Below, piece after piece: positions 1-64,000 of a stretch of DNA of 64,000 bases. The notes below the pieces were generated by a model. It had not been told where the DNA came from. It was given only the letters and a program-made list of their open reading frames with translations, and ran no database searches. Both the position numbers and the translations under genes were made by a program. Numbering within the stretch: the stretch's first letter is position 1; every line of letters starts with the position of its first letter. The stretch lies in the NCBI RefSeq assembly GCF_005049235.1, contig NZ_SUMD01000013.1, forward strand, positions 1-64,000. The letters run 5' to 3'. The stretch comes from Rhodococcus oryzae. GTDB lineage: Bacteria; Actinomycetota; Actinomycetes; Mycobacteriales; Mycobacteriaceae.

Positions 1-170
1 ACACTCTCACCGGTGCGGGAGACGACCGCACCCGGCCCGGCCTTCTGCCCGTCCGGCAGCGGCACGAAGGTGTCGGCATGCGCCGCACCGGTCGACATCA
101 GGCCGATCGCCACGGCCGCGGCCGCACCGACACCGGCAATACGGATGCCGCGCTTACGGATCTCGCTCAT
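1..170 (-). CDS. MspA-family porin, N-terminal part (gene runs off the window)
   Basis: This is the 5' part of a gene read leftwards from an ATG at 170; its 3' end lies outside the window. The start has a good ribosome site, GAGGGG, just upstream. The product begins with a basic stretch, a hydrophobic signal segment and a cleavage site before DTFVPLPDGQ. That is almost identical to the mature N terminus of the porin at 1206-1877, so it is a recent paralogue. MspA-type proteins form octameric outer-membrane (mycomembrane) channels for small hydrophilic solutes. Only about 56 codons are visible, so whether the gene is intact cannot be judged. A terminator at 325-364 separates it from the next porin, so it probably has its own promoter in 171-324. 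Confidence 0.85.
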   Translation of the reverse strand, partial: MSEIRKRGIRIAGVGAAAAVAIGLMSTGAAHADTFVPLPDGQKAGPGAVVSRTGES

Positions 171-324
171 TGAATCCCCTCACAGGTCTAGCGCTCACCT
201 CTCGCCTGACCAGGCGGTGAGCACGGTTGCCCCGCAAAGCTAAATGGTTGAACCCCCCACGAATAGATCGGAAACCTCACTTTTACACATCATTAACTGA
301 GGGGGTGACCCAGGTAACAGCAAA

Positions 325-364
325 AAGCCGGGGACGACGGAAATGTCCGTTTCGTCCCCGGCTT
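325..364 (-). terminator. Rho-independent terminator after the 466-1143 porin gene
   Basis: A 13-bp perfect stem (325-337 with 352-364) closes a short loop. On the minus strand it is followed by five T residues. It lies about 100 nt after the stop of the leftward porin gene at 466 and before the next porin, so it should end the two-gene porin transcript. Confidence 0.8.
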
Positions 365-385
365 CTGCCGGCCGATCACACGAGC

Positions 386-444
386 GTGATTGGGTCTCAT
401 CCTGTTCGTGATTGGGCCTTGACTGTTTTGTGATTCATCTCACC
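386..444. promoter_or_regulatory. Phased GTGATT repeats ending in a CRP-like site
   Basis: GTGATT occurs at 386, 408 and 430, exactly 22 bp apart; the first two copies extend to CGTGATTGGG. The last copy lies inside TGTGA-TTCATC-TCACC (429-444), one base from the CRP/GlxR consensus TGTGA-N6-TCACA. The array lies between the stop of one porin and the terminator before the next, so its target promoter is unclear. The function is inferred from pattern only. Confidence 0.35.
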
Positions 445-465
445 GATGGTTCTTCGGGCCTGAGA

Positions 466-1143
466 TCAGCCGAGGCTGAACGGCTGTCCCCACAGGGTGA
501 TGGTGCTGCTGACGTTCTTGGTGTTGGCGGTGACCTTCACGTAGGAGCGGGCCTGCGCGTAGCCGGCGCAGCCTTCGACGCCGAGGGTGGAGTCGGCCCA
601 GGTGACGCTGCCGCTCTTGCCCTTGAAGCTGTTGGCGCCGGAATGCGACTCGCCACCGAAGTCGTCGGCCTTCTCCAGGTCGAGCAGCTTGACGTTCTTG
701 GCCTGGCCGGGAGCGATGGACAGGTTGCCCGCGCTCTTGGCGGTCTGCTTGACGCTCTCGCCCTCCCAGTTGGAGGACATGCCGGTGTCGGCGCCGCCCT
801 TGCCGCCGAGGGTCAGCTGGCAGGCCACCACGTAGCCGGGCTCGATCTTGCCGCCGTCGGCGTTGGCGCCGGACAGTTCGACCTTGGTGGAGCCGGAGAC
901 CCACACGTTGCGGTGCAGCGGGGTCGAGCCCAACGACGGGGAGATGTTGGCGGTCTCGCCGGTGCGCGTGATGGTGACGACGGTGCCGTCGACGAGGGTC
1001 TCGGTGATCGAGCCGTCGGGCAGCGGGACCAAGGTGTCGGCGTTCGCCGCGCCTGCGGACAGGAAGCCGAGGGCGATCGCGGCGGTGGCACCGACGGCTG
1101 CGGTCTGCAGCCCGCGGCGCAGGCCGTTCTTACTGGCGTTCAT
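466..1143 (-). CDS. MspA-family porin (225 aa)
   Basis: A 225-residue secreted protein. The ATG at 1143 is preferred over an upstream in-frame start because GAGGGGAA precedes it and the signal peptide then starts correctly. The signal peptide covers about residues 1-34 and ends ANA before DTLVPLPDG. The mature part has the family's segments: an early LPDG and TGETANISPSL, and the C-terminal CAGYAQARSY and TLWGQPFSLG. MspA proteins assemble into octameric beta-barrel goblets in the mycolic-acid outer membrane and pass small polar nutrients and ions. It lies 62 nt downstream of the porin at 1206-1877 and is probably co-transcribed with it, like the NfpA/NfpB pair of Nocardia, which form a mixed channel. 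The two paralogues differ clearly through the middle third. The porin family is secure; heteromer formation is inference. Confidence 0.93.
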   Translation of the reverse strand: MNASKNGLRRGLQTAAVGATAAIALGFLSAGAANADTLVPLPDGSITETLVDGTVVTITRTGETANISPSLGSTPLHRNVWVSGSTKVELSGANADGGKIEPGYVVACQLTLGGKGGADTGMSSNWEGESVKQTAKSAGNLSIAPGQAKNVKLLDLEKADDFGGESHSGANSFKGKSGSVTWADSTLGVEGCAGYAQARSYVKVTANTKNVSSTITLWGQPFSLG

Positions 1144-1205
1144 TGTTCCCCTCTGAGGGTCTGGGTTCGCGAATGCGAGAAAGTGTGTGGGCAAAGAAGA
1201 TCAGG

Positions 1206-1877
1206 TCAGCCGATGCTGAACGGCTGGCCGTACAGGGTGGTCTTGGAGTAGTTGTCGCCGACGATCTCGACCACCGTGTAGGAACGGGCCTGGGCGAACC
1301 CGCCGCAGTTCTGGATCTCGAGCTGGGTGTCCTGGTACTGGACCGAGTACTTGCCGTTCTTCTTGATGTCCTTGCCCGCGACACCGACGAACTTGACCTG
1401 GCCGGCGGAGACCGGGACGGTCAGCGAACCGGAGACCGACGGTCCCGAGAGGTCGATGCCTGCGCCGATGGAGCCGCCGAGGCCGGTGATGTCGACCTGG
1501 CAACCGACGATGTAGCCGGTGCTGATCCGCGAGACCCCGTGCGTGGACGAGTTGTTGGTGCCCTTGTCGTTGGTGGCACCGTTGAACGGCCCCACCTCGC
1601 CTTCCTTGGTGATGCCCTTGACGTCCGCGGTGACCGTGCCCGAGACCCACGCGGTGCGGCCGGCACCATTGGCGGCCAGCGACGGGGAGATCAGGGCGCT
1701 CTCGCCGGTGCGGGAGACGACCGCTCCCGGTCCGGCCTTCTGCCCGTCGGGCAGCGGCACCAGGGTGTCGGCCTGCGCCGCACCGGTCGACATCAGGCCG
1801 ATCGCCACCGCCGCGGCGGCGCCTGCGCCTGCGATGCGGGCGCCACGGCGCAGGCCGGACTTGCGGTTCTCGCTCAT
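1206..1877 (-). CDS. MspA-family porin (223 aa)
   Basis: A 223-residue secreted porin of the MspA family, first gene of a leftward two-gene unit with 466-1143. The ATG at 1877 follows TTTGAGGGGAAC, a good ribosome site. The signal peptide spans about residues 1-36 and is cleaved before DTLVPLPDGQ. The mature domain shows the TGESALISPSL segment and a C terminus with CGGFAQARSY and TLYGQPFSIG. It probably forms an outer-membrane channel for hydrophilic solutes, alone or with its neighbour. Its N-terminal half is nearly the same as that of the truncated gene at 1-170, which suggests recent duplication or gene conversion. A possible promoter lies at 1936-1963. Confidence 0.93.
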   Translation of the reverse strand: MSENRKSGLRRGARIAGAGAAAAVAIGLMSTGAAQADTLVPLPDGQKAGPGAVVSRTGESALISPSLAANGAGRTAWVSGTVTADVKGITKEGEVGPFNGATNDKGTNNSSTHGVSRISTGYIVGCQVDITGLGGSIGAGIDLSGPSVSGSLTVPVSAGQVKFVGVAGKDIKKNGKYSVQYQDTQLEIQNCGGFAQARSYTVVEIVGDNYSKTTLYGQPFSIG

Positions 1878-1935
1878 TCGTTCCCCTCAAAGGTTCTGCT
1901 ACTTCTCAACCTCGACCGCCGAGGCTGATGAGTGG

Positions 1936-1963
1936 TCCATACGGCCCGGCGAAGTATTGCCAA
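1936..1963 (-). promoter_or_regulatory. Possible promoter of the porin pair
   Basis: On the minus strand TTGGCA (1963-1958) and TATGGA (1941-1936) are separated by 16 nt and lie about 60 nt before the porin ATG at 1877. The match to a housekeeping sigma promoter is moderate. The rest of 1964-2318 holds no convincing gene: its only open frame (1995-2303, minus) has no ribosome site and unusual composition. Confidence 0.3.
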
Positions 1964-2318
1964 CAATGGTGACCGCGAGGTGAACTCGAGGTGATCAATG
2001 CGGGGCTGAGATTCGCCGGAGATATTTCCCCCGAATTCGAGGGAAAAGCTCCCGGCAGACGCGCATTTCTGAGCTCCGCCGGCCCTGTTCCTGTACTGAC
2101 TCGCGGAGGAGATTAACCACGCCTGACCAGCATGGCAACGTTTGGAGAACCGGAGAACCGGGTGAGCCGCACCACTTCGTCAAGGTTGTGTTTCGCCATT
2201 CAGAGAAACATGCGACGGAAGGGTTGACAATTTCGCGGGGGAAGGAGTTCACCCGGCGTTTCATCACCGTCAATGTCGCGGCTTCCTCGGCCGATTTTCG
2301 CAATCGGACAAAACGGGA

Positions 2319-2501
2319 TCAGCCGTGGTGCGGGGGAACCTGTCGCCGCAGCCAATCGTCGGCCGACGAGGACTCATCGGCCGAGCCGTCGGAACGTTCA
2401 TCCCGGGTGGTCTCGGGCAGGACATCGCCGAAAACGCGCGCCAGCCGGGCCCGATCGATCGGGTCCCGGCTGGGCGCGTTCTCGGCGCGGTCGGCGATGA
2501 C
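2319..2501 (-). CDS. Small conserved acidic protein downstream of moaB2 (start unresolved)
   Basis: An open frame of about 60 codons directly follows moaB2, overlapping its stop codon. It encodes a small acidic protein with RARLARVFGDVLPETTRDE in the middle and WLRRQVPPHHG at the C terminus. I recognise this ending from small uncharacterised actinobacterial proteins with the same FGDVLP and PPHH signatures. The coding signal is therefore good, but no ATG, GTG or TTG lies in frame. The first codons after the moaB2 stop are GTC and ATC, behind AGAGGA. Either an unusual ATC start is used through translational coupling, or the start codon has mutated or been misread. The function is unknown. Confidence 0.6.
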   Translation of the reverse strand, partial: VIADRAENAPSRDPIDRARLARVFGDVLPETTRDERSDGSADESSSADDWLRRQVPPHHG

Positions 2502-2998
2502 TAGTCCTCTATCCCGGAGAGCTCGCCGATCACGTGACCGGCGAGCGGGCTGAGTGTGGCCATCCCGTCGCGAATGGCCGCTCGGGACGATGCCAGGTTC
2601 ACCACAAGGGTACTGCCGGAGACACCGACGAGTCCCCTGGACAGCCCGGCGTCGAGCGCTCCCGCCGCAAGGCCCGACGAGCGCAGCGCCTCGCTGATCC
2701 CCGGGATCTCGCGGTCGAGCACCGCCGCGGTTGCGTCCGGGGTGACGTCGCGGGGCGAGACCCCGGTTCCGCCAACGGAGATGACGAGGTCCACACCACC
2801 GATCACCGCGGTGTTGAGTGCGTTACGGATCTCCACCTCGTCCGCCGACACCGCGACGGTCGCGTCGACGAGGAAGCCCGCCTCTCCGAGCAGTTCCGTG
2901 ACCAGCGGTCCGATCGCGTCGACCTCTGCACCGTGGGCAGCGCGGTCGTCGACGATCACGACGAGGGCCCGCCCGGCAAGTGTGGCTTCGATGTCCAT
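2501..2998 (-). CDS. moaB2: MoaB/MogA-like molybdopterin-binding protein
   Basis: A 165-residue cytosolic protein of the MoaB/Mog fold. This family binds molybdopterin and takes part in its adenylylation during molybdenum cofactor synthesis. The motif SVGGTGVSPRDVTPDA near residue 80 is the family's pterin-binding loop, and SRGLVGVSGSTLVVNLASS follows near 130. The ATG at 2998 is chosen because TAGGAG stands 6 nt upstream; an earlier in-frame start would add a low-complexity leader. In M. tuberculosis moaB2 follows pepD, as here, which places it in the MprAB-PepD neighbourhood. It is not clustered with other cofactor genes, so its cofactor role is inferred from family alone. Confidence 0.88.
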   Translation of the reverse strand: MDIEATLAGRALVVIVDDRAAHGAEVDAIGPLVTELLGEAGFLVDATVAVSADEVEIRNALNTAVIGGVDLVISVGGTGVSPRDVTPDATAAVLDREIPGISEALRSSGLAAGALDAGLSRGLVGVSGSTLVVNLASSRAAIRDGMATLSPLAGHVIGELSGIED

Positions 2999-3108
2999 GA
3001 CTCCTACGGTAGTGCCCGGCACCACGGCAGGCCCCGACCGCCCGTGAATCCGCCGAACCGCGACGGACGAACGGCCGTGCCTGTCGGCACGGCCGTTCGT
3101 CGGGTACA

Positions 3109-4512
3109 TCAGCGACCGCCCTGCGTCGGCGCGGTGCCGAGGGTGACCTCGACGGTCTTCTCGCCGAGTCCCTTGGCGTCGGTGTAGGTGATCTTCACCT
3201 TGTCTCCCGGCGCGTGCGAGCGGACCGCCGCGATCAGGGCGTCACCGCTGTCGATGACGCGATCGTCGACCCGGGTGATCACCGCGCCCCCGGGGATCCC
3301 GGCCTGCTCGGCGGGGCCACCGGGCGAGACGTCCTTGACGCCTGCCCCGTGCGAATCGTCCTTGGAGGGAACCGTGACGCCGATGATCGCCTGCGAGGCC
3401 TTGCCGGTCTTGCTCAGCTCGTCGGCGATGCGCCGGGCCTGGTCGACCGGGATCGCGAATCCGAGGCCGATCGACCCGCCCTGCTGGCCGCCCGCCTGGG
3501 CGCCGCCGAGGGTGGCGATCGCCGTGTTGATGCCGATCAGCCTGCCCTCCATGTCGACGAGCGCCCCACCCGAGTTGCCGGGGTTGATCGCCGCGTCGGT
3601 CTGGATGGCGTCGATGACGGTGCTCTGGTTCGCCGCTTCCCCGCTGGTGGACACCGGCCGGTTCAGCGAGGAGATGATGCCGCTGGTGACGGTGCCGGCC
3701 AAACCGAGTGGCGAGCCGATCGCCACGACGCCCTGACCCACCTGGAGGTCGGCGGAGCTGCCCAGTTCGATCGGGGTCAGGTCGTTCTTGCCGTCGACCT
3801 TGATCACCGCGAGGTCCGACATCGGGTCCGTGCCGACCAGCTTGGCCGAGGCGGTGGATCCGTCGGAGAACGCGACCATGATCTTGCCGTCCGGGCCCGC
3901 GCCCGCCGCGACGTGATTGTTGGTCAGGATCAGCCCGTCCGAGGACAGGATGACGCCCGAGCCCTCGCCCTCGGCCTGCCTGCCCGCGACCTGGATCTGC
4001 ACCACGCTCGGCAGCACCTTCTGCGCCACCGCCTGTACGGAGCCCGCGGGCGCGTTCGCCGCCGGCTTGGCGTTGGCCTGCGGGGCGTTCAGCGAGTTCG
4101 TGACCGGCCCGGAGCTGTCGCCCGCGGCCCAGGCGCCCGCGATCCCGCCGATGCCGCCGCTGACCAGGGCCAGCGCGATCGCGCCGGTGGCGAGGGCGAC
4201 GCGGGAGGGCCGGGGCTTGGTGGCCGTGGACGCACCCAGTGCGGTGGCCGCGTCCGCGGTCGGGGCGGCGGCGCCTGCCCCCGCGGTCGGGTACTGCTCG
4301 GTCGGCCGGTACGCGCCGTACGGTGCCTGCGCGTACCCCTGCTGCTGGTAGGGCTGCTGGTACTGCGGGTACGCCGCGGTCGGCTCGGCCGACGCCTGCT
4401 CGTGGCCTGCCTGCGGCATTCCGACGGTCGGGGGGGTCGACTGGTGGCTGGGCTGCGCCGGCTCATGGCCCGGCTGCGGCTGGTTCGGCTGACTGCTGCG
4501 GTCGTCGGTCAT
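3109..4512 (-). CDS. pepD: HtrA/DegP-like serine protease with PDZ domain
   Basis: A 467-residue membrane-anchored HtrA protease that acts outside the membrane on damaged envelope proteins. Residues 1-100 are a cytosolic tail rich in Pro, Gln and Tyr, and 104-130 form one membrane helix. The trypsin-like domain follows with the triad His200 (LTNNHV), Asp233 (SDLAVIK) and Ser314 (NPGNSGGAL). A PDZ domain covers about 385-445. The ATG at 4512 gives the usual family start; a GTG at 4554 is possible. The gene lies between mprB and moaB2 as in mycobacteria, where PepD is an MprA target and feeds back on the stress response. A CTGAGA-N5-CTGAGA box (4594-4610) stands in the 106-nt gap upstream, which supports regulation by MprA. 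Confidence 0.95.
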   Translation of the reverse strand: MTDDRSSQPNQPQPGHEPAQPSHQSTPPTVGMPQAGHEQASAEPTAAYPQYQQPYQQQGYAQAPYGAYRPTEQYPTAGAGAAAPTADAATALGASTATKPRPSRVALATGAIALALVSGGIGGIAGAWAAGDSSGPVTNSLNAPQANAKPAANAPAGSVQAVAQKVLPSVVQIQVAGRQAEGEGSGVILSSDGLILTNNHVAAGAGPDGKIMVAFSDGSTASAKLVGTDPMSDLAVIKVDGKNDLTPIELGSSADLQVGQGVVAIGSPLGLAGTVTSGIISSLNRPVSTSGEAANQSTVIDAIQTDAAINPGNSGGALVDMEGRLIGINTAIATLGGAQAGGQQGGSIGLGFAIPVDQARRIADELSKTGKASQAIIGVTVPSKDDSHGAGVKDVSPGGPAEQAGIPGGAVITRVDDRVIDSGDALIAAVRSHAPGDKVKITYTDAKGLGEKTVEVTLGTAPTQGGR

Positions 4513-4593
4513 CGCGTTTGGTATCCGTTTCTCCCCTGCGCGCCCTCGGCGCACTGTGTTCGATCTCGTTACTCACGACTCTGCCCGAGCGGT

Positions 4594-4610
4594 CTGAGAG
4601 GGCGCTGAGA
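4594..4610 (-). promoter_or_regulatory. Putative MprA box upstream of pepD
   Basis: The direct repeat CTGAGA-GGGCG-CTGAGA has an 11-bp period. In the direction of pepD it reads TCTCAG-N5-TCTCAG. The same architecture, with a different spacer, stands before mprA at 6815-6831. Tandem repeats one helical turn apart suit a tandem OmpR-type dimer, and MprA is known to control mprAB and pepD in mycobacteria. Confidence 0.7.
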
Positions 4611-4618
4611 TCAGGCTG

Positions 4619-6106
4619 TCAGTTTGCCGAGACCCTTCCGCTCGCCTGTGCGCCCGGCACGAACTCGGCCTCGCCCGGCAGCACGATCGTGATGAGCGCG
4701 CCCCCGAGCTCGGACCGGCCCGCCTCGACGGTGCCGCCGTGCTTGACCACGACCTGCCGGACGATGGCCAGCCCCAGCCCTGATCCGGGCATCGAACGGG
4801 CGGCGGTCGACCGGTGGAACCGCTCGAACACCAGCTGTCGATCCTCCTCCGGGATGCCGGGGCCCGCGTCGGCGACGGTCAACGCGAGGTGGCCGCCGTC
4901 GAGCTGCTGCATCCGGACCTGGACTGCCTGGCCGGGCGGACTCCACTTGGCCGCGTTGTCGAGCACGTTCAGCACCGCCCGCGCGAGGCCTGCGCCGTCG
5001 CCGTAGACGAACCACGGGATCGTGTGCGCCTCGAAGTCGACCTCGTTGCGCCGCCTACGAACCCGCTCGAGCGAGCGTTCCACGGTGTCGCTGAGATCGA
5101 TCCGCTCGTGCACGGTCTCGGGCGCATCCTCCCGGGCCAGATCGACGAGGTCGCCCACAAGGGTGGAGAGCTCCTCGATCTGTGCGACCACGTCCTCGCG
5201 CAGTTCCGCCATGTCCTCGTCCGGAATCTGCGGCGCCCCAGGTCGTCCCGAGGCGATGAGCAATTCCATGTTGGTGCGGAGCGAGGTCAGCGGCGTGCGC
5301 AGTTCGTGGCCCGCGTCCGCGACCAGCCGGCTCTGCCGGTCTCGCGACTCGGCTAGCGCCCGCAACATCGTGTTGAACGACACGGTCAGCCGCGCCAACT
5401 CGTCGTTGCCGGTGACCGGGATCGGGGTGAGGTCGTCGGTTTTGGCGACCCGCTCGGCGGCCGCGGTGAGACGCGCGATCGGTCGTAACCCGGTTCGTCC
5501 CACTGCCATTCCGGCCAGGGCGGCGAGCCCGACTCCGCAACCGCCGACGGTGAACAGCACCCACGCGAGCCGATCGAGCACCTCCCCCGTCGTGGCAAGG
5601 CGTTGCGCGATCACCAGGGTGCTGCCGAGATTCGTCCGCTGGGTGAGCACGCGCTGGCCGTCGACGGTGCGCAGCGAGCTGTCGTGTTCGCCCTTGGCCA
5701 CCGACATCTCGGCGTTGCCGATCGGCGCGTTGGAGCCGGGCGGCATGTACACGTTCTGGTCCGGGAAGATCAGCGCGACGCTGATGTCGTCGGAGTAGAA
5801 GGTGGCCAGCGAGATGTACCGGAAGTCCATCGCGTCGAGGTTGTTGTCGATGAGGGTGGCCGAGCGGGTACGCAGCTGCGAGTCGACCTCGGCGTAGAGC
5901 GCGCGGGAGACCACCGCGTACGCGGCGATGGCCATGACCGCCACCGCGATCGCCACCACCGAGGCCGCGAGCAGGGTGACGCGCCAGCGCAGCGACACCG
6001 ACCGCGTCAGCGGCATCGGTGGCCGCATCTCGGGCATCGGTGCCTGCTCACCGTTGACGCCGGTGCCGTTCGTGGCGGTGCCGTTCCGACCGAAGGGGGC
6101 AACCAT
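4619..6106 (-). CDS. mprB: Membrane sensor histidine kinase MprB
   Basis: A 495-residue sensor kinase for envelope stress, partner of MprA. The ATG at 6106 overlaps the mprA stop codon (TGATG), so translation is coupled; a GTG one codon earlier is also possible. A short cytosolic tail is followed by TM1 (about 42-67), an extracytoplasmic sensor loop, TM2 (about 181-203) and a HAMP linker. The HisKA domain has phospho-acceptor His267 in GHELRTPLTSL. The ATPase domain carries LDNAAKWSP (N box), DAGPGIPEED (G1) and GSGLGLAIVRQVV (G2). In mycobacteria MprB senses cell-wall stress and passes phosphate to MprA, which induces sigma-E, sigma-B and pepD functions. Confidence 0.95.
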   Translation of the reverse strand: MVAPFGRNGTATNGTGVNGEQAPMPEMRPPMPLTRSVSLRWRVTLLAASVVAIAVAVMAIAAYAVVSRALYAEVDSQLRTRSATLIDNNLDAMDFRYISLATFYSDDISVALIFPDQNVYMPPGSNAPIGNAEMSVAKGEHDSSLRTVDGQRVLTQRTNLGSTLVIAQRLATTGEVLDRLAWVLFTVGGCGVGLAALAGMAVGRTGLRPIARLTAAAERVAKTDDLTPIPVTGNDELARLTVSFNTMLRALAESRDRQSRLVADAGHELRTPLTSLRTNMELLIASGRPGAPQIPDEDMAELREDVVAQIEELSTLVGDLVDLAREDAPETVHERIDLSDTVERSLERVRRRRNEVDFEAHTIPWFVYGDGAGLARAVLNVLDNAAKWSPPGQAVQVRMQQLDGGHLALTVADAGPGIPEEDRQLVFERFHRSTAARSMPGSGLGLAIVRQVVVKHGGTVEAGRSELGGALITIVLPGEAEFVPGAQASGRVSAN

Positions 6107-6792
6107 CACGGGGGTGTCTCCCGGAGCACGTAGCCCACACCGCGCACGGTGTGGATGAGGCGGGATTCCCCCTCCGCCTCGGTCTTTCGCCGCAGATAGC
6201 CCACATACACCTCCAGTGCGTTGCCCGAGGTCGGGAAGTCGTATCCCCATACCTCCTCGAGGATGCGGCTGCGGGTGAGCACCCGGCGCGGATTCGCCAT
6301 CAGCATCTCGAGCAGTGAGAACTCGGTGCGGGTGAGGCTGATCGAGCGGCCCGCCCTGGTGACCTCGCGGGTGACCGGGTCGAGGGTGAGGTCCTCGAAG
6401 GTCATCGCCTCCGATTCGGCCCCCACGTCGGGCGTGGCGCGGCGCAGCAGCGCGCGCAGCCGGGCGAGCAACTCCTCGAGCGCGAATGGCTTGGGCAGGT
6501 AGTCGTCTGCCCCCGCGTCGAGGCCCGCGACGCGCTCCGACACCGAGTCCCGCGCCGTCAGAACGAGGATCGGTAGGTCGTCACCCGTGCTGCGCAGCCG
6601 CCTGCACACCTCGAGTCCGTCGAGGCGCGGCATCATCACGTCCAGCACCAGCGCGTCGGGTCGCGCCGCCGCGACCTTCTCGAGCGCGTCGACGCCGTCG
6701 ACGGCGAGGTCGACGGTGTAGCTGTTGAAGGTCAGGGATCGGCGGAGGGATTCCCGCACGGCACGGTCGTCGTCGACCACCAGGATGCGCAT
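6106..6792 (-). CDS. mprA: OmpR-family response regulator MprA
   Basis: A 228-residue response regulator. The receiver domain has the acidic pair in VVDDD, the phosphorylated Asp near residue 51 in [12 protein letters not shown] and the conserved Lys in LPKPF. The C-terminal half is an OmpR-type winged helix ending with a tyrosine-rich wing ([12 protein letters not shown]). The ATG at 6792 matches the mycobacterial N terminus MRILVVDDD; a GTG two codons earlier is possible. It is followed without a gap by mprB. A CTGAGA-N5-CTGAGA box lies 23 nt upstream (6815-6831) and is repeated before pepD, which fits the autoregulation known for mycobacterial MprA. Confidence 0.95.
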
Positions 6793-6814
6793 GGTCACAG
6801 TTTGACCCCACGAA

Positions 6815-6831
6815 CTGAGATCACGCTGAGA
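6815..6831 (-). promoter_or_regulatory. Putative MprA box upstream of mprA
   Basis: The direct repeat CTGAGA-TCACG-CTGAGA starts 23 nt before the mprA ATG and has the same 11-bp period as the box before pepD (4594-4610). The site is likely an autoregulatory MprA site. Assignment rests on the shared pattern and on the known autoregulation in mycobacteria. Confidence 0.72.
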
Positions 6832-6864
6832 GGGGTCTGAGCGGCGACGGTCAATTGTGACCCC

Positions 6865-7476
6865 TCAGCTCTCGGACACCCGGGGGCCGGGCAGGTTCCA
6901 GTGCCGCCACAGCGCGAGCAGCCGCACCGTCGAGGCCGACACCGTGCCCACCACGAGCCCGAGATTCGGCGTGAGCCCGAACTCCAGGCACGCCACCGTG
7001 ACCGTGGACCCGATCAGCGCGGGCACCGCGTACAGGTCGCGGTGCAGCAGCAGCGGCATCTCGTTGACGAGCATGTCGCGCAGCACGCCGCCGCCGATCG
7101 CGGTGGTCGCCCCGATCAGGCACGCGGCCTGGTTGCTGGCGCCCGCGGCCAGCGCGATGACCGCGCCGCTGCTGGCGAACAGCCCCATGCCGATGGCGTC
7201 GAGCACCAGGATCTCGCGGCGCAGCTTCGACACCGCCGGGTGCAGGAAGAACACGATCACGGAGGTGACCAACGCGGTGGTGAACGTCGGCCAGGTGTTC
7301 AGCGCGGTCGGCGGGTGGATGCCGAGGAGCACGTCGCGGATGACACCGCCGCCGATGGCGGTGAACACCCCGAGCAGACAGACCCCGAAGATGTCGAGGC
7401 GCTTGCTGACGCCGACGAGGGCGCCGGAGGCGGCGAACGCCACGACGCCGACCAACTCCAGCACCTTGAGCAGCAC
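6865..7476 (-). CDS. TRIC/UPF0126-family membrane protein
   Basis: A 203-residue integral membrane protein with about seven helices in two homologous halves. Each half carries the family's glycine motif: GGGVIRDVL near residue 43 and GGGVLRDML near 128. These mark the UPF0126/TRIC family, whose bacterial members form trimeric potassium-permeable channels; some have been proposed to carry glycine. The chosen start is a GTG at 7476. It lies between mprA and rpmF, both leftward, with gaps of about 70 nt on each side, so it may have its own promoter. The transported substrate here cannot be told from sequence. Confidence 0.85.
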   Translation of the reverse strand: MLLKVLELVGVVAFAASGALVGVSKRLDIFGVCLLGVFTAIGGGVIRDVLLGIHPPTALNTWPTFTTALVTSVIVFFLHPAVSKLRREILVLDAIGMGLFASSGAVIALAAGASNQAACLIGATTAIGGGVLRDMLVNEMPLLLHRDLYAVPALIGSTVTVACLEFGLTPNLGLVVGTVSASTVRLLALWRHWNLPGPRVSES

Positions 7477-7545
7477 CGGTCCAGGGTGCCACGGCCGCGG
7501 GCGGTCAGCCGTCAGCCGGTCCGGGACCGGCCGGCGGCCATCGGG

Positions 7546-7719
7546 TCAGCGGGCGCCGGGTTCGTAGATCCCGAGCCGCACCGCGCGGACCAGTCGCCGC
7601 GGCACCCGGTGGGTCACCCCGCCGACGGTCACCTCGACCAGGTCCGGCGCGGTGGCCTTCCACTGGGCTCGGCGGCTGCGGGTGTTCGAGCGTGACATGC
7701 GTCGCTTCGGGACTGCCAT
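7546..7719 (-). CDS. rpmF: 50S ribosomal protein L32
   Basis: A 57-residue basic protein beginning [20 protein letters not shown], the standard L32 N terminus, with a VPRRLVRA core. It has no cysteines, so it is the zinc-free form. GGAGAG stands before the ATG at 7719. It lies 37 nt after rpmE2, so it may be read as the last gene of the leftward zinc-responsive unit. In M. tuberculosis rpmF is next to mprA without the other zinc-free paralogues, so this arrangement may join a resident rpmF to the zinc locus. Confidence 0.95.
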
Positions 7720-7756
7720 TTCCTGTTCTCTCCTTCTGTTGTGTCGGGTGAGGCCG

Positions 7757-8008
7757 TCAGCGCGCGCGCTTGCCGTATCGGCGCTCGAACTTCTCGACGC
7801 GGCCCGCGGTGTCCATCAACCGGGCGGCCCCGGTCCAGAACGGGTGCGACTCGTTGGTCACGTCGACCACGACGAGGGGGTAGCGGTTGCCGTCCTCCCA
7901 GTCGATGCTCCGGTCGCTGACGACGGTGGACCTGGTCAGGAACGTCGACCCCGTGGACGAGTCCTGGAACACCACCGGGTGGTAGTCGGGGTGGATGCCG
8001 TTCTTCAT
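7757..8008 (-). CDS. rpmE2: Zinc-independent 50S ribosomal protein L31 (type B)
   Basis: An 83-residue L31 of the type B class: [16 protein letters not shown] at the start, SHPFWTG and [11 protein letters not shown] at the end. It lacks the CxxC pairs of zinc-binding L31, so it can replace that protein under zinc starvation and free its metal. The ATG overlaps the mrf stop as ATGA, so translation is coupled. It belongs to the leftward arm of the Zur-type divergent locus. Confidence 0.96.
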
Positions 8009-9288
8009 GCGCGATCCTCTCTGTTGGTCTCGCCGGGTAGCGAGTCGATTGCCTGCGGTCCTGGCCCGCCGTCGGCGCCCCCGTCCTCGCAGGGGTCCTC
8101 GTGCCATTCCCCGAACGGGTCCGGCCAGCCCGCCCAGTCGGACTCGTTCCGCAACTCCTCGTCGGTGACAAGGGCCCACCGCATGGCCCGGTCGATGTGG
8201 TCCGGATCCGCGGCGTGCACGAGCACGATCAGCGAGGTGTCGCGGTCGCCGTACCGCTCGTCCCAGCGCAGCGCCGCCATGGCGCGGCGCGCCGTCGGGA
8301 CCGACTCCTGCTCCTCCGCGGTCATGGCCGCGAGCCAGCGCCCGGCGGCCGCGACCTGCAGCCCGCCGCCCGCGGATTCGAGCCAGCACACGTGCTCGGG
8401 CTGGGTGGCCAACCACAGCCGGCCGCGCGCGGTGACCACGCCGTCGAGCAGCGCGTCGACGGCCTCGTGCAGGCGCTCCGGATGGAAGGGACGATCGGCG
8501 GTGAACTCGATGATCGCGACGCCACAGTCCTCGTCGAGCGGCGGCTGCCCACGCAGCAGGGCCGAATGCGCGTCGCCCACCTCGCCTCGCCTGGCGCCCG
8601 CGGGAATCCGTGCGAGCAGCCGCTCGGCCTCGACCGCGCCGCCCTCGGCCACCCAGTCGATCGGCGCCGACGGCGCGAGCCGGGTCAGCACGGCGTGCAG
8701 CTTCGCCTGCGCCCAGCCGTCCGCCGCGCGACCGGAGACCACGAGGGCGTCGGCGTAGTCCACCTGCCCGACGACCAGCTGCGCGACCGTGCGCTCGTCG
8801 TCGCCGCCCGCCGTCAGTCCCCGGTCCTCCAGCCCGTCGTCGCCGGTCGCGTCGTCGAGCCAGGTCGCGGCGTCGATGCAGGTGACGACGGCCTCTACGC
8901 GCACGTCGCGCGAGGCCGGACCGTCGATCTGCCCGACCACGCCCGCGACCGCGACGTGCTCGATCGCCCAGCACAGCGCCTCGGGTTCGAGCGCCCGGTC
9001 CAGGTGCAGCACGATCCGTCGGACCGAGCTGCGGGCGTGCAGGCGACGCAGAAGGGGAAGCAGGTCCTCGCGGAGCGTGCAGGAGACGCAGCCGTGGGCG
9101 AGCTCGAGGATGTGGGTCCGAACGATGCCGTCGGTCCCGGTGACCGTGCGGCGCAGGACGCCCTCCCGCAGGTGCCCGAGGTCGTGATGCACCAGCACGG
9201 TCCCGTCGCCCAGCAGGGCCCGCGCGGTGGCGTCGACGGCGTCCGTCCACCCCGACACCAGAACCAGCGGCGTCCGCCGATCACTCAC
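8005..9288 (-). CDS. mrf: COG0523/CobW-like protein, ribosome-remodelling factor Mrf type
   Basis: A 427-residue protein of the CobW/COG0523 type that fits the mycobacterial Mrf/YciC-like class. Mrf is required under zinc starvation for hibernation of ribosomes built with zinc-free proteins. It keeps the family motif [13 protein letters not shown] near residue 80, but the usual N-terminal P-loop is replaced by [13 protein letters not shown], so GTP binding is doubtful. A C-terminal CobW_C-like domain and an acidic tail follow. The GTG at 9288 is chosen: AGAGG precedes it, and the ATG at 9318 lies inside a Zur-like box. It heads a leftward unit with rpmE2 and possibly rpmF, opposite the rpmB2 operon, which fixes its zinc-stress role. 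Confidence 0.88.
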
Positions 9289-9302
9289 CTCAACACCTCT
9301 TT

Positions 9303-9320
9303 CGATAACGATTGTCATTA
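9303..9320. promoter_or_regulatory. Zur-like box, mrf side
   Basis: The segment contains GATAACGATTGTCAT, close to the AT-rich partial palindrome bound by actinobacterial Zur (TGAAAATGATTTTCA type). It lies just upstream of the mrf start. A second near-identical element is 53 bp to the right. Zinc-bound Zur would silence the leftward arm. Confidence 0.8.
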
Positions 9321-9355
9321 GCCGACGCCAACGCTACAGTGAACTCACGCTGTTG

Positions 9356-9373
9356 TCGAAAATGATTGTCATC
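9356..9373. promoter_or_regulatory. Zur-like box, rpmB2 side
   Basis: GAAAATGATTGTCATC is the better of the two Zur matches and is a partial palindrome. It lies 30 nt before the rpmB2 start codon. Each arm of the divergent locus therefore has its own operator within a 70-bp promoter region. Confidence 0.83.
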
Positions 9374-9402
9374 TCTACGTGAGAGGGCGCAGGAGGAACA
9401 CC

Positions 9403-9639
9403 ATGTCGGCGCACTGCCAGGTGACCGGACGCAAACCGGGATTCGGTAAATCCGTGTCCCACTCCCACACGCGGACCAACCGCCGCTGGGACCCGAACAT
9501 CCAGAAGAAGACCTACTACCTGCCCGGCGAGGGCCGACGCGTCACGCTGACCGTCTCCGCGAAGGGCATCAAGACCATCGACCGGGACGGCATCGAGGCC
9601 GTCGTGGCCCGGATCCGCGCACGGGGAGACAAGGTCTGA
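9403..9639 (+). CDS. rpmB2: Zinc-independent 50S ribosomal protein L28
   Basis: A 78-residue L28 paralogue. Its N terminus [15 protein letters not shown] has one Cys where zinc-binding L28 has CxxC, and the body carries [16 protein letters not shown]. The ATG at 9403 is supported by AGGAGG; an upstream in-frame GTG lies next to the Zur box and is rejected. It is the first gene of the rightward zinc-responsive operon; its stop overlaps the rpmG2 start (TGATG). Confidence 0.96.
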
Positions 9640-9803
9640 TGGCGCGCAACGAGATCCGTCCGATCGTGAAGCTCAGGTCCACCGCGGGCACCGGGTACAC
9701 GTACGTCACCCGCAAGAACCGCCGCAACGACCCGGACCGGATGGTGCTCCGCAAGTACGACCCGGTGGTCCGCAGGCACGTCGATTTCAGGGAAGAGCGC
9801 TAG
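9639..9803 (+). CDS. rpmG2: Zinc-independent 50S ribosomal protein L33
   Basis: A 54-residue L33 with [20 protein letters not shown] and [12 protein letters not shown], and no cysteines, so it is the zinc-free variant. The start overlaps the rpmB2 stop by one base, and rpsN2 follows after 2 nt. The tight packing shows one operon. Confidence 0.96.
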
Positions 9804-9805
9804 GC

Positions 9806-10111
9806 ATGGCCAAGAAGTCCAAGATCGCCAAGAACGAGCAACGCAAGCTCGTGGTCGCCCGGTTCGCCGAGCGCCGGGCCGAACTGAAGGAGATCATCCG
9901 GCGACCGTCGAGCAGCGACGAGGAGCGTGCGAGCGCCCGCACCGCCCTGCAGCGTCTGCCGCGCGATGCGAGTCCGGTACGATTGCGAAATCGTGACGCT
10001 GCGGACGGACGTCCGCGAGGTCACCTACGGAAATTCGGCCTGTCTCGTGTGCGTGTGCGCGAGATGGCCCATCGTGGGGAACTGCCAGGCGTCCGCAAGT
10101 CCAGCTGGTAA
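9806..10111 (+). CDS. rpsN2: Zinc-independent 30S ribosomal protein S14
   Basis: A 101-residue S14 of the long, cysteine-free class. It begins [13 protein letters not shown] and ends with [20 protein letters not shown] and [11 protein letters not shown], the typical S14 tail. It replaces the zinc-binding short S14 when zinc is scarce. It follows rpmG2 by 2 nt and precedes rpsR2 by 20 nt. Confidence 0.96.
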
Positions 10112-10131
10112 TTCGAGCCGTAAGGGAAGCA

Positions 10132-10395
10132 ATGGCAGTCAAGAGAGCCCCGTCCAAGAAGCCGCGCGGCGCTGACGCGGGCCGCAAGCCCAAGAAGAAC
10201 CCGCTTTTCGCGGCGAAGATCACGCACGTCGACTACAAGGACGTGAACCTGCTCCGCACGTTCATCTCCGACCGCGGCAAGATCCGCAGCCGTCGCGTCA
10301 CGGGCCTGACCCCGCAGCAGCAGCGTCAGGTTGCCGTCGCGGTGAAGAACGCCCGCGAGATGGCCCTGCTGCCGTTCACCAGCACCAGCCGGTAG
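10132..10395 (+). CDS. rpsR2: Zinc-independent 30S ribosomal protein S18
   Basis: An 87-residue S18 with the core [20 protein letters not shown] and the C-terminal ARE-MALLPF segment. The zinc-binding cysteines of the primary S18 are absent. AAGGGAAGC precedes the ATG. It is the last gene of the rpmB2-rpmG2-rpsN2-rpsR2 operon and is followed at once by a strong terminator. Confidence 0.96.
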
Positions 10396-10400
10396 TCAGC

Positions 10401-10447
10401 GCAGAAGCCGAGGCCGCGCAGTCCGCAAGGACTGCGCGGCCTTCTGC
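10401..10447 (+). terminator. Hairpin terminator after rpsR2
   Basis: The inner stem is 14 bp (10411-10424 with 10429-10442) around a GCAA tetraloop. It is extended by GCAGAAG/CTTCTGC at 10401-10407 and 10441-10447. It starts 5 nt after the rpsR2 stop. There is no long T-run, which is common in actinobacteria. Confidence 0.8.
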
Positions 10448-10462
10448 GTTCCCGGGCGCCGC

Positions 10463-10523
10463 GCCGAGTGTGCAGCTACCCACGCTCCCTCTCGGCATGT
10501 GCCCCGACAACTGCACACTCGGC
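10463..10523 (+). repeat. 61-bp palindromic repeat, copy A
   Basis: Its ends are GCCGAGTGTGCAG and CTGCACACTCGGC, a perfect 13-bp inverted repeat around a 35-bp core. The same ends and exactly the same length occur at 23026, 24045, 24571 and 40005. This copy lies between the rpsR2 terminator and the 3' end of the leftward lipoprotein gene, 2 nt from its stop codon. The core near the right end (CCCCGACAA) is shared with copy B. Confidence 0.85.
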
Positions 10524-10525
10524 CG

Positions 10526-11314
10526 TCAGCTGCGAACCACGTCGAGCAACTCGGGATCGACGACATCGGCCAGCCGGTCCCACGGCACGGTGATCACCAC
10601 CAGCCCGATCGCGTGCGGGCCCACCTGATAGTCCGAGAAGTGGATCTCCATCCCGGCGGGCGTCGGCAGCCAGTTCGCGAAGTTGAGCTCGGTGGGCGCG
10701 ATCCCCTCGCGCTCGAATTCCTCGCCTGCCGCGGTGGCAGGCAGCAACCGCGCGGACTCCTCGGAGAGCCGGTTCAGCCCGGCCTGCAGATCGGGAAACA
10801 GCGCCGCAAGCGTGATCGGCTGGGCATCGCCGACGCCCACGACCACCGTGGCCACCAGCGGGGTGGGGTGGGCCCCGGGCGGGTTGGCATTCCACGAGGT
10901 CACCAGCAGGCCGCTGACCACACTGTCCCCGATCCGAGCGAACGCCTCCCGACCCTCCAACGTGAACCGTTCATCGCCGGGGCCGTCGATCTGGTCTTGC
11001 AACGCCGCCGCGACCGATTCGTTGAACTCGGCGGCGACCGCGGGATTGCCGCCTTCGATCCGCGGCAGCGTGACGTCGTAGCGAACGCGCCCGGTGTCGC
11101 CGGTCGACCGGATGGTGGTCGCGATGTATGGCCCGGCGGCCTGCGGATCGTCGGCCGTGGATGGCGTCACCTCCGATGTCGCAGCCGGGGAGGACGACTG
11201 CATCGCCGACGGCTCGGGCACCGCCGTCCCACCGCCGCCCGAGGAACAGGCGGCCAGGCCGGCCAGGAGCACGAGCGCCACGGCTCCTCGGTGCAGGACA
11301 CGGGACGCTCGCAT
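10526..11314 (-). CDS. Lipoprotein with RsiV/DUF3298-like domain
   Basis: A 262-residue predicted lipoprotein. The signal segment ends in the lipobox LAAC-SSGGGG at about residues 21-24. A Ser/Thr/Pro linker follows, and then a folded domain beginning TTIRSTGDTGRVRYDVTLP. Its later part (SLAALFPDLQAGLNRLS, then FSDYQVGPHAIGLVVITVPW) resembles RsiV-type DUF3298/DUF4163 domains, which bind ligands outside the cell. The ATG at 11314 is preferred, with AGAGGA upstream; another ATG lies three codons earlier. No sigma factor lies nearby, so an anti-sigma role is not supported. The exact function is unknown. Confidence 0.75.
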   Translation of the reverse strand: MRASRVLHRGAVALVLLAGLAACSSGGGGTAVPEPSAMQSSSPAATSEVTPSTADDPQAAGPYIATTIRSTGDTGRVRYDVTLPRIEGGNPAVAAEFNESVAAALQDQIDGPGDERFTLEGREAFARIGDSVVSGLLVTSWNANPPGAHPTPLVATVVVGVGDAQPITLAALFPDLQAGLNRLSEESARLLPATAAGEEFEREGIAPTELNFANWLPTPAGMEIHFSDYQVGPHAIGLVVITVPWDRLADVVDPELLDVVRS

Positions 11315-11437
11315 GGGGTGCATCCTCTCGACGGGGTGGATCCATGATGCGCCCCGCGCCTGTCCCGCGAGGCGCACCGGGGTTCCCCGCGTGGCGGACG
11401 ACTAGACTCTTGCGGGTTCTATGAGGAGGTCCGCGGG

Positions 11438-12364
11438 GTGTCAGGTGTGTTCGCGGGCTTCACGGTCATCTTCGTCGTCATAGCCATCGGCTACATCCTC
11501 GGCCGGACACGGGTGCTCGGCGAGCACGGCGAATTCGTGCTCGGGCGGTTGGTGTTCTTCGTCGCAACCCCGGCGCTGCTCTTCGACACCCTCGCCACCG
11601 CCGACCTGGCGACGGTCTTCTCCCCCACCCTCGCGGTGGCCGCGGCCACGGCCTTCGCGGTCGGCGGCGTGTACCTGGCCATCGCGCTCGGCTGGCTGCG
11701 CAGGCCCCTGCCCGAATCCACGATCGGGGCGCTGGCCGCCTCCTACGTGAACTCGGCCAACCTCGGCATCCCGATCTCGGTGTTCGTGCTCGGCGACGCG
11801 TCGTTCGTGGCGCCGCTGCTGCTGTTCCAGATCGTGGTGTACTCCCCGATCGCGCTGACCGCGCTCGACCTGGCGACCACCCGCAAGGGCACCTCGATCC
11901 GCGACACCCTCATCACCCCGTTCCTCAACCCCATCGTGGTCGCCGGGATCGCCGGACTCGTGGTCGCCATCGCCGGGTGGACGCTGCCGGAATCGCTGAT
12001 CCAGCCGTTCCGGATCATCGGCGGGGCCTCGGTGCCGGGGGCGCTGCTGGCCTTCGGGTTGTCGCTGTACGGGGTCCGCGTGCTGCAGCGCGGCGTCAGC
12101 CCTCGCCGCGAGATCGCGCTCGCCTCGGTGCTCAAGATCCTGGTCCAGCCGGTGCTGGCCTACCTGATGGCCCGCTTCCTGCTCGGCCTCGACGGCCACG
12201 ACCTGTTCGCCGTGGTTGTCGTCTCCGCGCTGCCGACCGCGCAGAACGTGTTCGTGTACGCAAGCCGCTACCAGCGCGGCACGGTGCTCGCCCGCGACAC
12301 CGCCCTGGTCACCACTCTGGCCTCGATCCCCGCCATCGCACTCGTCGCCTGGGCGCTGGCCTGA
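11438..12364 (+). CDS. AEC-family (auxin efflux carrier-like) transporter
   Basis: A 308-residue membrane protein with about ten helices and a central break, the pattern of the AEC/YfdV family of organic-acid carriers. Family features include ARP-like GRLVFFVATPALLFDTLA near residue 35, YVNSANLGIPISVFVLG near 105 and ALPTAQNVFVYASRY near 265. A GTG start at 11438 follows ATGAGGAGG, a strong ribosome site. The gene stands alone between a leftward lipoprotein gene and a small rightward lipoprotein gene. Its substrate cannot be read from sequence; malate, malonate or similar acids are typical. Confidence 0.88.
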   Translation: MSGVFAGFTVIFVVIAIGYILGRTRVLGEHGEFVLGRLVFFVATPALLFDTLATADLATVFSPTLAVAAATAFAVGGVYLAIALGWLRRPLPESTIGALAASYVNSANLGIPISVFVLGDASFVAPLLLFQIVVYSPIALTALDLATTRKGTSIRDTLITPFLNPIVVAGIAGLVVAIAGWTLPESLIQPFRIIGGASVPGALLAFGLSLYGVRVLQRGVSPRREIALASVLKILVQPVLAYLMARFLLGLDGHDLFAVVVVSALPTAQNVFVYASRYQRGTVLARDTALVTTLASIPAIALVAWALA

Positions 12365-12420
12365 CCCGCCGAACTTTCGGGGAGGGCCGCCCACCGCGCC
12401 GCGCGCGTTACGGTGAGGTC

Positions 12421-12891
12421 ATGCGCACCCTCGTCGTCGCGGCCCTGCTGAGCCTGGCGCTTGCCGGCTGCGCCGGCGGCGACTCCTCGGACCCGGAAAC
12501 CGCCCCGAGCTCGCCCGCGGTGACCACGCAGGCACCGATCGTCGATGTGACGAGCCCGGCGCCGCCGCCGGTGAACGACCCCAACGCCAAGCCCGGCATG
12601 GTGTTCACGGCCGACCCCACCATCGTCGATGCGCACCCCGCCCCCTTCGAGTCCTACACCGTGGTGGGCGAGGCAGGCGACCGCGTGGCCGTGCACTTCA
12701 CCGCCGGGGCCCCCGAGTGCTACGGCGCCGATGCCACCGTCACCGAGTCCGCCTCCAGCGTCACCATCGCGTTGCGCACCGGCACCAGGGCGGACGCGGT
12801 GGACCGGCTCTGCGTCATGATCGCGGTGCAGGCCACCCTCGAGGTGCAGCTCGCCGCGCCCCTCGGCAACCGACAGGTGATCAGTGACTAG
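12421..12891 (+). CDS. Small predicted lipoprotein
   Basis: A 156-residue protein with a signal peptide and lipobox (LALAGC, Cys17), a Pro/Ser/Thr linker, and a compact domain from about residue 75. Two cysteines, in APECYG and DRLCVM, may form a disulfide. The start at 12421 is the only sensible one for the signal peptide. It follows the AEC gene by 56 nt and converges on the VWA gene at 12907. I do not recognise a named family. Confidence 0.75.
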   Translation: MRTLVVAALLSLALAGCAGGDSSDPETAPSSPAVTTQAPIVDVTSPAPPPVNDPNAKPGMVFTADPTIVDAHPAPFESYTVVGEAGDRVAVHFTAGAPECYGADATVTESASSVTIALRTGTRADAVDRLCVMIAVQATLEVQLAAPLGNRQVISD

Positions 12892-12906
12892 CGCCAACCG
12901 ACCCGA

Positions 12907-14919
12907 TCAGCGCCGACGCAGGCGCATGTAGTCGCTGACCACGGCCGCACCGAGCCCGTCCAGGTCCGGCGCCACCACCCGGCCGCCGACCCGCTGCGCC
13001 ATCTTGTCGACCACCCTGGCCAGCCCCGGGTCGTCGCCGAGCCGGAATATCGTCACCGCAGCGCCGAGCCGCGCGAGGTTGTCGAACTCGCGGACGGTGA
13101 GCCCCAACGTCTTCGGGTGTGGTGGATAGTCGAAGAAGGCGTGCCCGTCCGGTTCCAGGTGTGCCGTCGGTTCCCCATCCGTGACGATGAGGACGACCGG
13201 TTGCGCGTTCGGATTGCGCCGCAGGTGCCTGCCCGCGAGCAACAACGCGTGGTGGAGGTTGGTGCCCTGGTCCCAGGCGCCGTCGAGCCCCGCCAGCTCG
13301 GCCGGGGTGAGCTGCTGCGCCAGTCGGCCGAACGCGATCAGCTGGAGGTCGTCGCCGCGAAAGCGCGTGGTGATCAGGTGGTTCAGCGCAAGGGCCGTGC
13401 GCTTCATCGGCACCCACCTGCCGTCCATCACCATCGAGAACGAGGTGTCGACGAGCAGCGCGACCGCGGCGTGCACGCGCTGCTCGGTCTCGGCGACCTC
13501 GACGTCCGAGACCTGCAGCTGAATACGATCCGACGTCAGCGGATTCCCCTGCTGCGCGGCCCGGAGCACCGCGTTCGTCACCGTCCGGGTCACGTCCCAC
13601 GGTTCGGTGTCACCGAACTCCCAGCCCCTGCTGGCGCCCGTCGGCTCCCCCGTCGCGCCTGCCCGCTGGGTGTCGCGCTCGCCGCTCCGACCCGAGAGTC
13701 GCTGCGCCACATCCCGGAACGCCGACTGCCCGAGCCGGCGCATGGCCTTCGGGGAGAGCCGCCACTGGCCGTCCGCCCCGCGGGCGAGGAAGCCCTGCCG
13801 CTGCAGCGCCCGCTCCAGCTCGGCCAGCGTGCGGGCGTCGGCCGCCGCGCCGTCACCGAGCTGTCGGGCCAGGGCCTCGGGGTCGATGTCGTCGAGCTGC
13901 GCGCCCGCGTACTGCTGCGAGAGCTGCTCGGCGAGCTGCTCCAGCTCGGCGATGTCCGCAAGGGCCCCCGTCCCCTCCCCGAGGCCCATGCCGTCGTCGC
14001 CCCGAAAGCGCTGGGTACCGTCCCAGTCCTCGCCTGGACGCGCCGCCCGCAGGTTCGCGTCCAGGCGGTCCAGCTGATCGATCAGGCTTGGGCTGCCGAA
14101 CGCCTGCTGCGCCAGCGCGTCCAGCTCGGCGCGCTGCTCCGTGGTGAGCGAGTTGCGCAGCCGCTGCGCGGCCGCGGCCCGCCGGGCCAGCGAATCGAGC
14201 AGCTCCTCGGTGTTACGCGGGTTCTCCGGGAAGTAGTCGCCGTGCGTCGCCATGAACTCGTCGAAGTCGGACTGGGTGTCCTCACCGCGAGAGTGCTTGT
14301 CCAGCAGGTCGTTCAGGTCGCGGAGCATCGCGTCGATGCCGGCGCGATCCTCATCGGTCGCGCCGGCGAGGGCCTCCTTCATCCCCGCGAACCGCTGATC
14401 GAGCAGCTCTCGTCCGAGCAGCTCGCGGATCTTCTCGTAGTCCTCGCGGGCCGACGCGTCGCGCCAGCGGTACTCCGACAGGTCCCGGACGGCCTGGGCC
14501 GTCGACGACGGCAGCTCGTCGAGCTGCAACTCGGAGAACCGAGCGTCGTCGTCCAACGCGCGCGCCAGCTCCTTGCGCTCGGCGAGCAGCGCCCGCTCCA
14601 ACAGCTCACGGACCTCGTCGAGGGTGCCACCGAGATGATTGCGCTCCAACAGCTCTCGCCTGCGCCGATTCGCCCGAGCGGCGAGATCGTCGAGCCCGCG
14701 GGTGTCCGCGGTGCCGCGGCGCATCAGCTCCCGCAGCGCCCGTCGGGGCGAGGAGCCCTCGAGCACGTCGTTGCCGATCGCCTCCAGCGCCTCCCGGAGG
14801 TCCACGGGCGGGAGCAGCGGGTCCGGTCCACCCTGGTACGGCCCGTACCGCGCCCGGTGCGGATCACCCCGACCCCCGGACCGGGGACGCCGGGAACCCG
14901 GCCGCGGCGGCTCGGTCAT
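12907..14919 (-). CDS. VWA-domain protein, ChlD/CoxE-like partner of the MoxR ATPase
   Basis: A 670-residue cytosolic protein. Residues 1-430 are mostly helical and charged, and the C-terminal von Willebrand A domain has the MIDAS motif DTSFS, a conserved Thr in QGTN and an Asp in VTDGEPT. Its start codon overlaps the stop of the ATPase gene as ATGA, so the two are made together. Such MoxR-VWA pairs act like metal-chelatase or protein-maturation machines, in which the AAA+ ring and the VWA protein remodel a client. The orthologous pair in M. tuberculosis lies next to purH (Rv0958-Rv0959, from memory). The client is unknown. Confidence 0.88.
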   Translation of the reverse strand: MTEPPRPGSRRPRSGGRGDPHRARYGPYQGGPDPLLPPVDLREALEAIGNDVLEGSSPRRALRELMRRGTADTRGLDDLAARANRRRRELLERNHLGGTLDEVRELLERALLAERKELARALDDDARFSELQLDELPSSTAQAVRDLSEYRWRDASAREDYEKIRELLGRELLDQRFAGMKEALAGATDEDRAGIDAMLRDLNDLLDKHSRGEDTQSDFDEFMATHGDYFPENPRNTEELLDSLARRAAAAQRLRNSLTTEQRAELDALAQQAFGSPSLIDQLDRLDANLRAARPGEDWDGTQRFRGDDGMGLGEGTGALADIAELEQLAEQLSQQYAGAQLDDIDPEALARQLGDGAAADARTLAELERALQRQGFLARGADGQWRLSPKAMRRLGQSAFRDVAQRLSGRSGERDTQRAGATGEPTGASRGWEFGDTEPWDVTRTVTNAVLRAAQQGNPLTSDRIQLQVSDVEVAETEQRVHAAVALLVDTSFSMVMDGRWVPMKRTALALNHLITTRFRGDDLQLIAFGRLAQQLTPAELAGLDGAWDQGTNLHHALLLAGRHLRRNPNAQPVVLIVTDGEPTAHLEPDGHAFFDYPPHPKTLGLTVREFDNLARLGAAVTIFRLGDDPGLARVVDKMAQRVGGRVVAPDLDGLGAAVVSDYMRLRRR

Positions 14920-16313
14920 CCGCTGTACACCAGCTGTCCGTCGTCGTCGGGGAACTTCGCGATGCGCCGGGCCAGGTACAGCCCCTCCAACGCCAGCTCC
15001 ACCGCGGACGCCCGCGCCCCCGTGCTCTCGGCGCCGAAGCGCGCGGCCACCTCGTCCAGCACGTCGATCTCGGGCAGCTCGCCGAGCAGGTCCTTCGCGG
15101 TCACACGGTCGCCGGTGACGACGGGTCCGCCCGCCTCCACCGCCGCCACCAGGGGCGCCAGGTCCACGCCGCCGAGCCGCTCGCGCACCGTGTCCGCGGT
15201 CGCCCGGCGCAGCAGGTGTTCGAGCACGTCCAACTCGCGCCCCTCCTCGCCGGACTCGAACTCCACCTTGCCGCGCAGCACCTCGATGACCGTGCCGAGA
15301 TCGACCGGCCGTGCCACCGGATCGGACTCACCGAGCACCGCCCCGCGGTGCACGGCGGCCGCGCTGACGGTCTCGGCCCCGGCCACCGCGAACCGGGCGG
15401 ACACCCCCGAACGCTGGTCCACCGAGGTGGACTCGCGCAGCAGCCGGGTGAACCGGGCCAGGATCTCCAGGAGGTGGTCGGGCACCTCGGCGCGCAGGTG
15501 CGCCTCCTGCTCGATCACCGCGATCTCGTCCTCGAGCGCGGCCGGGTAGTGGGTGCGGATCTCGGCGCCGAAGCGGTCCTTGAGCGGGGTGATGATGCGG
15601 CCGCGGTTCGTGTAGTCCTCCGGGTTCGCGCTGGCCACCAGGACCACGTCCAGCGGCAGCCGCAGCGTGTACCCGCGCACCTGGATGTCGCGCTCCTCCA
15701 TCACGTTCAGCAGCGAGACCTGGATCCGTTCGGCCAGGTCGGGCAGCTCGTTGATGCCGACGATGCCGCGGTGCGCGCGTGGGACCAGCCCGAAGTGGAT
15801 GGTCTCCGGATCGCCCAGGCTGCGGCCCTCGGCGACCTTCACCGGATCCACGTCGCCGACCAGGTCCGCCACCGAGGTGTCCGGGGTCGCGAGCTTCTCC
15901 GAGTAGCGCTCGTCGCGGTGCCGCCAGGCCACCGGCAGCTCGTCCCCCAGGACGGCGGCGCGGCGGATCGAGGCGGGCGTGATCGGCTCGTACGGGTGCT
16001 CACCCAGCTCCGAACCCTCGATCACCGGGGTCCACTCGTCGAGCAGCAGCGGCAAGGTCCGCAGCAGCCGGGTCTTGCCCTGGCCACGCTCACCGAGCAG
16101 CACCACGTCGTGGCCTGCGATCAGGGCTCGCTCGAGCTGCGGCAACACCGTGTCGCCGAAACCCACGATCCCCGGCCACGGCTCGCGGCCGTCGCGCAGC
16201 GCCGCGAGCAGGTTCTCTCGCATCTCGTCCCGGACCGGTCGCAGCACGTGTCCGGACGCGCGCAGTTCGCCGACCGTGCGCGGAAAACCATCGGGGGCCA
16301 TGGCAGTCACCAC
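14916..16313 (-). CDS. MoxR/ChlI-like AAA+ ATPase
   Basis: A 465-residue AAA+ ATPase of the magnesium-chelatase/MoxR kind. Walker A is LLGERGQGKTRLL near residue 75; the Walker B region GIVGINELPDLAERIQ is followed by NVMEERDIQ and sensor 1 in LVASANPEDYTNRG. An Arg-rich second domain follows. The GTG at 16313 is used here; the ATG at 16301 is equally possible and no clear ribosome site decides. It is translationally coupled to the VWA protein downstream. The pair probably forms a chaperone that activates or inserts a cofactor into an unidentified target. Confidence 0.88.
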   Translation of the reverse strand: MVTAMAPDGFPRTVGELRASGHVLRPVRDEMRENLLAALRDGREPWPGIVGFGDTVLPQLERALIAGHDVVLLGERGQGKTRLLRTLPLLLDEWTPVIEGSELGEHPYEPITPASIRRAAVLGDELPVAWRHRDERYSEKLATPDTSVADLVGDVDPVKVAEGRSLGDPETIHFGLVPRAHRGIVGINELPDLAERIQVSLLNVMEERDIQVRGYTLRLPLDVVLVASANPEDYTNRGRIITPLKDRFGAEIRTHYPAALEDEIAVIEQEAHLRAEVPDHLLEILARFTRLLRESTSVDQRSGVSARFAVAGAETVSAAAVHRGAVLGESDPVARPVDLGTVIEVLRGKVEFESGEEGRELDVLEHLLRRATADTVRERLGGVDLAPLVAAVEAGGPVVTGDRVTAKDLLGELPEIDVLDEVAARFGAESTGARASAVELALEGLYLARRIAKFPDDDGQLVYSG

Positions 16314-16496
16314 TTCACGCTACGAGCGTTCGGCGAATTCGGCACGCGTGTGGCCAAATCGGCATCTACCGCGGCGGGGGCGACGTGGCCGATTCGAGAC
16401 CTCGGATCGCCGACACCGCGGCACACCTGGGGGTAGTTTTCCGCGGGTGCGGGTTGCACTCGGCAGTCCGCCGCGTCGAGATGCGGAGTACCCATC

Positions 16497-16790
16497 ATGA
16501 CTGCGGAGCACGATCACGACACCACCCCACCTGCGAACAAGCGCCTGCTGGCCCTCGCCGTGGTTCTGCTGCTGCTCCCGATCGTCGCCATCCTGTGGGT
16601 CTCGACCTACGCAAGGACGGGCCCAGAACTGGGCGGCGTGCCGTTCTTCTTCTGGTACCAGTTCCTCTGGGTGTTCCTATGCGCAGGCGCCACCTGGTCG
16701 GCCTACAAGATCGTGTTGAAGGCCCGCCCGCACCGGCCGATGACCGAGGGGCCCGCGCCCGAGGTCACCGACGGCGGGTCCGACCGGTGA
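16497..16790 (+). CDS. DUF3311 small membrane protein
   Basis: A 97-residue protein with two membrane helices (about 15-36 and 45-65), the second in the family pattern GVPFFFWYQFLWVFLCAGATW. DUF3311 proteins usually sit directly before a sodium:solute symporter and are thought to be its small subunit. Here its stop overlaps the symporter start as GTGA, which supports that. The ATG at 16497 starts the N-terminal polar tail. Confidence 0.88.
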   Translation: MTAEHDHDTTPPANKRLLALAVVLLLLPIVAILWVSTYARTGPELGGVPFFFWYQFLWVFLCAGATWSAYKIVLKARPHRPMTEGPAPEVTDGGSDR

Positions 16791-18451
16791 CCACGCTGGC
16801 CGCGAGCGACAGCGGCGTCAACGGCGTGGCGCTTGCCGTCCTGATCGCCCTCTTCACGCTCGTCACGGTGATGGGATTCCTGGCCTCGCGCTGGCGCCGG
16901 GCGTCGAACCTGCAGACCCTCGACGAGTGGGGGCTCGGCGGACGCAGCTTCGGCACCTGGGTCACGTGGTTCCTGATCGGCGGCGACATCTACACCGCGT
17001 ACACCTTCATCGCGGTGCCCGCCGCGATGTTCGCGCTGGGCTCGGTGAGCGGCTTCTTCGCGATCCCGTACGCGATCGTGGTGTACCCGATCATCTTCGT
17101 CTTCATGTCGCGATTGTGGTCGGTGAGCCACCGGCACGGGTACATCACCACCGCGGACTTCGTCGGCGGCCGGTACGGGTCCCGCTGGCTCTCGCTGGCG
17201 ATGGCGCTGACCGGCATCCTCGCGACCATGCCGTACATCGCGCTGCAGCTGGTGGGCATCCAGGCGGTGCTCGAGGTCATCGGCATCGGCGGCGCCGACA
17301 ATGTGATCGCCAGGGACCTGCCGCTGCTCATCGCGTTCGCGGTGCTGGCCGCCTACACCTACTCGTCGGGCCTGCGCGCGCCTGCGATCATCGCGTTCGT
17401 CAAGGACACGCTGATCTACCTGGTCATCATCGTGGCGGTGATCTACCTGCCGTCCCGCTACGGCGGCTGGGGCCACATCTTCGACGCCGCCGAGGCGAAG
17501 ATGACCACCCCGAATCCCGCCACCGGCAAGCCGACCGGGACGTTCATCCCGAACAGCCAGCAGTACTGGGCCTACGCAACGCTGGCGCTCGGCTCGGCGC
17601 TGGCGCTGTTCATGTACCCACACTCCATCACCGCCACCCTGTCCTCGAAGTCCCGCAACACCATTCGGCGTAACGCCGCGATCCTGCCCGCCTACACGTT
17701 CCTGCTGGGACTGCTCGCCCTGCTCGGCTGGGTGGCGATCGCCGCGGGCACCAAGCCGATCGGCCTGGACGGCAAACCCAATGCGCAGCTGGTGGTCCCG
17801 CAGCTGTTCGAGGACGCCTTCCCCGCCTGGTTCGCCGGGGTCGCGTTCTCGGCGATCGCGATCGGCGCGCTGGTACCCGCGGCGATCATGTCCATCGCGG
17901 CCGCGAACCTGTTCACCCGCAACGTGTACCGCGAATGGTTCAGGCCCGGCGCGACGCCCGCGCAGGAGGCCAAGGTCAGCAAGCTGACCTCGTTGTTCGT
18001 CAAGTTCGTCGCGCTGATCTTCGTGCTGACCCTCGACAAGCAGAACGCCATCAACTTCCAGCTGCTTGGCGGCATCTGGATCCTGCAGACGTTCCCCGCC
18101 ATCGTGTTCGGGCTCTACACCCGCTGGTTCCATCGGTGGGCGCTGCTCGCGGGATGGGCGGTCGGCATGGTGTACGGCACGATCGCGGCGTACAACGTCT
18201 CGTCCGCCAGCGCAGCGCATTTCGCCGGATCGCTCGCCTCGATCCCCGGTATCGCGCAGATGGGCTACATCGCGTTGACGGCGTTCGTGGTCAATATCGT
18301 CGTCGCCGCGGTGCTCACGCTGGTTATGCGGGCGGTCAAGGCCCCGGAGGGGGTGGACGCGACCATCAGGGGCGACTACTTCGCGGACGCGGGCGATCCC
18401 CGGGTCGCACCGCTGCCGCCGACCCCGACGGAGGCCACCCCCAGCCCGTGA
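16787..18451 (+). CDS. Sodium:solute symporter, MctP (monocarboxylate) type
   Basis: A 554-residue SSS-family symporter with about 13 helices. The GTG at 16787 overlaps the DUF3311 stop, and the protein then starts TTLAASDSGVNGVALAVLI. Family signs are the GGRSFGTWVTWFLIGGDIYTAYTFIAVP segment near residue 45 and the polar stretch ALFMYPHSITATLSSKSRN near 285. MctP-type carriers import pyruvate, lactate, propionate or acetate with sodium. The open frame continues far upstream of 16787, but that part is antisense-like sequence without coding character. The substrate is inferred from family resemblance and the DUF3311 partner. Confidence 0.88.
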   Translation: MTTLAASDSGVNGVALAVLIALFTLVTVMGFLASRWRRASNLQTLDEWGLGGRSFGTWVTWFLIGGDIYTAYTFIAVPAAMFALGSVSGFFAIPYAIVVYPIIFVFMSRLWSVSHRHGYITTADFVGGRYGSRWLSLAMALTGILATMPYIALQLVGIQAVLEVIGIGGADNVIARDLPLLIAFAVLAAYTYSSGLRAPAIIAFVKDTLIYLVIIVAVIYLPSRYGGWGHIFDAAEAKMTTPNPATGKPTGTFIPNSQQYWAYATLALGSALALFMYPHSITATLSSKSRNTIRRNAAILPAYTFLLGLLALLGWVAIAAGTKPIGLDGKPNAQLVVPQLFEDAFPAWFAGVAFSAIAIGALVPAAIMSIAAANLFTRNVYREWFRPGATPAQEAKVSKLTSLFVKFVALIFVLTLDKQNAINFQLLGGIWILQTFPAIVFGLYTRWFHRWALLAGWAVGMVYGTIAAYNVSSASAAHFAGSLASIPGIAQMGYIALTAFVVNIVVAAVLTLVMRAVKAPEGVDATIRGDYFADAGDPRVAPLPPTPTEATPSP

Positions 18452-18506
18452 CGGGGAACGGCCCGGAATCCGACGGGCCGACACCGTCGACTCCTAGACT
18501 CTGCCC

Positions 18507-19094
18507 ATGGAGACCTGGCTGCTGCCCGCCCTGCTCGGACTCGGACTGGCCGCCGCCACCGGCCTGCGCACCTTCCTGCCGCTGTTGATGCTCAGCGCGG
18601 CCGCGCACTTCGAACTGTTCGGCATCTCCCTCGGTGAGAGCTTCGCGTGGGTCGGGTCGACCGGCGCGTTGGTCGCCCTTGCCGCCGCCACCGCCACCGA
18701 ACTGCTCGCGGATCTGATTCCGTTGGTGGACAACGCACTCGGCGTGTTCGGCACCTTCACCCGACCGATCGCGGCGGCGATCGCCGCGGGCGCGGTGTTC
18801 ACCGATCTCGGCCCCACCGGCGCAGTGATCGCCGGCATCATCGTCGGTGCGCCGACGGCGCTGGCGTTCAGCGCGGCGCAGACCGGAACCCGCGCCGTGA
18901 GCACCGCGACCACCGGCGGTCTCGCGAACCCGGCGCTGTCGGTGATCGAGGACGGGGTCTCGTTCGGCATGGTGCTGGTGGCGTTCCTGCTGCCGCTGCT
19001 CATCCCGCTGGTGCTGGGACTGATGCTGTGGTTCGCCTGGAAGGGCGCGCGCCGGTTCAGCCCGGGATCTGGCCGGCCAGCCCGTTCCGCTTGA
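18507..19094 (+). CDS. DUF4126 membrane protein
   Basis: A 195-residue protein with about five or six hydrophobic segments and the DUF4126 pattern: LAAATGLRTFLPLL near residue 15, ELLADLIPLVDN near 70 and TFTRPIAAAIAAGAV. The function of this family is not known. The start at 18507 follows the MctP stop by 55 nt. Its last 38 nt overlap the 3' end of the convergent hydrolase gene at 19057, so the final Arg/Ser/Gly-rich residues are encoded by DNA under double constraint. Confidence 0.82.
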   Translation: METWLLPALLGLGLAAATGLRTFLPLLMLSAAAHFELFGISLGESFAWVGSTGALVALAAATATELLADLIPLVDNALGVFGTFTRPIAAAIAAGAVFTDLGPTGAVIAGIIVGAPTALAFSAAQTGTRAVSTATTGGLANPALSVIEDGVSFGMVLVAFLLPLLIPLVLGLMLWFAWKGARRFSPGSGRPARSA

Positions 19095-19917
19095 AGTCGG
19101 AGAACTGGCGGCTGTCCGAGCAGAAGCCGCAGTTCGGACCGAAGAACTCGGCGCGGGCGGTCGCGTCGTCCATCAGCCAGTACCGGAGCCAGGCCGTCGA
19201 CGGTGCGCGCATGTCCCCGCCCGAGATGCCGGTGCCGAAGTGGGTGGCGCCGCGCAGTTCCGCGTACTCCGCCGGGACGTGGTCGGCGTCGTTGTACATG
19301 CCCTTCACCAGGATCGGCCACACGATCGCATCGAACTGCCCGGCGAGGAACAGCACGGGCTCGTCGATCAGATCGACGTCGTTGAGCGGTCCCGGCTGGA
19401 TCGCCACGACGGTGTCCACCCGGGGGTCGACGGCGGCGTTGATCGCGCCCGATCCGCCCTGGGAGTGTCCCGCTGATCCGACCCGGTCCAGGTCCACCTT
19501 GCCGTGGAAGACGCTGACGGGGTCGGCGTTGAGGTTCTCGATGAGGTCGATGCCGCTGCGCATGGTGATCGCGAAGTTGCTCGCGGGCGTGTTGGCGGCG
19601 ACCACGATGAAGCCGTGGCTGGCGTAGTGCCGCAGCAGCAGGGTGTACGCGCCGGGGAGCACCCCGGTGCCGTTCCCCCAGATGACCACGGGGTGCTTCT
19701 CGCCACGCGCCCCCATGTTCTGCGGGTAGTACAGCGTGTGCACCGCACCGATGCTGACCTCCGGCGTGTAGGGACCCGGCGCGGACCAGTTCCGCCCGAC
19801 GCTCGGGATGCCCTCGGCCTGAGCGGGCGCGGCGACGGCCGTCAGTGTCACCGCGGTGACCGCGGCCGTCACGGCGGCGGCCAGCCAGGCGCGGAGGATG
19901 GAAGTGCGAGTGCGCAT
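19057..19917 (-). CDS. Secreted alpha/beta hydrolase (lipase/esterase-like)
   Basis: A 286-residue secreted hydrolase. The signal peptide covers about residues 1-34 and ends AQA. The mature domain contains VVIWGNGTGVLPGAY (oxyanion region), the nucleophile elbow GHSQGG and the later Asp/His region FLAGQFDAIVWP and RGATHFGTG. Two cysteines near the end (NCGFC) may form a disulfide. The ATG at 19917 fits the signal peptide; the open frame extends further only as non-coding sequence. The fold resembles dienelactone-hydrolase/cutinase-like secreted esterases, and the true substrate is unknown. Its 3' end overlaps the DUF4126 gene on the other strand by 38 nt. Confidence 0.85.
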   Translation of the reverse strand: MRTRTSILRAWLAAAVTAAVTAVTLTAVAAPAQAEGIPSVGRNWSAPGPYTPEVSIGAVHTLYYPQNMGARGEKHPVVIWGNGTGVLPGAYTLLLRHYASHGFIVVAANTPASNFAITMRSGIDLIENLNADPVSVFHGKVDLDRVGSAGHSQGGSGAINAAVDPRVDTVVAIQPGPLNDVDLIDEPVLFLAGQFDAIVWPILVKGMYNDADHVPAEYAELRGATHFGTGISGGDMRAPSTAWLRYWLMDDATARAEFFGPNCGFCSDSRQFSDFKRNGLAGQIPG

Positions 19918-20019
19918 GCGCGAACACCTTCCCTTTCGATAGTCGCCCGAGGGCGGGTTGCGCACCGGCACAGCATGTCTCCGGGCCGGCGACGGGGAGT
20001 TCCTGGCGTGAAAGCTATG

Positions 20020-20033
20020 CCGCGCTCTCGCGG
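20020..20033 (-). terminator. Small hairpin between the PucR gene and the hydrolase gene
   Basis: The stem CCGCG/CGCGG closes a CTCT loop in the 203-nt gap after the PucR-type gene. It is short and lacks a T-run, so a terminator role is only possible. Nothing else was recognised in the gap. Confidence 0.3.
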
Positions 20034-20120
20034 CGTGCAGCCGAAATCCGATCTCCGCGCGTGCCTTGTGCCCGAGCACAATCGGGCGGCCCCTGTACTG
20101 GCTCGGCTGCCCAGATCGGG

Positions 20121-21338
20121 CTATCGGCGGGCGGCCTCGACGGCCAGGGCCAGCTCGATCATCGCGCGCGGGTCGGTGATGGATCGGGCGGTGAGGTCCT
20201 CGATCCGCCGCAACCGGTTCAGCACGGTGTTGCGGTGGCAGAACAGCGTCGCGGCCGCGCCCGCCGCCGAGCCGCCCGCGTCCAGCCAGGCGGTGACGGT
20301 GTCGAGCAGCAGGTCGCGTTCTACCGGCGGCAACCGGAGCACCGGGCCCAGCACCACCGTCCGGAGCCGCTCCGCGAGGTCCGGCTGGGCGGCGACCAGT
20401 GCGACCGGCAGCCGCCGATCGAGCACCACCACCTCGTCGGTGTCGGGCGCGCAGGTCTGCAATGCGATCTCGGCGAGCCAACGGGCCCTTGCCAGCTCGG
20501 CCAGCGAACCCACCACCGGGCTGATCCCGGCGGCCACGCCCTGTTCCTCCAGCAGCCGGGCTGGCTCGGCCACCTCGTCCGACCCGAGCGAGATCAGCCC
20601 CACCTCGTGATCCGCGCGGATCCGCCACAGGATGTGGAAGCCCCCAGTCGCCGAGTAGCCCCTGTCCCTGGGCAGACCGGCACCCCGCCCGACCGACCGC
20701 ACCACCGCCACCGCGTAGCGGCCGCGCTCGGCCAGGCCCAGAAATGCCGATGCCTCCGCGACGAGGCCCGCTCCCCCGCCGACGGGGAAGTCGGCTCCCG
20801 GCCCGCCGAGCAGGACGTCGAGCACGGCGTTGCGCCGCTCGCCGTCCCGCGCCAGGCGCTCCGATTCCGCCTCCTGGTAGGCATCGGCGACCGCGCCGAC
20901 GAGGAGGTCGACGATGTCCCACAGGTCACCCACACACGGCAAGAGGTCGGGCAGCGAGGCCGGGTATTCCTCGGCAACCGTCTCGATCATGGCCTGCCAG
21001 AGCAGCCGGCAGCCGCGCCGGTACGCGTCCTGCAGCGAGGACAGCGGCAGGCCCTGCTCGGCCCTGGTCCGGCCGGTCCATGCGGCGTCGGAGAGGTCGA
21101 CGGGGCGATCCTCGGAGCGGTCCAGGATCGAGGTCATGGCCTGGCCCAGGTTGTGCAGGATCGTGTCCCGCAGCTCCGCGGGGGCGACCAGCGCGGCGTA
21201 GGCGCCGTCCTCGGCGAGGATCTGCTCGGCCAGCCCCGCGGCGATCGCGGGCAGTCGCCCCGCGAGCGGCCGCGCCACCGCGGTCAGGATGTGTGAGGCG
21301 TTGTCCCCGTCGCGCACCCAGTCGCCGCCCTTCTCCAC
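20121..21338 (-). CDS. PucR/CdaR-family transcriptional regulator
   Basis: A regulator of about 405 residues. The C terminus is the PucR helix-turn-helix: LDAGGSAAGAAATLFCHRNTVLNRLRRIEDLT. A GGDEF-like middle domain (VAVVRSVGRG to VGLISLG) and an N-terminal helical sensor region (LRDTILHNLGQAMTSIL) precede it. The start is uncertain. A GTG at 21338 or 21317 is preferred, because more upstream frames run into the divergent hydrolase gene at 21448 and lose coding character. Such regulators often control adjacent catabolic or transport genes; the divergent hydrolase at 21448 is the likely neighbour under control. Confidence 0.85.
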   Translation of the reverse strand: MEKGGDWVRDGDNASHILTAVARPLAGRLPAIAAGLAEQILAEDGAYAALVAPAELRDTILHNLGQAMTSILDRSEDRPVDLSDAAWTGRTRAEQGLPLSSLQDAYRRGCRLLWQAMIETVAEEYPASLPDLLPCVGDLWDIVDLLVGAVADAYQEAESERLARDGERRNAVLDVLLGGPGADFPVGGGAGLVAEASAFLGLAERGRYAVAVVRSVGRGAGLPRDRGYSATGGFHILWRIRADHEVGLISLGSDEVAEPARLLEEQGVAAGISPVVGSLAELARARWLAEIALQTCAPDTDEVVVLDRRLPVALVAAQPDLAERLRTVVLGPVLRLPPVERDLLLDTVTAWLDAGGSAAGAAATLFCHRNTVLNRLRRIEDLTARSITDPRAMIELALAVEAARR

Positions 21339-21447
21339 GAGACCATCCCGCAGCCGCAGGCACGGTCCGCGATGAGCAGGATGGTAGCCCGCGGGGCGGC
21401 GCCGACGGGCTCGTTCCCTGGCCCCGCGCTCTGGTAGACAGTGGGCC

Positions 21448-22413
21448 ATGGCCGACACCGAGATCACCTTTGCCAGCGGCGACGTCACCCTGCACGGCAG
21501 CCTGCGGCTCCCCGACGGCGTGTCGGGCCCGGTGCCCGCGGCCCTGCTCCTCGCAGGCAGCGGGCCGACCGACCGCAACGGGGACAGCGCCCTGATGCCC
21601 GGGTCCATCGGCACCCTCCGCTTCCTCGCCGACACGCTGGCCGACGCCGGCTTCGCGAGCCTGCGCTACGACAAGCTCGGCAGCGGGGAGACCGGGCTCG
21701 GGCCGTACGAGGTCGAGGACGTCGCGGGGCTCGGCTTCTCCACCTTCGTAGACGCGGCGGCCGACGGGCTGGATTACCTTGCGGCGCAACCGGGTGTCGA
21801 TGCGGACCGGCTGCTGGTGATCGGCCACAGCGAGGGCGCTCTGGTCGGGCTCGCGCTTGCCGTCGCCGACGACGCCCCGGCCCTCGCCGGGCTCGGCCTG
21901 CTCGAGCCGCTCGCGGTCCGGCTGCTGGACCTGCTGACCCGGCAGATCAACGCGCAGGTGGACGGCGCCCTCGGCGCCGGGGCGCTCCCGCTCGAGCTGG
22001 CCGACGAGCTGCGCACCGCGCTGACCGAGGCCGTCGAGTCGTTGCGCGCCGACGGCACCCTCCCCGACGACCTGCCCGAGCCGCTGCGGATGGCCGGGTT
22101 CGTGCCGGTCAACGCCAAGGCGCTCGCCGAGGAGGATGCGCTGGACCCGCGCGTGCTGGCGGGTGCGCTGCCCGCGGGACTGCCGGTGCTGACCAGCTGC
22201 TCGGCGCGGGACACCCAGGTCGCCGACGCCGATGTGGACGCGCTGGACGTGGCACTGTCCGCCGTCGCGTTGACGTCGGTGCGGATGACCACGGCCAACC
22301 ACGTGCTCAAGGAGATCGGCGAGCGCGACTCGACCGGCGCCGACTACATCGAGGACCTGCCCTACTCAGCGGAGTTCGCCGTCGGGTTCCGGAACTGGCT
22401 CGCCGGGCTCTAG
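21448..22413 (+). CDS. Alpha/beta hydrolase (serine aminopeptidase/acyltransferase-like)
   Basis: A 321-residue cytosolic hydrolase. It shows LLLAGSGPTDRNGDS (oxyanion loop), RYDKLGSGETG and the nucleophile elbow GHSEGA near residue 128, with the family's final His in ANHVLKE. This arrangement is typical of the YqkD/serine aminopeptidase S33 group. The ATG at 21448 starts the first strand directly. It is divergent from the PucR-type regulator, separated by about 110 nt. The substrate is not predictable. Confidence 0.85.
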   Translation: MADTEITFASGDVTLHGSLRLPDGVSGPVPAALLLAGSGPTDRNGDSALMPGSIGTLRFLADTLADAGFASLRYDKLGSGETGLGPYEVEDVAGLGFSTFVDAAADGLDYLAAQPGVDADRLLVIGHSEGALVGLALAVADDAPALAGLGLLEPLAVRLLDLLTRQINAQVDGALGAGALPLELADELRTALTEAVESLRADGTLPDDLPEPLRMAGFVPVNAKALAEEDALDPRVLAGALPAGLPVLTSCSARDTQVADADVDALDVALSAVALTSVRMTTANHVLKEIGERDSTGADYIEDLPYSAEFAVGFRNWLAGL

Positions 22414-22461
22414 GGCGTCTCTCTCAACCTGATCAACTGGTTCGACGCGGGGTCGATCTCG

Positions 22462-22968
22462 TCAGCTTTCCCACGAAATGCTCGTCGCGTGTCGGTCCGA
22501 GTCGAAGCGAACGACCAGGAGTTGGTCGGAAGCATCCGGCGACAGCGTGAAGTCGATCCAGCTCTCCAGGCCACCACCCCCACCCACATTCAAGACGAAT
22601 GCCTTCGGGTCCAGGAGAGCCACCAGCCCCTCCGCCGTCGCGCGTTGACCTCGATACTCCTCGTACGCCTTCCGAACCTCGGGCAGGTCGAGCTCGTCCG
22701 TGTGGAACTCCACGAACTGGGCGACCTGCATCCCGGTGCCGAGATCCTCCACGAGGAGGGTGCGCGCCTTGCTGACCAACTCGGGGAACGCGTCGATGAG
22801 GCCACCCGTCTCACGCAGGAGTTCGCCGTTCCGAGAGACACTCTCGAAGATGGACAACCACACGGGCACAGCACCGTTCGGAGTTCGAATGGTGATGTCG
22901 TCGGCAAAGCCCGAATCAGTGTCCAACGTCAGCGAACCCACCAACTCCGAGTGAATTGTCACCTGCAT
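22462..22968 (-). CDS. Uncharacterised acidic protein (168 aa)
   Basis: A 168-residue acidic protein without signal or membrane segments. It begins MQVTIHSELVGSLTLD and has a middle segment LLVEDLGTGMQVAQFVEFHTDEL. The overall pattern resembles small DUF2004/immunity-like proteins that sit alone in accessory regions, but I cannot assign a family with confidence. The ATG at 22968 has GTGGG before it; longer versions of the frame would run through repeat B and into antisense of the neighbouring endonuclease gene. It is divergent from that gene, with repeat B between them. Confidence 0.65.
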   Translation of the reverse strand: MQVTIHSELVGSLTLDTDSGFADDITIRTPNGAVPVWLSIFESVSRNGELLRETGGLIDAFPELVSKARTLLVEDLGTGMQVAQFVEFHTDELDLPEVRKAYEEYRGQRATAEGLVALLDPKAFVLNVGGGGGLESWIDFTLSPDASDQLLVVRFDSDRHATSISWES

Positions 22969-23025
22969 CCCACAAGCATGCCCTAGCCGTCCCGGGCAGC
23001 GGTCGTCTCGGGCACCGCGGCCGTC

Positions 23026-23086
23026 GCCGAGTGTGCAGCTACCGTCGCGCCTACCCGAGCGATGCCCCGACAACTGCACTTTCGGC
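23026..23086 (+). repeat. 61-bp palindromic repeat, copy B
   Basis: Ends GCCGAGTGTGCAG and CTGCACTTTCGGC; length 61 bp. It lies in the divergent promoter region, 83 nt before the Vsr-like endonuclease gene. The right part of its core, ATGCCCCGACAA, is close to copy A. Confidence 0.85.
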
Positions 23087-23168
23087 CGACCTGTGGACAA
23101 CCGAGTCGGTTCTCCACAGATCGCCCCGGGCCCTGCCGGATCCGTGATCCGTCGGCCAGTCTCGACGG

Positions 23169-24038
23169 ATGGGGGAATTCGACGAACCGTTCTCGGGCAG
23201 CGCGGCCGTTGCGGTCGGAGCGGTGACCGACCGGCAGCTACGCCTGACCTTCCATCGGATCCATCGAGATGTGTACATCGCCAAGGGAATCGGTCTCGAC
23301 GCGATCCTGCGCGCGCGGGCGGCGGCACTCTGGGCGGGCGAGGACGGGATCCTCGCGGGGATGTCCGCCGCCGCGGTGCACGGCACCAAGTGGATCGACC
23401 CGGGCACCCGCGCGGAGCTGTTCCGGACGGGCAGCAGGCGCAGCACGTCGGGAGTGTTGATCCACGGCGACGCACTGGCCCCGGACGAGATCTGCCTCGC
23501 AGGCGGGTGGCTCGCGTCGACCCCGGCCCGCACCGGCTACGACCTCGGCCGGCGGCTCCCGTTCGACCGCGCGGTCGAGGTGCTCGACGCGCTCTGCAAC
23601 GCCACCGACACGAAGCCCGAGGAGATCCGTGCGCTGGCCGAGAATCACAGCGGGGCAAGGGGAATCGTCCAGCTCCGCCAGGTGCTCGAACTCGTCGACG
23701 GCGGCGCGGAGTCGCCACAGGAGACCCGAACCCGGCTGCTGTTGATCGACGGTGGGTTGCCGCGCCCGTCGACGCAGATCCTCGTCCGGGACGAGCGCGG
23801 CCGCGTCGTCGCGCGGTCGGACATGGGGTGGGAACGCTGGAAGGTTCTCGTGGAATACGACGGCGAGCAGCACTGGACCGACGAGAGTCAACGCACATGG
23901 GATGTCGAGCGACTGGAGGTGCTGGCGAACCTCGGGTGGCGGGTGATCCGCGTCGGTTCCGCGCAGCTGCGACTGCGTCCGCACACGGTCGCGAAGCGTA
24001 TCCGTGCGGCGCTATGGGAGGCGGGCGCCCCGGTCTGA
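23169..24038 (+). CDS. AbiEi-like/DUF559 protein with Vsr-type endonuclease domain
   Basis: A 289-residue protein of a type common in mycolic-acid bacteria. The N-terminal half resembles AbiEi-type or regulator-like domains (LTFHRIHRDVYIAKG, then GILAGMSAAAVHG). The C-terminal part is a DUF559/Vsr-like PD-(D/E)XK domain: strand VVARSDMGWERWKVLVEYDG, then EQHW, DVERLEVLANLGWRVIRV. The Asp in RSDMG and the Glu in VEYDGEQH are likely metal ligands. The ATG at 23169 fits the conserved start. The gene is bracketed by 61-bp repeats B (83 nt upstream) and C (6 nt after the stop). A repeat-associated nuclease role is an inference; housekeeping repair or antitoxin-like roles are also possible. Confidence 0.78.
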   Translation: MGEFDEPFSGSAAVAVGAVTDRQLRLTFHRIHRDVYIAKGIGLDAILRARAAALWAGEDGILAGMSAAAVHGTKWIDPGTRAELFRTGSRRSTSGVLIHGDALAPDEICLAGGWLASTPARTGYDLGRRLPFDRAVEVLDALCNATDTKPEEIRALAENHSGARGIVQLRQVLELVDGGAESPQETRTRLLLIDGGLPRPSTQILVRDERGRVVARSDMGWERWKVLVEYDGEQHWTDESQRTWDVERLEVLANLGWRVIRVGSAQLRLRPHTVAKRIRAALWEAGAPV

Positions 24039-24044
24039 CAGCCC

Positions 24045-24105
24045 GTCGAGTGTGCAGATTCCCCCGTCCCATCTCGGACGATGCGCCGGCAGATGCACTC
24101 TCGGC
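24045..24105 (+). repeat. 61-bp palindromic repeat, copy C
   Basis: Ends GTCGAGTGTGCAG and ATGCACTCTCGGC; length 61 bp. It starts 6 nt after the stop codon of the endonuclease gene and precedes the leader region of the 63-residue ORF. Its core (ACGATGCGCCGGCAG) aligns with copies A and B. Confidence 0.85.
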
Positions 24106-24198
24106 GGCCCCGGCGCCGGAAACCGAGATGCGCTCGCCGTCGGCGTGCTGTAGCGTTCTCGCCTAACCAACGACGCCTAGACCGAAGGGACGGCCACA

Positions 24199-24282
24199 AT
24201 GACGCACTACGCGCACCTCAGCGCCGTACCCGCGTGGCATTGCCACATGTCGGCCAAGCGCGTATCCCGAGAACGATCCTGA
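24199..24282 (+). CDS. Candidate leader peptide (27 aa) of an attenuator
   Basis: A 27-codon ORF with a good ribosome site (GAAGGGA) 8-9 nt before its ATG. The peptide has four His, one Trp and one Cys, mostly in the segment VPAWHCHM, and ends in a basic tail KRVSRERS. Its stop codon lies in the loop of a 13-bp hairpin, followed by an intrinsic terminator and then by the gene at 24372. This layout is that of a translated leader controlling readthrough. Which amino acid or drug it senses is unknown. Confidence 0.6.
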   Translation: MTHYAHLSAVPAWHCHMSAKRVSRERS

Positions 24283-24302
24283 CGTAGCGGATCCGTTCTC
24301 GG
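24267..24302 (+). promoter_or_regulatory. Stop-codon hairpin of the attenuator
   Basis: A 13-bp stem with one bulged C (24267-24279 with 24289-24302) encloses a loop whose first three bases are the leader TGA stop (24280-24282). A terminating or stalled ribosome would melt its left arm. Its last two bases are also the first two bases of the terminator stem. Confidence 0.6.
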
Positions 24303-24336
24303 CACCCAGGGCACACGCCCGGGTGCCGTTTCTTTT
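24301..24336 (+). terminator. Intrinsic terminator (attenuator) upstream of the 63-aa gene
   Basis: GGCACCC-A-GGGC pairs with GCCC-GGGTGCC around an ACAC loop (24301-24327), followed by GTTTCTTTT. T-tracts this good are rare in this window. It lies after a leader ORF and before the 24372 gene, so it probably regulates that gene rather than ending an unrelated one. Confidence 0.75.
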
Positions 24337-24371
24337 ACTACCCCCAGCATTTTCAACAGCAAGGAACTCCC

Positions 24372-24563
24372 ATGAAGCTTCGTATCAGCCAATTGTCCAC
24401 GGCACCGCCGCTGACCTCCCTGCCCGCCGACCTGACCGGCCACGCGGTCACCCTCGATCTGTCCCACACCGACGCCGCTCAGCGCGCGGCCGCGACCGAC
24501 CTGGCGCGCGAGCTGCTCGACCGCGGCGCGGCCCGGATCGTGATCTCCGGGTCGGCCGCCTGA
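24372..24563 (+). CDS. Uncharacterised 63-residue protein under attenuator control
   Basis: A 63-residue protein starting MKLRISQLSTAPPL, with AAGGAA before the ATG. Its C-terminal half has a helix (AQRAAATDLARELLDRG) followed by a strand (AARIVISG), as in a small alpha/beta fold. No signal peptide, membrane segment or cysteine is present. It is preceded by a leader ORF, a hairpin and a terminator, so its expression looks conditional. Repeat D starts 7 nt after its stop, and purH converges from the right. I do not recognise the family. Confidence 0.65.
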   Translation: MKLRISQLSTAPPLTSLPADLTGHAVTLDLSHTDAAQRAAATDLARELLDRGAARIVISGSAA

Positions 24564-24570
24564 CGACGGC

Positions 24571-24631
24571 GTCGAGTGTGCAGTTACCGGGGCATCGCCC
24601 GGGTAGGAACGACGAAAGGTCCACACTCGGC
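24571..24631 (+). repeat. 61-bp palindromic repeat, copy D
   Basis: Ends GTCGAGTGTGCAG and GTCCACACTCGGC; length 61 bp. It begins 7 nt after the stop of the 63-residue ORF. Its right end (AGGTCCACACTCGGC) is closest to copy E and is reused in a second hairpin at 24611-24656. Confidence 0.85.
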
Positions 24632-24656
24632 GGGAAGCGAGTGTGCACCTTTCGTC
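24611..24656. repeat. Long hairpin between the 63-aa gene and purH
   Basis: A 19-bp inverted repeat with one mismatch (24611-24629 with 24638-24656) around an 8-nt loop, between two convergent genes. It carries GAGTGTGCACCTTTCGTC on the right arm. It may act as a bidirectional terminator, though no T-run follows. The left arm is shared with repeat D. Confidence 0.7.
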
Positions 24657-24681
24657 AGAACCTCGGTGCGCGAGAAGAACC

Positions 24682-26235
24682 TCAGTGCGCGAAGTGGCGC
24701 GCCCCGGTCAGGTACATCGTGACGCCCGCCTCGCGGGCGGCCTCGATCACCTCGTTGTCGCGAACCGAACCGCCCGGCTGCACGACCGCCTTGACGCCCG
24801 CGTTCGCGAGGACCTGGAAGCCGTCCGGGAACGGGAAGAACGCGTCGGAGGCGCCCACCGAACCGGCGACCCGGTCCCCCGCGCGCTGCACGGCCAGATG
24901 CGCCGAGTCGACGCGGTTGACCTGCCCCATGCCGACGCCGACCGAGGCCCCGTCATGAGCGAGCAGGATCGCATTCGACTTCACAGCACGGCATGCGCGC
25001 CAAGCGAATTCAAGATCCTTCAGGGTCGCGGCGTCGGCCGCGTCACCGGTGACCAGGGTCCAGTTGGCCGAGTCGTCGCCCTCGGCATCGAGCACGTCCC
25101 GCTCCTGCAGCAGCGCGCCGCCGGAGATCGGGCGCAGCTCCACGCCGGTCGCATTCGGGACCGCGGCCTCGAGCACCCGCACGTTCTTCTTGCGTGCCAG
25201 CACCTCGACGGCACCTGGGGCGTAGGAGGGCGCGATCACGACCTCGGTGAAGATCTCGGCGACCTGCTCGGCCATCTCGACGGTCACCTCGCGGTTCGCC
25301 GCGATGACGCCACCGAACGCGCTGACCGGATCGCAGGCGTGCGCCTTGCGGTGCGCCTCGGCGATGTCGGCACCGACGGCGATGCCGCAGGGGTTGGCGT
25401 GCTTGATGATCGCGACCGCGGGCTCGGCGTGGTCGAAGGCGGCGCGCCAGGCGGCGTCACCGTCGGTGTAGTTGTTGTACGACATCTCCTTGCCGTGCAA
25501 CTGCTTCGCCTGTGCGAGTCCCGCGGGGGCCGCCGGGTCCTCGTACAGCGCCGCGGCCTGGTGCGGGTTCTCGCCGTAACGCAGGACCGCGGTGCGGTTC
25601 CAGCTCGCGCCTGCCCACTCGGGGAACTGCGTGTCGGACTCGACGAGGGTCGAGGTCATCCAGCTGGCGACCGCGACGTCGTAGGACGCGGTGTGCTGGA
25701 AGGCCTGCGCGGCAAGGGAAGTGCGCTCGGCAAGGGTGAACCCGCCCGCCGAGATCGCGGCGAGAACGTCCTCGTACTTGCCCGGGTCCACGACGACCGC
25801 GACCGACGGGTGGTTCTTGGCGGCGGCGCGCACCATCGACGGACCGCCGATGTCGATCTGCTCGACGCACTCGTCCGGAGTGGCGCCGGATGCGACGGTG
25901 GCGGTGAACGGGTACAGGTTCACGACCACCAGCTGGAACGCCTCGACGCCCAACTCGACGAGCTGATCGAGGTGCTCGTCCTTGCGGGTGTCGGCGAGGA
26001 TGCCGGCGTGCACGCGCGGGTGCAGGGTCTTGACGCGACCATCGAGGGTCTCCGGGAAGCCGGTCAGGTCCTCGACCTTGGTGACGGGGATGCCGGCATC
26101 GGCGATCTTCGAGGCCGTGGAGCCGGTGGAGACCAGCTCGACGCCGGCCTTGTGCAGCCCGGTGGCCAGTTCCACGAGGCCGGTCTTGTCGTAGACGCTC
26201 ACCAATGCGCGGCGCACAGCCTTACGTTCGGTCAC
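24682..26235 (-). CDS. purH: Bifunctional AICAR transformylase/IMP cyclohydrolase
   Basis: A 517-residue enzyme for the last two steps of IMP synthesis. The N-terminal MGS-like cyclohydrolase domain shows [20 protein letters not shown] and DGRVKTLHP. The C-terminal transformylase domain has [20 protein letters not shown], the catalytic KHANPCG and a final [13 protein letters not shown]. The GTG at 26235 overlaps the purN stop (GTGA), so purN-purH are translationally coupled. Just after the stop codon the last bases are repeated imperfectly (24657-24691). The gene order purN-purH with perM upstream is that of mycobacteria. Confidence 0.97.
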
Positions 26236-26873
26236 TTCGGGATCACGGCCTTTCGTCCATCGGAAATAACACCTCGGGTGGCGACAGCGGCGAGAACCTC
26301 CGCCAGCAGTCGCCGTTCCACCGTCTTGATCCGCTCGTGCAGGCTCGACTCGTCGTCGGACTCGAGCACGGGCACGGGCTCCTGGGCCAGGATCGGTCCG
26401 GTGTCGACCCCCGCATCGACCAGGTGCACGGTCGAACCGGTGATCTTCACGCCGTAGGCCAGGGCATCGGGCACCGCGTGCGCGCCGGGGAACGAGGGCA
26501 GCAGGGCGGGATGGGTATTGATGATGCGGCCACCGAAGCGGTCGAGGAACTCGGGGCCGAGGATCTTCATGAACCCGGCCGAGACGATGAGGTCCGGCTG
26601 GTGCGCGTCCGTCGCCTTGGTCAGCGCCCGGTCCCATGCGGCCCGGTCTGCGTGGTCGCGCAGTCCCACCCGGAAGGCGGGGATGCCTGCGGCCTCCGCG
26701 TGCCCCGCGGCGTCGCAGTCGCGGTCCACCCCGACCGCGACGATGCGCGCGGGGTAGCCGTCGACGGCTGCCGCGATCAGCGACTGCAGCAGGCTCCCGG
26801 TACCGGAAGCGAGGACCACGACTCGGACCGGCTCGGTCGAGCCGGGGCGGAAGTACTCACGCGAGGCAGTCAG
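26232..26873 (-). CDS. purN: Phosphoribosylglycinamide formyltransferase, probable CTG start
   Basis: A 213-residue GAR transformylase. It has the N-terminal [17 protein letters not shown], the catalytic Asn/His in [16 protein letters not shown] and the Asp region [11 protein letters not shown]. Starting at the GTG at 26819 would cut into the first strand and has no ribosome site. A CTG at 26873 has AGGAG 7 nt upstream and yields the expected leader [20 protein letters not shown]. No ATG, GTG or TTG lies in frame between them. CTG is therefore the most likely initiator, which is unusual. It is coupled to purH downstream. Confidence 0.93.
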
Positions 26874-26929
26874 CGCTCTACTCCTGTGTGCGGGCCAGCG
26901 ACCGGAGGGTGCCCCGGCCGGGAAGAAGC

Positions 26930-28438
26930 CTAGTCGCTGCTGGTCCGGGTGCCGTCGGGCAGGTCCGCTTCGGCCGGATCGGACGTGACGTCCGCCACCT
27001 CGGCATCCACCACCGCGTCGTCGATCTCGGCATCCACCGCGGCGGTGGATGCGACCACCTGATCGCTCGCCGCCGCGACCGGGTCGCCGCCGGCGTCGAC
27101 CACCTCGGCCTCGACCACCACCTCGCCCTCGATGTACGAGGCACCCGGCAGCTCCTTCACCGGTTCCGGCACCGGGCGATCGAGCATTCGGGCGGCCAGC
27201 GTGTAGGTCCGCGGCGGATCGGGCTGTTCGGCGGGCTTCGACTGCTCGCGGCCTCCACCCCCGTGCTTGGCCACGACCAGCGCGGTCAGCGAACCGAACA
27301 CCGCGAACCAGGCGAAGGACAGCCCGGTGAACGTCGCGAGGTCCACCCCGACCGTCCCGAAGGAACCGAGCTCCCCGCCCGCGGCGAAACCGAGCAGGCC
27401 GAGCGCCAGGGCCGCCGCGGCGGCCGCGACCAGCACCTTGCGCACCGCCACCGCCCGACCACCCGCGCGGTGCGCGCAGTCCCGTCCGAGCTGGATGCCG
27501 AGGGCCGCGGGGATCAGCAAGAGGGCGGGCCAGCCGCCACCGCTCGGCCCGGCGGGCACCGCCCCGAGCAGGGGCAGCGCCGGTAGCGGCCCGCCGACGA
27601 CGGTGAACACGCTCAGCGACGCGTCCCCGAGGTGCGCCGTCGACCCGACCAGCATCGCCGCGCTGCCGACCGCGAGGTTCGGCAGGTACAGGATCGAGAG
27701 CAGGGTGAGGCCGAGCGCGCCGCCGAAACCGTCACCGGCCTCGAGCAGCTCGCCCACCTCGGCCCAGGACGAGATCAGCGCCACCGCGGTCAGGGCCGCC
27801 CCGGACGCCAGCAGGGCCAACCCGACCCTCAGCGCGGGCCTGGCGGACGCGCGCACCCACTCCGGTACGCCGAGCCGGGCACAGATCGGGCGCCACAGCT
27901 TGCTGCCCATCCCGATGCCCGCTCCGATCAGGTGCACGCCCAGCACCCAGGCGAAGGCGGCCAGCGCGTTGGGAGGGGCCAGCGCGATCACCGACGACGC
28001 GTCCTTGATCACGGCCAACGCCACCGCGGTGACCAGCAACGGACCGGCGAGCGCGGCGCCGAGCACCCAGAGCTGTTCGTGTCGCGGGGTCTGCTCTGTG
28101 ACGGCGTGCGCGCAGCCGCGCGCGACCGACCAGATCATCAGGATGGTCGGGACCAACGGCAGCACGCCGAGCGAGGCGCCGCCGATGGTGAGCTGCACCT
28201 GGTGCACGGCCAGCCAGCTCGCCGCGATGGCGCCGCTTGTCCCGGTGAGATCGCTGTTCGCCGCGACCAGCGTCACGAGGATGCACGCGGCGATCAGCGC
28301 GAGCGCGACCAGCGCGGGCCGCAATGCCACCGCGAGCAGGGTGCGGATCTGCTCGGGGTTCGGCGTCGGCCTCGGTGCCGCCGGTGTCCGTCGTCTGCTC
28401 GAACGGCGGAGGGTGTCGCTGCTGCGCAAGGAACTCAT
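26930..28438 (-). CDS. perM: DUF6350 polytopic membrane protein, PerM-like
   Basis: A 502-residue membrane protein with about ten helices and an acidic, unstructured C-terminal tail of about 90 residues. Position between a DUF5336 gene and purN-purH matches perM of M. tuberculosis, a cell-division and persistence factor. The ATG at 28438 touches its GAGGAG; a TTG three codons downstream (28429) would have better spacing, so the start is uncertain. Runs such as RPALVALALIAACILVTLVAA near residue 40 mark the first helix. The role in division is inherited from the mycobacterial protein. Confidence 0.85.
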   Translation of the reverse strand: MSSLRSSDTLRRSSRRRTPAAPRPTPNPEQIRTLLAVALRPALVALALIAACILVTLVAANSDLTGTSGAIAASWLAVHQVQLTIGGASLGVLPLVPTILMIWSVARGCAHAVTEQTPRHEQLWVLGAALAGPLLVTAVALAVIKDASSVIALAPPNALAAFAWVLGVHLIGAGIGMGSKLWRPICARLGVPEWVRASARPALRVGLALLASGAALTAVALISSWAEVGELLEAGDGFGGALGLTLLSILYLPNLAVGSAAMLVGSTAHLGDASLSVFTVVGGPLPALPLLGAVPAGPSGGGWPALLLIPAALGIQLGRDCAHRAGGRAVAVRKVLVAAAAAALALGLLGFAAGGELGSFGTVGVDLATFTGLSFAWFAVFGSLTALVVAKHGGGGREQSKPAEQPDPPRTYTLAARMLDRPVPEPVKELPGASYIEGEVVVEAEVVDAGGDPVAAASDQVVASTAAVDAEIDDAVVDAEVADVTSDPAEADLPDGTRTSSD

Positions 28439-28503
28439 CTCCTCGAGGGTGACATCTGTCTTGGGGACGGTCTGCCAGGCGCGCCGACAGGTCAGGACAC
28501 GAC

Positions 28504-28531
28504 GACGCCCCCCGGCTCACCGGGGGGCGTC
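28504..28531 (-). terminator. Hairpin after the DUF5336 gene
   Basis: A perfect 12-bp GC-rich stem with a CTCA loop lies 14 nt after the stop at 28546. It has no T-run on either strand. It probably ends the DUF5336 transcript before perM. Confidence 0.65.
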
Positions 28532-28545
28532 GAGCGCGGGTGTCG

Positions 28546-29454
28546 CTAGTCCGCGTCCCGTTTCGGGGCCGAGCCGAAGGCCTGGGTGGGCGCGGCGGTG
28601 CCGTCGTCCGCTGCGGGCGCCGGGGTCTCGGGCGACTGCGGCGCGGGGCCGGTGGCGGCGTCCTGCGGGCCGGACTGCTGCGGCTGGCCGTAACCCTGCG
28701 GCGCCTGGCCGTAGCCCTGCTGCGGTGCGGGCGGGGCGTACGGGTTCGTGGGCTGCGCGTAGCCCTGCTGACCGTAGCCACCGGGATACGGCTGCGGCTG
28801 TCCGTAGCCGGGCTGTCCCTGCGGCTGTCCGTAGCCGGGCTGGGCCTGCGGCTGACCTGGCGCCTGCGGCTGGCCGTAGCCCTGGGGCGCCTGGCCGTAC
28901 GGCTGGCCGGGCGCCTGCTGCTGGCCGTAGCCCTGCGGCGGCTGGCCGTAGCCCTGCGGGTAACCCTGGGGCGCGTAGCCGGCCGGCTTCGGGGCGGGCA
29001 CCTTGAGCATGCCGAGCGAGAACAGCAGCACCGCCACCGCGACCGCGGCCTGGACGAACGCCAGGATCAGGCCGGTGACGCCGCCGACGGCCAGCGAGAC
29101 GCCCTCGGACAGGCTGAACATGAAGAACAACGCGATGAGGAATCCCACCACCGACGCGGCCGCGGCCGCGCCCTTGTACGGCTGCTCGGGCAGCAGCGAC
29201 AGGCCGGCCAGCAGCCCACCGAAGAGCAGGAAGGCCAGCGCCAGGATCGGGTAGCCGGCCTCGAAGGAGCTCTGCGTCAGGGTCTCGTCACCGAAGGTGG
29301 TCACCTTCGCGAACGGGGCGAACCCGAGCAGGAAGTTGATGATGGCGAGCCCCAGGACGCCGAGGGTGAGCAGGTAGGGCAGGCCCTTCGACCCGAGTCC
29401 CCCGGACGGCGGCTCGCCCGGACCGTAACCGGACCCCGCAGGCGTGAAAGTCAT
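28546..29454 (-). CDS. DUF5336 membrane protein with GYGQ-rich tail
   Basis: A 302-residue protein. Four membrane helices occupy about residues 25-150 ([20 protein letters not shown] first). The remaining half is a low-complexity tail of Gly, Tyr, Gln and Pro with eight GYGQ units, ending in an Ala/Pro-rich acidic stretch. The M. tuberculosis counterpart lies at the same place (Rv0954, next to perM). The ATG at 29454 follows TAGGAG. The tail resembles aggregation-prone or phase-separating domains and the Tyr/Gln-rich tail of PepD in this window. Function unknown; a cell-envelope or division role is suggested by the neighbourhood. Confidence 0.82.
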
Positions 29455-29566
29455 GACATCTCCTAGGGAGGGTCTGCATTGTGCGACTGGTCAATTCCTC
29501 AATGAACGCTAGCGCATTTCTCTGTGTGAACCCTGAGCCCGCGGCGCCCGCCCGTCGGACGAAAAA

Positions 29567-29617
29567 GAACGAGGGGCACCTTCCCGCGCGATGAGCGCGG
29601 GCAGGTGCCCCTCGTTC
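29567..29617 (-). terminator. Rho-independent terminator of sucC-sucD
   Basis: A 15-bp outer stem (29567-29581 with 29603-29617) encloses an inner CCCGCGC/GCGCGGG stem. On the minus strand it is followed by CTTTTTC. It lies 36 nt after the sucD stop codon and is the strongest terminator in the window. Confidence 0.9.
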
Positions 29618-29652
29618 GGTGAGACCGGAGCGGGGTCAGCCGCTCAGTTCAC

Positions 29653-30567
29653 TCAGGCCTCGACGACCAGGCTCTGCAGGATCTCGCGCGCGAGAGCGGC
29701 GGTCTCGGACGGCGTCTTGCCGACCTTGACGCCTGCCGCCTCGAGGGCGTCCTTCTTGGCCTGCGCGGTGCCCGAGGAGCCGGAGACGATGGCGCCTGCG
29801 TGGCCCATGGTCTTGCCCTCGGGGGCGGTGAAGCCCGCGACGTAGCCGACGACCGGCTTGGTGACGTTGGCCTTGATGTAGTCGGCCGCACGCTCCTCGG
29901 CGTCGCCGCCGATCTCGCCGATCATCACGATGATCTTGGTCTCGGGGTCCTTCTCGAACGCCTCGATGGCGTCGATGTGGGTGGTGCCGATGACCGGGTC
30001 GCCGCCGATGCCGATGGCGGTCGAGAAGCCGTACTCACGGAGCTCGAACATCATCTGGTAGGTCAGGGTGCCGGACTTGGACACCAGGCCGACCGGGCCC
30101 TTGCCGGAGATGTTGGCCGGGGTGATGCCGACCAGCGCCTCGCCCGGGGTGATGATGCCGGGGCAGTTGGGGCCGATGATCCGGGTCTTGTTGCCCTTCT
30201 CGACGTTGTAGGCCCACGCGAACGCGGAGTCCTGCACCGGGATGCCCTCGGTGATGACCACGAGGAGCGGGATCTCCGCATCGATGGCCTCGACGATGGC
30301 GTCCTTGGAGAAGGCCGGGGGGACGAACGCGATGGAGACGTCCGCGCCGGTCTTCTCCATGGCCTCGGCGACGGTCGCGTAGACCGGCAGCTCGACGGCG
30401 GAACCGTCGGCGGCGGTGTGCGAGACGGTGGTGCCGGCCTTGCGGGCGTTGACGCCGCCGACGACCTGGGTGCCCGCCTTGAGCATCAGGGCGGTGTGCT
30501 TGGTGCCCTCGCCGCCGGTGATGCCCTGGACGATGACCTTGGAGTCCTTGGTCAGGAAGATTGCCAT
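29653..30567 (-). CDS. sucD: Succinyl-CoA synthetase alpha subunit
   Basis: A 304-residue alpha subunit. It has the CoA-binding Rossmann segment [15 protein letters not shown], the site [13 protein letters not shown] and the phospho-histidine loop [18 protein letters not shown] near residue 255. With SucC it interconverts succinyl-CoA and succinate in the TCA cycle with formation of a nucleoside triphosphate. It follows sucC by 13 nt and is closed by a strong terminator. Confidence 0.98.
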
Positions 30568-30580
30568 TGTTCTAGTCCCT

Positions 30581-31750
30581 TTACTTCGCTGCGAAGGCGA
30601 GTTCGGCGGCCTTGTCGGCGGCCTCGTCCATGGTGGCGACGACGGTCACCAGCGGGTGGTTGGCCTCGGCGAGGATGCGACGACCCTCTTCGACGTTGTT
30701 GCCGTCCAGGCGCACGACGAGCGGCTTGTTGGCCTCGTCGCCCAGGGTCTGCAGGGCGCCGACGATGCCGTTGGCGACCGCGTCACAGGCGGTGATGCCG
30801 CCGAAGACGTTGACGAAGACGCTCTTGACCTGGGCGTCGTTCAGGATGACGTCGAGGCCGGCGGCCATGACGGCCGCCGAGGCGCCGCCACCGATGTCGA
30901 GGAAGTTGGCCGGCTTGACGTTGCCGTGCTTCTCGCCCGCGTACGCGACCACGTCGAGGGTGGACATGACCAGACCCGCGCCGTTGCCGATGATGCCGAC
31001 GGAGCCGTCGAGCTTGACGTAGTTGAGGTCGTTCTCCTTGGCCTTGAGCTCGAGGGGATCGGTGGCGTCCCGGTCCTCGAAGGCCTCGTGGCCGGGCTGA
31101 CGGAAGCCGGCGTTCTCGTCCAGGGTGACCTTGCCGTCGAGGGCCAGGATCTGGTCATCGGGGGTGCGCACGAGGGGGTTGACCTCGACGAGGAGCGCGT
31201 CCTCCTTGATGAAGACCTCCCAGAGCTTCTGGATGGTCACGGCCGCGGCGTCGAGCACCTCGGCCGGGAGCTTGCCCGCCTCGGCGATGCTGCGCGCGAA
31301 CGCGAGGTCGACACCCTTGACGGCGTCCACCGGGATCTTCGCGAGGGCGTCGGGGTTCTCCTCGGCGGTGACCTCGATCTCGACGCCACCCTCGACCGAG
31401 CACATGGCCAGGTAGGTGCGGTTCGTGCGGTCGAGCAGGAAGGAGATGTAGTACTCCTCGGCGATGTCACTCGCCTCTGCGACCAGCAGCTTCTTGACGA
31501 CGTGTCCCTTGATGTCGAGCCCGAGGATGGACTCGGCGTTCGCGACAGCCGCGTCGACGTCGGCGGAGTACTTGACGCCGCCGGCCTTGCCGCGGCCTCC
31601 GACCTTGACCTGCGCCTTGATCATCACGGGCTTGCCGATTTCCTCGGCAATCTCACGTGCGCCGGCGACAGTGTCGGTAACACGGCCTGCCGACGTCGGC
31701 ACGCCGTGCTTGGCGAAGAGTTCCTTCGCCTGGTATTCGAAGAGATCCAT
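30581..31750 (-). CDS. sucC: Succinyl-CoA synthetase beta subunit
   Basis: A 389-residue beta subunit with an N-terminal ATP-grasp domain ([12 protein letters not shown], then [18 protein letters not shown]) and the C-terminal ligase domain with [13 protein letters not shown] and [10 protein letters not shown]. It heads the sucC-sucD unit. A 5'-UTR hairpin (CCCGCTC/GAGCGGG, 31778-31800) stands 27 nt before the ATG. In mycobacteria this pair lies beside perM and purN as here. Confidence 0.98.
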
Positions 31751-31777
31751 CTGCTCACCGTCTCGTCAGTGTTGACG

Positions 31778-31800
31778 CCCGCTCGAGGGGTAAGAGCGGG
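31778..31800 (-). other. Hairpin in the sucC 5' region
   Basis: CCCGCTC and GAGCGGG pair around a 9-nt loop, 27 nt before the sucC start. It would be present in the leader RNA if transcription starts near the TAGATAAAG stretch further upstream. No known riboswitch was recognised. Confidence 0.35.
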
Positions 31801-31895
31801 TCCGTCCCGGACTTTATCTAGTTGAATCAATCGTCTATCGACCGCATTGATGCTATGTGGCATATCTCACGGCACAAGGGGGCGTGAGCGTCAGC

Positions 31896-33785
31896 TCACC
31901 GGCGATTTCGACGAACCACCAAGAAAGCGGTCACCGCCAGCAACGCCACCGCGACGAGCCCGCAGACCGCACCCGCGCCCATCGCGGGCTCCGCCACCCG
32001 GGCGCGTGTCAACGGCCACCCCATCAGGTATACGGACATTCCGGTCACCGCGCCGATCATCAGGGACGCGCCCCGTGCCGCCCTTGACCGCGCGGCGACG
32101 AGCGCTGCCGCCGCGATCACGACCGCGAGGAGTGCGCGTCCCCACAGATCCCAGCCCCACGGCCACTGCGCGAACGAGTCCGGGCCGAAGTCGCGACCGC
32201 GATAAAGCGGCAGGCCGAGGGCGAGCACCGACGCGAGCGCCGCGACCGAGCCGACGATCAGCACCGGCAGCTGGACGGGCACGTCGACCGAGGTGTCGAT
32301 GCCGTCGCGCTCCGCCGACCCCGCGCAGAGCGCGAGGAGTCCGGTTGCGGCCGCCGCGATGGCGGACAGGGCGAGCAGCGCCGCGCCGGGGCCGGGTCCG
32401 ACCCCCGGCAGGTCGCCCGCGACCACGAGCGCCTGCAGCGCCGCTGCGACCGCCATCACGTGCGCGGCCCACAGCACCCCGACCGCGGGGCGCACCAGAC
32501 CCGCGAACTCCGAGAGCAGCAACCAGACGCAGGCGACCACCAGCACCACCCCGGCCAGCAGCACCACCCTGGTCGCCAGGATCCGCGGCTCTGGCACTCC
32601 GTCCGGAACCGACAGCACGGGCAGGAGCGCGCCGACCGCGCCGAGCAGCCCGGCCCCGATCCCGGCCACGGCGGTGGCGACGTGCCAGCGCCCGACCCGG
32701 GCCCGTTCGGCCGCGGCCGCCCTCGCGCGGGCGGCGGACTTGGAGGTGCCCGCGGCCGCGGGCGCCGCCGTGGCCGTGGCGGCGGACTGCGCCAGGAGTT
32801 GAGCGAGCCCGCGGCGCGCCCGGGCGGCCGCCGCGGCCGGGATCACGCAGCCGACCGCGATGAGCACCGCGCACGCCGCGATCGCCACCACCGAACCGGG
32901 ACCGACCGAGACGCCGTCACCCGCCAGCAGGCCCGCGACCAGTCGCACGCCGATGACACCGAGGGCAGCCACCGCGGCCCCGACGATGGCGCCCGCCGCG
33001 CCCAGTGGCGAGATCGCGGCCAGCGCCGCGGCGACCACGATCAGGACAGCCACCCCGACCAGCCCCGCGCCCAACGACATCGGGGCCGCGGACTCGATGA
33101 CGGCGGGCACGAGCAGCACCGGGTCGGTCGATCTCAGCGGCGGCGCGAAGAGCGCCGCGGCGAGGACCACCGCGGCCGCCACCGCGAGTACCGAGAGTCC
33201 GGCGCCGATCCGGCGGCCGACGCCCGCCCCGTCGTGATCCGGGTAATCGGAGTGGCCGTAGCCGTCGGCGTTCGAGGCCCTCGCCGCCGCGACGAGTCCG
33301 AGCAACCCCGCCAGCACCGCGAGGACGTGCCCCACCAGGATCGCGTAGGCACCGGGACCCGCGCTGAGCGACGCGGCGGTCAGCGGACGGAACAGCTCGA
33401 GCCGGTTCGCGTTGATCGGGTCGTCGAGGAGCTGGAGGTCGAGCACCACCAGTCCGACCGAAACGCCGCCTGCGCCTGCCAACACCGTGCCCGCGACGGC
33501 AGGCCTGCGGCCCACCAGTGCCAGCACGGCCAAGGCAGGCGCGAGCGCCACGCAGACGAGGGCGGCGACGGCGGCAGCGGCGACGGCGGGCCCGGTCTCC
33601 GGGCGGACGACGCCGAGCACCGGGGCGACCGCCGTCGCGGCGACACCGAGCAGAGCGAGCACGACCGCCGCGATCGCGACCGGACCCGGGCCGCGGGACG
33701 GCTCGGACGAGCCGAACCCGTCCCGGGCGTCGATGCGTTCGGGCTTGGCCCGAGAACTGGTTCTGAGATCGGGTGAGGGCGCCAC
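31896..33785 (-). CDS. Large Ala/Val-rich polytopic membrane protein
   Basis: A 629-residue protein, extremely rich in Ala, Val, Leu and Gly, with about 14-16 hydrophobic segments. A charged N-terminal tail has EPSRGPGPVAIAA, and an Arg/Ala-rich cytosolic region (RARRGLAQLLAQS to AAAERARVGRW) lies around residue 330. It ends FLVVRRNRR. No transporter or enzyme motif was recognised. The GTG at 33785 is taken as the start. It lies alone between sucCD and the M23 peptidase gene; function unknown. Confidence 0.7.
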   Translation of the reverse strand: MAPSPDLRTSSRAKPERIDARDGFGSSEPSRGPGPVAIAAVVLALLGVAATAVAPVLGVVRPETGPAVAAAAVAALVCVALAPALAVLALVGRRPAVAGTVLAGAGGVSVGLVVLDLQLLDDPINANRLELFRPLTAASLSAGPGAYAILVGHVLAVLAGLLGLVAAARASNADGYGHSDYPDHDGAGVGRRIGAGLSVLAVAAAVVLAAALFAPPLRSTDPVLLVPAVIESAAPMSLGAGLVGVAVLIVVAAALAAISPLGAAGAIVGAAVAALGVIGVRLVAGLLAGDGVSVGPGSVVAIAACAVLIAVGCVIPAAAAARARRGLAQLLAQSAATATAAPAAAGTSKSAARARAAAAERARVGRWHVATAVAGIGAGLLGAVGALLPVLSVPDGVPEPRILATRVVLLAGVVLVVACVWLLLSEFAGLVRPAVGVLWAAHVMAVAAALQALVVAGDLPGVGPGPGAALLALSAIAAAATGLLALCAGSAERDGIDTSVDVPVQLPVLIVGSVAALASVLALGLPLYRGRDFGPDSFAQWPWGWDLWGRALLAVVIAAAALVAARSRAARGASLMIGAVTGMSVYLMGWPLTRARVAEPAMGAGAVCGLVAVALLAVTAFLVVRRNRR

Positions 33786-33899
33786 GCGGACAGACGCTAG
33801 TGGGTCATCGGCGTCGGTCTCGACCGAACTTCACAAGAATCCAGCTCGCCCCGTTACAGCCGCCTTCCGGCGTATTCCCAGGACCGGCCGTGATCACTC

Positions 33900-33915
33900 T
33901 GTGATGCATCTCACA
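33900..33915 (+). promoter_or_regulatory. Perfect CRP/GlxR-type site before the M23 peptidase gene
   Basis: TGTGATGCATCTCACA matches TGTGA-N6-TCACA in all ten defined bases. It lies 117 nt before the GTG at 34017, within a 231-nt intergenic region that otherwise holds the promoter. In actinobacteria such sites bind cAMP-responsive CRP, which controls several cell-wall hydrolases. Confidence 0.75.
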
Positions 33916-34016
33916 TATCACCACGAGTTAGCGCTAGGAGTTGCGGCGCTCGCAACCGTTTCGTTACCGTCGCTTTGGTCAAAGTCACAGACAGATCACG
34001 AACAGGAAGGCGGCAA

Positions 34017-35090
34017 GTGTCCAGGCATCGCGCACCCTTCCAATCCAGCCGCTTCGCCCCGCAGGAGCAGGCCGACGAGGCCTCAACGACGGTTTACTCG
34101 ATTTCCGCAGGTCACGCCGTAGAGCCTCGCTACGAGGCCCCGGTTGAACCCAGTAGATCGCGCTTCGAATACGCAGGCGACAACGAGACCACGCAGACTT
34201 ATTCGCATCGCGTGCCGGATCGTTACATCGGGTCCGCGAATCTCGGAACACCGCGCTCCACGAACTACCGCGCCGCCTCGCTCGACCAGCTCGACACCTC
34301 TTTCGATTCGGACCTCGCAGCTCCCGCTCGCCGCGGTGGAGCGCACCGGATCCCCACTCCCCCCACCGCCCTCAAGGGCCGCGCCGCAGTCATCGCGGTC
34401 GCCGCAGGCGCCGTCGTCGCCGCGGGCCAGGCAGGCCTGAGTGGCCCCAGCAGCACCGATACCGCCGAGCTCAATCTGGCCTCGGACGACAGCTCCACGG
34501 GCACCGCCGCCACCGCCGAGCCGCAGGCCGCCCAGTTCGCCGCCGACACGGCCGCGAACACGGGCTCCCAGGCTCCGCAGGTCCTCAACATCGCGGCCCC
34601 GACGGACCTCAGCCAGTTCTCGAACCTGCTCGCCAAGGGCCAGCGGTTCAGCGAGGAGCGTGCCGCCCGCGAGGCCGCCGCCCGTCGCCCCCTCTTCGTA
34701 CTGCCCGCCGTCGGCTCCTACACCTCCGGCTACGGCGCCCGGTGGGGCACGCTGCACGCAGGCGTCGACATCGCGAACGCCATCGGCACACCGATCTACG
34801 CGGTCGCCGACGGCGAGGTCATCGACTCCGGGCCCGCACAGGGCTTCGGCATGTGGGTACGGCTGCGGCACGCCGACGGCACCGTCACCGTCTACGGCCA
34901 CATCGACTCGTCCAACGTCTCGGTCGGCCAGAAGGTCATGGCGGGCGATCAGATCGCACGGATGGGCAACCGCGGCTTCTCCACCGGACCGCACCTGCAC
35001 TTCGAGGTGCACCTGGGCGGCGAGAACAAGATCGATCCGCTCCCCTGGCTCGCGACCCGCGGCATCAGCCTCGGCGTCGAGCGCGACTAG
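34017..35090 (+). CDS. M23-family peptidase (LytM-type), membrane-anchored
   Basis: A 357-residue peptidoglycan hydrolase candidate. A polar cytosolic part of about 110 residues is followed by one hydrophobic segment (GRAAVIAVAAGAVVAAG), a Ser/Thr/Ala linker and the M23 domain from about residue 225. Zinc ligands are visible in GTLHAGVDIAN (HxxxD) and GPHLHFEV (HxH), with a further His in VYGHIDSS. It should therefore be active. The GTG at 34017 has GGAAGG upstream; a TTG at 33975 is less likely. The orthologue in M. tuberculosis lies between sucC and uvrD1. The perfect CRP-type site upstream suggests cAMP control. Confidence 0.88.
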   Translation: MSRHRAPFQSSRFAPQEQADEASTTVYSISAGHAVEPRYEAPVEPSRSRFEYAGDNETTQTYSHRVPDRYIGSANLGTPRSTNYRAASLDQLDTSFDSDLAAPARRGGAHRIPTPPTALKGRAAVIAVAAGAVVAAGQAGLSGPSSTDTAELNLASDDSSTGTAATAEPQAAQFAADTAANTGSQAPQVLNIAAPTDLSQFSNLLAKGQRFSEERAAREAAARRPLFVLPAVGSYTSGYGARWGTLHAGVDIANAIGTPIYAVADGEVIDSGPAQGFGMWVRLRHADGTVTVYGHIDSSNVSVGQKVMAGDQIARMGNRGFSTGPHLHFEVHLGGENKIDPLPWLATRGISLGVERD

Positions 35091-35190
35091 GAACGACCCC
35101 CACCCCGGCATTCGACCGGCGGAACGGCGCTGCCTGCATTAGCCTTCGGTGCGCCAGACTCCGTTGACGTCTACGTAGCAAGGGGTTCGC

Positions 35191-35589
35191 GTGAACTACT
35201 TCCGAGGGTCCGTCGTCGCCGCCGCTCTCACCGGCGCAGTCTCGCTTGCACTGGCGCCCACCGCATCGGCCGCCGCCTATCAGATCACCGCCATGCCGCC
35301 GATCGGAACCGTGTACTCGGACAACCTGGTGACGCTCGCCATGGCCGTCAGCCCCGTCCCGGCCGGTGCGGACGCGACCACCCCGGTCCTGATCCACATC
35401 GCCGAACCGGACGGCGACGACCGGACCCTCACCGTCCCCCTGACCCTCGGCGGGGCGACAGTGGCCACCCGGGTCAACGAACCCGGACGGTACGTCGCGG
35501 TCTTCACCTTCGACGCGCCCGGCGGCGACCCGGCCACGACCACACTGCAGTTCGACGCCATCCCGTCGCCGTTGGGAAGTGCCTCCTAG
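35191..35589 (+). CDS. Secreted protein of unknown function (132 aa)
   Basis: A 132-residue secreted protein. The signal peptide ends TASA near residue 27. The mature part is beta-rich with no cysteines and looks like a small Ig-like or carbohydrate-binding sandwich (PVLIHIAEPDGDDRTLTVPL, then YVAVFTFDAPGG). The start is a GTG at 35191. It follows the M23 peptidase by 100 nt on the same strand and converges on uvrD1. No named family was recognised. Confidence 0.7.
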   Translation: MNYFRGSVVAAALTGAVSLALAPTASAAAYQITAMPPIGTVYSDNLVTLAMAVSPVPAGADATTPVLIHIAEPDGDDRTLTVPLTLGGATVATRVNEPGRYVAVFTFDAPGGDPATTTLQFDAIPSPLGSAS

Positions 35590-35595
35590 CGACAG

Positions 35596-38052
35596 CTAGA
35601 GCTTGACCATCGGAACGCCGCCGATGAGCATCAGACGCACCTTGCCCGCCGAGCCGAAGTCGACGGTGACCGTCGCCGTCGGCCCACTGCCCTTTGTCTC
35701 CAAAACCGTTCCGAGACCGTACTTGTCGTGGCTGACGCGATCGCCGACGGCGAGCACCAGGTGGTTGTTGCGAGCCCGCGCGGCACCGAAGCTCGGTGTC
35801 GCGTTGCCCGACCCGCCGTAGCCCTGACCGCCACCGAAGCCGCCGCCACCGCCGTAGCCCTGGCCGCCGCGGGGACGCCCGCCCCCGATCGCGCCACCGG
35901 CGCCGGTACCCGGATCCTCCCGCCGCCAGTGCAGCAGGTCGGACGGAATCTCCTGCAGGAATCGTGATTCCGGGTTGGTGATCGGCTGACCCCACGCCGA
36001 GCGCATGATCGCGCGGGTGAGGTACAGGCGATGCCGGGCCCTGGTGATGCCGACGTAGGCCAGCCTGCGTTCCTCGGACAGCTCCGCCGGGTCGCCGAGC
36101 GCCCGCATGTGCGGGAACTGGCCGTCCTCCCAGCCGGTCACGAAGACCACCGGGAATTCGAGGCCCTTCGCGGTGTGCAGGGTCATCAGGGTCACCACGC
36201 CGTCGCCGTTGTCGGGCAGCTGGTCGGAATCGGCCACCAGCGACACCCGCTCGAGGAAGGCGGCGAGCGAGCCCGGGTCCGGCTCGCCCTCGGTGGGGTC
36301 GAGATCGCCGTCGGCCGCGGCCGCGAGCGCGCCCTCGAGACTCTCGTCGATCTCAGTCTCCACGCCCGCGGCATTGCGCGCATCGGAGCTGAATTCCTGC
36401 GCCACGCTGACCAACTCGTTGAGGTTGTCCAGTCGCGCGCCGTCCTGCGGATCGCTGCTCGCCTCGAGCTCCGCCCGGTAGCGGGTCCGGTCGAGCACGG
36501 CCTCGACCACCTCGCCGATGTCGATCAGCCCGGTGTCGTCGGGCTGCAATGTCTCGCGGATGTCGTCCATCATCTCGAGGAACGCCGAGATCGCCTTCTG
36601 CGAGCGGGTGTTCAGCAGCGGCACCACACCGTCCGCCGCGTCCCGCAGCGCCTGCGCGAAGCCGATGCCGCGCTGCTCCGAGTGCACGGCCACGCAGGCC
36701 TCGGCGCGGTCGCCGATGCCGCGGCGCGGGGTGTTGAGGATCCGGCGCAGGCTGACGGTGTCGTCGGGGTTCTGCAGCACCCGCAGGTACGCGACCACGT
36801 CGCGAACCTCCTTGCGCTCGTAGAACCGGACGCCGCCGACCACCTTGTACGGCAGGCCGAGGCGGATGAAGATCTCCTCCAGCGCCCGCGACGAGTTGTT
36901 GGTGCGGTAGAACACCGCGACCTCACCGAACTTCGCGTCGCCCGCGTCCACCAGCTTGTCGATCTCGGAGGCGACGAAGTAGGCCTCATCGTGCTCGTTG
37001 TCGGCGACGTAGCCGGTGATCAGCTCGCCCTCGCCGGACTCGGTCCACAGCCGCTTCTCGCGCCTGCCGGTGTTGCGGGAGATCACCGCGTTCGCGGCCG
37101 ACAGGATGTTCTGGGTGGATCGGTAGTTCTGTTCGAGCAGGATGGTCCTGGCGTCGGGGTAGTCGCGCTCGAACTCCTCGATGTTGCGGATGGTGGCGCC
37201 GCGGAACGCATAGATCGACTGGTCCGCGTCGCCGACCACGCACAGCTCGGCGGGCGGGACCAGGGACCCGCTGTCCGCGATCCCTCCGACCAGCTCGCGC
37301 ACCAGCACGTACTGCGCGTGGTTGGTGTCCTGGTACTCGTCGACCAGCACGTGCCGGAACCGGCGCCGGTAGTACTCGGCCACCTGCGGAAAGTTCTGCA
37401 GCAGCGCGACGGTCTCGCCGATCAGGTCGTCGAAGTCCATCGCGTTGGCCGCGCGCAGTCGAGCCTGGTAGTGGCCGTATACCTTCGCGACCAGCCGGAC
37501 CAACTCGTTCGGATCCTTGTCGGCGTCGGCCGCGGCCCGCTCCGGGTCGATCAGCTCGTTCTTGAGGTTCGAGATGTGCGTGGCCAGCAGGCGCGCGGAG
37601 TACCGCTTCGCGTCGATCTCCAGGTCCTTCGAGATCATCGTCAGCAGCCGGCGCGAATCGTCCGCGTCGTAGATGGTGAAGTTCGAGTTCAGACCCGGCA
37701 GCAGCGCGGCCTGCATCCGCAGGATCCGCACGCAGCTCGAGTGGAAGGTCGAGACCCACATGTTGTTGGCCCGGGGCCCGACGAGATGCGCCACGCGCTC
37801 GCGCATCTCCGCGGCGGCCTTGTTGGTGAACGTGATCGCCAGGACCTGCCCGGGCGCGACGTCCCGCTCGGCGAGCAGATACGCGATCCGACGGGTCAGC
37901 ACGGCGGTCTTGCCCGAGCCCGCGCCCGCCACGATCAGCAGCGGCGAACCGGCGTGCACCACTGCCTCGCGCTGCTGCGGGTTGAGCCCCTCGAGGAGGG
38001 CCGCCGAAGGAGTGCGGGTACCCGCTTGAGCTGCTGCTGAGAAAGTGTTCAT
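35596..38052 (-). CDS. uvrD1: Superfamily 1 DNA helicase UvrD1/PcrA
   Basis: An 818-residue SF1A 3'-5' helicase for nucleotide excision repair and conflict resolution. Motifs in order: Walker A GAGSGKTAVLTRR (about 43-55), LAITFTNKAA (Ia), VDEYQDTN (II), GDADQSIYAFRGA (III), QNYRSTQNIL (IV), LMTLHTAKGLEFP (V) and VGITRARHRL (VI). The C terminus carries the PcrA tudor-like domain (DRVSHDKYGLGTV) that binds RNA polymerase. A Gly-rich linker precedes it. The start at 38052 is the standard one. Its place beside chorismate mutase matches mycobacteria. Confidence 0.97.
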   Translation of the reverse strand: MNTFSAAAQAGTRTPSAALLEGLNPQQREAVVHAGSPLLIVAGAGSGKTAVLTRRIAYLLAERDVAPGQVLAITFTNKAAAEMRERVAHLVGPRANNMWVSTFHSSCVRILRMQAALLPGLNSNFTIYDADDSRRLLTMISKDLEIDAKRYSARLLATHISNLKNELIDPERAAADADKDPNELVRLVAKVYGHYQARLRAANAMDFDDLIGETVALLQNFPQVAEYYRRRFRHVLVDEYQDTNHAQYVLVRELVGGIADSGSLVPPAELCVVGDADQSIYAFRGATIRNIEEFERDYPDARTILLEQNYRSTQNILSAANAVISRNTGRREKRLWTESGEGELITGYVADNEHDEAYFVASEIDKLVDAGDAKFGEVAVFYRTNNSSRALEEIFIRLGLPYKVVGGVRFYERKEVRDVVAYLRVLQNPDDTVSLRRILNTPRRGIGDRAEACVAVHSEQRGIGFAQALRDAADGVVPLLNTRSQKAISAFLEMMDDIRETLQPDDTGLIDIGEVVEAVLDRTRYRAELEASSDPQDGARLDNLNELVSVAQEFSSDARNAAGVETEIDESLEGALAAAADGDLDPTEGEPDPGSLAAFLERVSLVADSDQLPDNGDGVVTLMTLHTAKGLEFPVVFVTGWEDGQFPHMRALGDPAELSEERRLAYVGITRARHRLYLTRAIMRSAWGQPITNPESRFLQEIPSDLLHWRREDPGTGAGGAIGGGRPRGGQGYGGGGGFGGGQGYGGSGNATPSFGAARARNNHLVLAVGDRVSHDKYGLGTVLETKGSGPTATVTVDFGSAGKVRLMLIGGVPMVKL

Positions 38053-38179
38053 CGTCTGTCAACGCTACCGCCGCGCACCGACAGCGGCGCCCCCGGACCG
38101 GCCCGCGCCCCCGCCGATGGTCAGCCCCTCGTACCCGTGGCAAACTGTGATTCCTGATCTGACACGAGGAGAAATACAC

Positions 38180-38473
38180 ATGGGCGGCTCAGTTCCATCG
38201 GATGCCACCGACCCCGACCTCCCCACCAGCGAGGCCGAGATCGAGGAGCTCCGACTGGAGATCGACCGACTGGACGCCGAGATCCTCGCCGCGATCAAGC
38301 GCCGCAGCGAGGTCTCGCAGATCATCGGCCGCACCCGGATGGCCTCCGGCGGCCCCCGCCTCGTGCACAGCCGCGAGATGAAGGTTCTCGAGCGCTTCAG
38401 CGACCTCGGCCAGGAGGGTCACACCCTGGCGATGTTGCTGCTGCGCCTCGGCCGCGGCCGGCTCGGCCAGTAG
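38180..38473 (+). CDS. Chorismate mutase, AroQ type
   Basis: A 97-residue all-helical chorismate mutase, converting chorismate to prephenate for Phe and Tyr. Catalytic positions lie in ELRLEIDRLDAEILAAIKRR and GRTRMASGG, with LVHSREMKVLERF in helix 2. The ATG at 38180 has GAGGAG upstream and gives the short, mycobacterial-type enzyme; in those bacteria it needs the DAHP synthase for full activity. It is divergent from uvrD1, as in M. tuberculosis. A 13-bp sequence from its 3' end is repeated just after the stop (38485-38497). Confidence 0.93.
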   Translation: MGGSVPSDATDPDLPTSEAEIEELRLEIDRLDAEILAAIKRRSEVSQIIGRTRMASGGPRLVHSREMKVLERFSDLGQEGHTLAMLLLRLGRGRLGQ

Positions 38474-38512
38474 AACACCAGCCGGCTCGGCCAGGCCGAC
38501 CGGAGCCCGCCG

Positions 38513-39964
38513 CTACTGCAGCGCGATGTACTTGGTCTCCAGGTACTCCTCGATGCCCTCGCTGCCGCCCTCGCGTCCGAACCCGGAGGACTTGACGCCC
38601 CCGAACGGCGCGGCGGCGTCGGAGATCACGCCCCTGTTCACGCCGACCATCCCGGTCTCGAGTGCCTCTGCCACCCGCAGCGCCCGATCCAGGCTCTGCG
38701 TGTAGATGTAGGCGGCCAGTCCGTATTCGGTGTCGTTGGCGGCGGCGATGCCCTCCTCCTCGGTGTCGAACCCGGCGATCGCGGCGACCGGACCGAACAC
38801 CTCCTCGCGCAGGATGCGGGCCTCCACGGGCACGTCAGCCAGCACCGTCGCCGGGTAGAAGTAGCCCGGCCCGCCCGGTGCCTGGCCGCCGAGTCGCACC
38901 TGCGCCCCCACCGCGACCGCGTCCCGCACCAGCTCGCTGACGGTCTCGAGCTGGGCGGGGTTGATCAGGGGTCCGAGCTTCGAATCCGGGTCGGTGCCCG
39001 GCCCGAGGGTCATCGACCGCATCCGCTCGGTCAGCTTGGCACTGAACTCATCGCGGACCGAGTTCTGCACGTGGAACCGGTTCGCCGCGGTGCAGGCCTC
39101 GCCGCCGTTGCGCAGCTTGGCCAGCATCGCCCCGTCCACCGCGGCGTCCAGATCGGCGTCGTCGAACACGACGAAGGGCGCGTTCCCGCCGAGCTCCATC
39201 GAGGTGCGCAGCAGCCCCTTCGCGGACTGCTCGATCAGTTTGCGCCCGACTCCGGTTGACCCGGTGAAGGTGAGCTTGCGCAGCCGCGGGTCGTCGATCA
39301 GCGGCGCCGTCAGCGCGCCCGCGTTCGAGGTCGGCAGCACCGAGAGGACGCCGTCGGGCAGCCCGGCGTCGGCGATGAGCTGTCCGAGCAACAGCATGGT
39401 CAGCGGCGTCTCGGCGGCGGGCTTGACGATCATCGTGCAGCCTGCAGCGAGGGCGGGCCCGATCTTGCGGGTCCCCATCGCCAGCGGGAAGTTCCACGGG
39501 GTGATCGCCAGGCACGGCCCGACCGGGGCCTTGCCGACCAGGATCCGGCCGGTGCCCGCGGGCGCGTGGGTGTAGCGGCCCGCGATCCGCACCGCCTCCT
39601 CGCTGAACCAACGGAAGAACTCGGCGCCGTAGGCCACCTCGCCCTTGCTCTCGGCCAGCACCTTGCCCATCTCCAGCGTCATCAGCAGGGCGAAGTCGTC
39701 GGCGCGGGCGGTGATCGCCTCGAACACGGCCCGCAGGATCTCGCCGCGCTTGCGCGCCGGGGTGGCCGCCCACTCGCGCTGGGCGGCAGCCGCCGCATCG
39801 AGCGCCAGCAGGCCGTCGGCGGGGCCTGCGTCCGCGACCTCGGCGAGGGGCTCGCCGGTCGCGGGGTTGACCACCGTGAACGTCGCGCCGCCTGCCGCGT
39901 CCACCTGTTTGCCGCCGATCCAGAGCTTGGTCGGGATCGACTCGATCAGAGTTCGCTCGTCCAT
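38513..39964 (-). CDS. NAD(P)-dependent aldehyde dehydrogenase (succinic semialdehyde type)
   Basis: A 483-residue aldehyde dehydrogenase. It shows NAD-binding TPWNFPLAM, FTGSTGVGRKL, catalytic Glu257 in MELGGNAPF and catalytic Cys291 in GGEACTAANR. The closest group by eye is GabD-like succinic semialdehyde dehydrogenase, which sends GABA carbon into succinate. The ATG at 39964 is the proper start; further upstream lies repeat E. The gene is divergent from pgi and stands alone. Confidence 0.93.
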   Translation of the reverse strand: MDERTLIESIPTKLWIGGKQVDAAGGATFTVVNPATGEPLAEVADAGPADGLLALDAAAAAQREWAATPARKRGEILRAVFEAITARADDFALLMTLEMGKVLAESKGEVAYGAEFFRWFSEEAVRIAGRYTHAPAGTGRILVGKAPVGPCLAITPWNFPLAMGTRKIGPALAAGCTMIVKPAAETPLTMLLLGQLIADAGLPDGVLSVLPTSNAGALTAPLIDDPRLRKLTFTGSTGVGRKLIEQSAKGLLRTSMELGGNAPFVVFDDADLDAAVDGAMLAKLRNGGEACTAANRFHVQNSVRDEFSAKLTERMRSMTLGPGTDPDSKLGPLINPAQLETVSELVRDAVAVGAQVRLGGQAPGGPGYFYPATVLADVPVEARILREEVFGPVAAIAGFDTEEEGIAAANDTEYGLAAYIYTQSLDRALRVAEALETGMVGVNRGVISDAAAPFGGVKSSGFGREGGSEGIEEYLETKYIALQ

Positions 39965-40004
39965 GGCTCCATACTGCCCGCCCGCGCGCGTATTGGAAGG
40001 CCCC

Positions 40005-40065
40005 GTCGAGTGTGCAGGTCCCGTCGCGTCGGCCGAGTGGTCCCGCCCGTAGGTGCACACTCGGC
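40005..40065 (+). repeat. 61-bp palindromic repeat, copy E
   Basis: Ends GTCGAGTGTGCAG and GTGCACACTCGGC; length 61 bp. It lies between the divergent aldehyde dehydrogenase and pgi genes, 40 nt from the former start codon. Its right end is like copy D. Confidence 0.85.
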
Positions 40066-40148
40066 GAACCGCCGGACACGATCGATCAAGGAGCACCCGC
40101 ACCGGGAAGCGCTGAGCGCCGCCGGTTCTCCCCCACTAGTCTCGACGT

Positions 40149-41798
<1,650 letters not shown>

Positions 41799-41813
41799 GT
41801 TCCCCCGGCCCGC

Positions 41814-42623
41814 CTAGGCGACGTGACCGTGGGGCAGCAGGTGCGTCCACGCGTCGGTGATGCGCACCGCGCCCCGTCGGTACGCGACGCGGGCGGCGAG
41901 TTCGTTCTCGTCGAGCCAGCGCAGCGCTGCCACTCCCCGGCTCACGGCGGCGGCCGCCGCCGCATAGGCCCAGAGACTGTCCTCGGTGATCACGGTGACA
42001 CCGTCCAGTCCGCCGTCGGCATCCCACTCCTCCAGGACCGCGGGACGCGCTGAGGACAGCGCCTTCCCCGTGAGCACCTCGATCGGCGCACCCGCCCCGA
42101 TCTCCACCTGCCAGCCCCCGATCGGGCAGTGCCCTGCGGTCGAGATGGTGTCACCGATCCGGACCAGGACACCGCATTCGAGGGTGCCCGCCGCGGTTTG
42201 GGCCACCCGATCCGCGATGCCCGCCTTCGCGGTGCCGGTGATGTCGAGGTAGACCCCGAACGGGGCGAAAACCGTGTCGCCGTCCAGGCGAATGTCCTCG
42301 AACGTGCTTTCGGGATGAATGGGAGGCACCCGGCGCGGGTCCGCCGCGTCACGGGAGAGCGGGTCGACGGCGCCCCCGGTCATCCGGGCCGCCCACAGCG
42401 CCGCGCGGATCAGCGCGGTGAGGCGTCGGCTGATCTTGACCGGCATGCCCTGGGAGAGGTTGACGGCGTGGATCTCGGCATCGCCGCGGGTGAGGTCGCA
42501 GGCCGCGCGGACCTCGGCGAGCGTGGCGGCGGCGATGTCGGCCGCAGCGCCGAGCGCGGCCCCCTCGGTCACCTGGATTTCCACCTCGCTACCCCAGGTG
42601 TGCCACTGCATGCTCGGAACCAT
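41814..42623 (-). CDS. ApbE-like (FAD:protein FMN transferase) protein, divergent
   Basis: A 269-residue protein of the ApbE fold. ApbE enzymes attach FMN to proteins. The order is TWGSEVEIQV, FxIN-type DAEIHAVNLSQ, then DITGTAKAGIADRVAQ and IRIGDTISTAGHCP. The conserved DLGGIAKG is altered to DITGTAKAG, so activity may differ from standard ApbE. The ATG at 42623 is used; an ATG four codons later is also possible. It is divergent from the AurF-FprB pair, so it could modify a redox partner, but that link is only positional. Confidence 0.8.
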   Translation of the reverse strand: MVPSMQWHTWGSEVEIQVTEGAALGAAADIAAATLAEVRAACDLTRGDAEIHAVNLSQGMPVKISRRLTALIRAALWAARMTGGAVDPLSRDAADPRRVPPIHPESTFEDIRLDGDTVFAPFGVYLDITGTAKAGIADRVAQTAAGTLECGVLVRIGDTISTAGHCPIGGWQVEIGAGAPIEVLTGKALSSARPAVLEEWDADGGLDGVTVITEDSLWAYAAAAAAVSRGVAALRWLDENELAARVAYRRGAVRITDAWTHLLPHGHVA

Positions 42624-42867
42624 GATGGTGCTCCACGGATGGGCCGCCGATGTGGCGGGTCTGCTGAAACCAGTATGCGCCAGGTTTCTGAGCTGGGACT
42701 GAGCGATCTTTCCTGCCGCCGCGATCGAATTGCCCGAAGGCCTGGATTTGCATGCGACTCACGGTTACAGTTACCTGAACATCGAGACACCGCGGCCGGA
42801 ACGCCGCACCGAAGAGACGATGCCGTGCGCGATCGCCTCAGCAACGACAGCGACAGCGGGAGTAGCC

Positions 42868-43854
42868 ATGACACTGACGACAGCGACCGATCGATCCGAT
42901 CAGGCCCGGTACGACGAGTCCCTGACGATGCTGTCGGAAGCCTCGGTGCACAAGCACTTCGATCCCTTCGAGGACATCGACTGGGATTCCCCCGAGTTCG
43001 CGGTGATCCCGAACGATCCCCGGTGGGTCCTCCAGAAGGAGAGCGATCCCCTCGGCAGCCATCCGTGGTACCAGGCGCTGCCCCTGGAGAAGCAGATCGA
43101 GATCGGCATGTGGCGGCAGGCCAATGTCGCCAAGGTCGGCCTGCAGTTCGAGAACATCCTGATCCGCGGGATGATGCAGTACGTGTTCTCGCTGGAGAAC
43201 GGCTCCCCCGAGGCGCGCTACTGCACCCACGAGACCATCGAGGAGTGCAACCACACCCTGATGTTCCAGGAGATGGTCAACCGGATCGGCAAGGACACCC
43301 CCGGCATGGGTCCGCTGATGCGCTTCGTCTCGCCGTTCCTCCCGCTGGCCGGCTCGACGCTGCCGGTGATCTTCTTCATGGGCGTCCTCGCGGGCGAGGA
43401 GCCGATCGATCACATCCAGAAGGCCGTGCTGCGTGAGGACGGCGTCATCCACCCGATCATGAAGGGCGTCATGGCGATTCACGTCGCCGAGGAGGCCAGG
43501 CACATCTCCTTCGCGCACCAGTTCCTGCGTCGGCGCGTCCCGAAGATGTCCAAGGTGGGGCGGTTCTTCGCCTCGCTCGCTATGCCGATCATCATGCGCA
43601 TCCTGTGCGACGTCATCGTCATTCCGCCGAAGCAGTTCTGGCGCGAGTTCGACATCCCGAAGCAGGTCAAGAAGGACCTGTTCTGGGGCACCCCCGAGGC
43701 GCGCCAGACCCTGCGTGACTACTTCGCGGACGTGCGGATGCTGGCCACCGACAGCGGTCTGATGAACCCCGCGTCGCGCCTGGTCTGGAAGGGCCTGAAG
43801 ATCGACGGCAAGAGCTCGCGCTACCGCAGCGAGCCGGTCCGCAGCGCCGCCTGA
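42868..43854 (+). CDS. AurF-family diiron N-oxygenase
   Basis: A 328-residue diiron protein of the AurF type, which oxidises arylamines or related substrates using O2. Iron ligands are likely in LQFENILIRG, THETIEECNHTLMFQ and HVAEEARHISFAHQF (ExxRH). Two hydrophobic helices near residues 160-180 are typical. The ATG at 42868 with GGGAG upstream is chosen over earlier in-frame starts. It is followed 29 nt later by a ferredoxin-FprB reductase, an arrangement in which the reductase supplies electrons. A second, diverged member lies at 57809. The native substrate is unknown. Confidence 0.88.
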   Translation: MTLTTATDRSDQARYDESLTMLSEASVHKHFDPFEDIDWDSPEFAVIPNDPRWVLQKESDPLGSHPWYQALPLEKQIEIGMWRQANVAKVGLQFENILIRGMMQYVFSLENGSPEARYCTHETIEECNHTLMFQEMVNRIGKDTPGMGPLMRFVSPFLPLAGSTLPVIFFMGVLAGEEPIDHIQKAVLREDGVIHPIMKGVMAIHVAEEARHISFAHQFLRRRVPKMSKVGRFFASLAMPIIMRILCDVIVIPPKQFWREFDIPKQVKKDLFWGTPEARQTLRDYFADVRMLATDSGLMNPASRLVWKGLKIDGKSSRYRSEPVRSAA

Positions 43855-43883
43855 CCAGACCCCCAGATCGGAAGCTGTTCGCA

Positions 43884-45614
43884 ATGCCCCATGTCGTCAC
43901 CCAATCCTGCTGCAGCGACGCATCCTGCGTGTACGCCTGCCCCGTCAACTGCATCCACCCGACGCCGGACGAGCCCGACTTCCTGACCGCGGAGATGCTG
44001 CACATCGACCCGGCCTCGTGCGTCGACTGCGGTGCCTGCATCTCCGCGTGCCCGGTGGACGCGATCGTCCCGCACTCGAAGCTGGCGGAGTCCCAGCAGC
44101 CGTTCCTGACGATCAACGCGGACTTCTACAAGGAGCCGCGCCCCCGACCGGTGCTTGCGCCCGTCGTACCCGCGCCCGAGATCCGCCGCGACCGGGGTCC
44201 GCTGCGGGTGGCGATCGTCGGGGCAGGCCCGGCCGCGATGTACGCCGCCGACGAGCTGCTCACCCAGCCCGGGGTGCAGGTCAACGTCTTCGACCGGCTT
44301 CCGGTGCCGCATGGCCTTGTCCGCGCGGGTGTCGCACCCGATCACCAGAAGACCAAGCAGGTCTCCCGGCTGTACGACAAGATCGCCGCCCAGCCGGGAT
44401 TCGAGTACTTCCTGAACGTGGAGATCGGCGAACACCTGACCCACGACGAACTGCTCGCGCATCACCACGCCGTGATCTACGCGGTCGGCGCCTCAACCGA
44501 CCGCGGCCTCGGGATCCCCGGCGAGGACCTCCCCGGTTCGACCTCCGCGACCAACCTGGTGGCCTGGTACAACGGCCATCCCGACCACGCCGACGATCGC
44601 TTCGACCTGTCCCAGCGACGCGCCGTCATCATCGGAAACGGCAATGTCGCGCTCGATGTCGCGCGGATACTGACCGCGGACCCCGACCGCCTGGCCGCCA
44701 CCGACATCGCCCCCGCCGCCCTTGAGGCGCTGCGCGGCAGCCGGATCGAGGAGGTCGTGATCGTCGCGCGCCGCGGAATCGCCCAGTCCGCCTTCACGGT
44801 TCCCGAGTTCACCGGCCTTCTCGACGCCCCCGACGCCGACGTGGTCGTCTGCCCCGACGAGATGGTGCTCGACCCGACGACCGAGCGCCTCGCCCGCGAC
44901 GGCGGGCTCTCGCACGCGGTGGCGCAGAAGCTGGCGCTGCTCCGGTCCGCCCGCCGCGAGGGCGAGCCGGGTCGGGATCGGCGGCGGATCTCGCTGCGTT
45001 ACCTGTTGTCCCCTACCGCGATCAGCGGCGACGACCGGGTCACCGGCGTCGAGTTCGCCCGCAACGCTCTGACCGTCGGGGAGGACGGCAGCGTGCGGGT
45101 CGAACCGACCGGCGAGACGGAACGACTCGAGGCCGGCCTCCTCCTCACCTCGATCGGCTATCGCGGGGTGCCGATCGCGGGGGTGCCGTTCGATCATTCG
45201 GCCGGAGTGATCCCCAATACCGACGGACGGGTCCTCGACGGACCGGGCGGGTCCGTGCTCGCGGGCGCGTACGCCACCGGCTGGATCAAACGCGGGCCCA
45301 CCGGGTTCATCGGCACGAACAAGTCCTGCGCACAGGAGACCGTGACCCGGCTCGTCGACGATTTCAACTCGGGTCGGCTGCGCGAGCCCCGGTCGGGCGC
45401 GACCGCGCTGAACCGACTGGTGCGGGAGCGGCAGTCGGCGGTGATCGACCGCGCGGGCTGGAAGCTGATCGACGAAGCCGAACGCAGCCGCGGCACCGCA
45501 CGAGGCCGCATCCGCGAGAAGATCACCGACCCGGCCGAGCTGGCGCTCATCGCCGCGGCGGCCGGCCGCGGCACCGAGACGTCCGTGCTCGGGCGGCTCC
45601 GTCGGCGCCGCTAG
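43884..45614 (+). CDS. fprB: Ferredoxin-NADP reductase with fused 4Fe-4S domain (FprB type)
   Basis: A 576-residue fusion. Residues 1-80 form a bacterial 7Fe/8Fe ferredoxin with cysteines in SCCSDASCVYACPVNCIHP and CVDCGACISACPVDAI. The rest is an adrenodoxin-reductase-like flavoprotein: FAD motif VGAGPAAMYAADELL, VRAGVAPDHQKTK, NADP motif IGNGNVALDVARIL and GWIKRGPTGFIGTNKSCA. It can carry NADPH electrons to its own clusters. It follows the AurF gene by 29 nt and is the likely reductant for that oxygenase. Its stop codon is the first base of a 12-copy heptamer array. Confidence 0.92.
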   Translation: MPHVVTQSCCSDASCVYACPVNCIHPTPDEPDFLTAEMLHIDPASCVDCGACISACPVDAIVPHSKLAESQQPFLTINADFYKEPRPRPVLAPVVPAPEIRRDRGPLRVAIVGAGPAAMYAADELLTQPGVQVNVFDRLPVPHGLVRAGVAPDHQKTKQVSRLYDKIAAQPGFEYFLNVEIGEHLTHDELLAHHHAVIYAVGASTDRGLGIPGEDLPGSTSATNLVAWYNGHPDHADDRFDLSQRRAVIIGNGNVALDVARILTADPDRLAATDIAPAALEALRGSRIEEVVIVARRGIAQSAFTVPEFTGLLDAPDADVVVCPDEMVLDPTTERLARDGGLSHAVAQKLALLRSARREGEPGRDRRRISLRYLLSPTAISGDDRVTGVEFARNALTVGEDGSVRVEPTGETERLEAGLLLTSIGYRGVPIAGVPFDHSAGVIPNTDGRVLDGPGGSVLAGAYATGWIKRGPTGFIGTNKSCAQETVTRLVDDFNSGRLREPRSGATALNRLVRERQSAVIDRAGWKLIDEAERSRGTARGRIREKITDPAELALIAAAAGRGTETSVLGRLRRRR

Positions 45615-45697
45615 GCTCCGGGCTCCGGGCTCCGGGCTCCGGGCTCCGGGCTCCGGGCTCCGGGCTCCGGGCTCCGGGCTCCGGGCTCCGGGCTCCG
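45614..45697 (+). repeat. Heptanucleotide tandem repeat, (GGCTCCG)x12
   Basis: Twelve perfect copies of GGCTCCG begin at the last base of the fprB stop codon. The array lies between fprB and the DUF2630 gene, 70 nt from the latter. Being perfect and of length 7, it will be prone to slippage, but it is outside coding sequence on the plus strand. Confidence 0.95.
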
Positions 45698-45766
45698 GAC
45701 AGTCGACCCGGAACCGGCCTATGGTGGATCGCGGAACCCGCAGTCCCCTAGGAGTGGAGTTCACTG

Positions 45767-46012
45767 ATGAGCGAACAGGACATCCTCGCGAGCATCCGCC
45801 GACTCGTCGACACCGAGCACCAGCTGCGCGCGAAGACCGAGGCGGGCGAGCTCGATCCCGAGCAGGAGCAGACGCAGCTCGCCGCCATCGAGGAGACCCT
45901 CGACCAGTGCTGGGACCTGTTGCGCCAGCGCCGGGCCCGCAGGGACGCCGGCCTGCCACCGGACGAGGTGCCGGTCAGCCCCGCAGGCCAGGTCGAGGGC
46001 TACCTGCAGTAG
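45767..46012 (+). CDS. DUF2630 protein
   Basis: An 81-residue helical protein of the DUF2630 type: SEQDILASIRRLVDTEHQLR, then LAAIEETLDQCWDLLRQRRA and a C-terminal VSPAGQVEGYLQ. These small cytosolic proteins are widespread in actinobacteria and have no assigned role. The ATG at 45767 is preceded by AGGAGTGGAG. It converges on the SDR gene 16 nt away. Confidence 0.88.
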   Translation: MSEQDILASIRRLVDTEHQLRAKTEAGELDPEQEQTQLAAIEETLDQCWDLLRQRRARRDAGLPPDEVPVSPAGQVEGYLQ

Positions 46013-46028
46013 CCGCCCGCCGTAGCGA

Positions 46029-46793
46029 TCACAGGAACCGTCCCGTCAGCCGCTGGGGCAGAACCCGCAACGCCAGGTCGATCGGACGCCACGGCCAGCC
46101 GGGGACGACGGCCCGCCGCGGCTCCCGCTCGATCGCCTTCACCATCGACCGCACGCCGGCGACGGTGTCCGCCATCAGCGGCGTCTTGGCCACCTTCTCG
46201 TTGATCGGGGTCCGGATGTAGCCGGGCAGGATGGTGGTGACGGCGATCGGGCTGCGCGAGAGTTCCGCGGCGAGCCCCTCCCCGATCGCAGACACCGCTG
46301 CCTTGCTCGCCGAGTAGGCGGTCTGCGCCTTCGGCAGGCCGCGCACCGCGCTCATCGAGGACACAAGCACCAGATGGCCTGCGCCGCGGGCGCGGAACAA
46401 CTCCATCGCGGCCTCCGCCTGCGCGAGCGCACCGAGGAAGTTCGTCTGCGCGGTCTCCAGATTCGCCTCGGGCTTGCCGGTGCCGATCGGCGCGCCCTTG
46501 CCGAGCCCGGCGTTGACGACGATCCGATCGAGCCCGCCCAGCTCGTCGTCGAGTTCGCCGAACACGCGGGACACCGCGCGGTGATCGTTGACGTCGAGGG
46601 CCCGGACCGCGACCCTGATCGACGGGTGCGCGGCGAGAAGTTCCGCGCGCAGTTCCTCGAGCCGATCGATGCGGCGGGCACACAGCGCGAGATCGCGCCC
46701 CTTGGAGGCGAACTGGCGTGCCATCTCCGCGCCCAGCCCGGAACTGGCGCCGGTGATCAGGATCGTGGTTCGCGTCTTCGCCGTGGAGGTCAC
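46029..46793 (-). CDS. Short-chain dehydrogenase/reductase
   Basis: A 254-residue classical SDR. Cofactor loop TGASSGLGAEMARQF (TGxxxGxG), basic ARRIDRLEEL favouring NADP(H), NAGLG, then the triad Ser in VSSMSAVRG and YSASKAA (YxxxK). The C-terminal part (GWPWRPIDLALRVLPQRL) is hydrophobic, as in membrane-associated SDRs. The start is a GTG at 46793. An SDR lies near pgi in M. tuberculosis too, which supports orthology; the substrate is unknown. Confidence 0.88.
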   Translation of the reverse strand: MTSTAKTRTTILITGASSGLGAEMARQFASKGRDLALCARRIDRLEELRAELLAAHPSIRVAVRALDVNDHRAVSRVFGELDDELGGLDRIVVNAGLGKGAPIGTGKPEANLETAQTNFLGALAQAEAAMELFRARGAGHLVLVSSMSAVRGLPKAQTAYSASKAAVSAIGEGLAAELSRSPIAVTTILPGYIRTPINEKVAKTPLMADTVAGVRSMVKAIEREPRRAVVPGWPWRPIDLALRVLPQRLTGRFL

Positions 46794-46821
46794 AGCGGAT
46801 GAGCCTAGCGACGCGTCGGGG

Positions 46822-47406
46822 TCATCGCCGGGTGCGCACGTGCGCCCGCTCGCCCTGCGGCCCGAACAGGCTCAGGATCTCCGCGGGCTCGGGCCCGGGG
46901 TTGCCGAACCAGTGCGGGACGCGGGTGTCGAACTCCGCCACCTCGCCGGGCATCAGGATCACGTCGTGCTCGCCGAGCACCATCCGCACCCGACCGGACA
47001 GGACGTAGAGCCACTCGTAGCCCTCGTGCGTCAACAGCCGGGGCTCCACGGACGGAGTGCCCGGTGGGAAGACGTGCTTGAAGGCCTGGATCCCGCCCGG
47101 CCTGCGGGTCAGCGGGATGATCGTGACGCCGTTGCGGCTGATCGGGCGGGGGTGGATCCGCGGGTCGCCGGTCGCGGGTGCGTCGACGAGCTCGTCGAGG
47201 GGCAGCTGGTGCGCGCGGGCCAGCGGGAGCAGCAATTCGAGTGTCGGCCTGCGTTGCCCGGATTCGAGCCGCGAGAGGGTGCTCACCGAGATCCCGGTGC
47301 TCTCGGCGAGCTGCGCCAGCGTCGCGCCACGCTGCTTGCGAATCGCCCGCAGCCGCGGTCCGACCGCGTCGAGGACGTCGTCGTGCGCGTGCGGGTCGTC
47401 GGCCAT
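46822..47406 (-). CDS. XRE-family regulator with cupin domain
   Basis: A 194-residue regulator. The N-terminal helix-turn-helix is LRAIRKQRGATLAQLAE-STGISVSTLSRLESGQRRP. A cupin (about residues 95-190) binds a small ligand: VFPPGTPSVEPRLLTHEGYEW, then LGEHDVILMPGEVAEFDTRVPHWFGN. The ATG at 47406 is preferred to a TTG at 47430. It is divergent from the oxidoreductase-methyltransferase fusion, with a palindrome (47426-47441) between them, and so probably represses or activates that gene and itself. Confidence 0.88.
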   Translation of the reverse strand: MADDPHAHDDVLDAVGPRLRAIRKQRGATLAQLAESTGISVSTLSRLESGQRRPTLELLLPLARAHQLPLDELVDAPATGDPRIHPRPISRNGVTIIPLTRRPGGIQAFKHVFPPGTPSVEPRLLTHEGYEWLYVLSGRVRMVLGEHDVILMPGEVAEFDTRVPHWFGNPGPEPAEILSLFGPQGERAHVRTRR

Positions 47407-47425
47407 CCACCCATTTTGCCACTTT

Positions 47426-47441
47426 CGCAACGCAGCTTGCG
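47426..47441. promoter_or_regulatory. Palindromic operator candidate of the XRE-cupin regulator
   Basis: CGCAA-CGCAGC-TTGCG is a perfect 5-bp inverted repeat with a 6-bp spacer. A partly overlapping TTGC-N7-GCAA (47417-47430) is also present. Both stand in the 94-nt divergent region between the regulator and its probable target. Confidence 0.55.
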
Positions 47442-47500
47442 GGAATCATCGCGCGGGACGGACAGTGCAAGGACCAGGCGAACGAACGGAGGAGACGACG

Positions 47501-49105
47501 GTGGAGCAGAAGTACGACGTGGTGATCGTCGGCGGCGGTGCGGCCGGACTCAGCGGGGCGGTGGCGCTGACCCGCGCGCGGCGCTCGGTATTGGTGATCG
47601 ATGCGGGCGAGCCACGCAATGCCCCCGCGGCACATGCGCACAACTACCTGACCCGCGAGGGCACCCCACCCGCCGAGCTGCTGACGGCGGGCCGGGCCGA
47701 GGCCCGGGGATACGGCGCCGAGTTCGTCAGTGGCACTGTGTCCTCCGCCCGGGCCGTGGACGGCGAGGGCTTCCGTGTGGAACTCGCCGGCGGCGCGGCC
47801 GTGGCGGCCCGCAGGCTGCTGGTGGCCACGGGCCTGGTGGACGAACTGCCGGACGTGCCGGGCGTCGCCGAGCGCTGGGGTCGCGAGGTGCTGCACTGCC
47901 CGTACTGCCACGGCTGGGAGGTCCGCGACCAGGCGATCGGGATCCTGGCGACCGGCCCGATGGCCGCGCACCAGGCGCTGATGTGGCGGCAGTGGAGCGC
48001 GGACATCACCGTGTTCCTGCACACCGCGGCCGAGCCGAGCGCCGAGGAGCTCGAGCAGTTCGACGCCCGCGGCATCGTGGTCGTCCGCGGCGAGGTCGCC
48101 GGCCTGGAGGTCGACGACGACCGGTTCACCGGGGTCCGGATGCGCACGGGCGAGCTCGTGTCGCGCGACGCGATCGTGGTCGCCCCGCGCTTCGAGGCCC
48201 GTGCCGGATTCCTGCGTGAGCTCGGCCTCGAGCCCACTGAGCAGGCGATGGCCGGGCATGTGATCGGCAGCTACATCGCCGCCGATCCGATGGGCGCCAC
48301 CGCGGTCCAGGGGGTGTGGGCGGCGGGCAACGTCTCCGACCTCAAGGCCCAGGTGATCGTCGCGGCCGCCGCGGGGCTGAACGCGGGCGCGGCCATCAAT
48401 GCCGACCTCATCGCGGAGGACACCCGTCTCGCGGTGACCGCCAACGCGCACTCGGAAGACCCGGCGCCGGGTGGCCCGATGAACGGATTCGACGAGCGGG
48501 CCTGGGAGGAGCGATACCGCTCGAGGTCCGGGGTCTGGAGCGGTAGCCCGAACCCCCACCTCGTCACCGAGGCCGCCGAGCTGACGCCGGGTACCGCACT
48601 CGAGGTCGGCGCGGGCGAGGGGGCCGACGCACATTGGCTGGCCGAACGCGGCTGGCGGGTGACCGCGGTGGACTTCTCGACCACGGCGCTGGAGCGGGCG
48701 GCCGCGCGCGCCGAGGCCCTCGGCGCGGACGTGGTGCACCGGCTGAACTGGGTGCATGCCGATCTGACCGCCGAGCCGGTCGAGGGTCGCTTCGACCTCG
48801 TCACCGCGCACTTCATGCACCTGCCGGAGCCGCAGCGCAGTGTCCTGTACGGCCGGCTGGCTGCGGCCGTCGCGCCGGGCGGGAGCCTGCTCATCGTCGG
48901 GCACCACCCGTCCGACCTGCAGACCACCGTGCCTCGGCCGCCGCTGCCGGAGCTGTTCTTCACCGCGGAGGAGATCGCGGGCTCGCTCGACCCCGACGAA
49001 TGGGACATCGTGGCGGCCGAGGCCAGGGCACGCACGGCGACGGATCCCGACGGCCAGGAGGTCACCATCCACGACGCGGTCCTGCGCGCCCACAGGCGCC
49101 CCTGA
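47501..49105 (+). CDS. Thioredoxin-reductase-like flavoprotein fused to a methyltransferase
   Basis: A 534-residue fusion. Residues 1-310 are a thioredoxin-reductase-like FAD/NAD(P) protein: VIVGGGAAGLSGAVAL, redox-active CPYCHGWEV near residue 130 and a C-terminal GVWAAGNVSDLKAQ. Residues about 330-534 are a class I SAM-dependent methyltransferase of the TehB/thiol type: LEVGAGEGADAHWLAERGW, AVDFSTTALERA, DLVTAHFMHLP. The GTG at 47501 follows GGAGGAG. It is divergent from an XRE-cupin regulator. Together this suggests redox plus methylation detoxification of a thiol, metalloid or small xenobiotic; the substrate is inferred only. Confidence 0.88.
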   Translation: MEQKYDVVIVGGGAAGLSGAVALTRARRSVLVIDAGEPRNAPAAHAHNYLTREGTPPAELLTAGRAEARGYGAEFVSGTVSSARAVDGEGFRVELAGGAAVAARRLLVATGLVDELPDVPGVAERWGREVLHCPYCHGWEVRDQAIGILATGPMAAHQALMWRQWSADITVFLHTAAEPSAEELEQFDARGIVVVRGEVAGLEVDDDRFTGVRMRTGELVSRDAIVVAPRFEARAGFLRELGLEPTEQAMAGHVIGSYIAADPMGATAVQGVWAAGNVSDLKAQVIVAAAAGLNAGAAINADLIAEDTRLAVTANAHSEDPAPGGPMNGFDERAWEERYRSRSGVWSGSPNPHLVTEAAELTPGTALEVGAGEGADAHWLAERGWRVTAVDFSTTALERAAARAEALGADVVHRLNWVHADLTAEPVEGRFDLVTAHFMHLPEPQRSVLYGRLAAAVAPGGSLLIVGHHPSDLQTTVPRPPLPELFFTAEEIAGSLDPDEWDIVAAEARARTATDPDGQEVTIHDAVLRAHRRP

Positions 49106-49135
49106 CCCGTCGCCCACCTGGCCGCTATCCGGCGG

Positions 49136-49870
49136 TCACTCCCGCTCAGCCGCGGCGGCCATCGCGGCCACCGCGGTACCGACCTCGGCCTCGATGGTCG
49201 CCCTGTCGAGGCCGAGGTCGGTGAGCAGACCCGAGCCGTCCTCGAGTTCGAGCAGCGCGAGCAGGATGTGTTCGGTGCCGATGTAGTTGTGCCCCAATCG
49301 GAGTGCCGCCCGGAAGGTGAGCTCGAGGGCCTTCTTGGACTGTGCGTCGAACGGGATGAACTCGGGCAGCTCCCCCGTCTTCGCGGGCAGGGACGCGGCC
49401 GCGGCGGCACGGGCCGCCGCCAGCGTGACGCCCTGGGCGACGATCTGCGCCGCACCGAGGCCCTCCGGCTCGGTGAGCAGGCCGAGCACGAGGTGCGCGG
49501 GACGGATCTGGTCGTTGCCCGCGGTGCGGGCCTCGTTCTGCGCCGCCATCACGACGTTCTTGGCCCGGGGGGTGAACCGGCTGAAGCCCTGGCTCGGATC
49601 CAGGTCCACCGATTCGCCCTTCGGCACGAAGCGCTTCTGTGCGGCCTGCTTGCTGACGCCCATGCTGGCGCCGATGTCCTTCCAGGACGCCCCGGACCGG
49701 CGGGCCTGGTCGACGAAGTGCCCGATCAGGTGGTCGGCCACCTCCCCGAGGTGGTCGGCCGCGATGACCGCGTCGGACAGCTGGTCGAGCGCATCGGTGT
49801 GCGCCTTCTTGATGCCCTCGATCAGGTCGTCGAGGCGGACGGGGTTCGTCATCTTCGTCGGATTCACCAT
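49136..49870 (-). CDS. HTH regulator with Clp_N domain
   Basis: A 244-residue protein. Residues about 55-75 are a helix-turn-helix (GASWKDIGASMGVSKQAAQKRF); the rest is a pair of Clp_N repeats (FTPRAKNVVMAAQNEARTAGN, then FRAALRLGHNYIGTEHILLALL). Clp_N normally recruits clients to ClpC, and here it is joined to a DNA-binding domain with no AAA+ part. Such proteins may link transcription to Clp proteolysis. The start is ATG 49870 or 49852; no ribosome site decides. A 19-bp palindrome touches the start and a second lies 29 bp upstream, so strong autoregulation is likely. Confidence 0.85.
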   Translation of the reverse strand: MVNPTKMTNPVRLDDLIEGIKKAHTDALDQLSDAVIAADHLGEVADHLIGHFVDQARRSGASWKDIGASMGVSKQAAQKRFVPKGESVDLDPSQGFSRFTPRAKNVVMAAQNEARTAGNDQIRPAHLVLGLLTEPEGLGAAQIVAQGVTLAAARAAAAASLPAKTGELPEFIPFDAQSKKALELTFRAALRLGHNYIGTEHILLALLELEDGSGLLTDLGLDRATIEAEVGTAVAAMAAAAERE

Positions 49871-49871
49871 G

Positions 49872-49890
49872 CGTCAACCCTAGGTTGACG
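49872..49890. promoter_or_regulatory. Palindrome CGTCAACC-CTA-GGTTGACG (operator 1)
   Basis: A perfect 8-bp inverted repeat with a 3-bp spacer directly before the Clp_N-HTH start codon. The same 8-bp arms recur 29 bp upstream. The sequence is likely bound by the adjacent HTH protein. Confidence 0.75.
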
Positions 49891-49900
49891 ACCTTCGAGC

Positions 49901-49919
49901 CGTCAACCCTCGGTTGACG
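49901..49919. promoter_or_regulatory. Palindrome CGTCAACC-CTC-GGTTGACG (operator 2)
   Basis: The same perfect arms as at 49872, centred 29 bp away. It overlaps the last codons and stop of the SnoaL-like gene, so the operator is partly inside coding sequence of its neighbour. Confidence 0.75.
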
Positions 49920-50379
49920 ATCCGTTCACGACGCGCGATGTGGTGTCGACGCCGCCCGCGGCCGCGATGTGCTTCGCGGTGTCCACGTAGTGCCGCATCC
50001 GCGAGATCTTCCCGGTCCCGTCGAAGGACCACAGGTGCAGCTCCTCGTCGCGGTAGTGGCCCCCGCCAGGAACCACGGCGTCGATGCTGATCTCCGCGGC
50101 CACCTGGCTCTCGCCCGCCATGATCGACAGGACCGCGAACTCGCCGATGTCGAATCCACCCACGATCCCGAAGAACTCGGCCGCGCCCTCGCGGCCGCCC
50201 CGCCGACGCAGCCACGGCACGTCGGCGCGTTGCGCGAAGTTGTCGGACCAGTCCTCCCAGCGCACGTCCTCGGCGAGCATGCCGAGAACCGCGCGGATGT
50301 CGCCGCGCGCGAACGCGGCGTAGAGGGCGCCGACCGTCGCCGCATGGTCAGCGGCGGCGGCGCCGGGTTCGGTGCTCAT
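49903..50379 (-). CDS. SnoaL-like NTF2-fold protein
   Basis: A 158-residue protein with the NTF2/SnoaL fold: AATVGALYAAFARGDIRAVLGML, WEDWSDNFAQR and a C-terminal DEELHLWSFDGTGKISRMRHYVDTAK. Members include polyketide cyclases and small isomerases; many have no known substrate. The ATG at 50379 has AGGAGG upstream. It lies just upstream of the Clp_N-HTH gene on the same strand. Confidence 0.82.
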   Translation of the reverse strand: MSTEPGAAAADHAATVGALYAAFARGDIRAVLGMLAEDVRWEDWSDNFAQRADVPWLRRRGGREGAAEFFGIVGGFDIGEFAVLSIMAGESQVAAEISIDAVVPGGGHYRDEELHLWSFDGTGKISRMRHYVDTAKHIAAAGGVDTTSRVVNGSSTEG

Positions 50380-50531
50380 AGCGCCCCTCCTGCCCGAGGG
50401 TGTCTCGCGAACGGAAGTCCCACCTTGGAGTATCGGCCGGTCGAAATGCGCAGCGCAAGCATTGCGGAACCGTGATGCGCCGCCGCGCGAATGTCTCGCC
50501 CGCCGCCGCTGACCGCTCTACGGTGGGAACC

Positions 50532-52004
50532 ATGGCCACATCGACGGACGAGTACGACGTCATCGTGATCGGCGGTGGGCCGGCGGGCGAGAACGCCGCC
50601 GCCTATGCCGTCGCCGGTTCGGATCGGAGCGCCGCGATCATCGAACACGAACTGCTGGGCGGCGAATGCTCCTACTGGGCCTGCATGCCCAGCAAGGCCC
50701 TGCTGCGGCCCGCGGAGGTGCTGGCGGCGGGCCGCGCCATGCCCGGCGTTCGCGAGACCATCGGCGAGGCGACGCTTGACCGCCGCGCGGTGTTCGCCCG
50801 TCGCGACGAATTCACCAGTCACCACGACGATTCCGGCCAGCGGAAGTGGGCCGCGTCCGTGGGCGTCGACGTGATCCACGGGTCCGCCGCACTCACCGGC
50901 GAACGCACAGTCGAACTCTCCACCGGCGGCCACGGCGATCCCCCGACCCGGACGTTGCGGGCGCGGCACGCGGTGGTGCTCGCCACCGGCACCCTCGCCT
51001 CGATACCGCCCGTGCCCGGGCTGCGCGAGGCGCTGCCGTGGATCTCCCGGGACGCCACCAACCTTCGGGAGGTGCCCGAGCGGGTCGCCATCATCGGCGG
51101 CGGGGTGGTCGCCACCGAATGCGCGACGTGGCTACTGGCCCTCGGGGTACGCGAGCTGACCGTGATCGTCCGTGGATCGGCGCTGCTCGCGGCCGCCGAG
51201 CCGTTCGCGGGCGAGCTCGTCGCCGAGTCGCTGCGGGCTGCTGGTGCCAGCGTGCTGTTCGGCACCAGCCCCAGCGCCGTGCGCCGCGAGCAGCCGCGCG
51301 ACACCGGCGTCGGCCGGATCCACGGCGGACCGGTGACCATCACCTTCGACGGCCGGGAACGGGGCGAGATCACCGTCGACGAGGTGATCGTCGCGGCCGG
51401 ACGCCACCCCGCCACCTCCGGTCTCGGCCTCGCCGCGGTGGGGCTGACGGACGGGCGCACGCCCACCGACGACCATCTCGCCGTCTTGGGCGTACCCGGC
51501 GAATGGCTCTACGCGGTCGGCGACGTCAACGGCCGCGCGGCGCTCACGCACATGGGCAAGTACCAGGGCCGGGTGTGCGGCGACGTGATCTCCGCCCGGG
51601 CGGAGGGCCGCGCGCTGGACTCGGCGAGGTTCACCGCGAGCGCGGACCACGCCCAGGTGCCACAGGTGGTGTTCACCTCCCCCGAGGTCGCCTCCGTCGG
51701 CCGCACCGAACGCGCGGCCAGCGCGGACGGCATCGATGTCGAGACCGTCGAGGTCGACATCGCGGTGGCCGGATCATCGCTGGCGCGAGACGATTTCGCC
51801 GGTCGGGCGAAGCTGGTGATCGATCGCGGCACCGACACCCTTGTGGGCGCGACCTTCGTGGGAACCGAGGTGGCGGAGTTGGTCCACGCGGCCACCGTCG
51901 CGGTGGTCGGCGCGGTGCAGATGGAGTCACTGTGGCACGCGGTGCCGTCGTACCCGACGGTCAGCGAGGTATGGCTGCGACTGCTGGAGGCCCGGCGTGG
52001 CTGA
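50532..52004 (+). CDS. Pyridine nucleotide-disulfide oxidoreductase (Lpd/mercuric reductase-like)
   Basis: A 490-residue flavoprotein. FAD motif VIGGGPAGENAA, redox pair Cys46 and Cys51 in GGECSYWACMPSK, second Rossmann AIIGGGVVATECATWL, and the second FAD contact YAVGDVNGRAALTH. The interface motif reads WHAVPSYPTVSEVW, an altered HAxPTxSE. The ATG at 50532 is right because the first strand begins immediately after it. Its stop overlaps the start of the carboxylesterase by 8 nt, so the two are coupled. The substrate is not lipoate for certain; a disulfide, metal or quinone is possible. Confidence 0.88.
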   Translation: MATSTDEYDVIVIGGGPAGENAAAYAVAGSDRSAAIIEHELLGGECSYWACMPSKALLRPAEVLAAGRAMPGVRETIGEATLDRRAVFARRDEFTSHHDDSGQRKWAASVGVDVIHGSAALTGERTVELSTGGHGDPPTRTLRARHAVVLATGTLASIPPVPGLREALPWISRDATNLREVPERVAIIGGGVVATECATWLLALGVRELTVIVRGSALLAAAEPFAGELVAESLRAAGASVLFGTSPSAVRREQPRDTGVGRIHGGPVTITFDGRERGEITVDEVIVAAGRHPATSGLGLAAVGLTDGRTPTDDHLAVLGVPGEWLYAVGDVNGRAALTHMGKYQGRVCGDVISARAEGRALDSARFTASADHAQVPQVVFTSPEVASVGRTERAASADGIDVETVEVDIAVAGSSLARDDFAGRAKLVIDRGTDTLVGATFVGTEVAELVHAATVAVVGAVQMESLWHAVPSYPTVSEVWLRLLEARRG

Positions 52005-53487
52005 CCCGTTGACCGTTCCCACCGACGCGGGTCTGGTCCGCGGCCGGGAACACGACGGGCTCAGGTCCTGGCGCGCGATCCCCTATGCCGCACCACCGGT
52101 GGGCGACCTCCGGCTGCGGGTCCCGCAGCCTGGCGCGCCGTGGCGCGGGGTGCGCGACGCGCTCGACTTCGGCCCGGCGGCGCCCCAGTCGGGGCGAGCC
52201 GAGCGGCTCGGGACCCGTACCGACGAGGACTGCCTGACCCTCAACGTGCTCGCGCCCGCCGCGCGGAGTTCCGCCCCGCGGCCGGTAATGGTGTTCATCC
52301 ACGGCGGCGCGTACAGCGGCGGATCCACGGCCACCGGGCTCTACCGGGGCGACACGCTGGTCCGGCGTGGCGACATCGTGTACGTGTCGCTGAACTACCG
52401 GCTCGGCGCGCTCGGATATCTCGACTTCGGCGAATACTCCACCCCCGAGAGAACTTTCGATTCCAACCTCGGTCTGCGCGATCAACTCGCGGCACTTCGG
52501 TGGGTGCGCCGCAACATCGCCGCGTTCGGCGGCGATCCGGACAACGTCACGCTGTTCGGGGAATCCTCTGGTGCCAACGCCGTGACCACCCTGATGTGCG
52601 TGCCCGCGGCCGAGCGCCTGTTCGCGCGCGCCATCGCGCAGAGCCCGCCCGCCGCCTCCGCGTACGGACCCGGCCGCGCCAAGGCCTGGGCGGCCGAGTT
52701 CCTCGAGATCCTGGGCGCCGCCGACGACCCGGCCCTCGTGCTCAGCACCGCCGACCCCGACGCCCTGGTCCGCGCGGGCGACGCCCTCACCGCGCGCGGC
52801 GCCGACGAGGCGCCCGGCACCAGGGCATTCGCCCCGCTCGTCGACGGCGACCTCCTGCCGCGACACCCGCTCGACGCGTTCGCCCAGGGCCTCGCGCACG
52901 CCGTCCCGCTGATCATCGGCACCAATGCCCATGAGGGCACGATGTTTCCGCGTTTCCTCGACATCATCCCCACCGACCCGGTCCGGATCGAGAAGATGTT
53001 CGCAGAGACGGACCCCGAGCTCAAGGCCCGCATCCTGGCCGCCTATCCGGGCTACCCGGATCGCCGGGCCGCCGTGCGGATCGGCGGTGATGCCACCTTC
53101 TGGGAGCCGTCGATCCTGGTCGCGCAGACACACACGGCCACAGCACCGACCTTCGGCTACCGCTACGACTTCGCCCCACGGCTGCTGAATGTCACCGGCT
53201 TCGGCGCCACCCACGCGACCGAGCTGCTCGCGGTGTTCGGGGCCGGCGAGGCGATGCTCGGCCGGGCGGCCACCGTGCTGGGCGGGCGCCGCGGGCTGCG
53301 GGAGGCCACGGCCATCATGCAGTCGCACTGGTTGCATTTCGCCCGGTACGGGGCGCCCCGGTCCACCTGGCCGGCCTACACGGTGGCGCGGCGCGAGACG
53401 CTGATCGTCGACACCACCGCGCGAATCGAGAACGACCCGCAGGGCGACCTGCGCCGGGCGTGGATCGGGTACCGGCACCGGCGCTGA
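51997..53487 (+). CDS. Type B carboxylesterase
   Basis: A 496-residue carboxylesterase. N-terminal RAIPYAAPPVGDLR, the oxyanion loop VFIHGGAYSGGS, nucleophile Ser190 in FGESSGAN, and the acid/base residues near NAHEGTMFP and GFGATHATELLAVFG. The GTG at 51997 overlaps the preceding reductase gene by 8 nt. No signal peptide is visible, so it is likely intracellular. The pairing with a flavin reductase is unusual and its substrate unknown. Confidence 0.9.
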   Translation: MADPLTVPTDAGLVRGREHDGLRSWRAIPYAAPPVGDLRLRVPQPGAPWRGVRDALDFGPAAPQSGRAERLGTRTDEDCLTLNVLAPAARSSAPRPVMVFIHGGAYSGGSTATGLYRGDTLVRRGDIVYVSLNYRLGALGYLDFGEYSTPERTFDSNLGLRDQLAALRWVRRNIAAFGGDPDNVTLFGESSGANAVTTLMCVPAAERLFARAIAQSPPAASAYGPGRAKAWAAEFLEILGAADDPALVLSTADPDALVRAGDALTARGADEAPGTRAFAPLVDGDLLPRHPLDAFAQGLAHAVPLIIGTNAHEGTMFPRFLDIIPTDPVRIEKMFAETDPELKARILAAYPGYPDRRAAVRIGGDATFWEPSILVAQTHTATAPTFGYRYDFAPRLLNVTGFGATHATELLAVFGAGEAMLGRAATVLGGRRGLREATAIMQSHWLHFARYGAPRSTWPAYTVARRETLIVDTTARIENDPQGDLRRAWIGYRHRR

Positions 53488-53496
53488 GGCGCCGCG

Positions 53497-54375
53497 CTAC
53501 TTCAGCAACCTCGACAGTCGCCGGTCGGCGAGGATCTTGCCGCCGGTCTGGCAGGTCGCGCAGTACTGAAATGACCGCTCCGCGAACGACACCTCACGGA
53601 CGGTGTCGCCGCACACCGGGCAGGGCATGCCGGTCCTGGCGTGCACCCGCAACCCGGAGCGTTTCTCGCCCTTGAGCCGCGCGGCGTCCTGTCCAACCGA
53701 GCGGTCAACGGCGTCGGTCAGCTCCGCCCGCATCGCCGCGTGCAGGGTGGCCACCTCCTCCGCGGTCAGCTTGTTCGCGGTCGCGAACGGCGACAGCTTG
53801 GCCAGGTGCAGGATCTCGTCGGAGTACGCGTTGCCGATCCCGGCCAGCACGGACTGGTCGGTGAGCACGGTCTTGATCCGCTGCGAGCTCTTACCCAGCA
53901 GCTCCGCGAAGGCAGGCTCGGCGATGTCCAGCGCGTCGGGTCCGAGCTTCGCGATCCCCGGCACCTCCGCGGGGGTGCGCACCACCCAGACCGCGAGGCG
54001 CTTCTTGGTGCCCGCCTCGGTGAGGTCGAAGGCGGGGGTCCCGCCGTCGGGGGTGAACAGGTGCACCCGCAACGCCAGCGGACTCTTGCCGCCGGGCTTC
54101 GGCGGCGTCGCGCTCGGGTTGTCGGCCCAGCGCAGCCAGCCTGCCCGGGAGAGGTGGGTGATCAGCCACAGCCCGTCCTCGTCGCCGCACCGGATCCCCA
54201 GGTGCTTGCCGAACCGGGCGGCGCCGACGACGTCCTTGCCCTGCAGGTCGGTGATCGGTGGGTCGAACGTCTTCAGCACGCTCAGCGCCGCGATGTCGAT
54301 CCGGCCCACCACCGAGCCGACGGCATGCGTGCGCAGGAACTGTGCCAGGGCCTCTACCTCGGGCAGTTCGGGCAT
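53497..54375 (-). CDS. Fpg/Nei-family DNA glycosylase
   Basis: A 292-residue base-excision glycosylase. MPELPEVE gives catalytic Pro2 and Glu3; a Lys lies near residue 52 (LKTFDPP); the H2TH region is [22 protein letters not shown]; the zinc finger is CPVCG...CATCQ. It removes oxidised bases and cleaves the abasic site. The ATG at 54375 is obligatory because Pro2 is catalytic. An Fpg-like gene stands in the same region in M. tuberculosis (Rv0944). It converges on the carboxylesterase 9 nt away. Confidence 0.93.
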
Positions 54376-54399
54376 GAGACCAGGGTAGGCGGCTTCGCC

Positions 54400-54447
54400 G
54401 CCCGTGCGCGCTTAATGAGTCCAGGGACTCGTCAACCGCGCACGGGC
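54400..54447. repeat. 48-bp compound palindrome
   Basis: An 11-bp outer inverted repeat (GCCCGTGCGCG with CGCGCACGGGC) encloses an inner GAGTC-CAGG-GACTC hairpin. It lies 3 nt after the cobF stop and 24 nt before the glycosylase start. There is no T-run. It may be a terminator or another repeat family. Confidence 0.7.
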
Positions 54448-54450
54448 GCG

Positions 54451-55191
54451 TCAGCGCCGCAGCAGGTAGGTGTCCATGATCCAGCCCTTGCGCTCGCGCA
54501 GCTCGGCCCGAACCCGGACGATCTCGGCCTCGACCTCGCGCAGATTCCCGGAGATCAGCACCTCGTCGCCGGTGCCCAGGTACGCGCCCCACCAGATCTG
54601 CACGTCGTCGCCAGGGACCTCGGTGAAGCTGCAGTCCGCGTCGAGCATCACCACCGCGTCCCGCACGCCCTCGGGCAGGCCGTCGCGCAGGCGTCGGCCG
54701 GTAGTGATGTGCACGGGCTCGCCGATCCGGTTGAGCACGATGCGGTGCTGCGCCGCCAGCGACTGCACGCTCGTGACCCCGGGGATCACCGAGTACTCGA
54801 ACGTCGCGATGCCCCGGGCGAGCACCCGCTCGACGATCCGCAGGGTGCTGTCGTAGAGCGACGGATCCCCCCACACCAGGATCGCGCCGACACCCTCGAC
54901 CGCGCCGAACTGCTCCTCGAAGATCGCGGCCCGCCGGTCGTGCCAGTCGTCGACCACGCCCTCGTAGTCCGCGGGGGTCCGGTCCCGGGGCGGGTCCACG
55001 ATGTCGACGATCCGGTAGGGCCCCCGCATGTGCTCGTCCAGGATGCCGGTGCGCAGGTCGACGAGGTCCTGCTTCTCGGCGCCCTTGCCGATGACGAAGA
55101 ACACCTCGGCGCGGTTCATCGCCTTGATCGCCTGCACGGTCACCTGGTCGGGGTCGCCGGCGCCGATGCCGATCACGAGGAGTTCACGCAT
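54451..55191 (-). CDS. cobF: Precorrin-6A synthase (deacetylating)
   Basis: A 246-residue methyltransferase of aerobic cobalamin synthesis. The SAM-binding motif is [15 protein letters not shown] near the start, followed by [28 protein letters not shown] and [13 protein letters not shown]. It methylates C-1 of precorrin-5 and releases acetate. The ATG at 55191 starts the first strand. It stands alone, between two palindromes, rather than in a cob operon, as in other mycolic-acid bacteria. Confidence 0.92.
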
Positions 55192-55206
55192 GACGGCAGG
55201 CTATCG

Positions 55207-55252
55207 CCCGTGAGTCTTCCCGGTCCCCCCGCGGGCCGAAAGGACTCACGGG
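55207..55252. repeat. 46-bp palindrome between cobF and thyA
   Basis: CCCGTGAGTC and GACTCACGGG form a perfect 10-bp outer inverted repeat, with an imperfect inner stem (TTCCCGG against CCGAAAG). It lies in the divergent promoter region of cobF and thyA. A GTG in frame with thyA falls on its edge, which argues against a longer ThyA. Confidence 0.65.
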
Positions 55253-55278
55253 TGGCGGAGCCGCCTAAACTGGCGGCC

Positions 55279-56073
55279 GTGCACACGCCCTACGAAGACC
55301 TGCTGCGACTCGTCATGGAGACCGGTACCCCGAAGGCGGACCGCACCGGCACCGGCACCCGCAGCGTGTTCGGGCACCAGATGCGGTTCGACCTGTCCGA
55401 GGGCTTCCCGCTGATCACCACCAAGAAGGTGCACCTCAAGTCCATCGTCTACGAGCTGCTCTGGTTCCTGCGCGGCGAGTCGAACGTGAAGTGGCTGCAG
55501 GACCGTGGCGTCACGATCTGGGACGAGTGGGCCTCCCCCGAGGGCGAGCTCGGCCCGGTGTACGGCGTGCAGTGGCGGAACTGGCCCACGCCCAGCGGCG
55601 AACACATCGACCAGATCGCCCAGGTCATCGAGACCCTCAAGACCGATCCCGACTCCCGGCGGATGATCGTCTCGGCGTGGAACGTGGGCGAGATCCCGCA
55701 GATGGCGCTCGCGCCGTGCCACGCCTTCTTCCAGTTCTACGTCGCCGACGGCAGGCTCAGCTGCCAGCTGTACCAGCGCAGCGCGGATCTTTTCCTCGGC
55801 GTGCCGTTCAACATCGCGAGCTATGCGTTGCTCACCCACATGGTCGCCGCGCAGACCGGCCTCGAGGTGGGCGAGTTCATCTGGACCGGCGGCGACTGCC
55901 ACATCTACGACAACCACGTGGACCAGGTCACCGAGCAGCTCGGCCGCGAGCCGTACGAGTACCCCAAGCTCGTGCTCGCACCCCGCGATACCATCTTCGA
56001 CTACGAGTTCGAGGACATCGAGATCGTCGACTACCGCCATCACCCCGCCATCAAGGCACCGGTGGCGATCTAG
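55279..56073 (+). CDS. thyA: Thymidylate synthase
   Basis: A 264-residue ThyA that makes dTMP from dUMP and methylenetetrahydrofolate. [11 protein letters not shown] binds phosphate, Cys147 lies in [12 protein letters not shown], and [17 protein letters not shown] and [10 protein letters not shown] are the dUMP-binding motifs. The GTG at 55279 gives HTPYEDLLR, the family's start; the GTG at 55252 lies in the palindrome. Its stop overlaps the dfrA start. The pair is the usual thyA-dfrA unit, in which DHFR recycles the dihydrofolate that ThyA makes. Confidence 0.97.
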
Positions 56074-56558
56074 TGCTCGGACTGATCTGGGCGCAGAACC
56101 CGGCAGGCGTCATCGGCCGCGACGGCGCGATCCCGTGGCGGATTCCCGAGGACATGGCCTACTTCAAGGACGTCACCTCGGGTCACCCCGTGGTGATGGG
56201 CCGAAAGACATGGGACTCGCTGCCACCCAGGTTCCGGCCGCTCACGGACAGGCGCAACATCGTGGTGACCCGCGACCCGGACTGGCGAGCCGAGGGCGCC
56301 GAGGCCGCACACTCGGTCGAGTCCGCCATCGCCCTGGCCGGGCCCGGCGAGACCTGGGTGATGGGCGGCGGTGAGATCTACACCGCGGCAATGCCGTTCG
56401 CCGACCGACTGTTCGTGACCGAGGTGGACCTGGACACCGGGGGCGACGCCTACGCGCCGAGGATCGACGAGGAGTGGACGCCCGCGACGACCGGCGACTG
56501 GCTGACCTCGGAGCGGGACGGACTGCGGTTCCGGTTCCGCACCTACATCCGCGGCTGA
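56073..56558 (+). CDS. dfrA: Dihydrofolate reductase
   Basis: A 161-residue DHFR. LGLIWAQNPAGVIGRDGAIPW holds the folate loop, followed by PEDMAYFKDVT with the catalytic Asp, VVMGRKTWDSLP, and GETWVMGGGEIYTAAMP for NADPH. The GTG start overlaps the thyA stop (TAGTG), so translation is coupled. It is the target of trimethoprim. Confidence 0.96.
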   Translation: MLGLIWAQNPAGVIGRDGAIPWRIPEDMAYFKDVTSGHPVVMGRKTWDSLPPRFRPLTDRRNIVVTRDPDWRAEGAEAAHSVESAIALAGPGETWVMGGGEIYTAAMPFADRLFVTEVDLDTGGDAYAPRIDEEWTPATTGDWLTSERDGLRFRFRTYIRG

Positions 56559-56645
56559 TCGGTTCCGTCAGTAACGCCCGATGGGTGGGGTGGTGCGTCA
56601 TACTCCAAGGGCAGGTCTTTCCCCAAGCCCAAGGAGAGGCGCTTC

Positions 56646-56978
56646 ATGGACAAGAAGTCATTGACAGCCGTCGCCAGGCAGCAGCTCAAGCTCGCCGCCG
56701 CGGCCACCAGCGGGCGCAGCTCGCAGACCATCTATGGGGGCCATCAGCGCAGCCTCCGGCAGACGGTCGTCGGACTGAGCGCGGGCGAAGTGATGGCCGA
56801 GCACGACAGCCCGGGCGAGGCCACCCTGCTGGTGCTCAGCGGCAAGCTCGCGCTGATCAGCGGCGAGGACTCCTGGAAGGGCTCGACCGGCGACATGCTG
56901 GTCATCCCGGCGGCCCGGCACAGCGTCGAGGCACTCGAGGACGTCGCGTTCCTGCTGACGGTGGCCGTTCCCAAGTAG
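56646..56978 (+). CDS. Small cupin protein
   Basis: A 110-residue single-domain cupin: HDSPGEATLLVLSGKLALIS (conserved motif 1 without the usual paired His) and GDMLVIPAARHSVEAL (motif 2). AGGAGA stands before the ATG. It may bind a metal or small ligand. It lies downstream of dfrA on the same strand and converges on the TetR gene; a specific role is not visible. Confidence 0.82.
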   Translation: MDKKSLTAVARQQLKLAAAATSGRSSQTIYGGHQRSLRQTVVGLSAGEVMAEHDSPGEATLLVLSGKLALISGEDSWKGSTGDMLVIPAARHSVEALEDVAFLLTVAVPK

Positions 56979-56996
56979 CGGCCGGGACGAGCGGGA

Positions 56997-57626
56997 TCAC
57001 CCCGCGCCGCGCACCAACTCCGGATCCGGCGCGGGGATGAAGGCGATCGACAGCAGCGAGCTGACGAACTCGCGCAGCGACTGCTCCTGCGTGGTGTCCA
57101 CGATGCCCTCGGTGACGATCAGCGACCCGATGATCCGAAACGCCCACTCGGAGATCGCCTTCGGGCTGACCTCCGCGAGCTGCTCGGGCGTGAACAGCCG
57201 CTGGAAGTGCGGGCTGAGCAGGTTCGCACCGAGCTCGACGAAGGGCTTGGCCTGCACCGTGAACCACGGCAGCACCACCTGCGGATCGTCGCGCAGGCCC
57301 TTCTGCAGCAGCGGGTGCGCACGCGCGTACTGCACGGCGAACACGATCGCGTCGACGAACCCGACCCGCAGGTCCCGCGCCTGTCCCCGCAGGACCGGAT
57401 CGAGCACTACGAAGAACTGGGTGATCTCCCGCTGGAACAGGGCGCCGAAGATCGCGTCCTGGTCGCCGACGTACTTGTAGACGGTGGGCCGCGACAGCCC
57501 CGCGCGTTGCGCGATGGCCGCGTGCAGCCGGGAGGTGAACCCCAGTTCGATGACGCACTCCTTGGCCGCGTCCAGGATCTGCTCCCGGATCGCGTCCGGA
57601 TCCACTGGTCTCACTGAAGGCCTCAC
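56997..57626 (-). CDS. TetR-family regulator
   Basis: A 209-residue TetR protein. The N-terminal helix-turn-helix reads IREQILDAAKECVIELGF and RLHAAIAQRAGLSRPTVYKYVGDQDAIF; the C-terminal ligand domain is helical. The open frame starts at 57626. It is divergent from the second AurF gene, and a 17-bp palindrome (57686-57702) lies between them, so it probably represses that gene. Confidence 0.88.
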   Translation of the reverse strand: MRPSVRPVDPDAIREQILDAAKECVIELGFTSRLHAAIAQRAGLSRPTVYKYVGDQDAIFGALFQREITQFFVVLDPVLRGQARDLRVGFVDAIVFAVQYARAHPLLQKGLRDDPQVVLPWFTVQAKPFVELGANLLSPHFQRLFTPEQLAEVSPKAISEWAFRIIGSLIVTEGIVDTTQEQSLREFVSSLLSIAFIPAPDPELVRGAG

Positions 57627-57685
57627 CGGCCGATTCTATGGCGCGGCCGCCTCGAACGACGCCGACGCCCGGAGCCCCAAGAGAA

Positions 57686-57702
57686 TGTGAATTCGGTTCA
57701 CA
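57686..57702. promoter_or_regulatory. Palindromic operator candidate for the TetR protein
   Basis: TGTGAA-TTCGG-TTCACA is a perfect 6-bp inverted repeat with a 5-bp spacer, 60 nt from the TetR start and 107 nt before the AurF-like gene. The spacing differs from a CRP site, so a TetR operator is more likely. Confidence 0.65.
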
Positions 57703-57808
57703 GGTATCTATTGACCTCACCCGTCGAGCGGTTTACGTTTTTACAGAGAACGGAAACGTGCACGCGAATTCCCCGGCACCACACAGTGATCAGTCACGGA
57801 GGACAGCC

Positions 57809-58705
57809 ATGGCGCAGGCCGCCACACCGCTCGACCGGGAGACGGTCGCGGACCGACTGCTCAAGGGCTCGGTCAAGCGCTCCTACGCCCCCGTGGTGGA
57901 CATCGACTGGGACGCACCCCTCGAGGAGGGCAAGTACTTCCTGCCCCCGCAGGTGCTCTCCCTGTACGGGACACCGCTGTGGGAATCGATGACCGAGGCG
58001 CAGCGGATCGAGCTCTCCCGGCAAGAATCCGCGAACATCCTCAGCGTCGGAATCTGGTTCGAGAACATCCTCAACCAGGCCCTGCTGCGGGCGTTGCTGC
58101 ACAACGACCCGGCCTCGCTGCACACCCGGTACGTCCTCACCGAGATGGGCGACGAGTGCAGGCACATGACCATGTTCGGGCGGGCGATCGAGCGGATGGG
58201 CGCCAAGCCGTACCAGCTCCGACGACACCAGGCGCTGGTGGTGAACCTCCTGCCCAAGACGTTCCGCGGCACCATGCTGTGGGTGGCCGCCCTGATCGGC
58301 GAGGAGATCTTCGACGCCACCCAGCGCCGCGTACTCGACGACCCGCAGCTGCAGCCGATGATCTCGCGACTGATGAAGATCCACGTCACCGAGGAATCGC
58401 GGCACATCCGCTTTGCCCGCGAGGGCGTACGCCGCCGGGTGGCGCAGAGCCATCGGATCGAGCAGCTGTGGGTCGGAACGGTGCAGGGCATCGGCGGTCC
58501 GCTGTTCCAGCGCTTGTTCACCAACCCGGTGATGTACTCGCGGGCCGGGCTCGACCCCAAGGAGGCCCGCAGGCAGGCGCTGGCGAACCCGTACTTCCGG
58601 GAGAACCAGCGCCGCGGCTTCGAATCGCTGGCCACGTTCCTGGAGGAGAACGGGCTGATGCGAGTGAGTTCCCGGGCGATGTGGCGGCGCGGCGGCTTCC
58701 TGTGA
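57809..58705 (+). CDS. Second AurF-family diiron protein
   Basis: A 298-residue AurF-type protein, clearly related to 42868-43854 but diverged. Ligand motifs: GIWFENILNQAL, EMGDECRHMTMFGRAIE and HVTEESRHIRFAREG. The ATG at 57809 has GGAGGA upstream. Its stop overlaps the start of the flavoprotein-DUF4873 gene. Its divergent TetR neighbour suggests inducible expression. Unlike the first AurF gene it has no FprB partner here. Confidence 0.87.
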   Translation: MAQAATPLDRETVADRLLKGSVKRSYAPVVDIDWDAPLEEGKYFLPPQVLSLYGTPLWESMTEAQRIELSRQESANILSVGIWFENILNQALLRALLHNDPASLHTRYVLTEMGDECRHMTMFGRAIERMGAKPYQLRRHQALVVNLLPKTFRGTMLWVAALIGEEIFDATQRRVLDDPQLQPMISRLMKIHVTEESRHIRFAREGVRRRVAQSHRIEQLWVGTVQGIGGPLFQRLFTNPVMYSRAGLDPKEARRQALANPYFRENQRRGFESLATFLEENGLMRVSSRAMWRRGGFL

Positions 58706-59622
58706 TGCCCGAGACCGGGGTCCTGATCGTCGGCGCCGGATCCGCGGGACCGGGCATCGCCCGCGCGCTCGAGGACTCCGGGCGACACGGCCGCCTCGTC
58801 CTCGACCTGTCCTGCCGGCCGGAGCCGGTCTCCTACGACTTCGACGAGGCGACCGACCGGTGGCGGGTGCGGACCGAGTCGGGCGTGATCCATCGCCCGC
58901 GGATCCTGGTGGCCGGTCCGGGAACCACCGCCCCGATCGCCGGCCGGGGCGGGGCGGGTCTCGAGGACGCCCTGCGCGGCGAGCAGGCGGCCTATCTCGG
59001 CATCGCGCACACCGGCTTCCCCAACCTCTTCCTCGTCACCGGCGAGCACGCCGCGGACGAGGCCGGTCATATCCGCACCTGCCTGACGATGATGACGGCC
59101 GAGGAGGCGACCCGGATCGAGGTGCGCGCGGGGGCCCAGCGCGAGTTCAACCGGATCGTCCACCGCACGCCGGCCCGGTCGCTGTGGAGACCGAGACCGG
59201 CGGCCGCGCGCGGACCCCAGCGGAGCGCCTTCGAGCTCAGCAGTGTCGACGAACGCGAGGACGACGACGCCTACGCCGGGTCCGCGGCGCTGACGACCGA
59301 CGAGGTCACCCTGTCGGTGCGGGTGCATCTGAGCGGCCACTTCGAACCCCTCGACGGGAACTACCACTGGTACGGGCGGATCGCGGGCGATGGACTGACC
59401 GAGCTCAAGCAGCGGGGCCGATCCGCGATGCACCTCACCATCCCCGGCGGACCCGAGACGCCCGCGACGCTGGCCGAACAGGACCCGTGGGGCAACTACC
59501 GGATCACCGGGGTCGGCGCTCCCCCGTTCCCGCTCGAGCCGGTCGAGATCGTGGAGGTCCGCCCTCAGCAGGGCACTGGGGGCACGCTCTGTTCGAAACG
59601 GAACACGTTCTCCGGGTCATAG
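58705..59622 (+). CDS. Shrunken FMO-like flavoprotein fused to DUF4873
   Basis: A 305-residue protein with an incomplete monooxygenase. Residues 1-30 have the FAD motif GVLIVGAGSAGPGIARALED; the text then jumps to segments that match later parts of Baeyer-Villiger/FMO enzymes (SYDFDEATDRWRVRTESG, AYLGIAHTGFPNLFLVTG). The FMO signature FxGxxxHxxxW and the NADP Rossmann are absent. Residues about 200-290 are a complete DUF4873 domain (LSVRVHLSGHFEPLDGNYHWYGRI). The large in-frame internal loss suggests a decayed or repurposed gene. It is coupled to the AurF gene upstream, and its last 58 nt overlap the convergent oxidase. Confidence 0.78.
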   Translation: MPETGVLIVGAGSAGPGIARALEDSGRHGRLVLDLSCRPEPVSYDFDEATDRWRVRTESGVIHRPRILVAGPGTTAPIAGRGGAGLEDALRGEQAAYLGIAHTGFPNLFLVTGEHAADEAGHIRTCLTMMTAEEATRIEVRAGAQREFNRIVHRTPARSLWRPRPAAARGPQRSAFELSSVDEREDDDAYAGSAALTTDEVTLSVRVHLSGHFEPLDGNYHWYGRIAGDGLTELKQRGRSAMHLTIPGGPETPATLAEQDPWGNYRITGVGAPPFPLEPVEIVEVRPQQGTGGTLCSKRNTFSGS

Positions 59623-60902
59623 GCGGCCTTGACCTGCCGCAGACGCTCGCGGTTGGGCCCGTAATAGTCGCGCTCCCAATCCGATGCCGAGGCGTTGGGC
59701 ACGTTGACGTAGGCACCGCCGCTGTACGGGCGCAGCGCGCGCCAGAAGCCGGCCGCCCAGCCGAGAGCCTTCGAGTTCAGCTCGGGATCGTTCCAGGCCG
59801 CGCCCGGCTCGCAGTAGAACAATGCGTCGCGGTGCGGGAACGCCGACCCGCCCGGCGGGGCGTGCCGCACGGCACCTCCGAAGCTCGAGCAGAAGAAGTT
59901 GCTCGGCGCGCTGGGCGGGTCGGCCATGTAGCGGACGACCAGATCGATCGCCTCGTCGGGGAACGGACGGGTGACGAAGTGGGAGTAGAACTTCCAGTTG
60001 GCCACATCGTCCGGACCCCGGTCGACGCCGCCGTACACCGTGGGCCAGGCGTCCTCCGTCACGGTCACCTCGGGGTCGCCGATCGCCAGCAGCGAGCGCA
60101 GCTGGTCGGTCAGCTCCCGGCGCGAGCCGTCGTAGAGCAACGCGGAGAGCTCGACCGCGCTGGAATCCACCTCGAGCGTGCTGGTCAGCCGCTCGTCGGC
60201 GACCGGCGCGTCCCGCTGCCACGTGCGCAGCAGCGCGCCCAGCTCGTCGTGCCCGGTCCACCTGGCGATCAGGAAGGTGACATCGGAGAGCTCGTGCAGC
60301 CGCAATGTGTAGGACGTCGCGATCCCGAAGTTGCCGCCGCCCCCGCCGCGGCACGCCCAGAGCAGGTCGGAGTTGGTGGTCTCGGTGGCCTCGACGACCT
60401 TCGCCGAGCGCGCGCCGTCCGCCACCACCACCTCGGCGGCGAGCAGGTTGTCGCTGGCCATACCCATGCGGCGGGTGAGCAATCCGAAGCCGCCGCCGAG
60501 GATCACGCCGCCGAGGCCGACGCCGCCCTCGGAGCCGGTCGGAACGACATATCCGCGCTGCCCGAGCGCCGCGACCACCTCCGTCTGGGTGAGCCCCGTC
60601 CCCACGGTCGCCGTGCGCGCCGTCTCGTCGATCTCGACGTCCTTCATCCGGCTGACGTCGACGACCAGGCCGCCGTCGAGCGAGGACCAGCCCTCGAGGC
60701 TGTGGCGGCCGCTGCGGGCGCGCAGGGCGATGCCCTCCTCCCGGGCCCACTCGACCGCATTGATCACCTCGTGCGCGTCGCAGCAGAACACGATCGCCTC
60801 GGGATAGCGGGAGTACAGGCGGTTCCAGCCGACCCGCGCCGCCTCGTAGCCCGGATCGCCCGGACGCACCACCTCACCCGTCAGCCTGGCGGTAGCACTC
60901 AC
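59565..60902 (-). CDS. FAD-linked oxidase of the berberine-bridge type
   Basis: A 445-residue PCMH-type flavin oxidase. The FAD-attachment region RARSGRHSLEGW has His67, a likely covalent flavin ligand; GGVGLGGVILGGGFGLLTRRMG and CRGGGGGNFGIATSY follow. The C-terminal BBE motif is YVNVPNASASDWERDYYGPNRERLRQVKAAYDPENVF. The GTG at 60902 follows GGAGGTGA. It lies 14 nt after the APC permease gene, so the two are likely one operon that imports and oxidises a small amine, sugar or alcohol. Confidence 0.9.
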   Translation of the reverse strand: MSATARLTGEVVRPGDPGYEAARVGWNRLYSRYPEAIVFCCDAHEVINAVEWAREEGIALRARSGRHSLEGWSSLDGGLVVDVSRMKDVEIDETARTATVGTGLTQTEVVAALGQRGYVVPTGSEGGVGLGGVILGGGFGLLTRRMGMASDNLLAAEVVVADGARSAKVVEATETTNSDLLWACRGGGGGNFGIATSYTLRLHELSDVTFLIARWTGHDELGALLRTWQRDAPVADERLTSTLEVDSSAVELSALLYDGSRRELTDQLRSLLAIGDPEVTVTEDAWPTVYGGVDRGPDDVANWKFYSHFVTRPFPDEAIDLVVRYMADPPSAPSNFFCSSFGGAVRHAPPGGSAFPHRDALFYCEPGAAWNDPELNSKALGWAAGFWRALRPYSGGAYVNVPNASASDWERDYYGPNRERLRQVKAAYDPENVFRFEQSVPPVPC

Positions 60903-60916
60903 TCGGTCACCTCCGG

Positions 60917-62470
60917 TCAATGCTTGTAGACGCTGATATCCCCTGGCTCGGTCTCGAGCACCTCGCGGTCGAAGAACCACATGGCGAGGAAGAACAGCCC
61001 ACCCAGGACGAGCAGACCCCCCACGATCAGCACGGGGACGAACGCCTCCCCCGGCGATATCAGCACGAACAGCACGACAGCCATCCACACCAGCGCACCG
61101 ATCGCGACGGGTAGTTCGAACCGCCCGAGGTTGAATCCGCCCTCCTTGCGGTCCAACCGCCCGCGCACCGCAAGGTAGAGGACAACCGTCGCTGTGTAGA
61201 CGATGGCCGTGAGGAGCGTCCCCGCCACGATCAGCTTCAGCAGCGCATCGCCAGGAAGCGCGACCATCAGGACGACCCCGATGACGAGGATCAGGATCGT
61301 CGCCTGGACCGGAGTCTTCGTCCGCGGGTTGATTCGCCGCATCGTCCGGTACGCGGGGAACCGGGAGTCACGCGCCATCGCGAAGACGATCCGCGAACAC
61401 GCGGCCATCGTCACCATCCCGGCAGCGAAGAAGGCGAACGTGATCGCGACCAGGAGTGTTCGCTCCATCACGGGACCGAGCTGATCGCGCATGATCGCGG
61501 CGACCGGCGACTCGCTCGTGCTGATCCGGGGGATGTCGTCGATCGCGACGGTGAGTGCGATCACGAACACCATTCCAAGCGCCCCCGCTGCCACGACCGA
61601 TCCCACGATCGCGCGTGGGACGCTGCGGAAGGGGTCCTTGGCCTCCTCGGCCAGGTTCGCCGCGGCATCGAAGCCGACGAGCGTGGCCAGGCCCATGATC
61701 ATCGCGGCCATCAACCCGCCGCCGACGGCGAAGTAGTCGGGTGCGTTCTCGGTGACTCCGCGCGAGGTGAGGTTGCTCGCCCCGCCGTCGCCCGTGATCA
61801 GGACGGCGACGATGAGCGCAATCGCCAGCACCACCACGATCACCAGCTCGAGCCCCACCGCGCTCGCGTTGATCATGGCGACGATTCGCGTCGAGAACAC
61901 GACGAGCAATGCCTGGATGAGCATCATCACCAGCGTGATCACGCGCGCGGTGCCTTCGTCCGGCGCCATGCCGAAGAGCGGCATGAATGCCTGGCTGGCA
62001 AGGGCATTGTCGGTGGCCACGACACCGAACGACAGGTAGCAGACGGTCAGCCACCCGAACCCCCAGCCGATCTTCGGGTTGGCCAGGCGGGAGGCCCATT
62101 GGTAGGTGGAGCCGCTGAGCGGGATGCGGGCCGCGAACTGCGCATACACCAAGGCCACCAGGATCTGCCCGACCACCGCCATCACCCAGAGCCAGATCCC
62201 GACCGGCCCCGCATTCTGCAGCACGTCGTCGTAGGTCCCGAAGATGCCGACCGCGACAGAGATGAAGGCGAACGAGATCGCGAACACCTGAAAGGAACCG
62301 AGCGTCCGCTTCAGTTCCTGGTGGTATCCACCACTCTCGACGGAACTCTCGGCGTCTGCCGCGCCTGCCGCAGCTTCGACCATCTCGGCCACCCCACCTT
62401 CCGTCGGAAACCCGCGGGAGCTGTCGTGACAGGCCTCCGGGAGGTCAGCAGCGAGACCGGTCCGTTTCAT
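60917..62470 (-). CDS. APC-family amino-acid permease
   Basis: A 517-residue transporter with about twelve helices. The first helix FAISFAFISVAVGIFG contains the unwound GxG-type segment, and LVGFDAAANLAEEAKDPFRSVPRAI is the family's helix-8 motif. The ATG at 62470 is used; a Met 29 residues later could be the start. It is upstream of a berberine-bridge-type oxidase in one unit. The substrate is likely an amino acid or amine. Confidence 0.9.
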   Translation of the reverse strand: MKRTGLAADLPEACHDSSRGFPTEGGVAEMVEAAAGAADAESSVESGGYHQELKRTLGSFQVFAISFAFISVAVGIFGTYDDVLQNAGPVGIWLWVMAVVGQILVALVYAQFAARIPLSGSTYQWASRLANPKIGWGFGWLTVCYLSFGVVATDNALASQAFMPLFGMAPDEGTARVITLVMMLIQALLVVFSTRIVAMINASAVGLELVIVVVLAIALIVAVLITGDGGASNLTSRGVTENAPDYFAVGGGLMAAMIMGLATLVGFDAAANLAEEAKDPFRSVPRAIVGSVVAAGALGMVFVIALTVAIDDIPRISTSESPVAAIMRDQLGPVMERTLLVAITFAFFAAGMVTMAACSRIVFAMARDSRFPAYRTMRRINPRTKTPVQATILILVIGVVLMVALPGDALLKLIVAGTLLTAIVYTATVVLYLAVRGRLDRKEGGFNLGRFELPVAIGALVWMAVVLFVLISPGEAFVPVLIVGGLLVLGGLFFLAMWFFDREVLETEPGDISVYKH

Positions 62471-62550
62471 CGTCCTCCGATCGGGTACGGATGTCAGCGT
62501 TGATTCGGGCTCCTAAACACTCTGGTCCGGTACGCGATAGCGTCGAGGTC

Positions 62551-63186
62551 ATGACCGATCTGTTCGAACGCGAGGGTGTGAGCGGCGTTCTCCATCGGCC
62601 CGCCGGGGATCCGGTCGGCGCCCTTCTGCTCGCACACGGCGCTGGTGGTAACCGCGACGCCAAGATGTTGCAGCGGGCGGCAACGGAATTCGCGGAGCAC
62701 GGACTGCTCGTGCTCCGCTACGACCTGCCGTTCCGCCAGCGCAGGCCGAAAGGCCCGCCGAGTCCGTCCACCGCGGACGGCGATCGCGAGGGCATCGCGG
62801 CAGCCGGGGCCGCGGTACGCGAACTCTGTTCGGGCCCAGTGATTCTCGGCGGACACTCCTACGGTGGCCGGCAGTCCACCATGCTGGCGGCAGAGCATCC
62901 CGAGTCCTGCGACGGACTGCTGCTGTTCTCGTATCCGCTGCACCCGCCGGGAAAGCCGGAGAAGGCGAGGACCGCCCACCTGCCGGACCTGCGCGTTCCG
63001 TGCGTGTTCGTGCACGGCAGCAGGGACCCGTTCGGAAGCCCGGAGGAGATGCGCGCGGCCCTCGAACTGGTGCCGACACCGACGCGACTGGTGCTCGTCG
63101 TGGGCACCGGCCACGACCTCGCCCCGGACAAGAGCGCGGCCGCGCCGCTTGCGGTCGAGGCCGCCGCCGAGCTGTTCGGCTTCTGA
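62551..63186 (+). CDS. Alpha/beta hydrolase (dienelactone-hydrolase-like)
   Basis: A 211-residue hydrolase. LLLAHGAGGNRDAKMLQRAA near the start, the nucleophile elbow GGHSYGGRQSTMLA, the acid in FVHGSRDPFGSPEEM and the His in VGTGHDLAPD. The ATG at 62551 is preferred. It is divergent from the permease (81 nt between) and convergent with the NUDIX gene 6 nt away. Confidence 0.87.
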   Translation: MTDLFEREGVSGVLHRPAGDPVGALLLAHGAGGNRDAKMLQRAATEFAEHGLLVLRYDLPFRQRRPKGPPSPSTADGDREGIAAAGAAVRELCSGPVILGGHSYGGRQSTMLAAEHPESCDGLLLFSYPLHPPGKPEKARTAHLPDLRVPCVFVHGSRDPFGSPEEMRAALELVPTPTRLVLVVGTGHDLAPDKSAAAPLAVEAAAELFGF

Positions 63187-63192
63187 GCTGAC

Positions 63193-63741
63193 CTAGCGAC
63201 CCGTCGCCCACCCGAGCGAGGCACCGAGCAGGGCACGGCTGTGCGGCGCGAACGGCCACGCCGGGTCCACGAGGCGACGCCGCAGGCTCGACTCGGTCCA
63301 CCACCCGCCGTCGGCGATCTCCTTGTCCTGGTGCCGGATCGGACCGTCGTACCGCCCCTCGAACGCGTGGAGGTGGCACCGCAGCGGTCGTCCCGCCCTG
63401 CTCCCGTCCCAGGAGATGCGCGCCAGCGGCGACAGCCTGACGCCGGTGACCCCGAGTTCCTCCCCCAGCTCGCGGCGGGCGGTCTGCTCGGGGCTCTCCC
63501 CGGGGTCGACCCCACCGCCCGCGATGCAGTCGTGCAATCCCCCGAACACCTCCTTGTTGTGCGAGCGGCGATGCACGTAGATCCACCTTCCGTCGAGGGA
63601 CCTCAGCAGGACCCCCGCGCTGGCCAGCCACAGTCCTTCCGCGAACACCCGGGACCTGGGCGCGGTGCCGATCTCGCGGCCCGTGTCGTCGAAAGTCGCC
63701 AGCACCTCGTCCCTGGACCGCAGTTCGGTGCGCTCACTCAT
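63193..63741 (-). CDS. NUDIX hydrolase
   Basis: A 182-residue NUDIX protein. The Nudix box is GGGVDPGESPEQTARRELGEELGV with the expected Glu residues. An isopentenyl-diphosphate-isomerase-like context (LWLASAGVLLRSLDGRWIYVHRR) precedes it. The ATG at 63741 overlaps the dxs-like stop by 8 nt, so the genes are translationally coupled. That suggests a link to isoprenoid precursor synthesis, but a general pyrophosphatase is also possible. Confidence 0.87.
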   Translation of the reverse strand: MSERTELRSRDEVLATFDDTGREIGTAPRSRVFAEGLWLASAGVLLRSLDGRWIYVHRRSHNKEVFGGLHDCIAGGGVDPGESPEQTARRELGEELGVTGVRLSPLARISWDGSRAGRPLRCHLHAFEGRYDGPIRHQDKEIADGGWWTESSLRRRLVDPAWPFAPHSRALLGASLGWATGR

Positions 63742-64000
63742 GCGCGGGATCACCCGCCTGACCCGACGGCCGGGCGAGCAGTCGCGCCGCGGCGGCCGCG
63801 ATCCGTTCCGCCGTGAGCCCGTACTGCGCCAGCAGGTCCCCACGCCCGCCGTGATCGATGAAGGCGCGCGGGAGGCCTAGTGGCAGAAGGGGCGTCGCCA
63901 CGTGTTCGTCGGCGCAGGCCTCCAGGAGAAGTGCCCCCATGCCCCCGGAGCGGGCGGCATCCTCGACCGTGACGACGATGCGGTGACGCGCGGCCAGCTC
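63734..64000 (-). CDS. C-terminal part of a DXS-like transketolase
   Basis: The gene enters from the right edge; only its last 88 codons are present. They match the transketolase C-terminal domain of 1-deoxyxylulose-5-phosphate synthase: HRIVVTVEDAARSGGMGALLLEA, LGLPRAFIDHGGRGDLLAQYGLTAERIA. DXS starts the non-mevalonate isoprenoid pathway. The normal glycine pattern after VEDA is slightly altered, so a DXS paralogue is possible. The N-terminal part, needed to confirm it, lies outside the window. Confidence 0.75.
   Translation of the reverse strand, partial: ELAARHRIVVTVEDAARSGGMGALLLEACADEHVATPLLPLGLPRAFIDHGGRGDLLAQYGLTAERIAAAAARLLARPSGQAGDPAHE

What the first reader, a model, noticed from the sequence alone, without database searches (positions are those of the whole stretch)
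10463..40065. Five intergenic palindromic repeats of exactly 61 bp, all in the same orientation
Copies at 10463, 23026, 24045, 24571 and 40005 share ends GYCGAGTGTGCAG and TGCACACTCGGC and an NTNCC step after the left arm, while the cores vary. Length is fixed at 61 bp although the core diverges, so spacing matters. Two sub-groups show: A, B and C share an ATGYSCCG-rich core, D and E share AGGTSCACACTCGGC. Three copies sit 2-7 nt from a stop codon. This looks like a structured-DNA or RNA element family (REP-like, attC-like or 3' regulatory) that I cannot name.
Basis: seen in the sequence. Interest (0 to 1): 0.85.

Follow-up and report, generated by a model that had tools for sequence, protein, structure and literature searches.

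The report
Nuclease genes with cognate palindromic repeats
The five 61-base palindromes are copies of a dispersed repeat whose matching gene, encoding a predicted DNA-cutting enzyme, sits in the same window between two of them; similar gene-plus-palindrome units with other palindrome sequences occur in many actinobacteria, which points to an undescribed kind of bacterial repeat-and-nuclease system.

Summary
A covariance model finds at least 48 places in the genome, 42 exactly 61 bp; 35 of 48 lie within 31 bp of a gene's 3' end, 13.6% expected; arm pairs covary.

B and C flank a 289-aa gene (23169-24038) joining an AbiEi-like region to a Vsr/EDxHD-type nuclease. Of 60 such genes sampled gene-first, 45 have matching sequence on their two sides (28 of the 60 come from one genus); ordinary genes 9/135 and 2/58. 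Palindromes lie near 26/60 (5') and 25/60 (3'), against 2/60 and 2/59 farther out. Arms differ between units; length (median 60) and often a central CTCG are shared. In six congeners copy number falls with loss of the gene.

Best reading: the palindromes are dimer target sites of a cognate nuclease, a REPtron- or homing-like system on an unrelated enzyme (no Y1 transposase). Binding, cleavage and mobility are inferred; solo copies look old. Ten literature searches listed no description.

The parts
10463..10523 (-). Element A, solo copy, 2 bp from the stop of the minus-strand gene 10526-11314
   Evidence: core orientation
23026..23086 (-). Element B, 5' palindrome of the nuclease unit, 82 bp before the gene start
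23169..24038 (+). Cognate gene, 289 aa: AbiEi-like region (1-177) + Vsr/EDxHD-type PD-(D/E)XK nuclease domain (about 181-287; E185, D218, H235, D245)
   Evidence: Pfam; PADLOC AbiEi; AlphaFold2 pLDDT 95.9; VIA-align; residue conservation
24045..24105 (-). Element C, 3' palindrome of the nuclease unit, 6 bp after the stop codon
24571..24631 (+). Element D, 7 bp after the stop of a 63-aa ORF; its right part also forms a second hairpin with the following bases
24611..24656 (.). Second long inverted repeat overlapping D's right arm (GACGAAAGGT...ACCTTTCGTC); a diverged form is seen in G004
   Evidence: read directly; relatives
40005..40065 (+). Element E, solo copy between two divergently transcribed genes (one of the minority not at a 3' end)

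Best explanation
The 61-bp palindromes are target sites of the nuclease encoded between B and C. Two protein copies would bind one palindrome, the AbiEi-like winged-helix domains reading the arms and the two EDxHD/Vsr-type nuclease domains meeting over the centre, where CTCG is often conserved. The fixed length of about 60 bp is then the footprint of the dimer. Related genes elsewhere carry other arm sequences, the same at both ends of one gene, so specificity has diverged while length and centre stayed. Cutting or nicking at such sites, followed by repair, would spread palindromes (and sometimes the gene) to new places. Copies survive mainly just behind stop codons, where they do least harm. 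In effect this is a REPtron-like or homing-like selfish or domesticated system on an unrelated enzyme. SHOWN: gene-palindrome association, pairing of arms, fixed length, 3'-end bias, conserved catalytic-type residues, confident predicted fold, copy number following the gene in 6 congeners. INFERRED: binding, cleavage, dimerisation, mobility.
Against: No binding or cleavage data. No clean empty site of a solo element was found: of 20 solos tested against R. maanshanensis (G002), 14 lie at the same place (13 clear, 1 likely), 3 have an element beside one flank only, at 2 other genes stand instead, 1 was unresolved (one search scored 40 of 424 candidates). The 23 orthologous element pairs that could be aligned without gaps diverge like their flanks (arm 0.077, core 0.146, flank 0.084), with only 3 compensated changes, so present-day activity and selection on each solo are not shown. 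24 of the 60 gene-first loci gave no palindrome pair even in a looser scan; 36 did and 26 passed the similarity cut; 15 of 60 flank pairs do not match. The 60 loci are not independent (28 from one genus). Among the 135 control genes, palindromes near the 3' side are not rare (26, against 8 near the 5' side and 2 on both), because those stretches were chosen for holding an element. Where the B-gene-C unit is absent (G001, G004) no solo remains. The genus comparison has only 6 related genomes.
Confidence: 0.6

Rival explanations
1. Regulatory system: the AbiEi-like protein is an autoregulator that binds the palindrome 5' of its own gene as an operator; the 3' and dispersed copies are a regulon or roadblocks, and the nuclease domain has a repair or defence role.
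For: AbiEi antitoxins repress their own promoter through inverted repeats (PMC7319586, abstract and passages); the 5' palindrome ends mostly 36-170 bp before the profile match; PADLOC AbiEi models match 32 of 36 proteins.
Against: Dispersed copies avoid 5' ends: 1 of 48 within 31 bp of a gene start (28.8% expected), 35 of 48 near a 3' end. Catalytic-type residues are invariant. No AbiEii-type toxin among the 10 neighbours of 5 units scanned, though 3 of the 10 match no Pfam family.
Confidence: 0.2
2. The solos are bidirectional transcription terminators or 3' mRNA stabilisers, and the nuclease gene is incidental.
For: Hairpins more stable than shuffles (z -1.87 to -6.21 over both strands of A-E) right behind stop codons and often between convergent genes (15 of 48); covariation across the family.
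Against: Does not explain cognate palindromes at both ends of the nuclease genes, fixed length with a directional core, or fewer copies without the gene. No terminator-like site with a T-run at B, C or D. Orthologous solos show little compensation.
Confidence: 0.1
3. The nuclease gene is passive cargo: the palindromes are ends of an ordinary mobile element (MITE-like), moved by a transposase elsewhere, and the unit is a composite.
For: Unit flanked by direct copies in 15 of 28 units, inverted in 1, undecided in 12; unit present or absent between congeners.
Against: Different genes have different palindromes, matched at both ends; no target-site duplication was noticed on reading the flanks by eye; the one transposase family tested, PF01797, has 0 matches; weak matches in only 7 plasmid and 2 phage records.
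Confidence: 0.06
4. Anti-phage defence: the protein cuts incoming DNA and the palindromes are chromosomal decoy or regulatory sites.
For: AbiEi and a few weak defence-model matches, nuclease fold.
Against: Units read closely sit among housekeeping genes (BaxI_1, thiolase, DHO_dh, PBP); palindromes are cognate to each gene.
Confidence: 0.04

Closest known systems
REP elements with TnpA-REP/RAYT (REPtrons)
   Same: Dispersed extragenic palindromes; a helper gene near cognate palindromes; copy number correlated with the helper; helper not evidently mobile (definition from passages of PMC8266576).
   Different: Enzyme is a Vsr/EDxHD-type nuclease with an AbiEi-like region, not a HUH/Y1 transposase (0 matches in the genome); element about 61 bp with fixed length and often a central CTCG, while REPs are 20-40 bp and GTAG- or CGTC-tagged (PMC3733652, title and start of abstract in the listing).
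EDxHD homing endonucleases (I-Bth0305I)
   Different: Gene stands between two copies of the presumed target, not in an intron; many solo targets in the genome; AbiEi-like DNA-binding part.
AbiEi antitoxins (type IV TA; S. agalactiae AbiEi, M. tuberculosis Rv2827c)
   Different: Extra C-terminal nuclease; no known toxin partner beside the 5 units scanned; palindromes at both ends and dispersed.
Vsr / DUF559 (VsrA of Caulobacter)
   Different: No palindrome family and no AbiEi-like region is mentioned in the passages that I saw.

Membership tests
REP/REPtron (TnpA-REP) | Associated HUH/Y1 transposase (PF01797) | tested here: not met
   0 matches in the 5.37-Mb genome; control rang in 6 of 14 genomes
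REP/REPtron (TnpA-REP) | Gene bordered by cognate palindromes that are also dispersed | tested here: met
REP/REPtron (TnpA-REP) | GTAG or CGTC tetranucleotide beside the palindrome | tested here: not met
   15-base flanks of the 48 copies read by eye: no constant tetranucleotide next to the palindrome (no count made)
EDxHD homing endonuclease | Nuclease fold and E, D, H, D residues | tested here: met
   motif name from PMC3943268. That E185/D218/H235/D245 are the same four positions as in I-Bth0305I is my reading, not a residue-level alignment
EDxHD homing endonuclease | Cleaves the allele that lacks the gene, at the insertion site | not testable with these tools
   Unit present/absent alleles seen, no cleavage data
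Type IV TA (AbiE) | AbiEi-like antitoxin domain | tested here: met
Type IV TA (AbiE) | Adjacent AbiEii/DUF1814 toxin gene | tested here: not met
   10 neighbours of 5 units scanned against Pfam, none is such a toxin; 3 of 10, both of the window's among them, match no family; other units not scanned
Known structured RNA | Rfam family match | tested here: not met
   0 matches in the window at gathering thresholds
Integron attC | Integron integrase and gene-cassette array | not tested
   no integrase search was made

The most novel reading that the evidence does not exclude
A phylum-wide class of nuclease-driven palindromic elements: an AbiEi-type DNA reader fused to a homing-endonuclease-type nuclease spreads its own 60-bp palindromic target through chromosomes, with arm specificity diverging from paralogue to paralogue. 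It would be an independent invention of the REPtron principle, and perhaps related to the origin of AbiEi antitoxins.
Probability: 0.42. Interest if true: 0.92.

Novelty: categorically new. Interest (0 to 1): 0.85.

Why it matters
If right, repeated extragenic palindromes have arisen at least twice with unrelated enzymes, which makes the question of how REP-like sequences spread testable in a second system. It would also give a function to a little-studied protein family (DUF559/MTES_1575 with an AbiEi-like region) found in about a quarter of sampled actinobacterial genomes (78 of 296), and offer many natural nuclease-target pairs with long, divergent recognition sites.

Tried and rejected
Rfam: no match. 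RNA reading: all ten strands of A-E fold better than shuffles (z -1.87 to -6.21), but copies show no orientation bias. Phage origin: the pattern was absent from viral contigs; the protein is weak in 2 phage and 7 plasmid records. With the bare Pfam model DUF559 looked unassociated (4 genes in the genome, one near R1 elements); this changed when palindromes of any sequence were sought. A further AbiEi/DUF559-like hit in the genome (C31, L275) has no convincing palindrome pair, although its flank score of 15 counts among the 45; the C27 gene (L192) showed none. Synteny breaks at elements: 6 of 21 intergenic breakpoints (of 24) against 2.0 expected, a modest excess. Wobble asymmetry in the arms (GT/TG 46, AC/CA 22) hints at one preferred strand, but the cells are not independent. 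Similarity of residues about 129-168 to TALE repeats is weak (E 0.013, no stretch passing on its own) and was not built on. Two ordinary genes with high flank scores were looked at: one (L093) is flanked by another palindrome family, the other (L232) was not explained. Foldseek itself was not run; only the VIA-align second look was used, so other folds are not excluded. Literature: ten searches; in the listings (title and start of abstract) I saw no paper linking DUF559/AbiEi proteins with palindromic repeats; the library lacks most subscription journals. Passages only were seen of PMC3733652, PMC2267715, PMC7319586 (with outline and abstract), PMC12907096, PMC8266576, PMC3943268 and PMC12306157; other papers only as listings. 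RepRanger (PMC12306157, one passage) lists three Actinomycetota genomes; I saw nothing there on this family.
Full report
OBSERVATION. The five copies exist exactly where stated and are 61 bp. Their cores are directional; A, B, C are reversed relative to D, E, so the claim of one orientation is wrong and the two sub-groups are one family. A covariance model from 20 copies finds 94 strand-wise matches, i.e. 48 places, in the 5.37-Mb genome (150 of 7195 first-look candidates scored, so at least 48); 42 of 48 are exactly 61 bp. A two-mismatch search for the left arm gives 75 + 65 matches against 14 + 22 for the reversed pattern.

ANATOMY. Consensus: GYCGAGTGTGCAGYTGCCG - core with GCATCGNCCGAGWG - CGGCARCTGCACACTCGGC. 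On 41 of the 48 copies (6 of other lengths and 1 of another family dropped) the 18 arm pairs are 91.0% standard; 8 pairs have changes on both sides (36 cells; shuffles 19.4 +- 3.1, 0 of 500 reach it), and slid versions pair 23-44%. In 23 gap-free orthologous pairs with other species, however, arms (0.077) diverge about like flanks (0.084), cores more (0.146), and compensation is rare (3 both-sided kept pairs; 24 changes towards and 19 away from pairing). The covariation thus reflects sub-families present when copies arose more than maintenance at each site.

POSITION. With my own gene caller, 35 of 48 copies lie within 31 bp of a gene's 3' end (13.6% of random intergenic placements in the same stretches) and 1 of 48 within 31 bp of a 5' end (28.8%); orientation relative to a single adjacent gene is 12 same, 14 opposite. 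By neighbour arrangement: 21 tandem, 15 convergent, 5 divergent, 5 at contig or stretch edges, 2 inside a called gene. Many neighbours look like housekeeping genes (for example fba, purH, dnaX; names are my recognition of sequences).

SPREAD. In 41 genomes of the genus, family and order, 12 have a model match at E 0.01 or better, among them 6 of 6 in the genus. An arm-only pattern will include some chance hits.

THE COGNATE GENE. B and C bracket a 289-aa gene (82 bp and 6 bp away). In the element-only loci, relatives lie next to elements in Rhodococcus, Antrihabitans, Agreia and a Microbacteriaceae MAG, and about 590 bp away by the matched range in Psychromicrobium; in L144, L140 and L142 a palindrome lies on both sides. 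In the same genome the paralogue at C28 is flanked by its own palindromes on both sides, and the one at C23 has one immediately 5' and a second beyond a neighbouring 248-aa gene, none found 3'. The C28 family shows 10 places with the same 41-bp spacing among the first 100 of 135 matches listed; for the C23 family I saw 2 places and no excess over the reversed pattern.

GENE-FIRST TEST. A profile of 11 proteins matched in 78 of 296 Actinomycetota genomes (at most 8 candidates scored per genome). I took 60 of the roughly 150 listed loci, mostly top hits; 28 come from four genomes of one genus (g37) and one from the window's genome, so they are not independent. Palindromes within 350 bp: 26/60 5', 25/60 3', 15/60 both; far flanks 2/60 and 2/59, shuffles 4/600 each, inside gene 0/60. 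The 5'-3' flank match lies above the 99th percentile of 854 swapped pairs in 45/60: 24/28 in g37, 21/32 elsewhere. Ordinary genes exceed the same score in 9/135 (stretches chosen because they hold an element; palindromes near them 8 on the 5', 26 on the 3', 2 on both sides) and 2/58 (neighbours of the 60 genes). With a looser scan, 38 of 63 loci (the 60 plus 3 own) gave a palindrome pair, 28 passing a similarity cut; their 56 palindromes have median length 60 (range 46-78). Arms agree within a unit (median 0.86) and not between units (0.42), and agree more for more similar proteins (Spearman 0.346, Mantel p 0.0005). A central CTCG/CGAG is found in 23 of 38 cores against 8.4 in shuffles (19 of the 28 units, the close relatives).

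COMPARATIVE GENETICS. In six congeners, strand-wise matches and closest gene: G000 93, own; G002 103, 89% orthologue; G005 42, 77%; G003 38, decayed remnant at this locus; G004 17 and G001 8, none at E 1e-20. The whole B-gene-C unit is missing in G001 and G004 with no element left. At locus A, R. aetherivorans, Rhodococcus sp. SMB37 and R. yananensis have an element plus the nuclease gene where the window has a solo element and another gene. Two elements bracket a 9.4-kb segment beginning with a YrbE/MlaE-type permease (my reading) present here, where R. maanshanensis has a single element. Of 20 solos tested against R. maanshanensis 14 are at the same place (1 of them only likely), 3 have an element beside one flank, 2 sites hold other genes instead, 1 was unresolved. 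Units read in three other loci sit between genes ending towards them or among housekeeping genes.

MECHANISM. A palindrome of constant length with variable arms and a recurrent centre, beside a protein joining an inverted-repeat reader to a nuclease, is what a dimeric long-site endonuclease would need. Published relatives fit the size: I-Bth0305I dimerises on nearly 60 bp (PMC3943268, passages), Rv2827c binds inverted repeats spanning 59 bp (PMC7319586, passages). Spread by cutting and repair is inference; solos look old. The regulatory rival stays open for the 5' palindrome.

NOVELTY. It fails the defining enzyme test for REPtrons and the toxin test for AbiE (10 neighbours of 5 units), and does not look like an intron-borne homing gene. 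Ten literature searches listed nothing on it. I therefore call the kind new, while saying that it works like a REPtron or homing system only by inference.

Noticed in passing
window 54399-54448: A different 50-bp palindrome family (CGCCCGTGCGC...GCGCACGGGCG) with copies also at L085:670-719 and L093:795-842; centre again contains ACTCG, possibly solos of another paralogue.
   Followed up: partly
G000:C27:460098-460234 and C29:294313-294449 (L077, L082): Tandem pairs of elements 15 bp apart near contig ends, beside a shared 46-bp palindrome (AATGCCTCGCATCGC...); similar pairs near contig ends in R. maanshanensis.
   Followed up: no
window 23169-24038, residues about 129-168: Weak profile similarity to TALE repeats (E 0.013), possibly only helical-repeat resemblance.
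   Followed up: no
L342 (G003:C26:66000-68500), 532-590 and 1541-1599: Flanking palindromes of one unit are in inverted orientation with matching cores, unlike the direct arrangement where orientation could be told in most other units.
   Followed up: partly
L103 (Pyrinomonadaceae MAG) 6650: A 61-bp GAGTGTGCA palindrome outside Actinomycetota; could be chance or MAG mis-binning.
   Followed up: no
G000:C23:352684-362238: Two elements at the ends of a 9.4-kb segment absent from R. maanshanensis, which has a single element there.
   Followed up: partly
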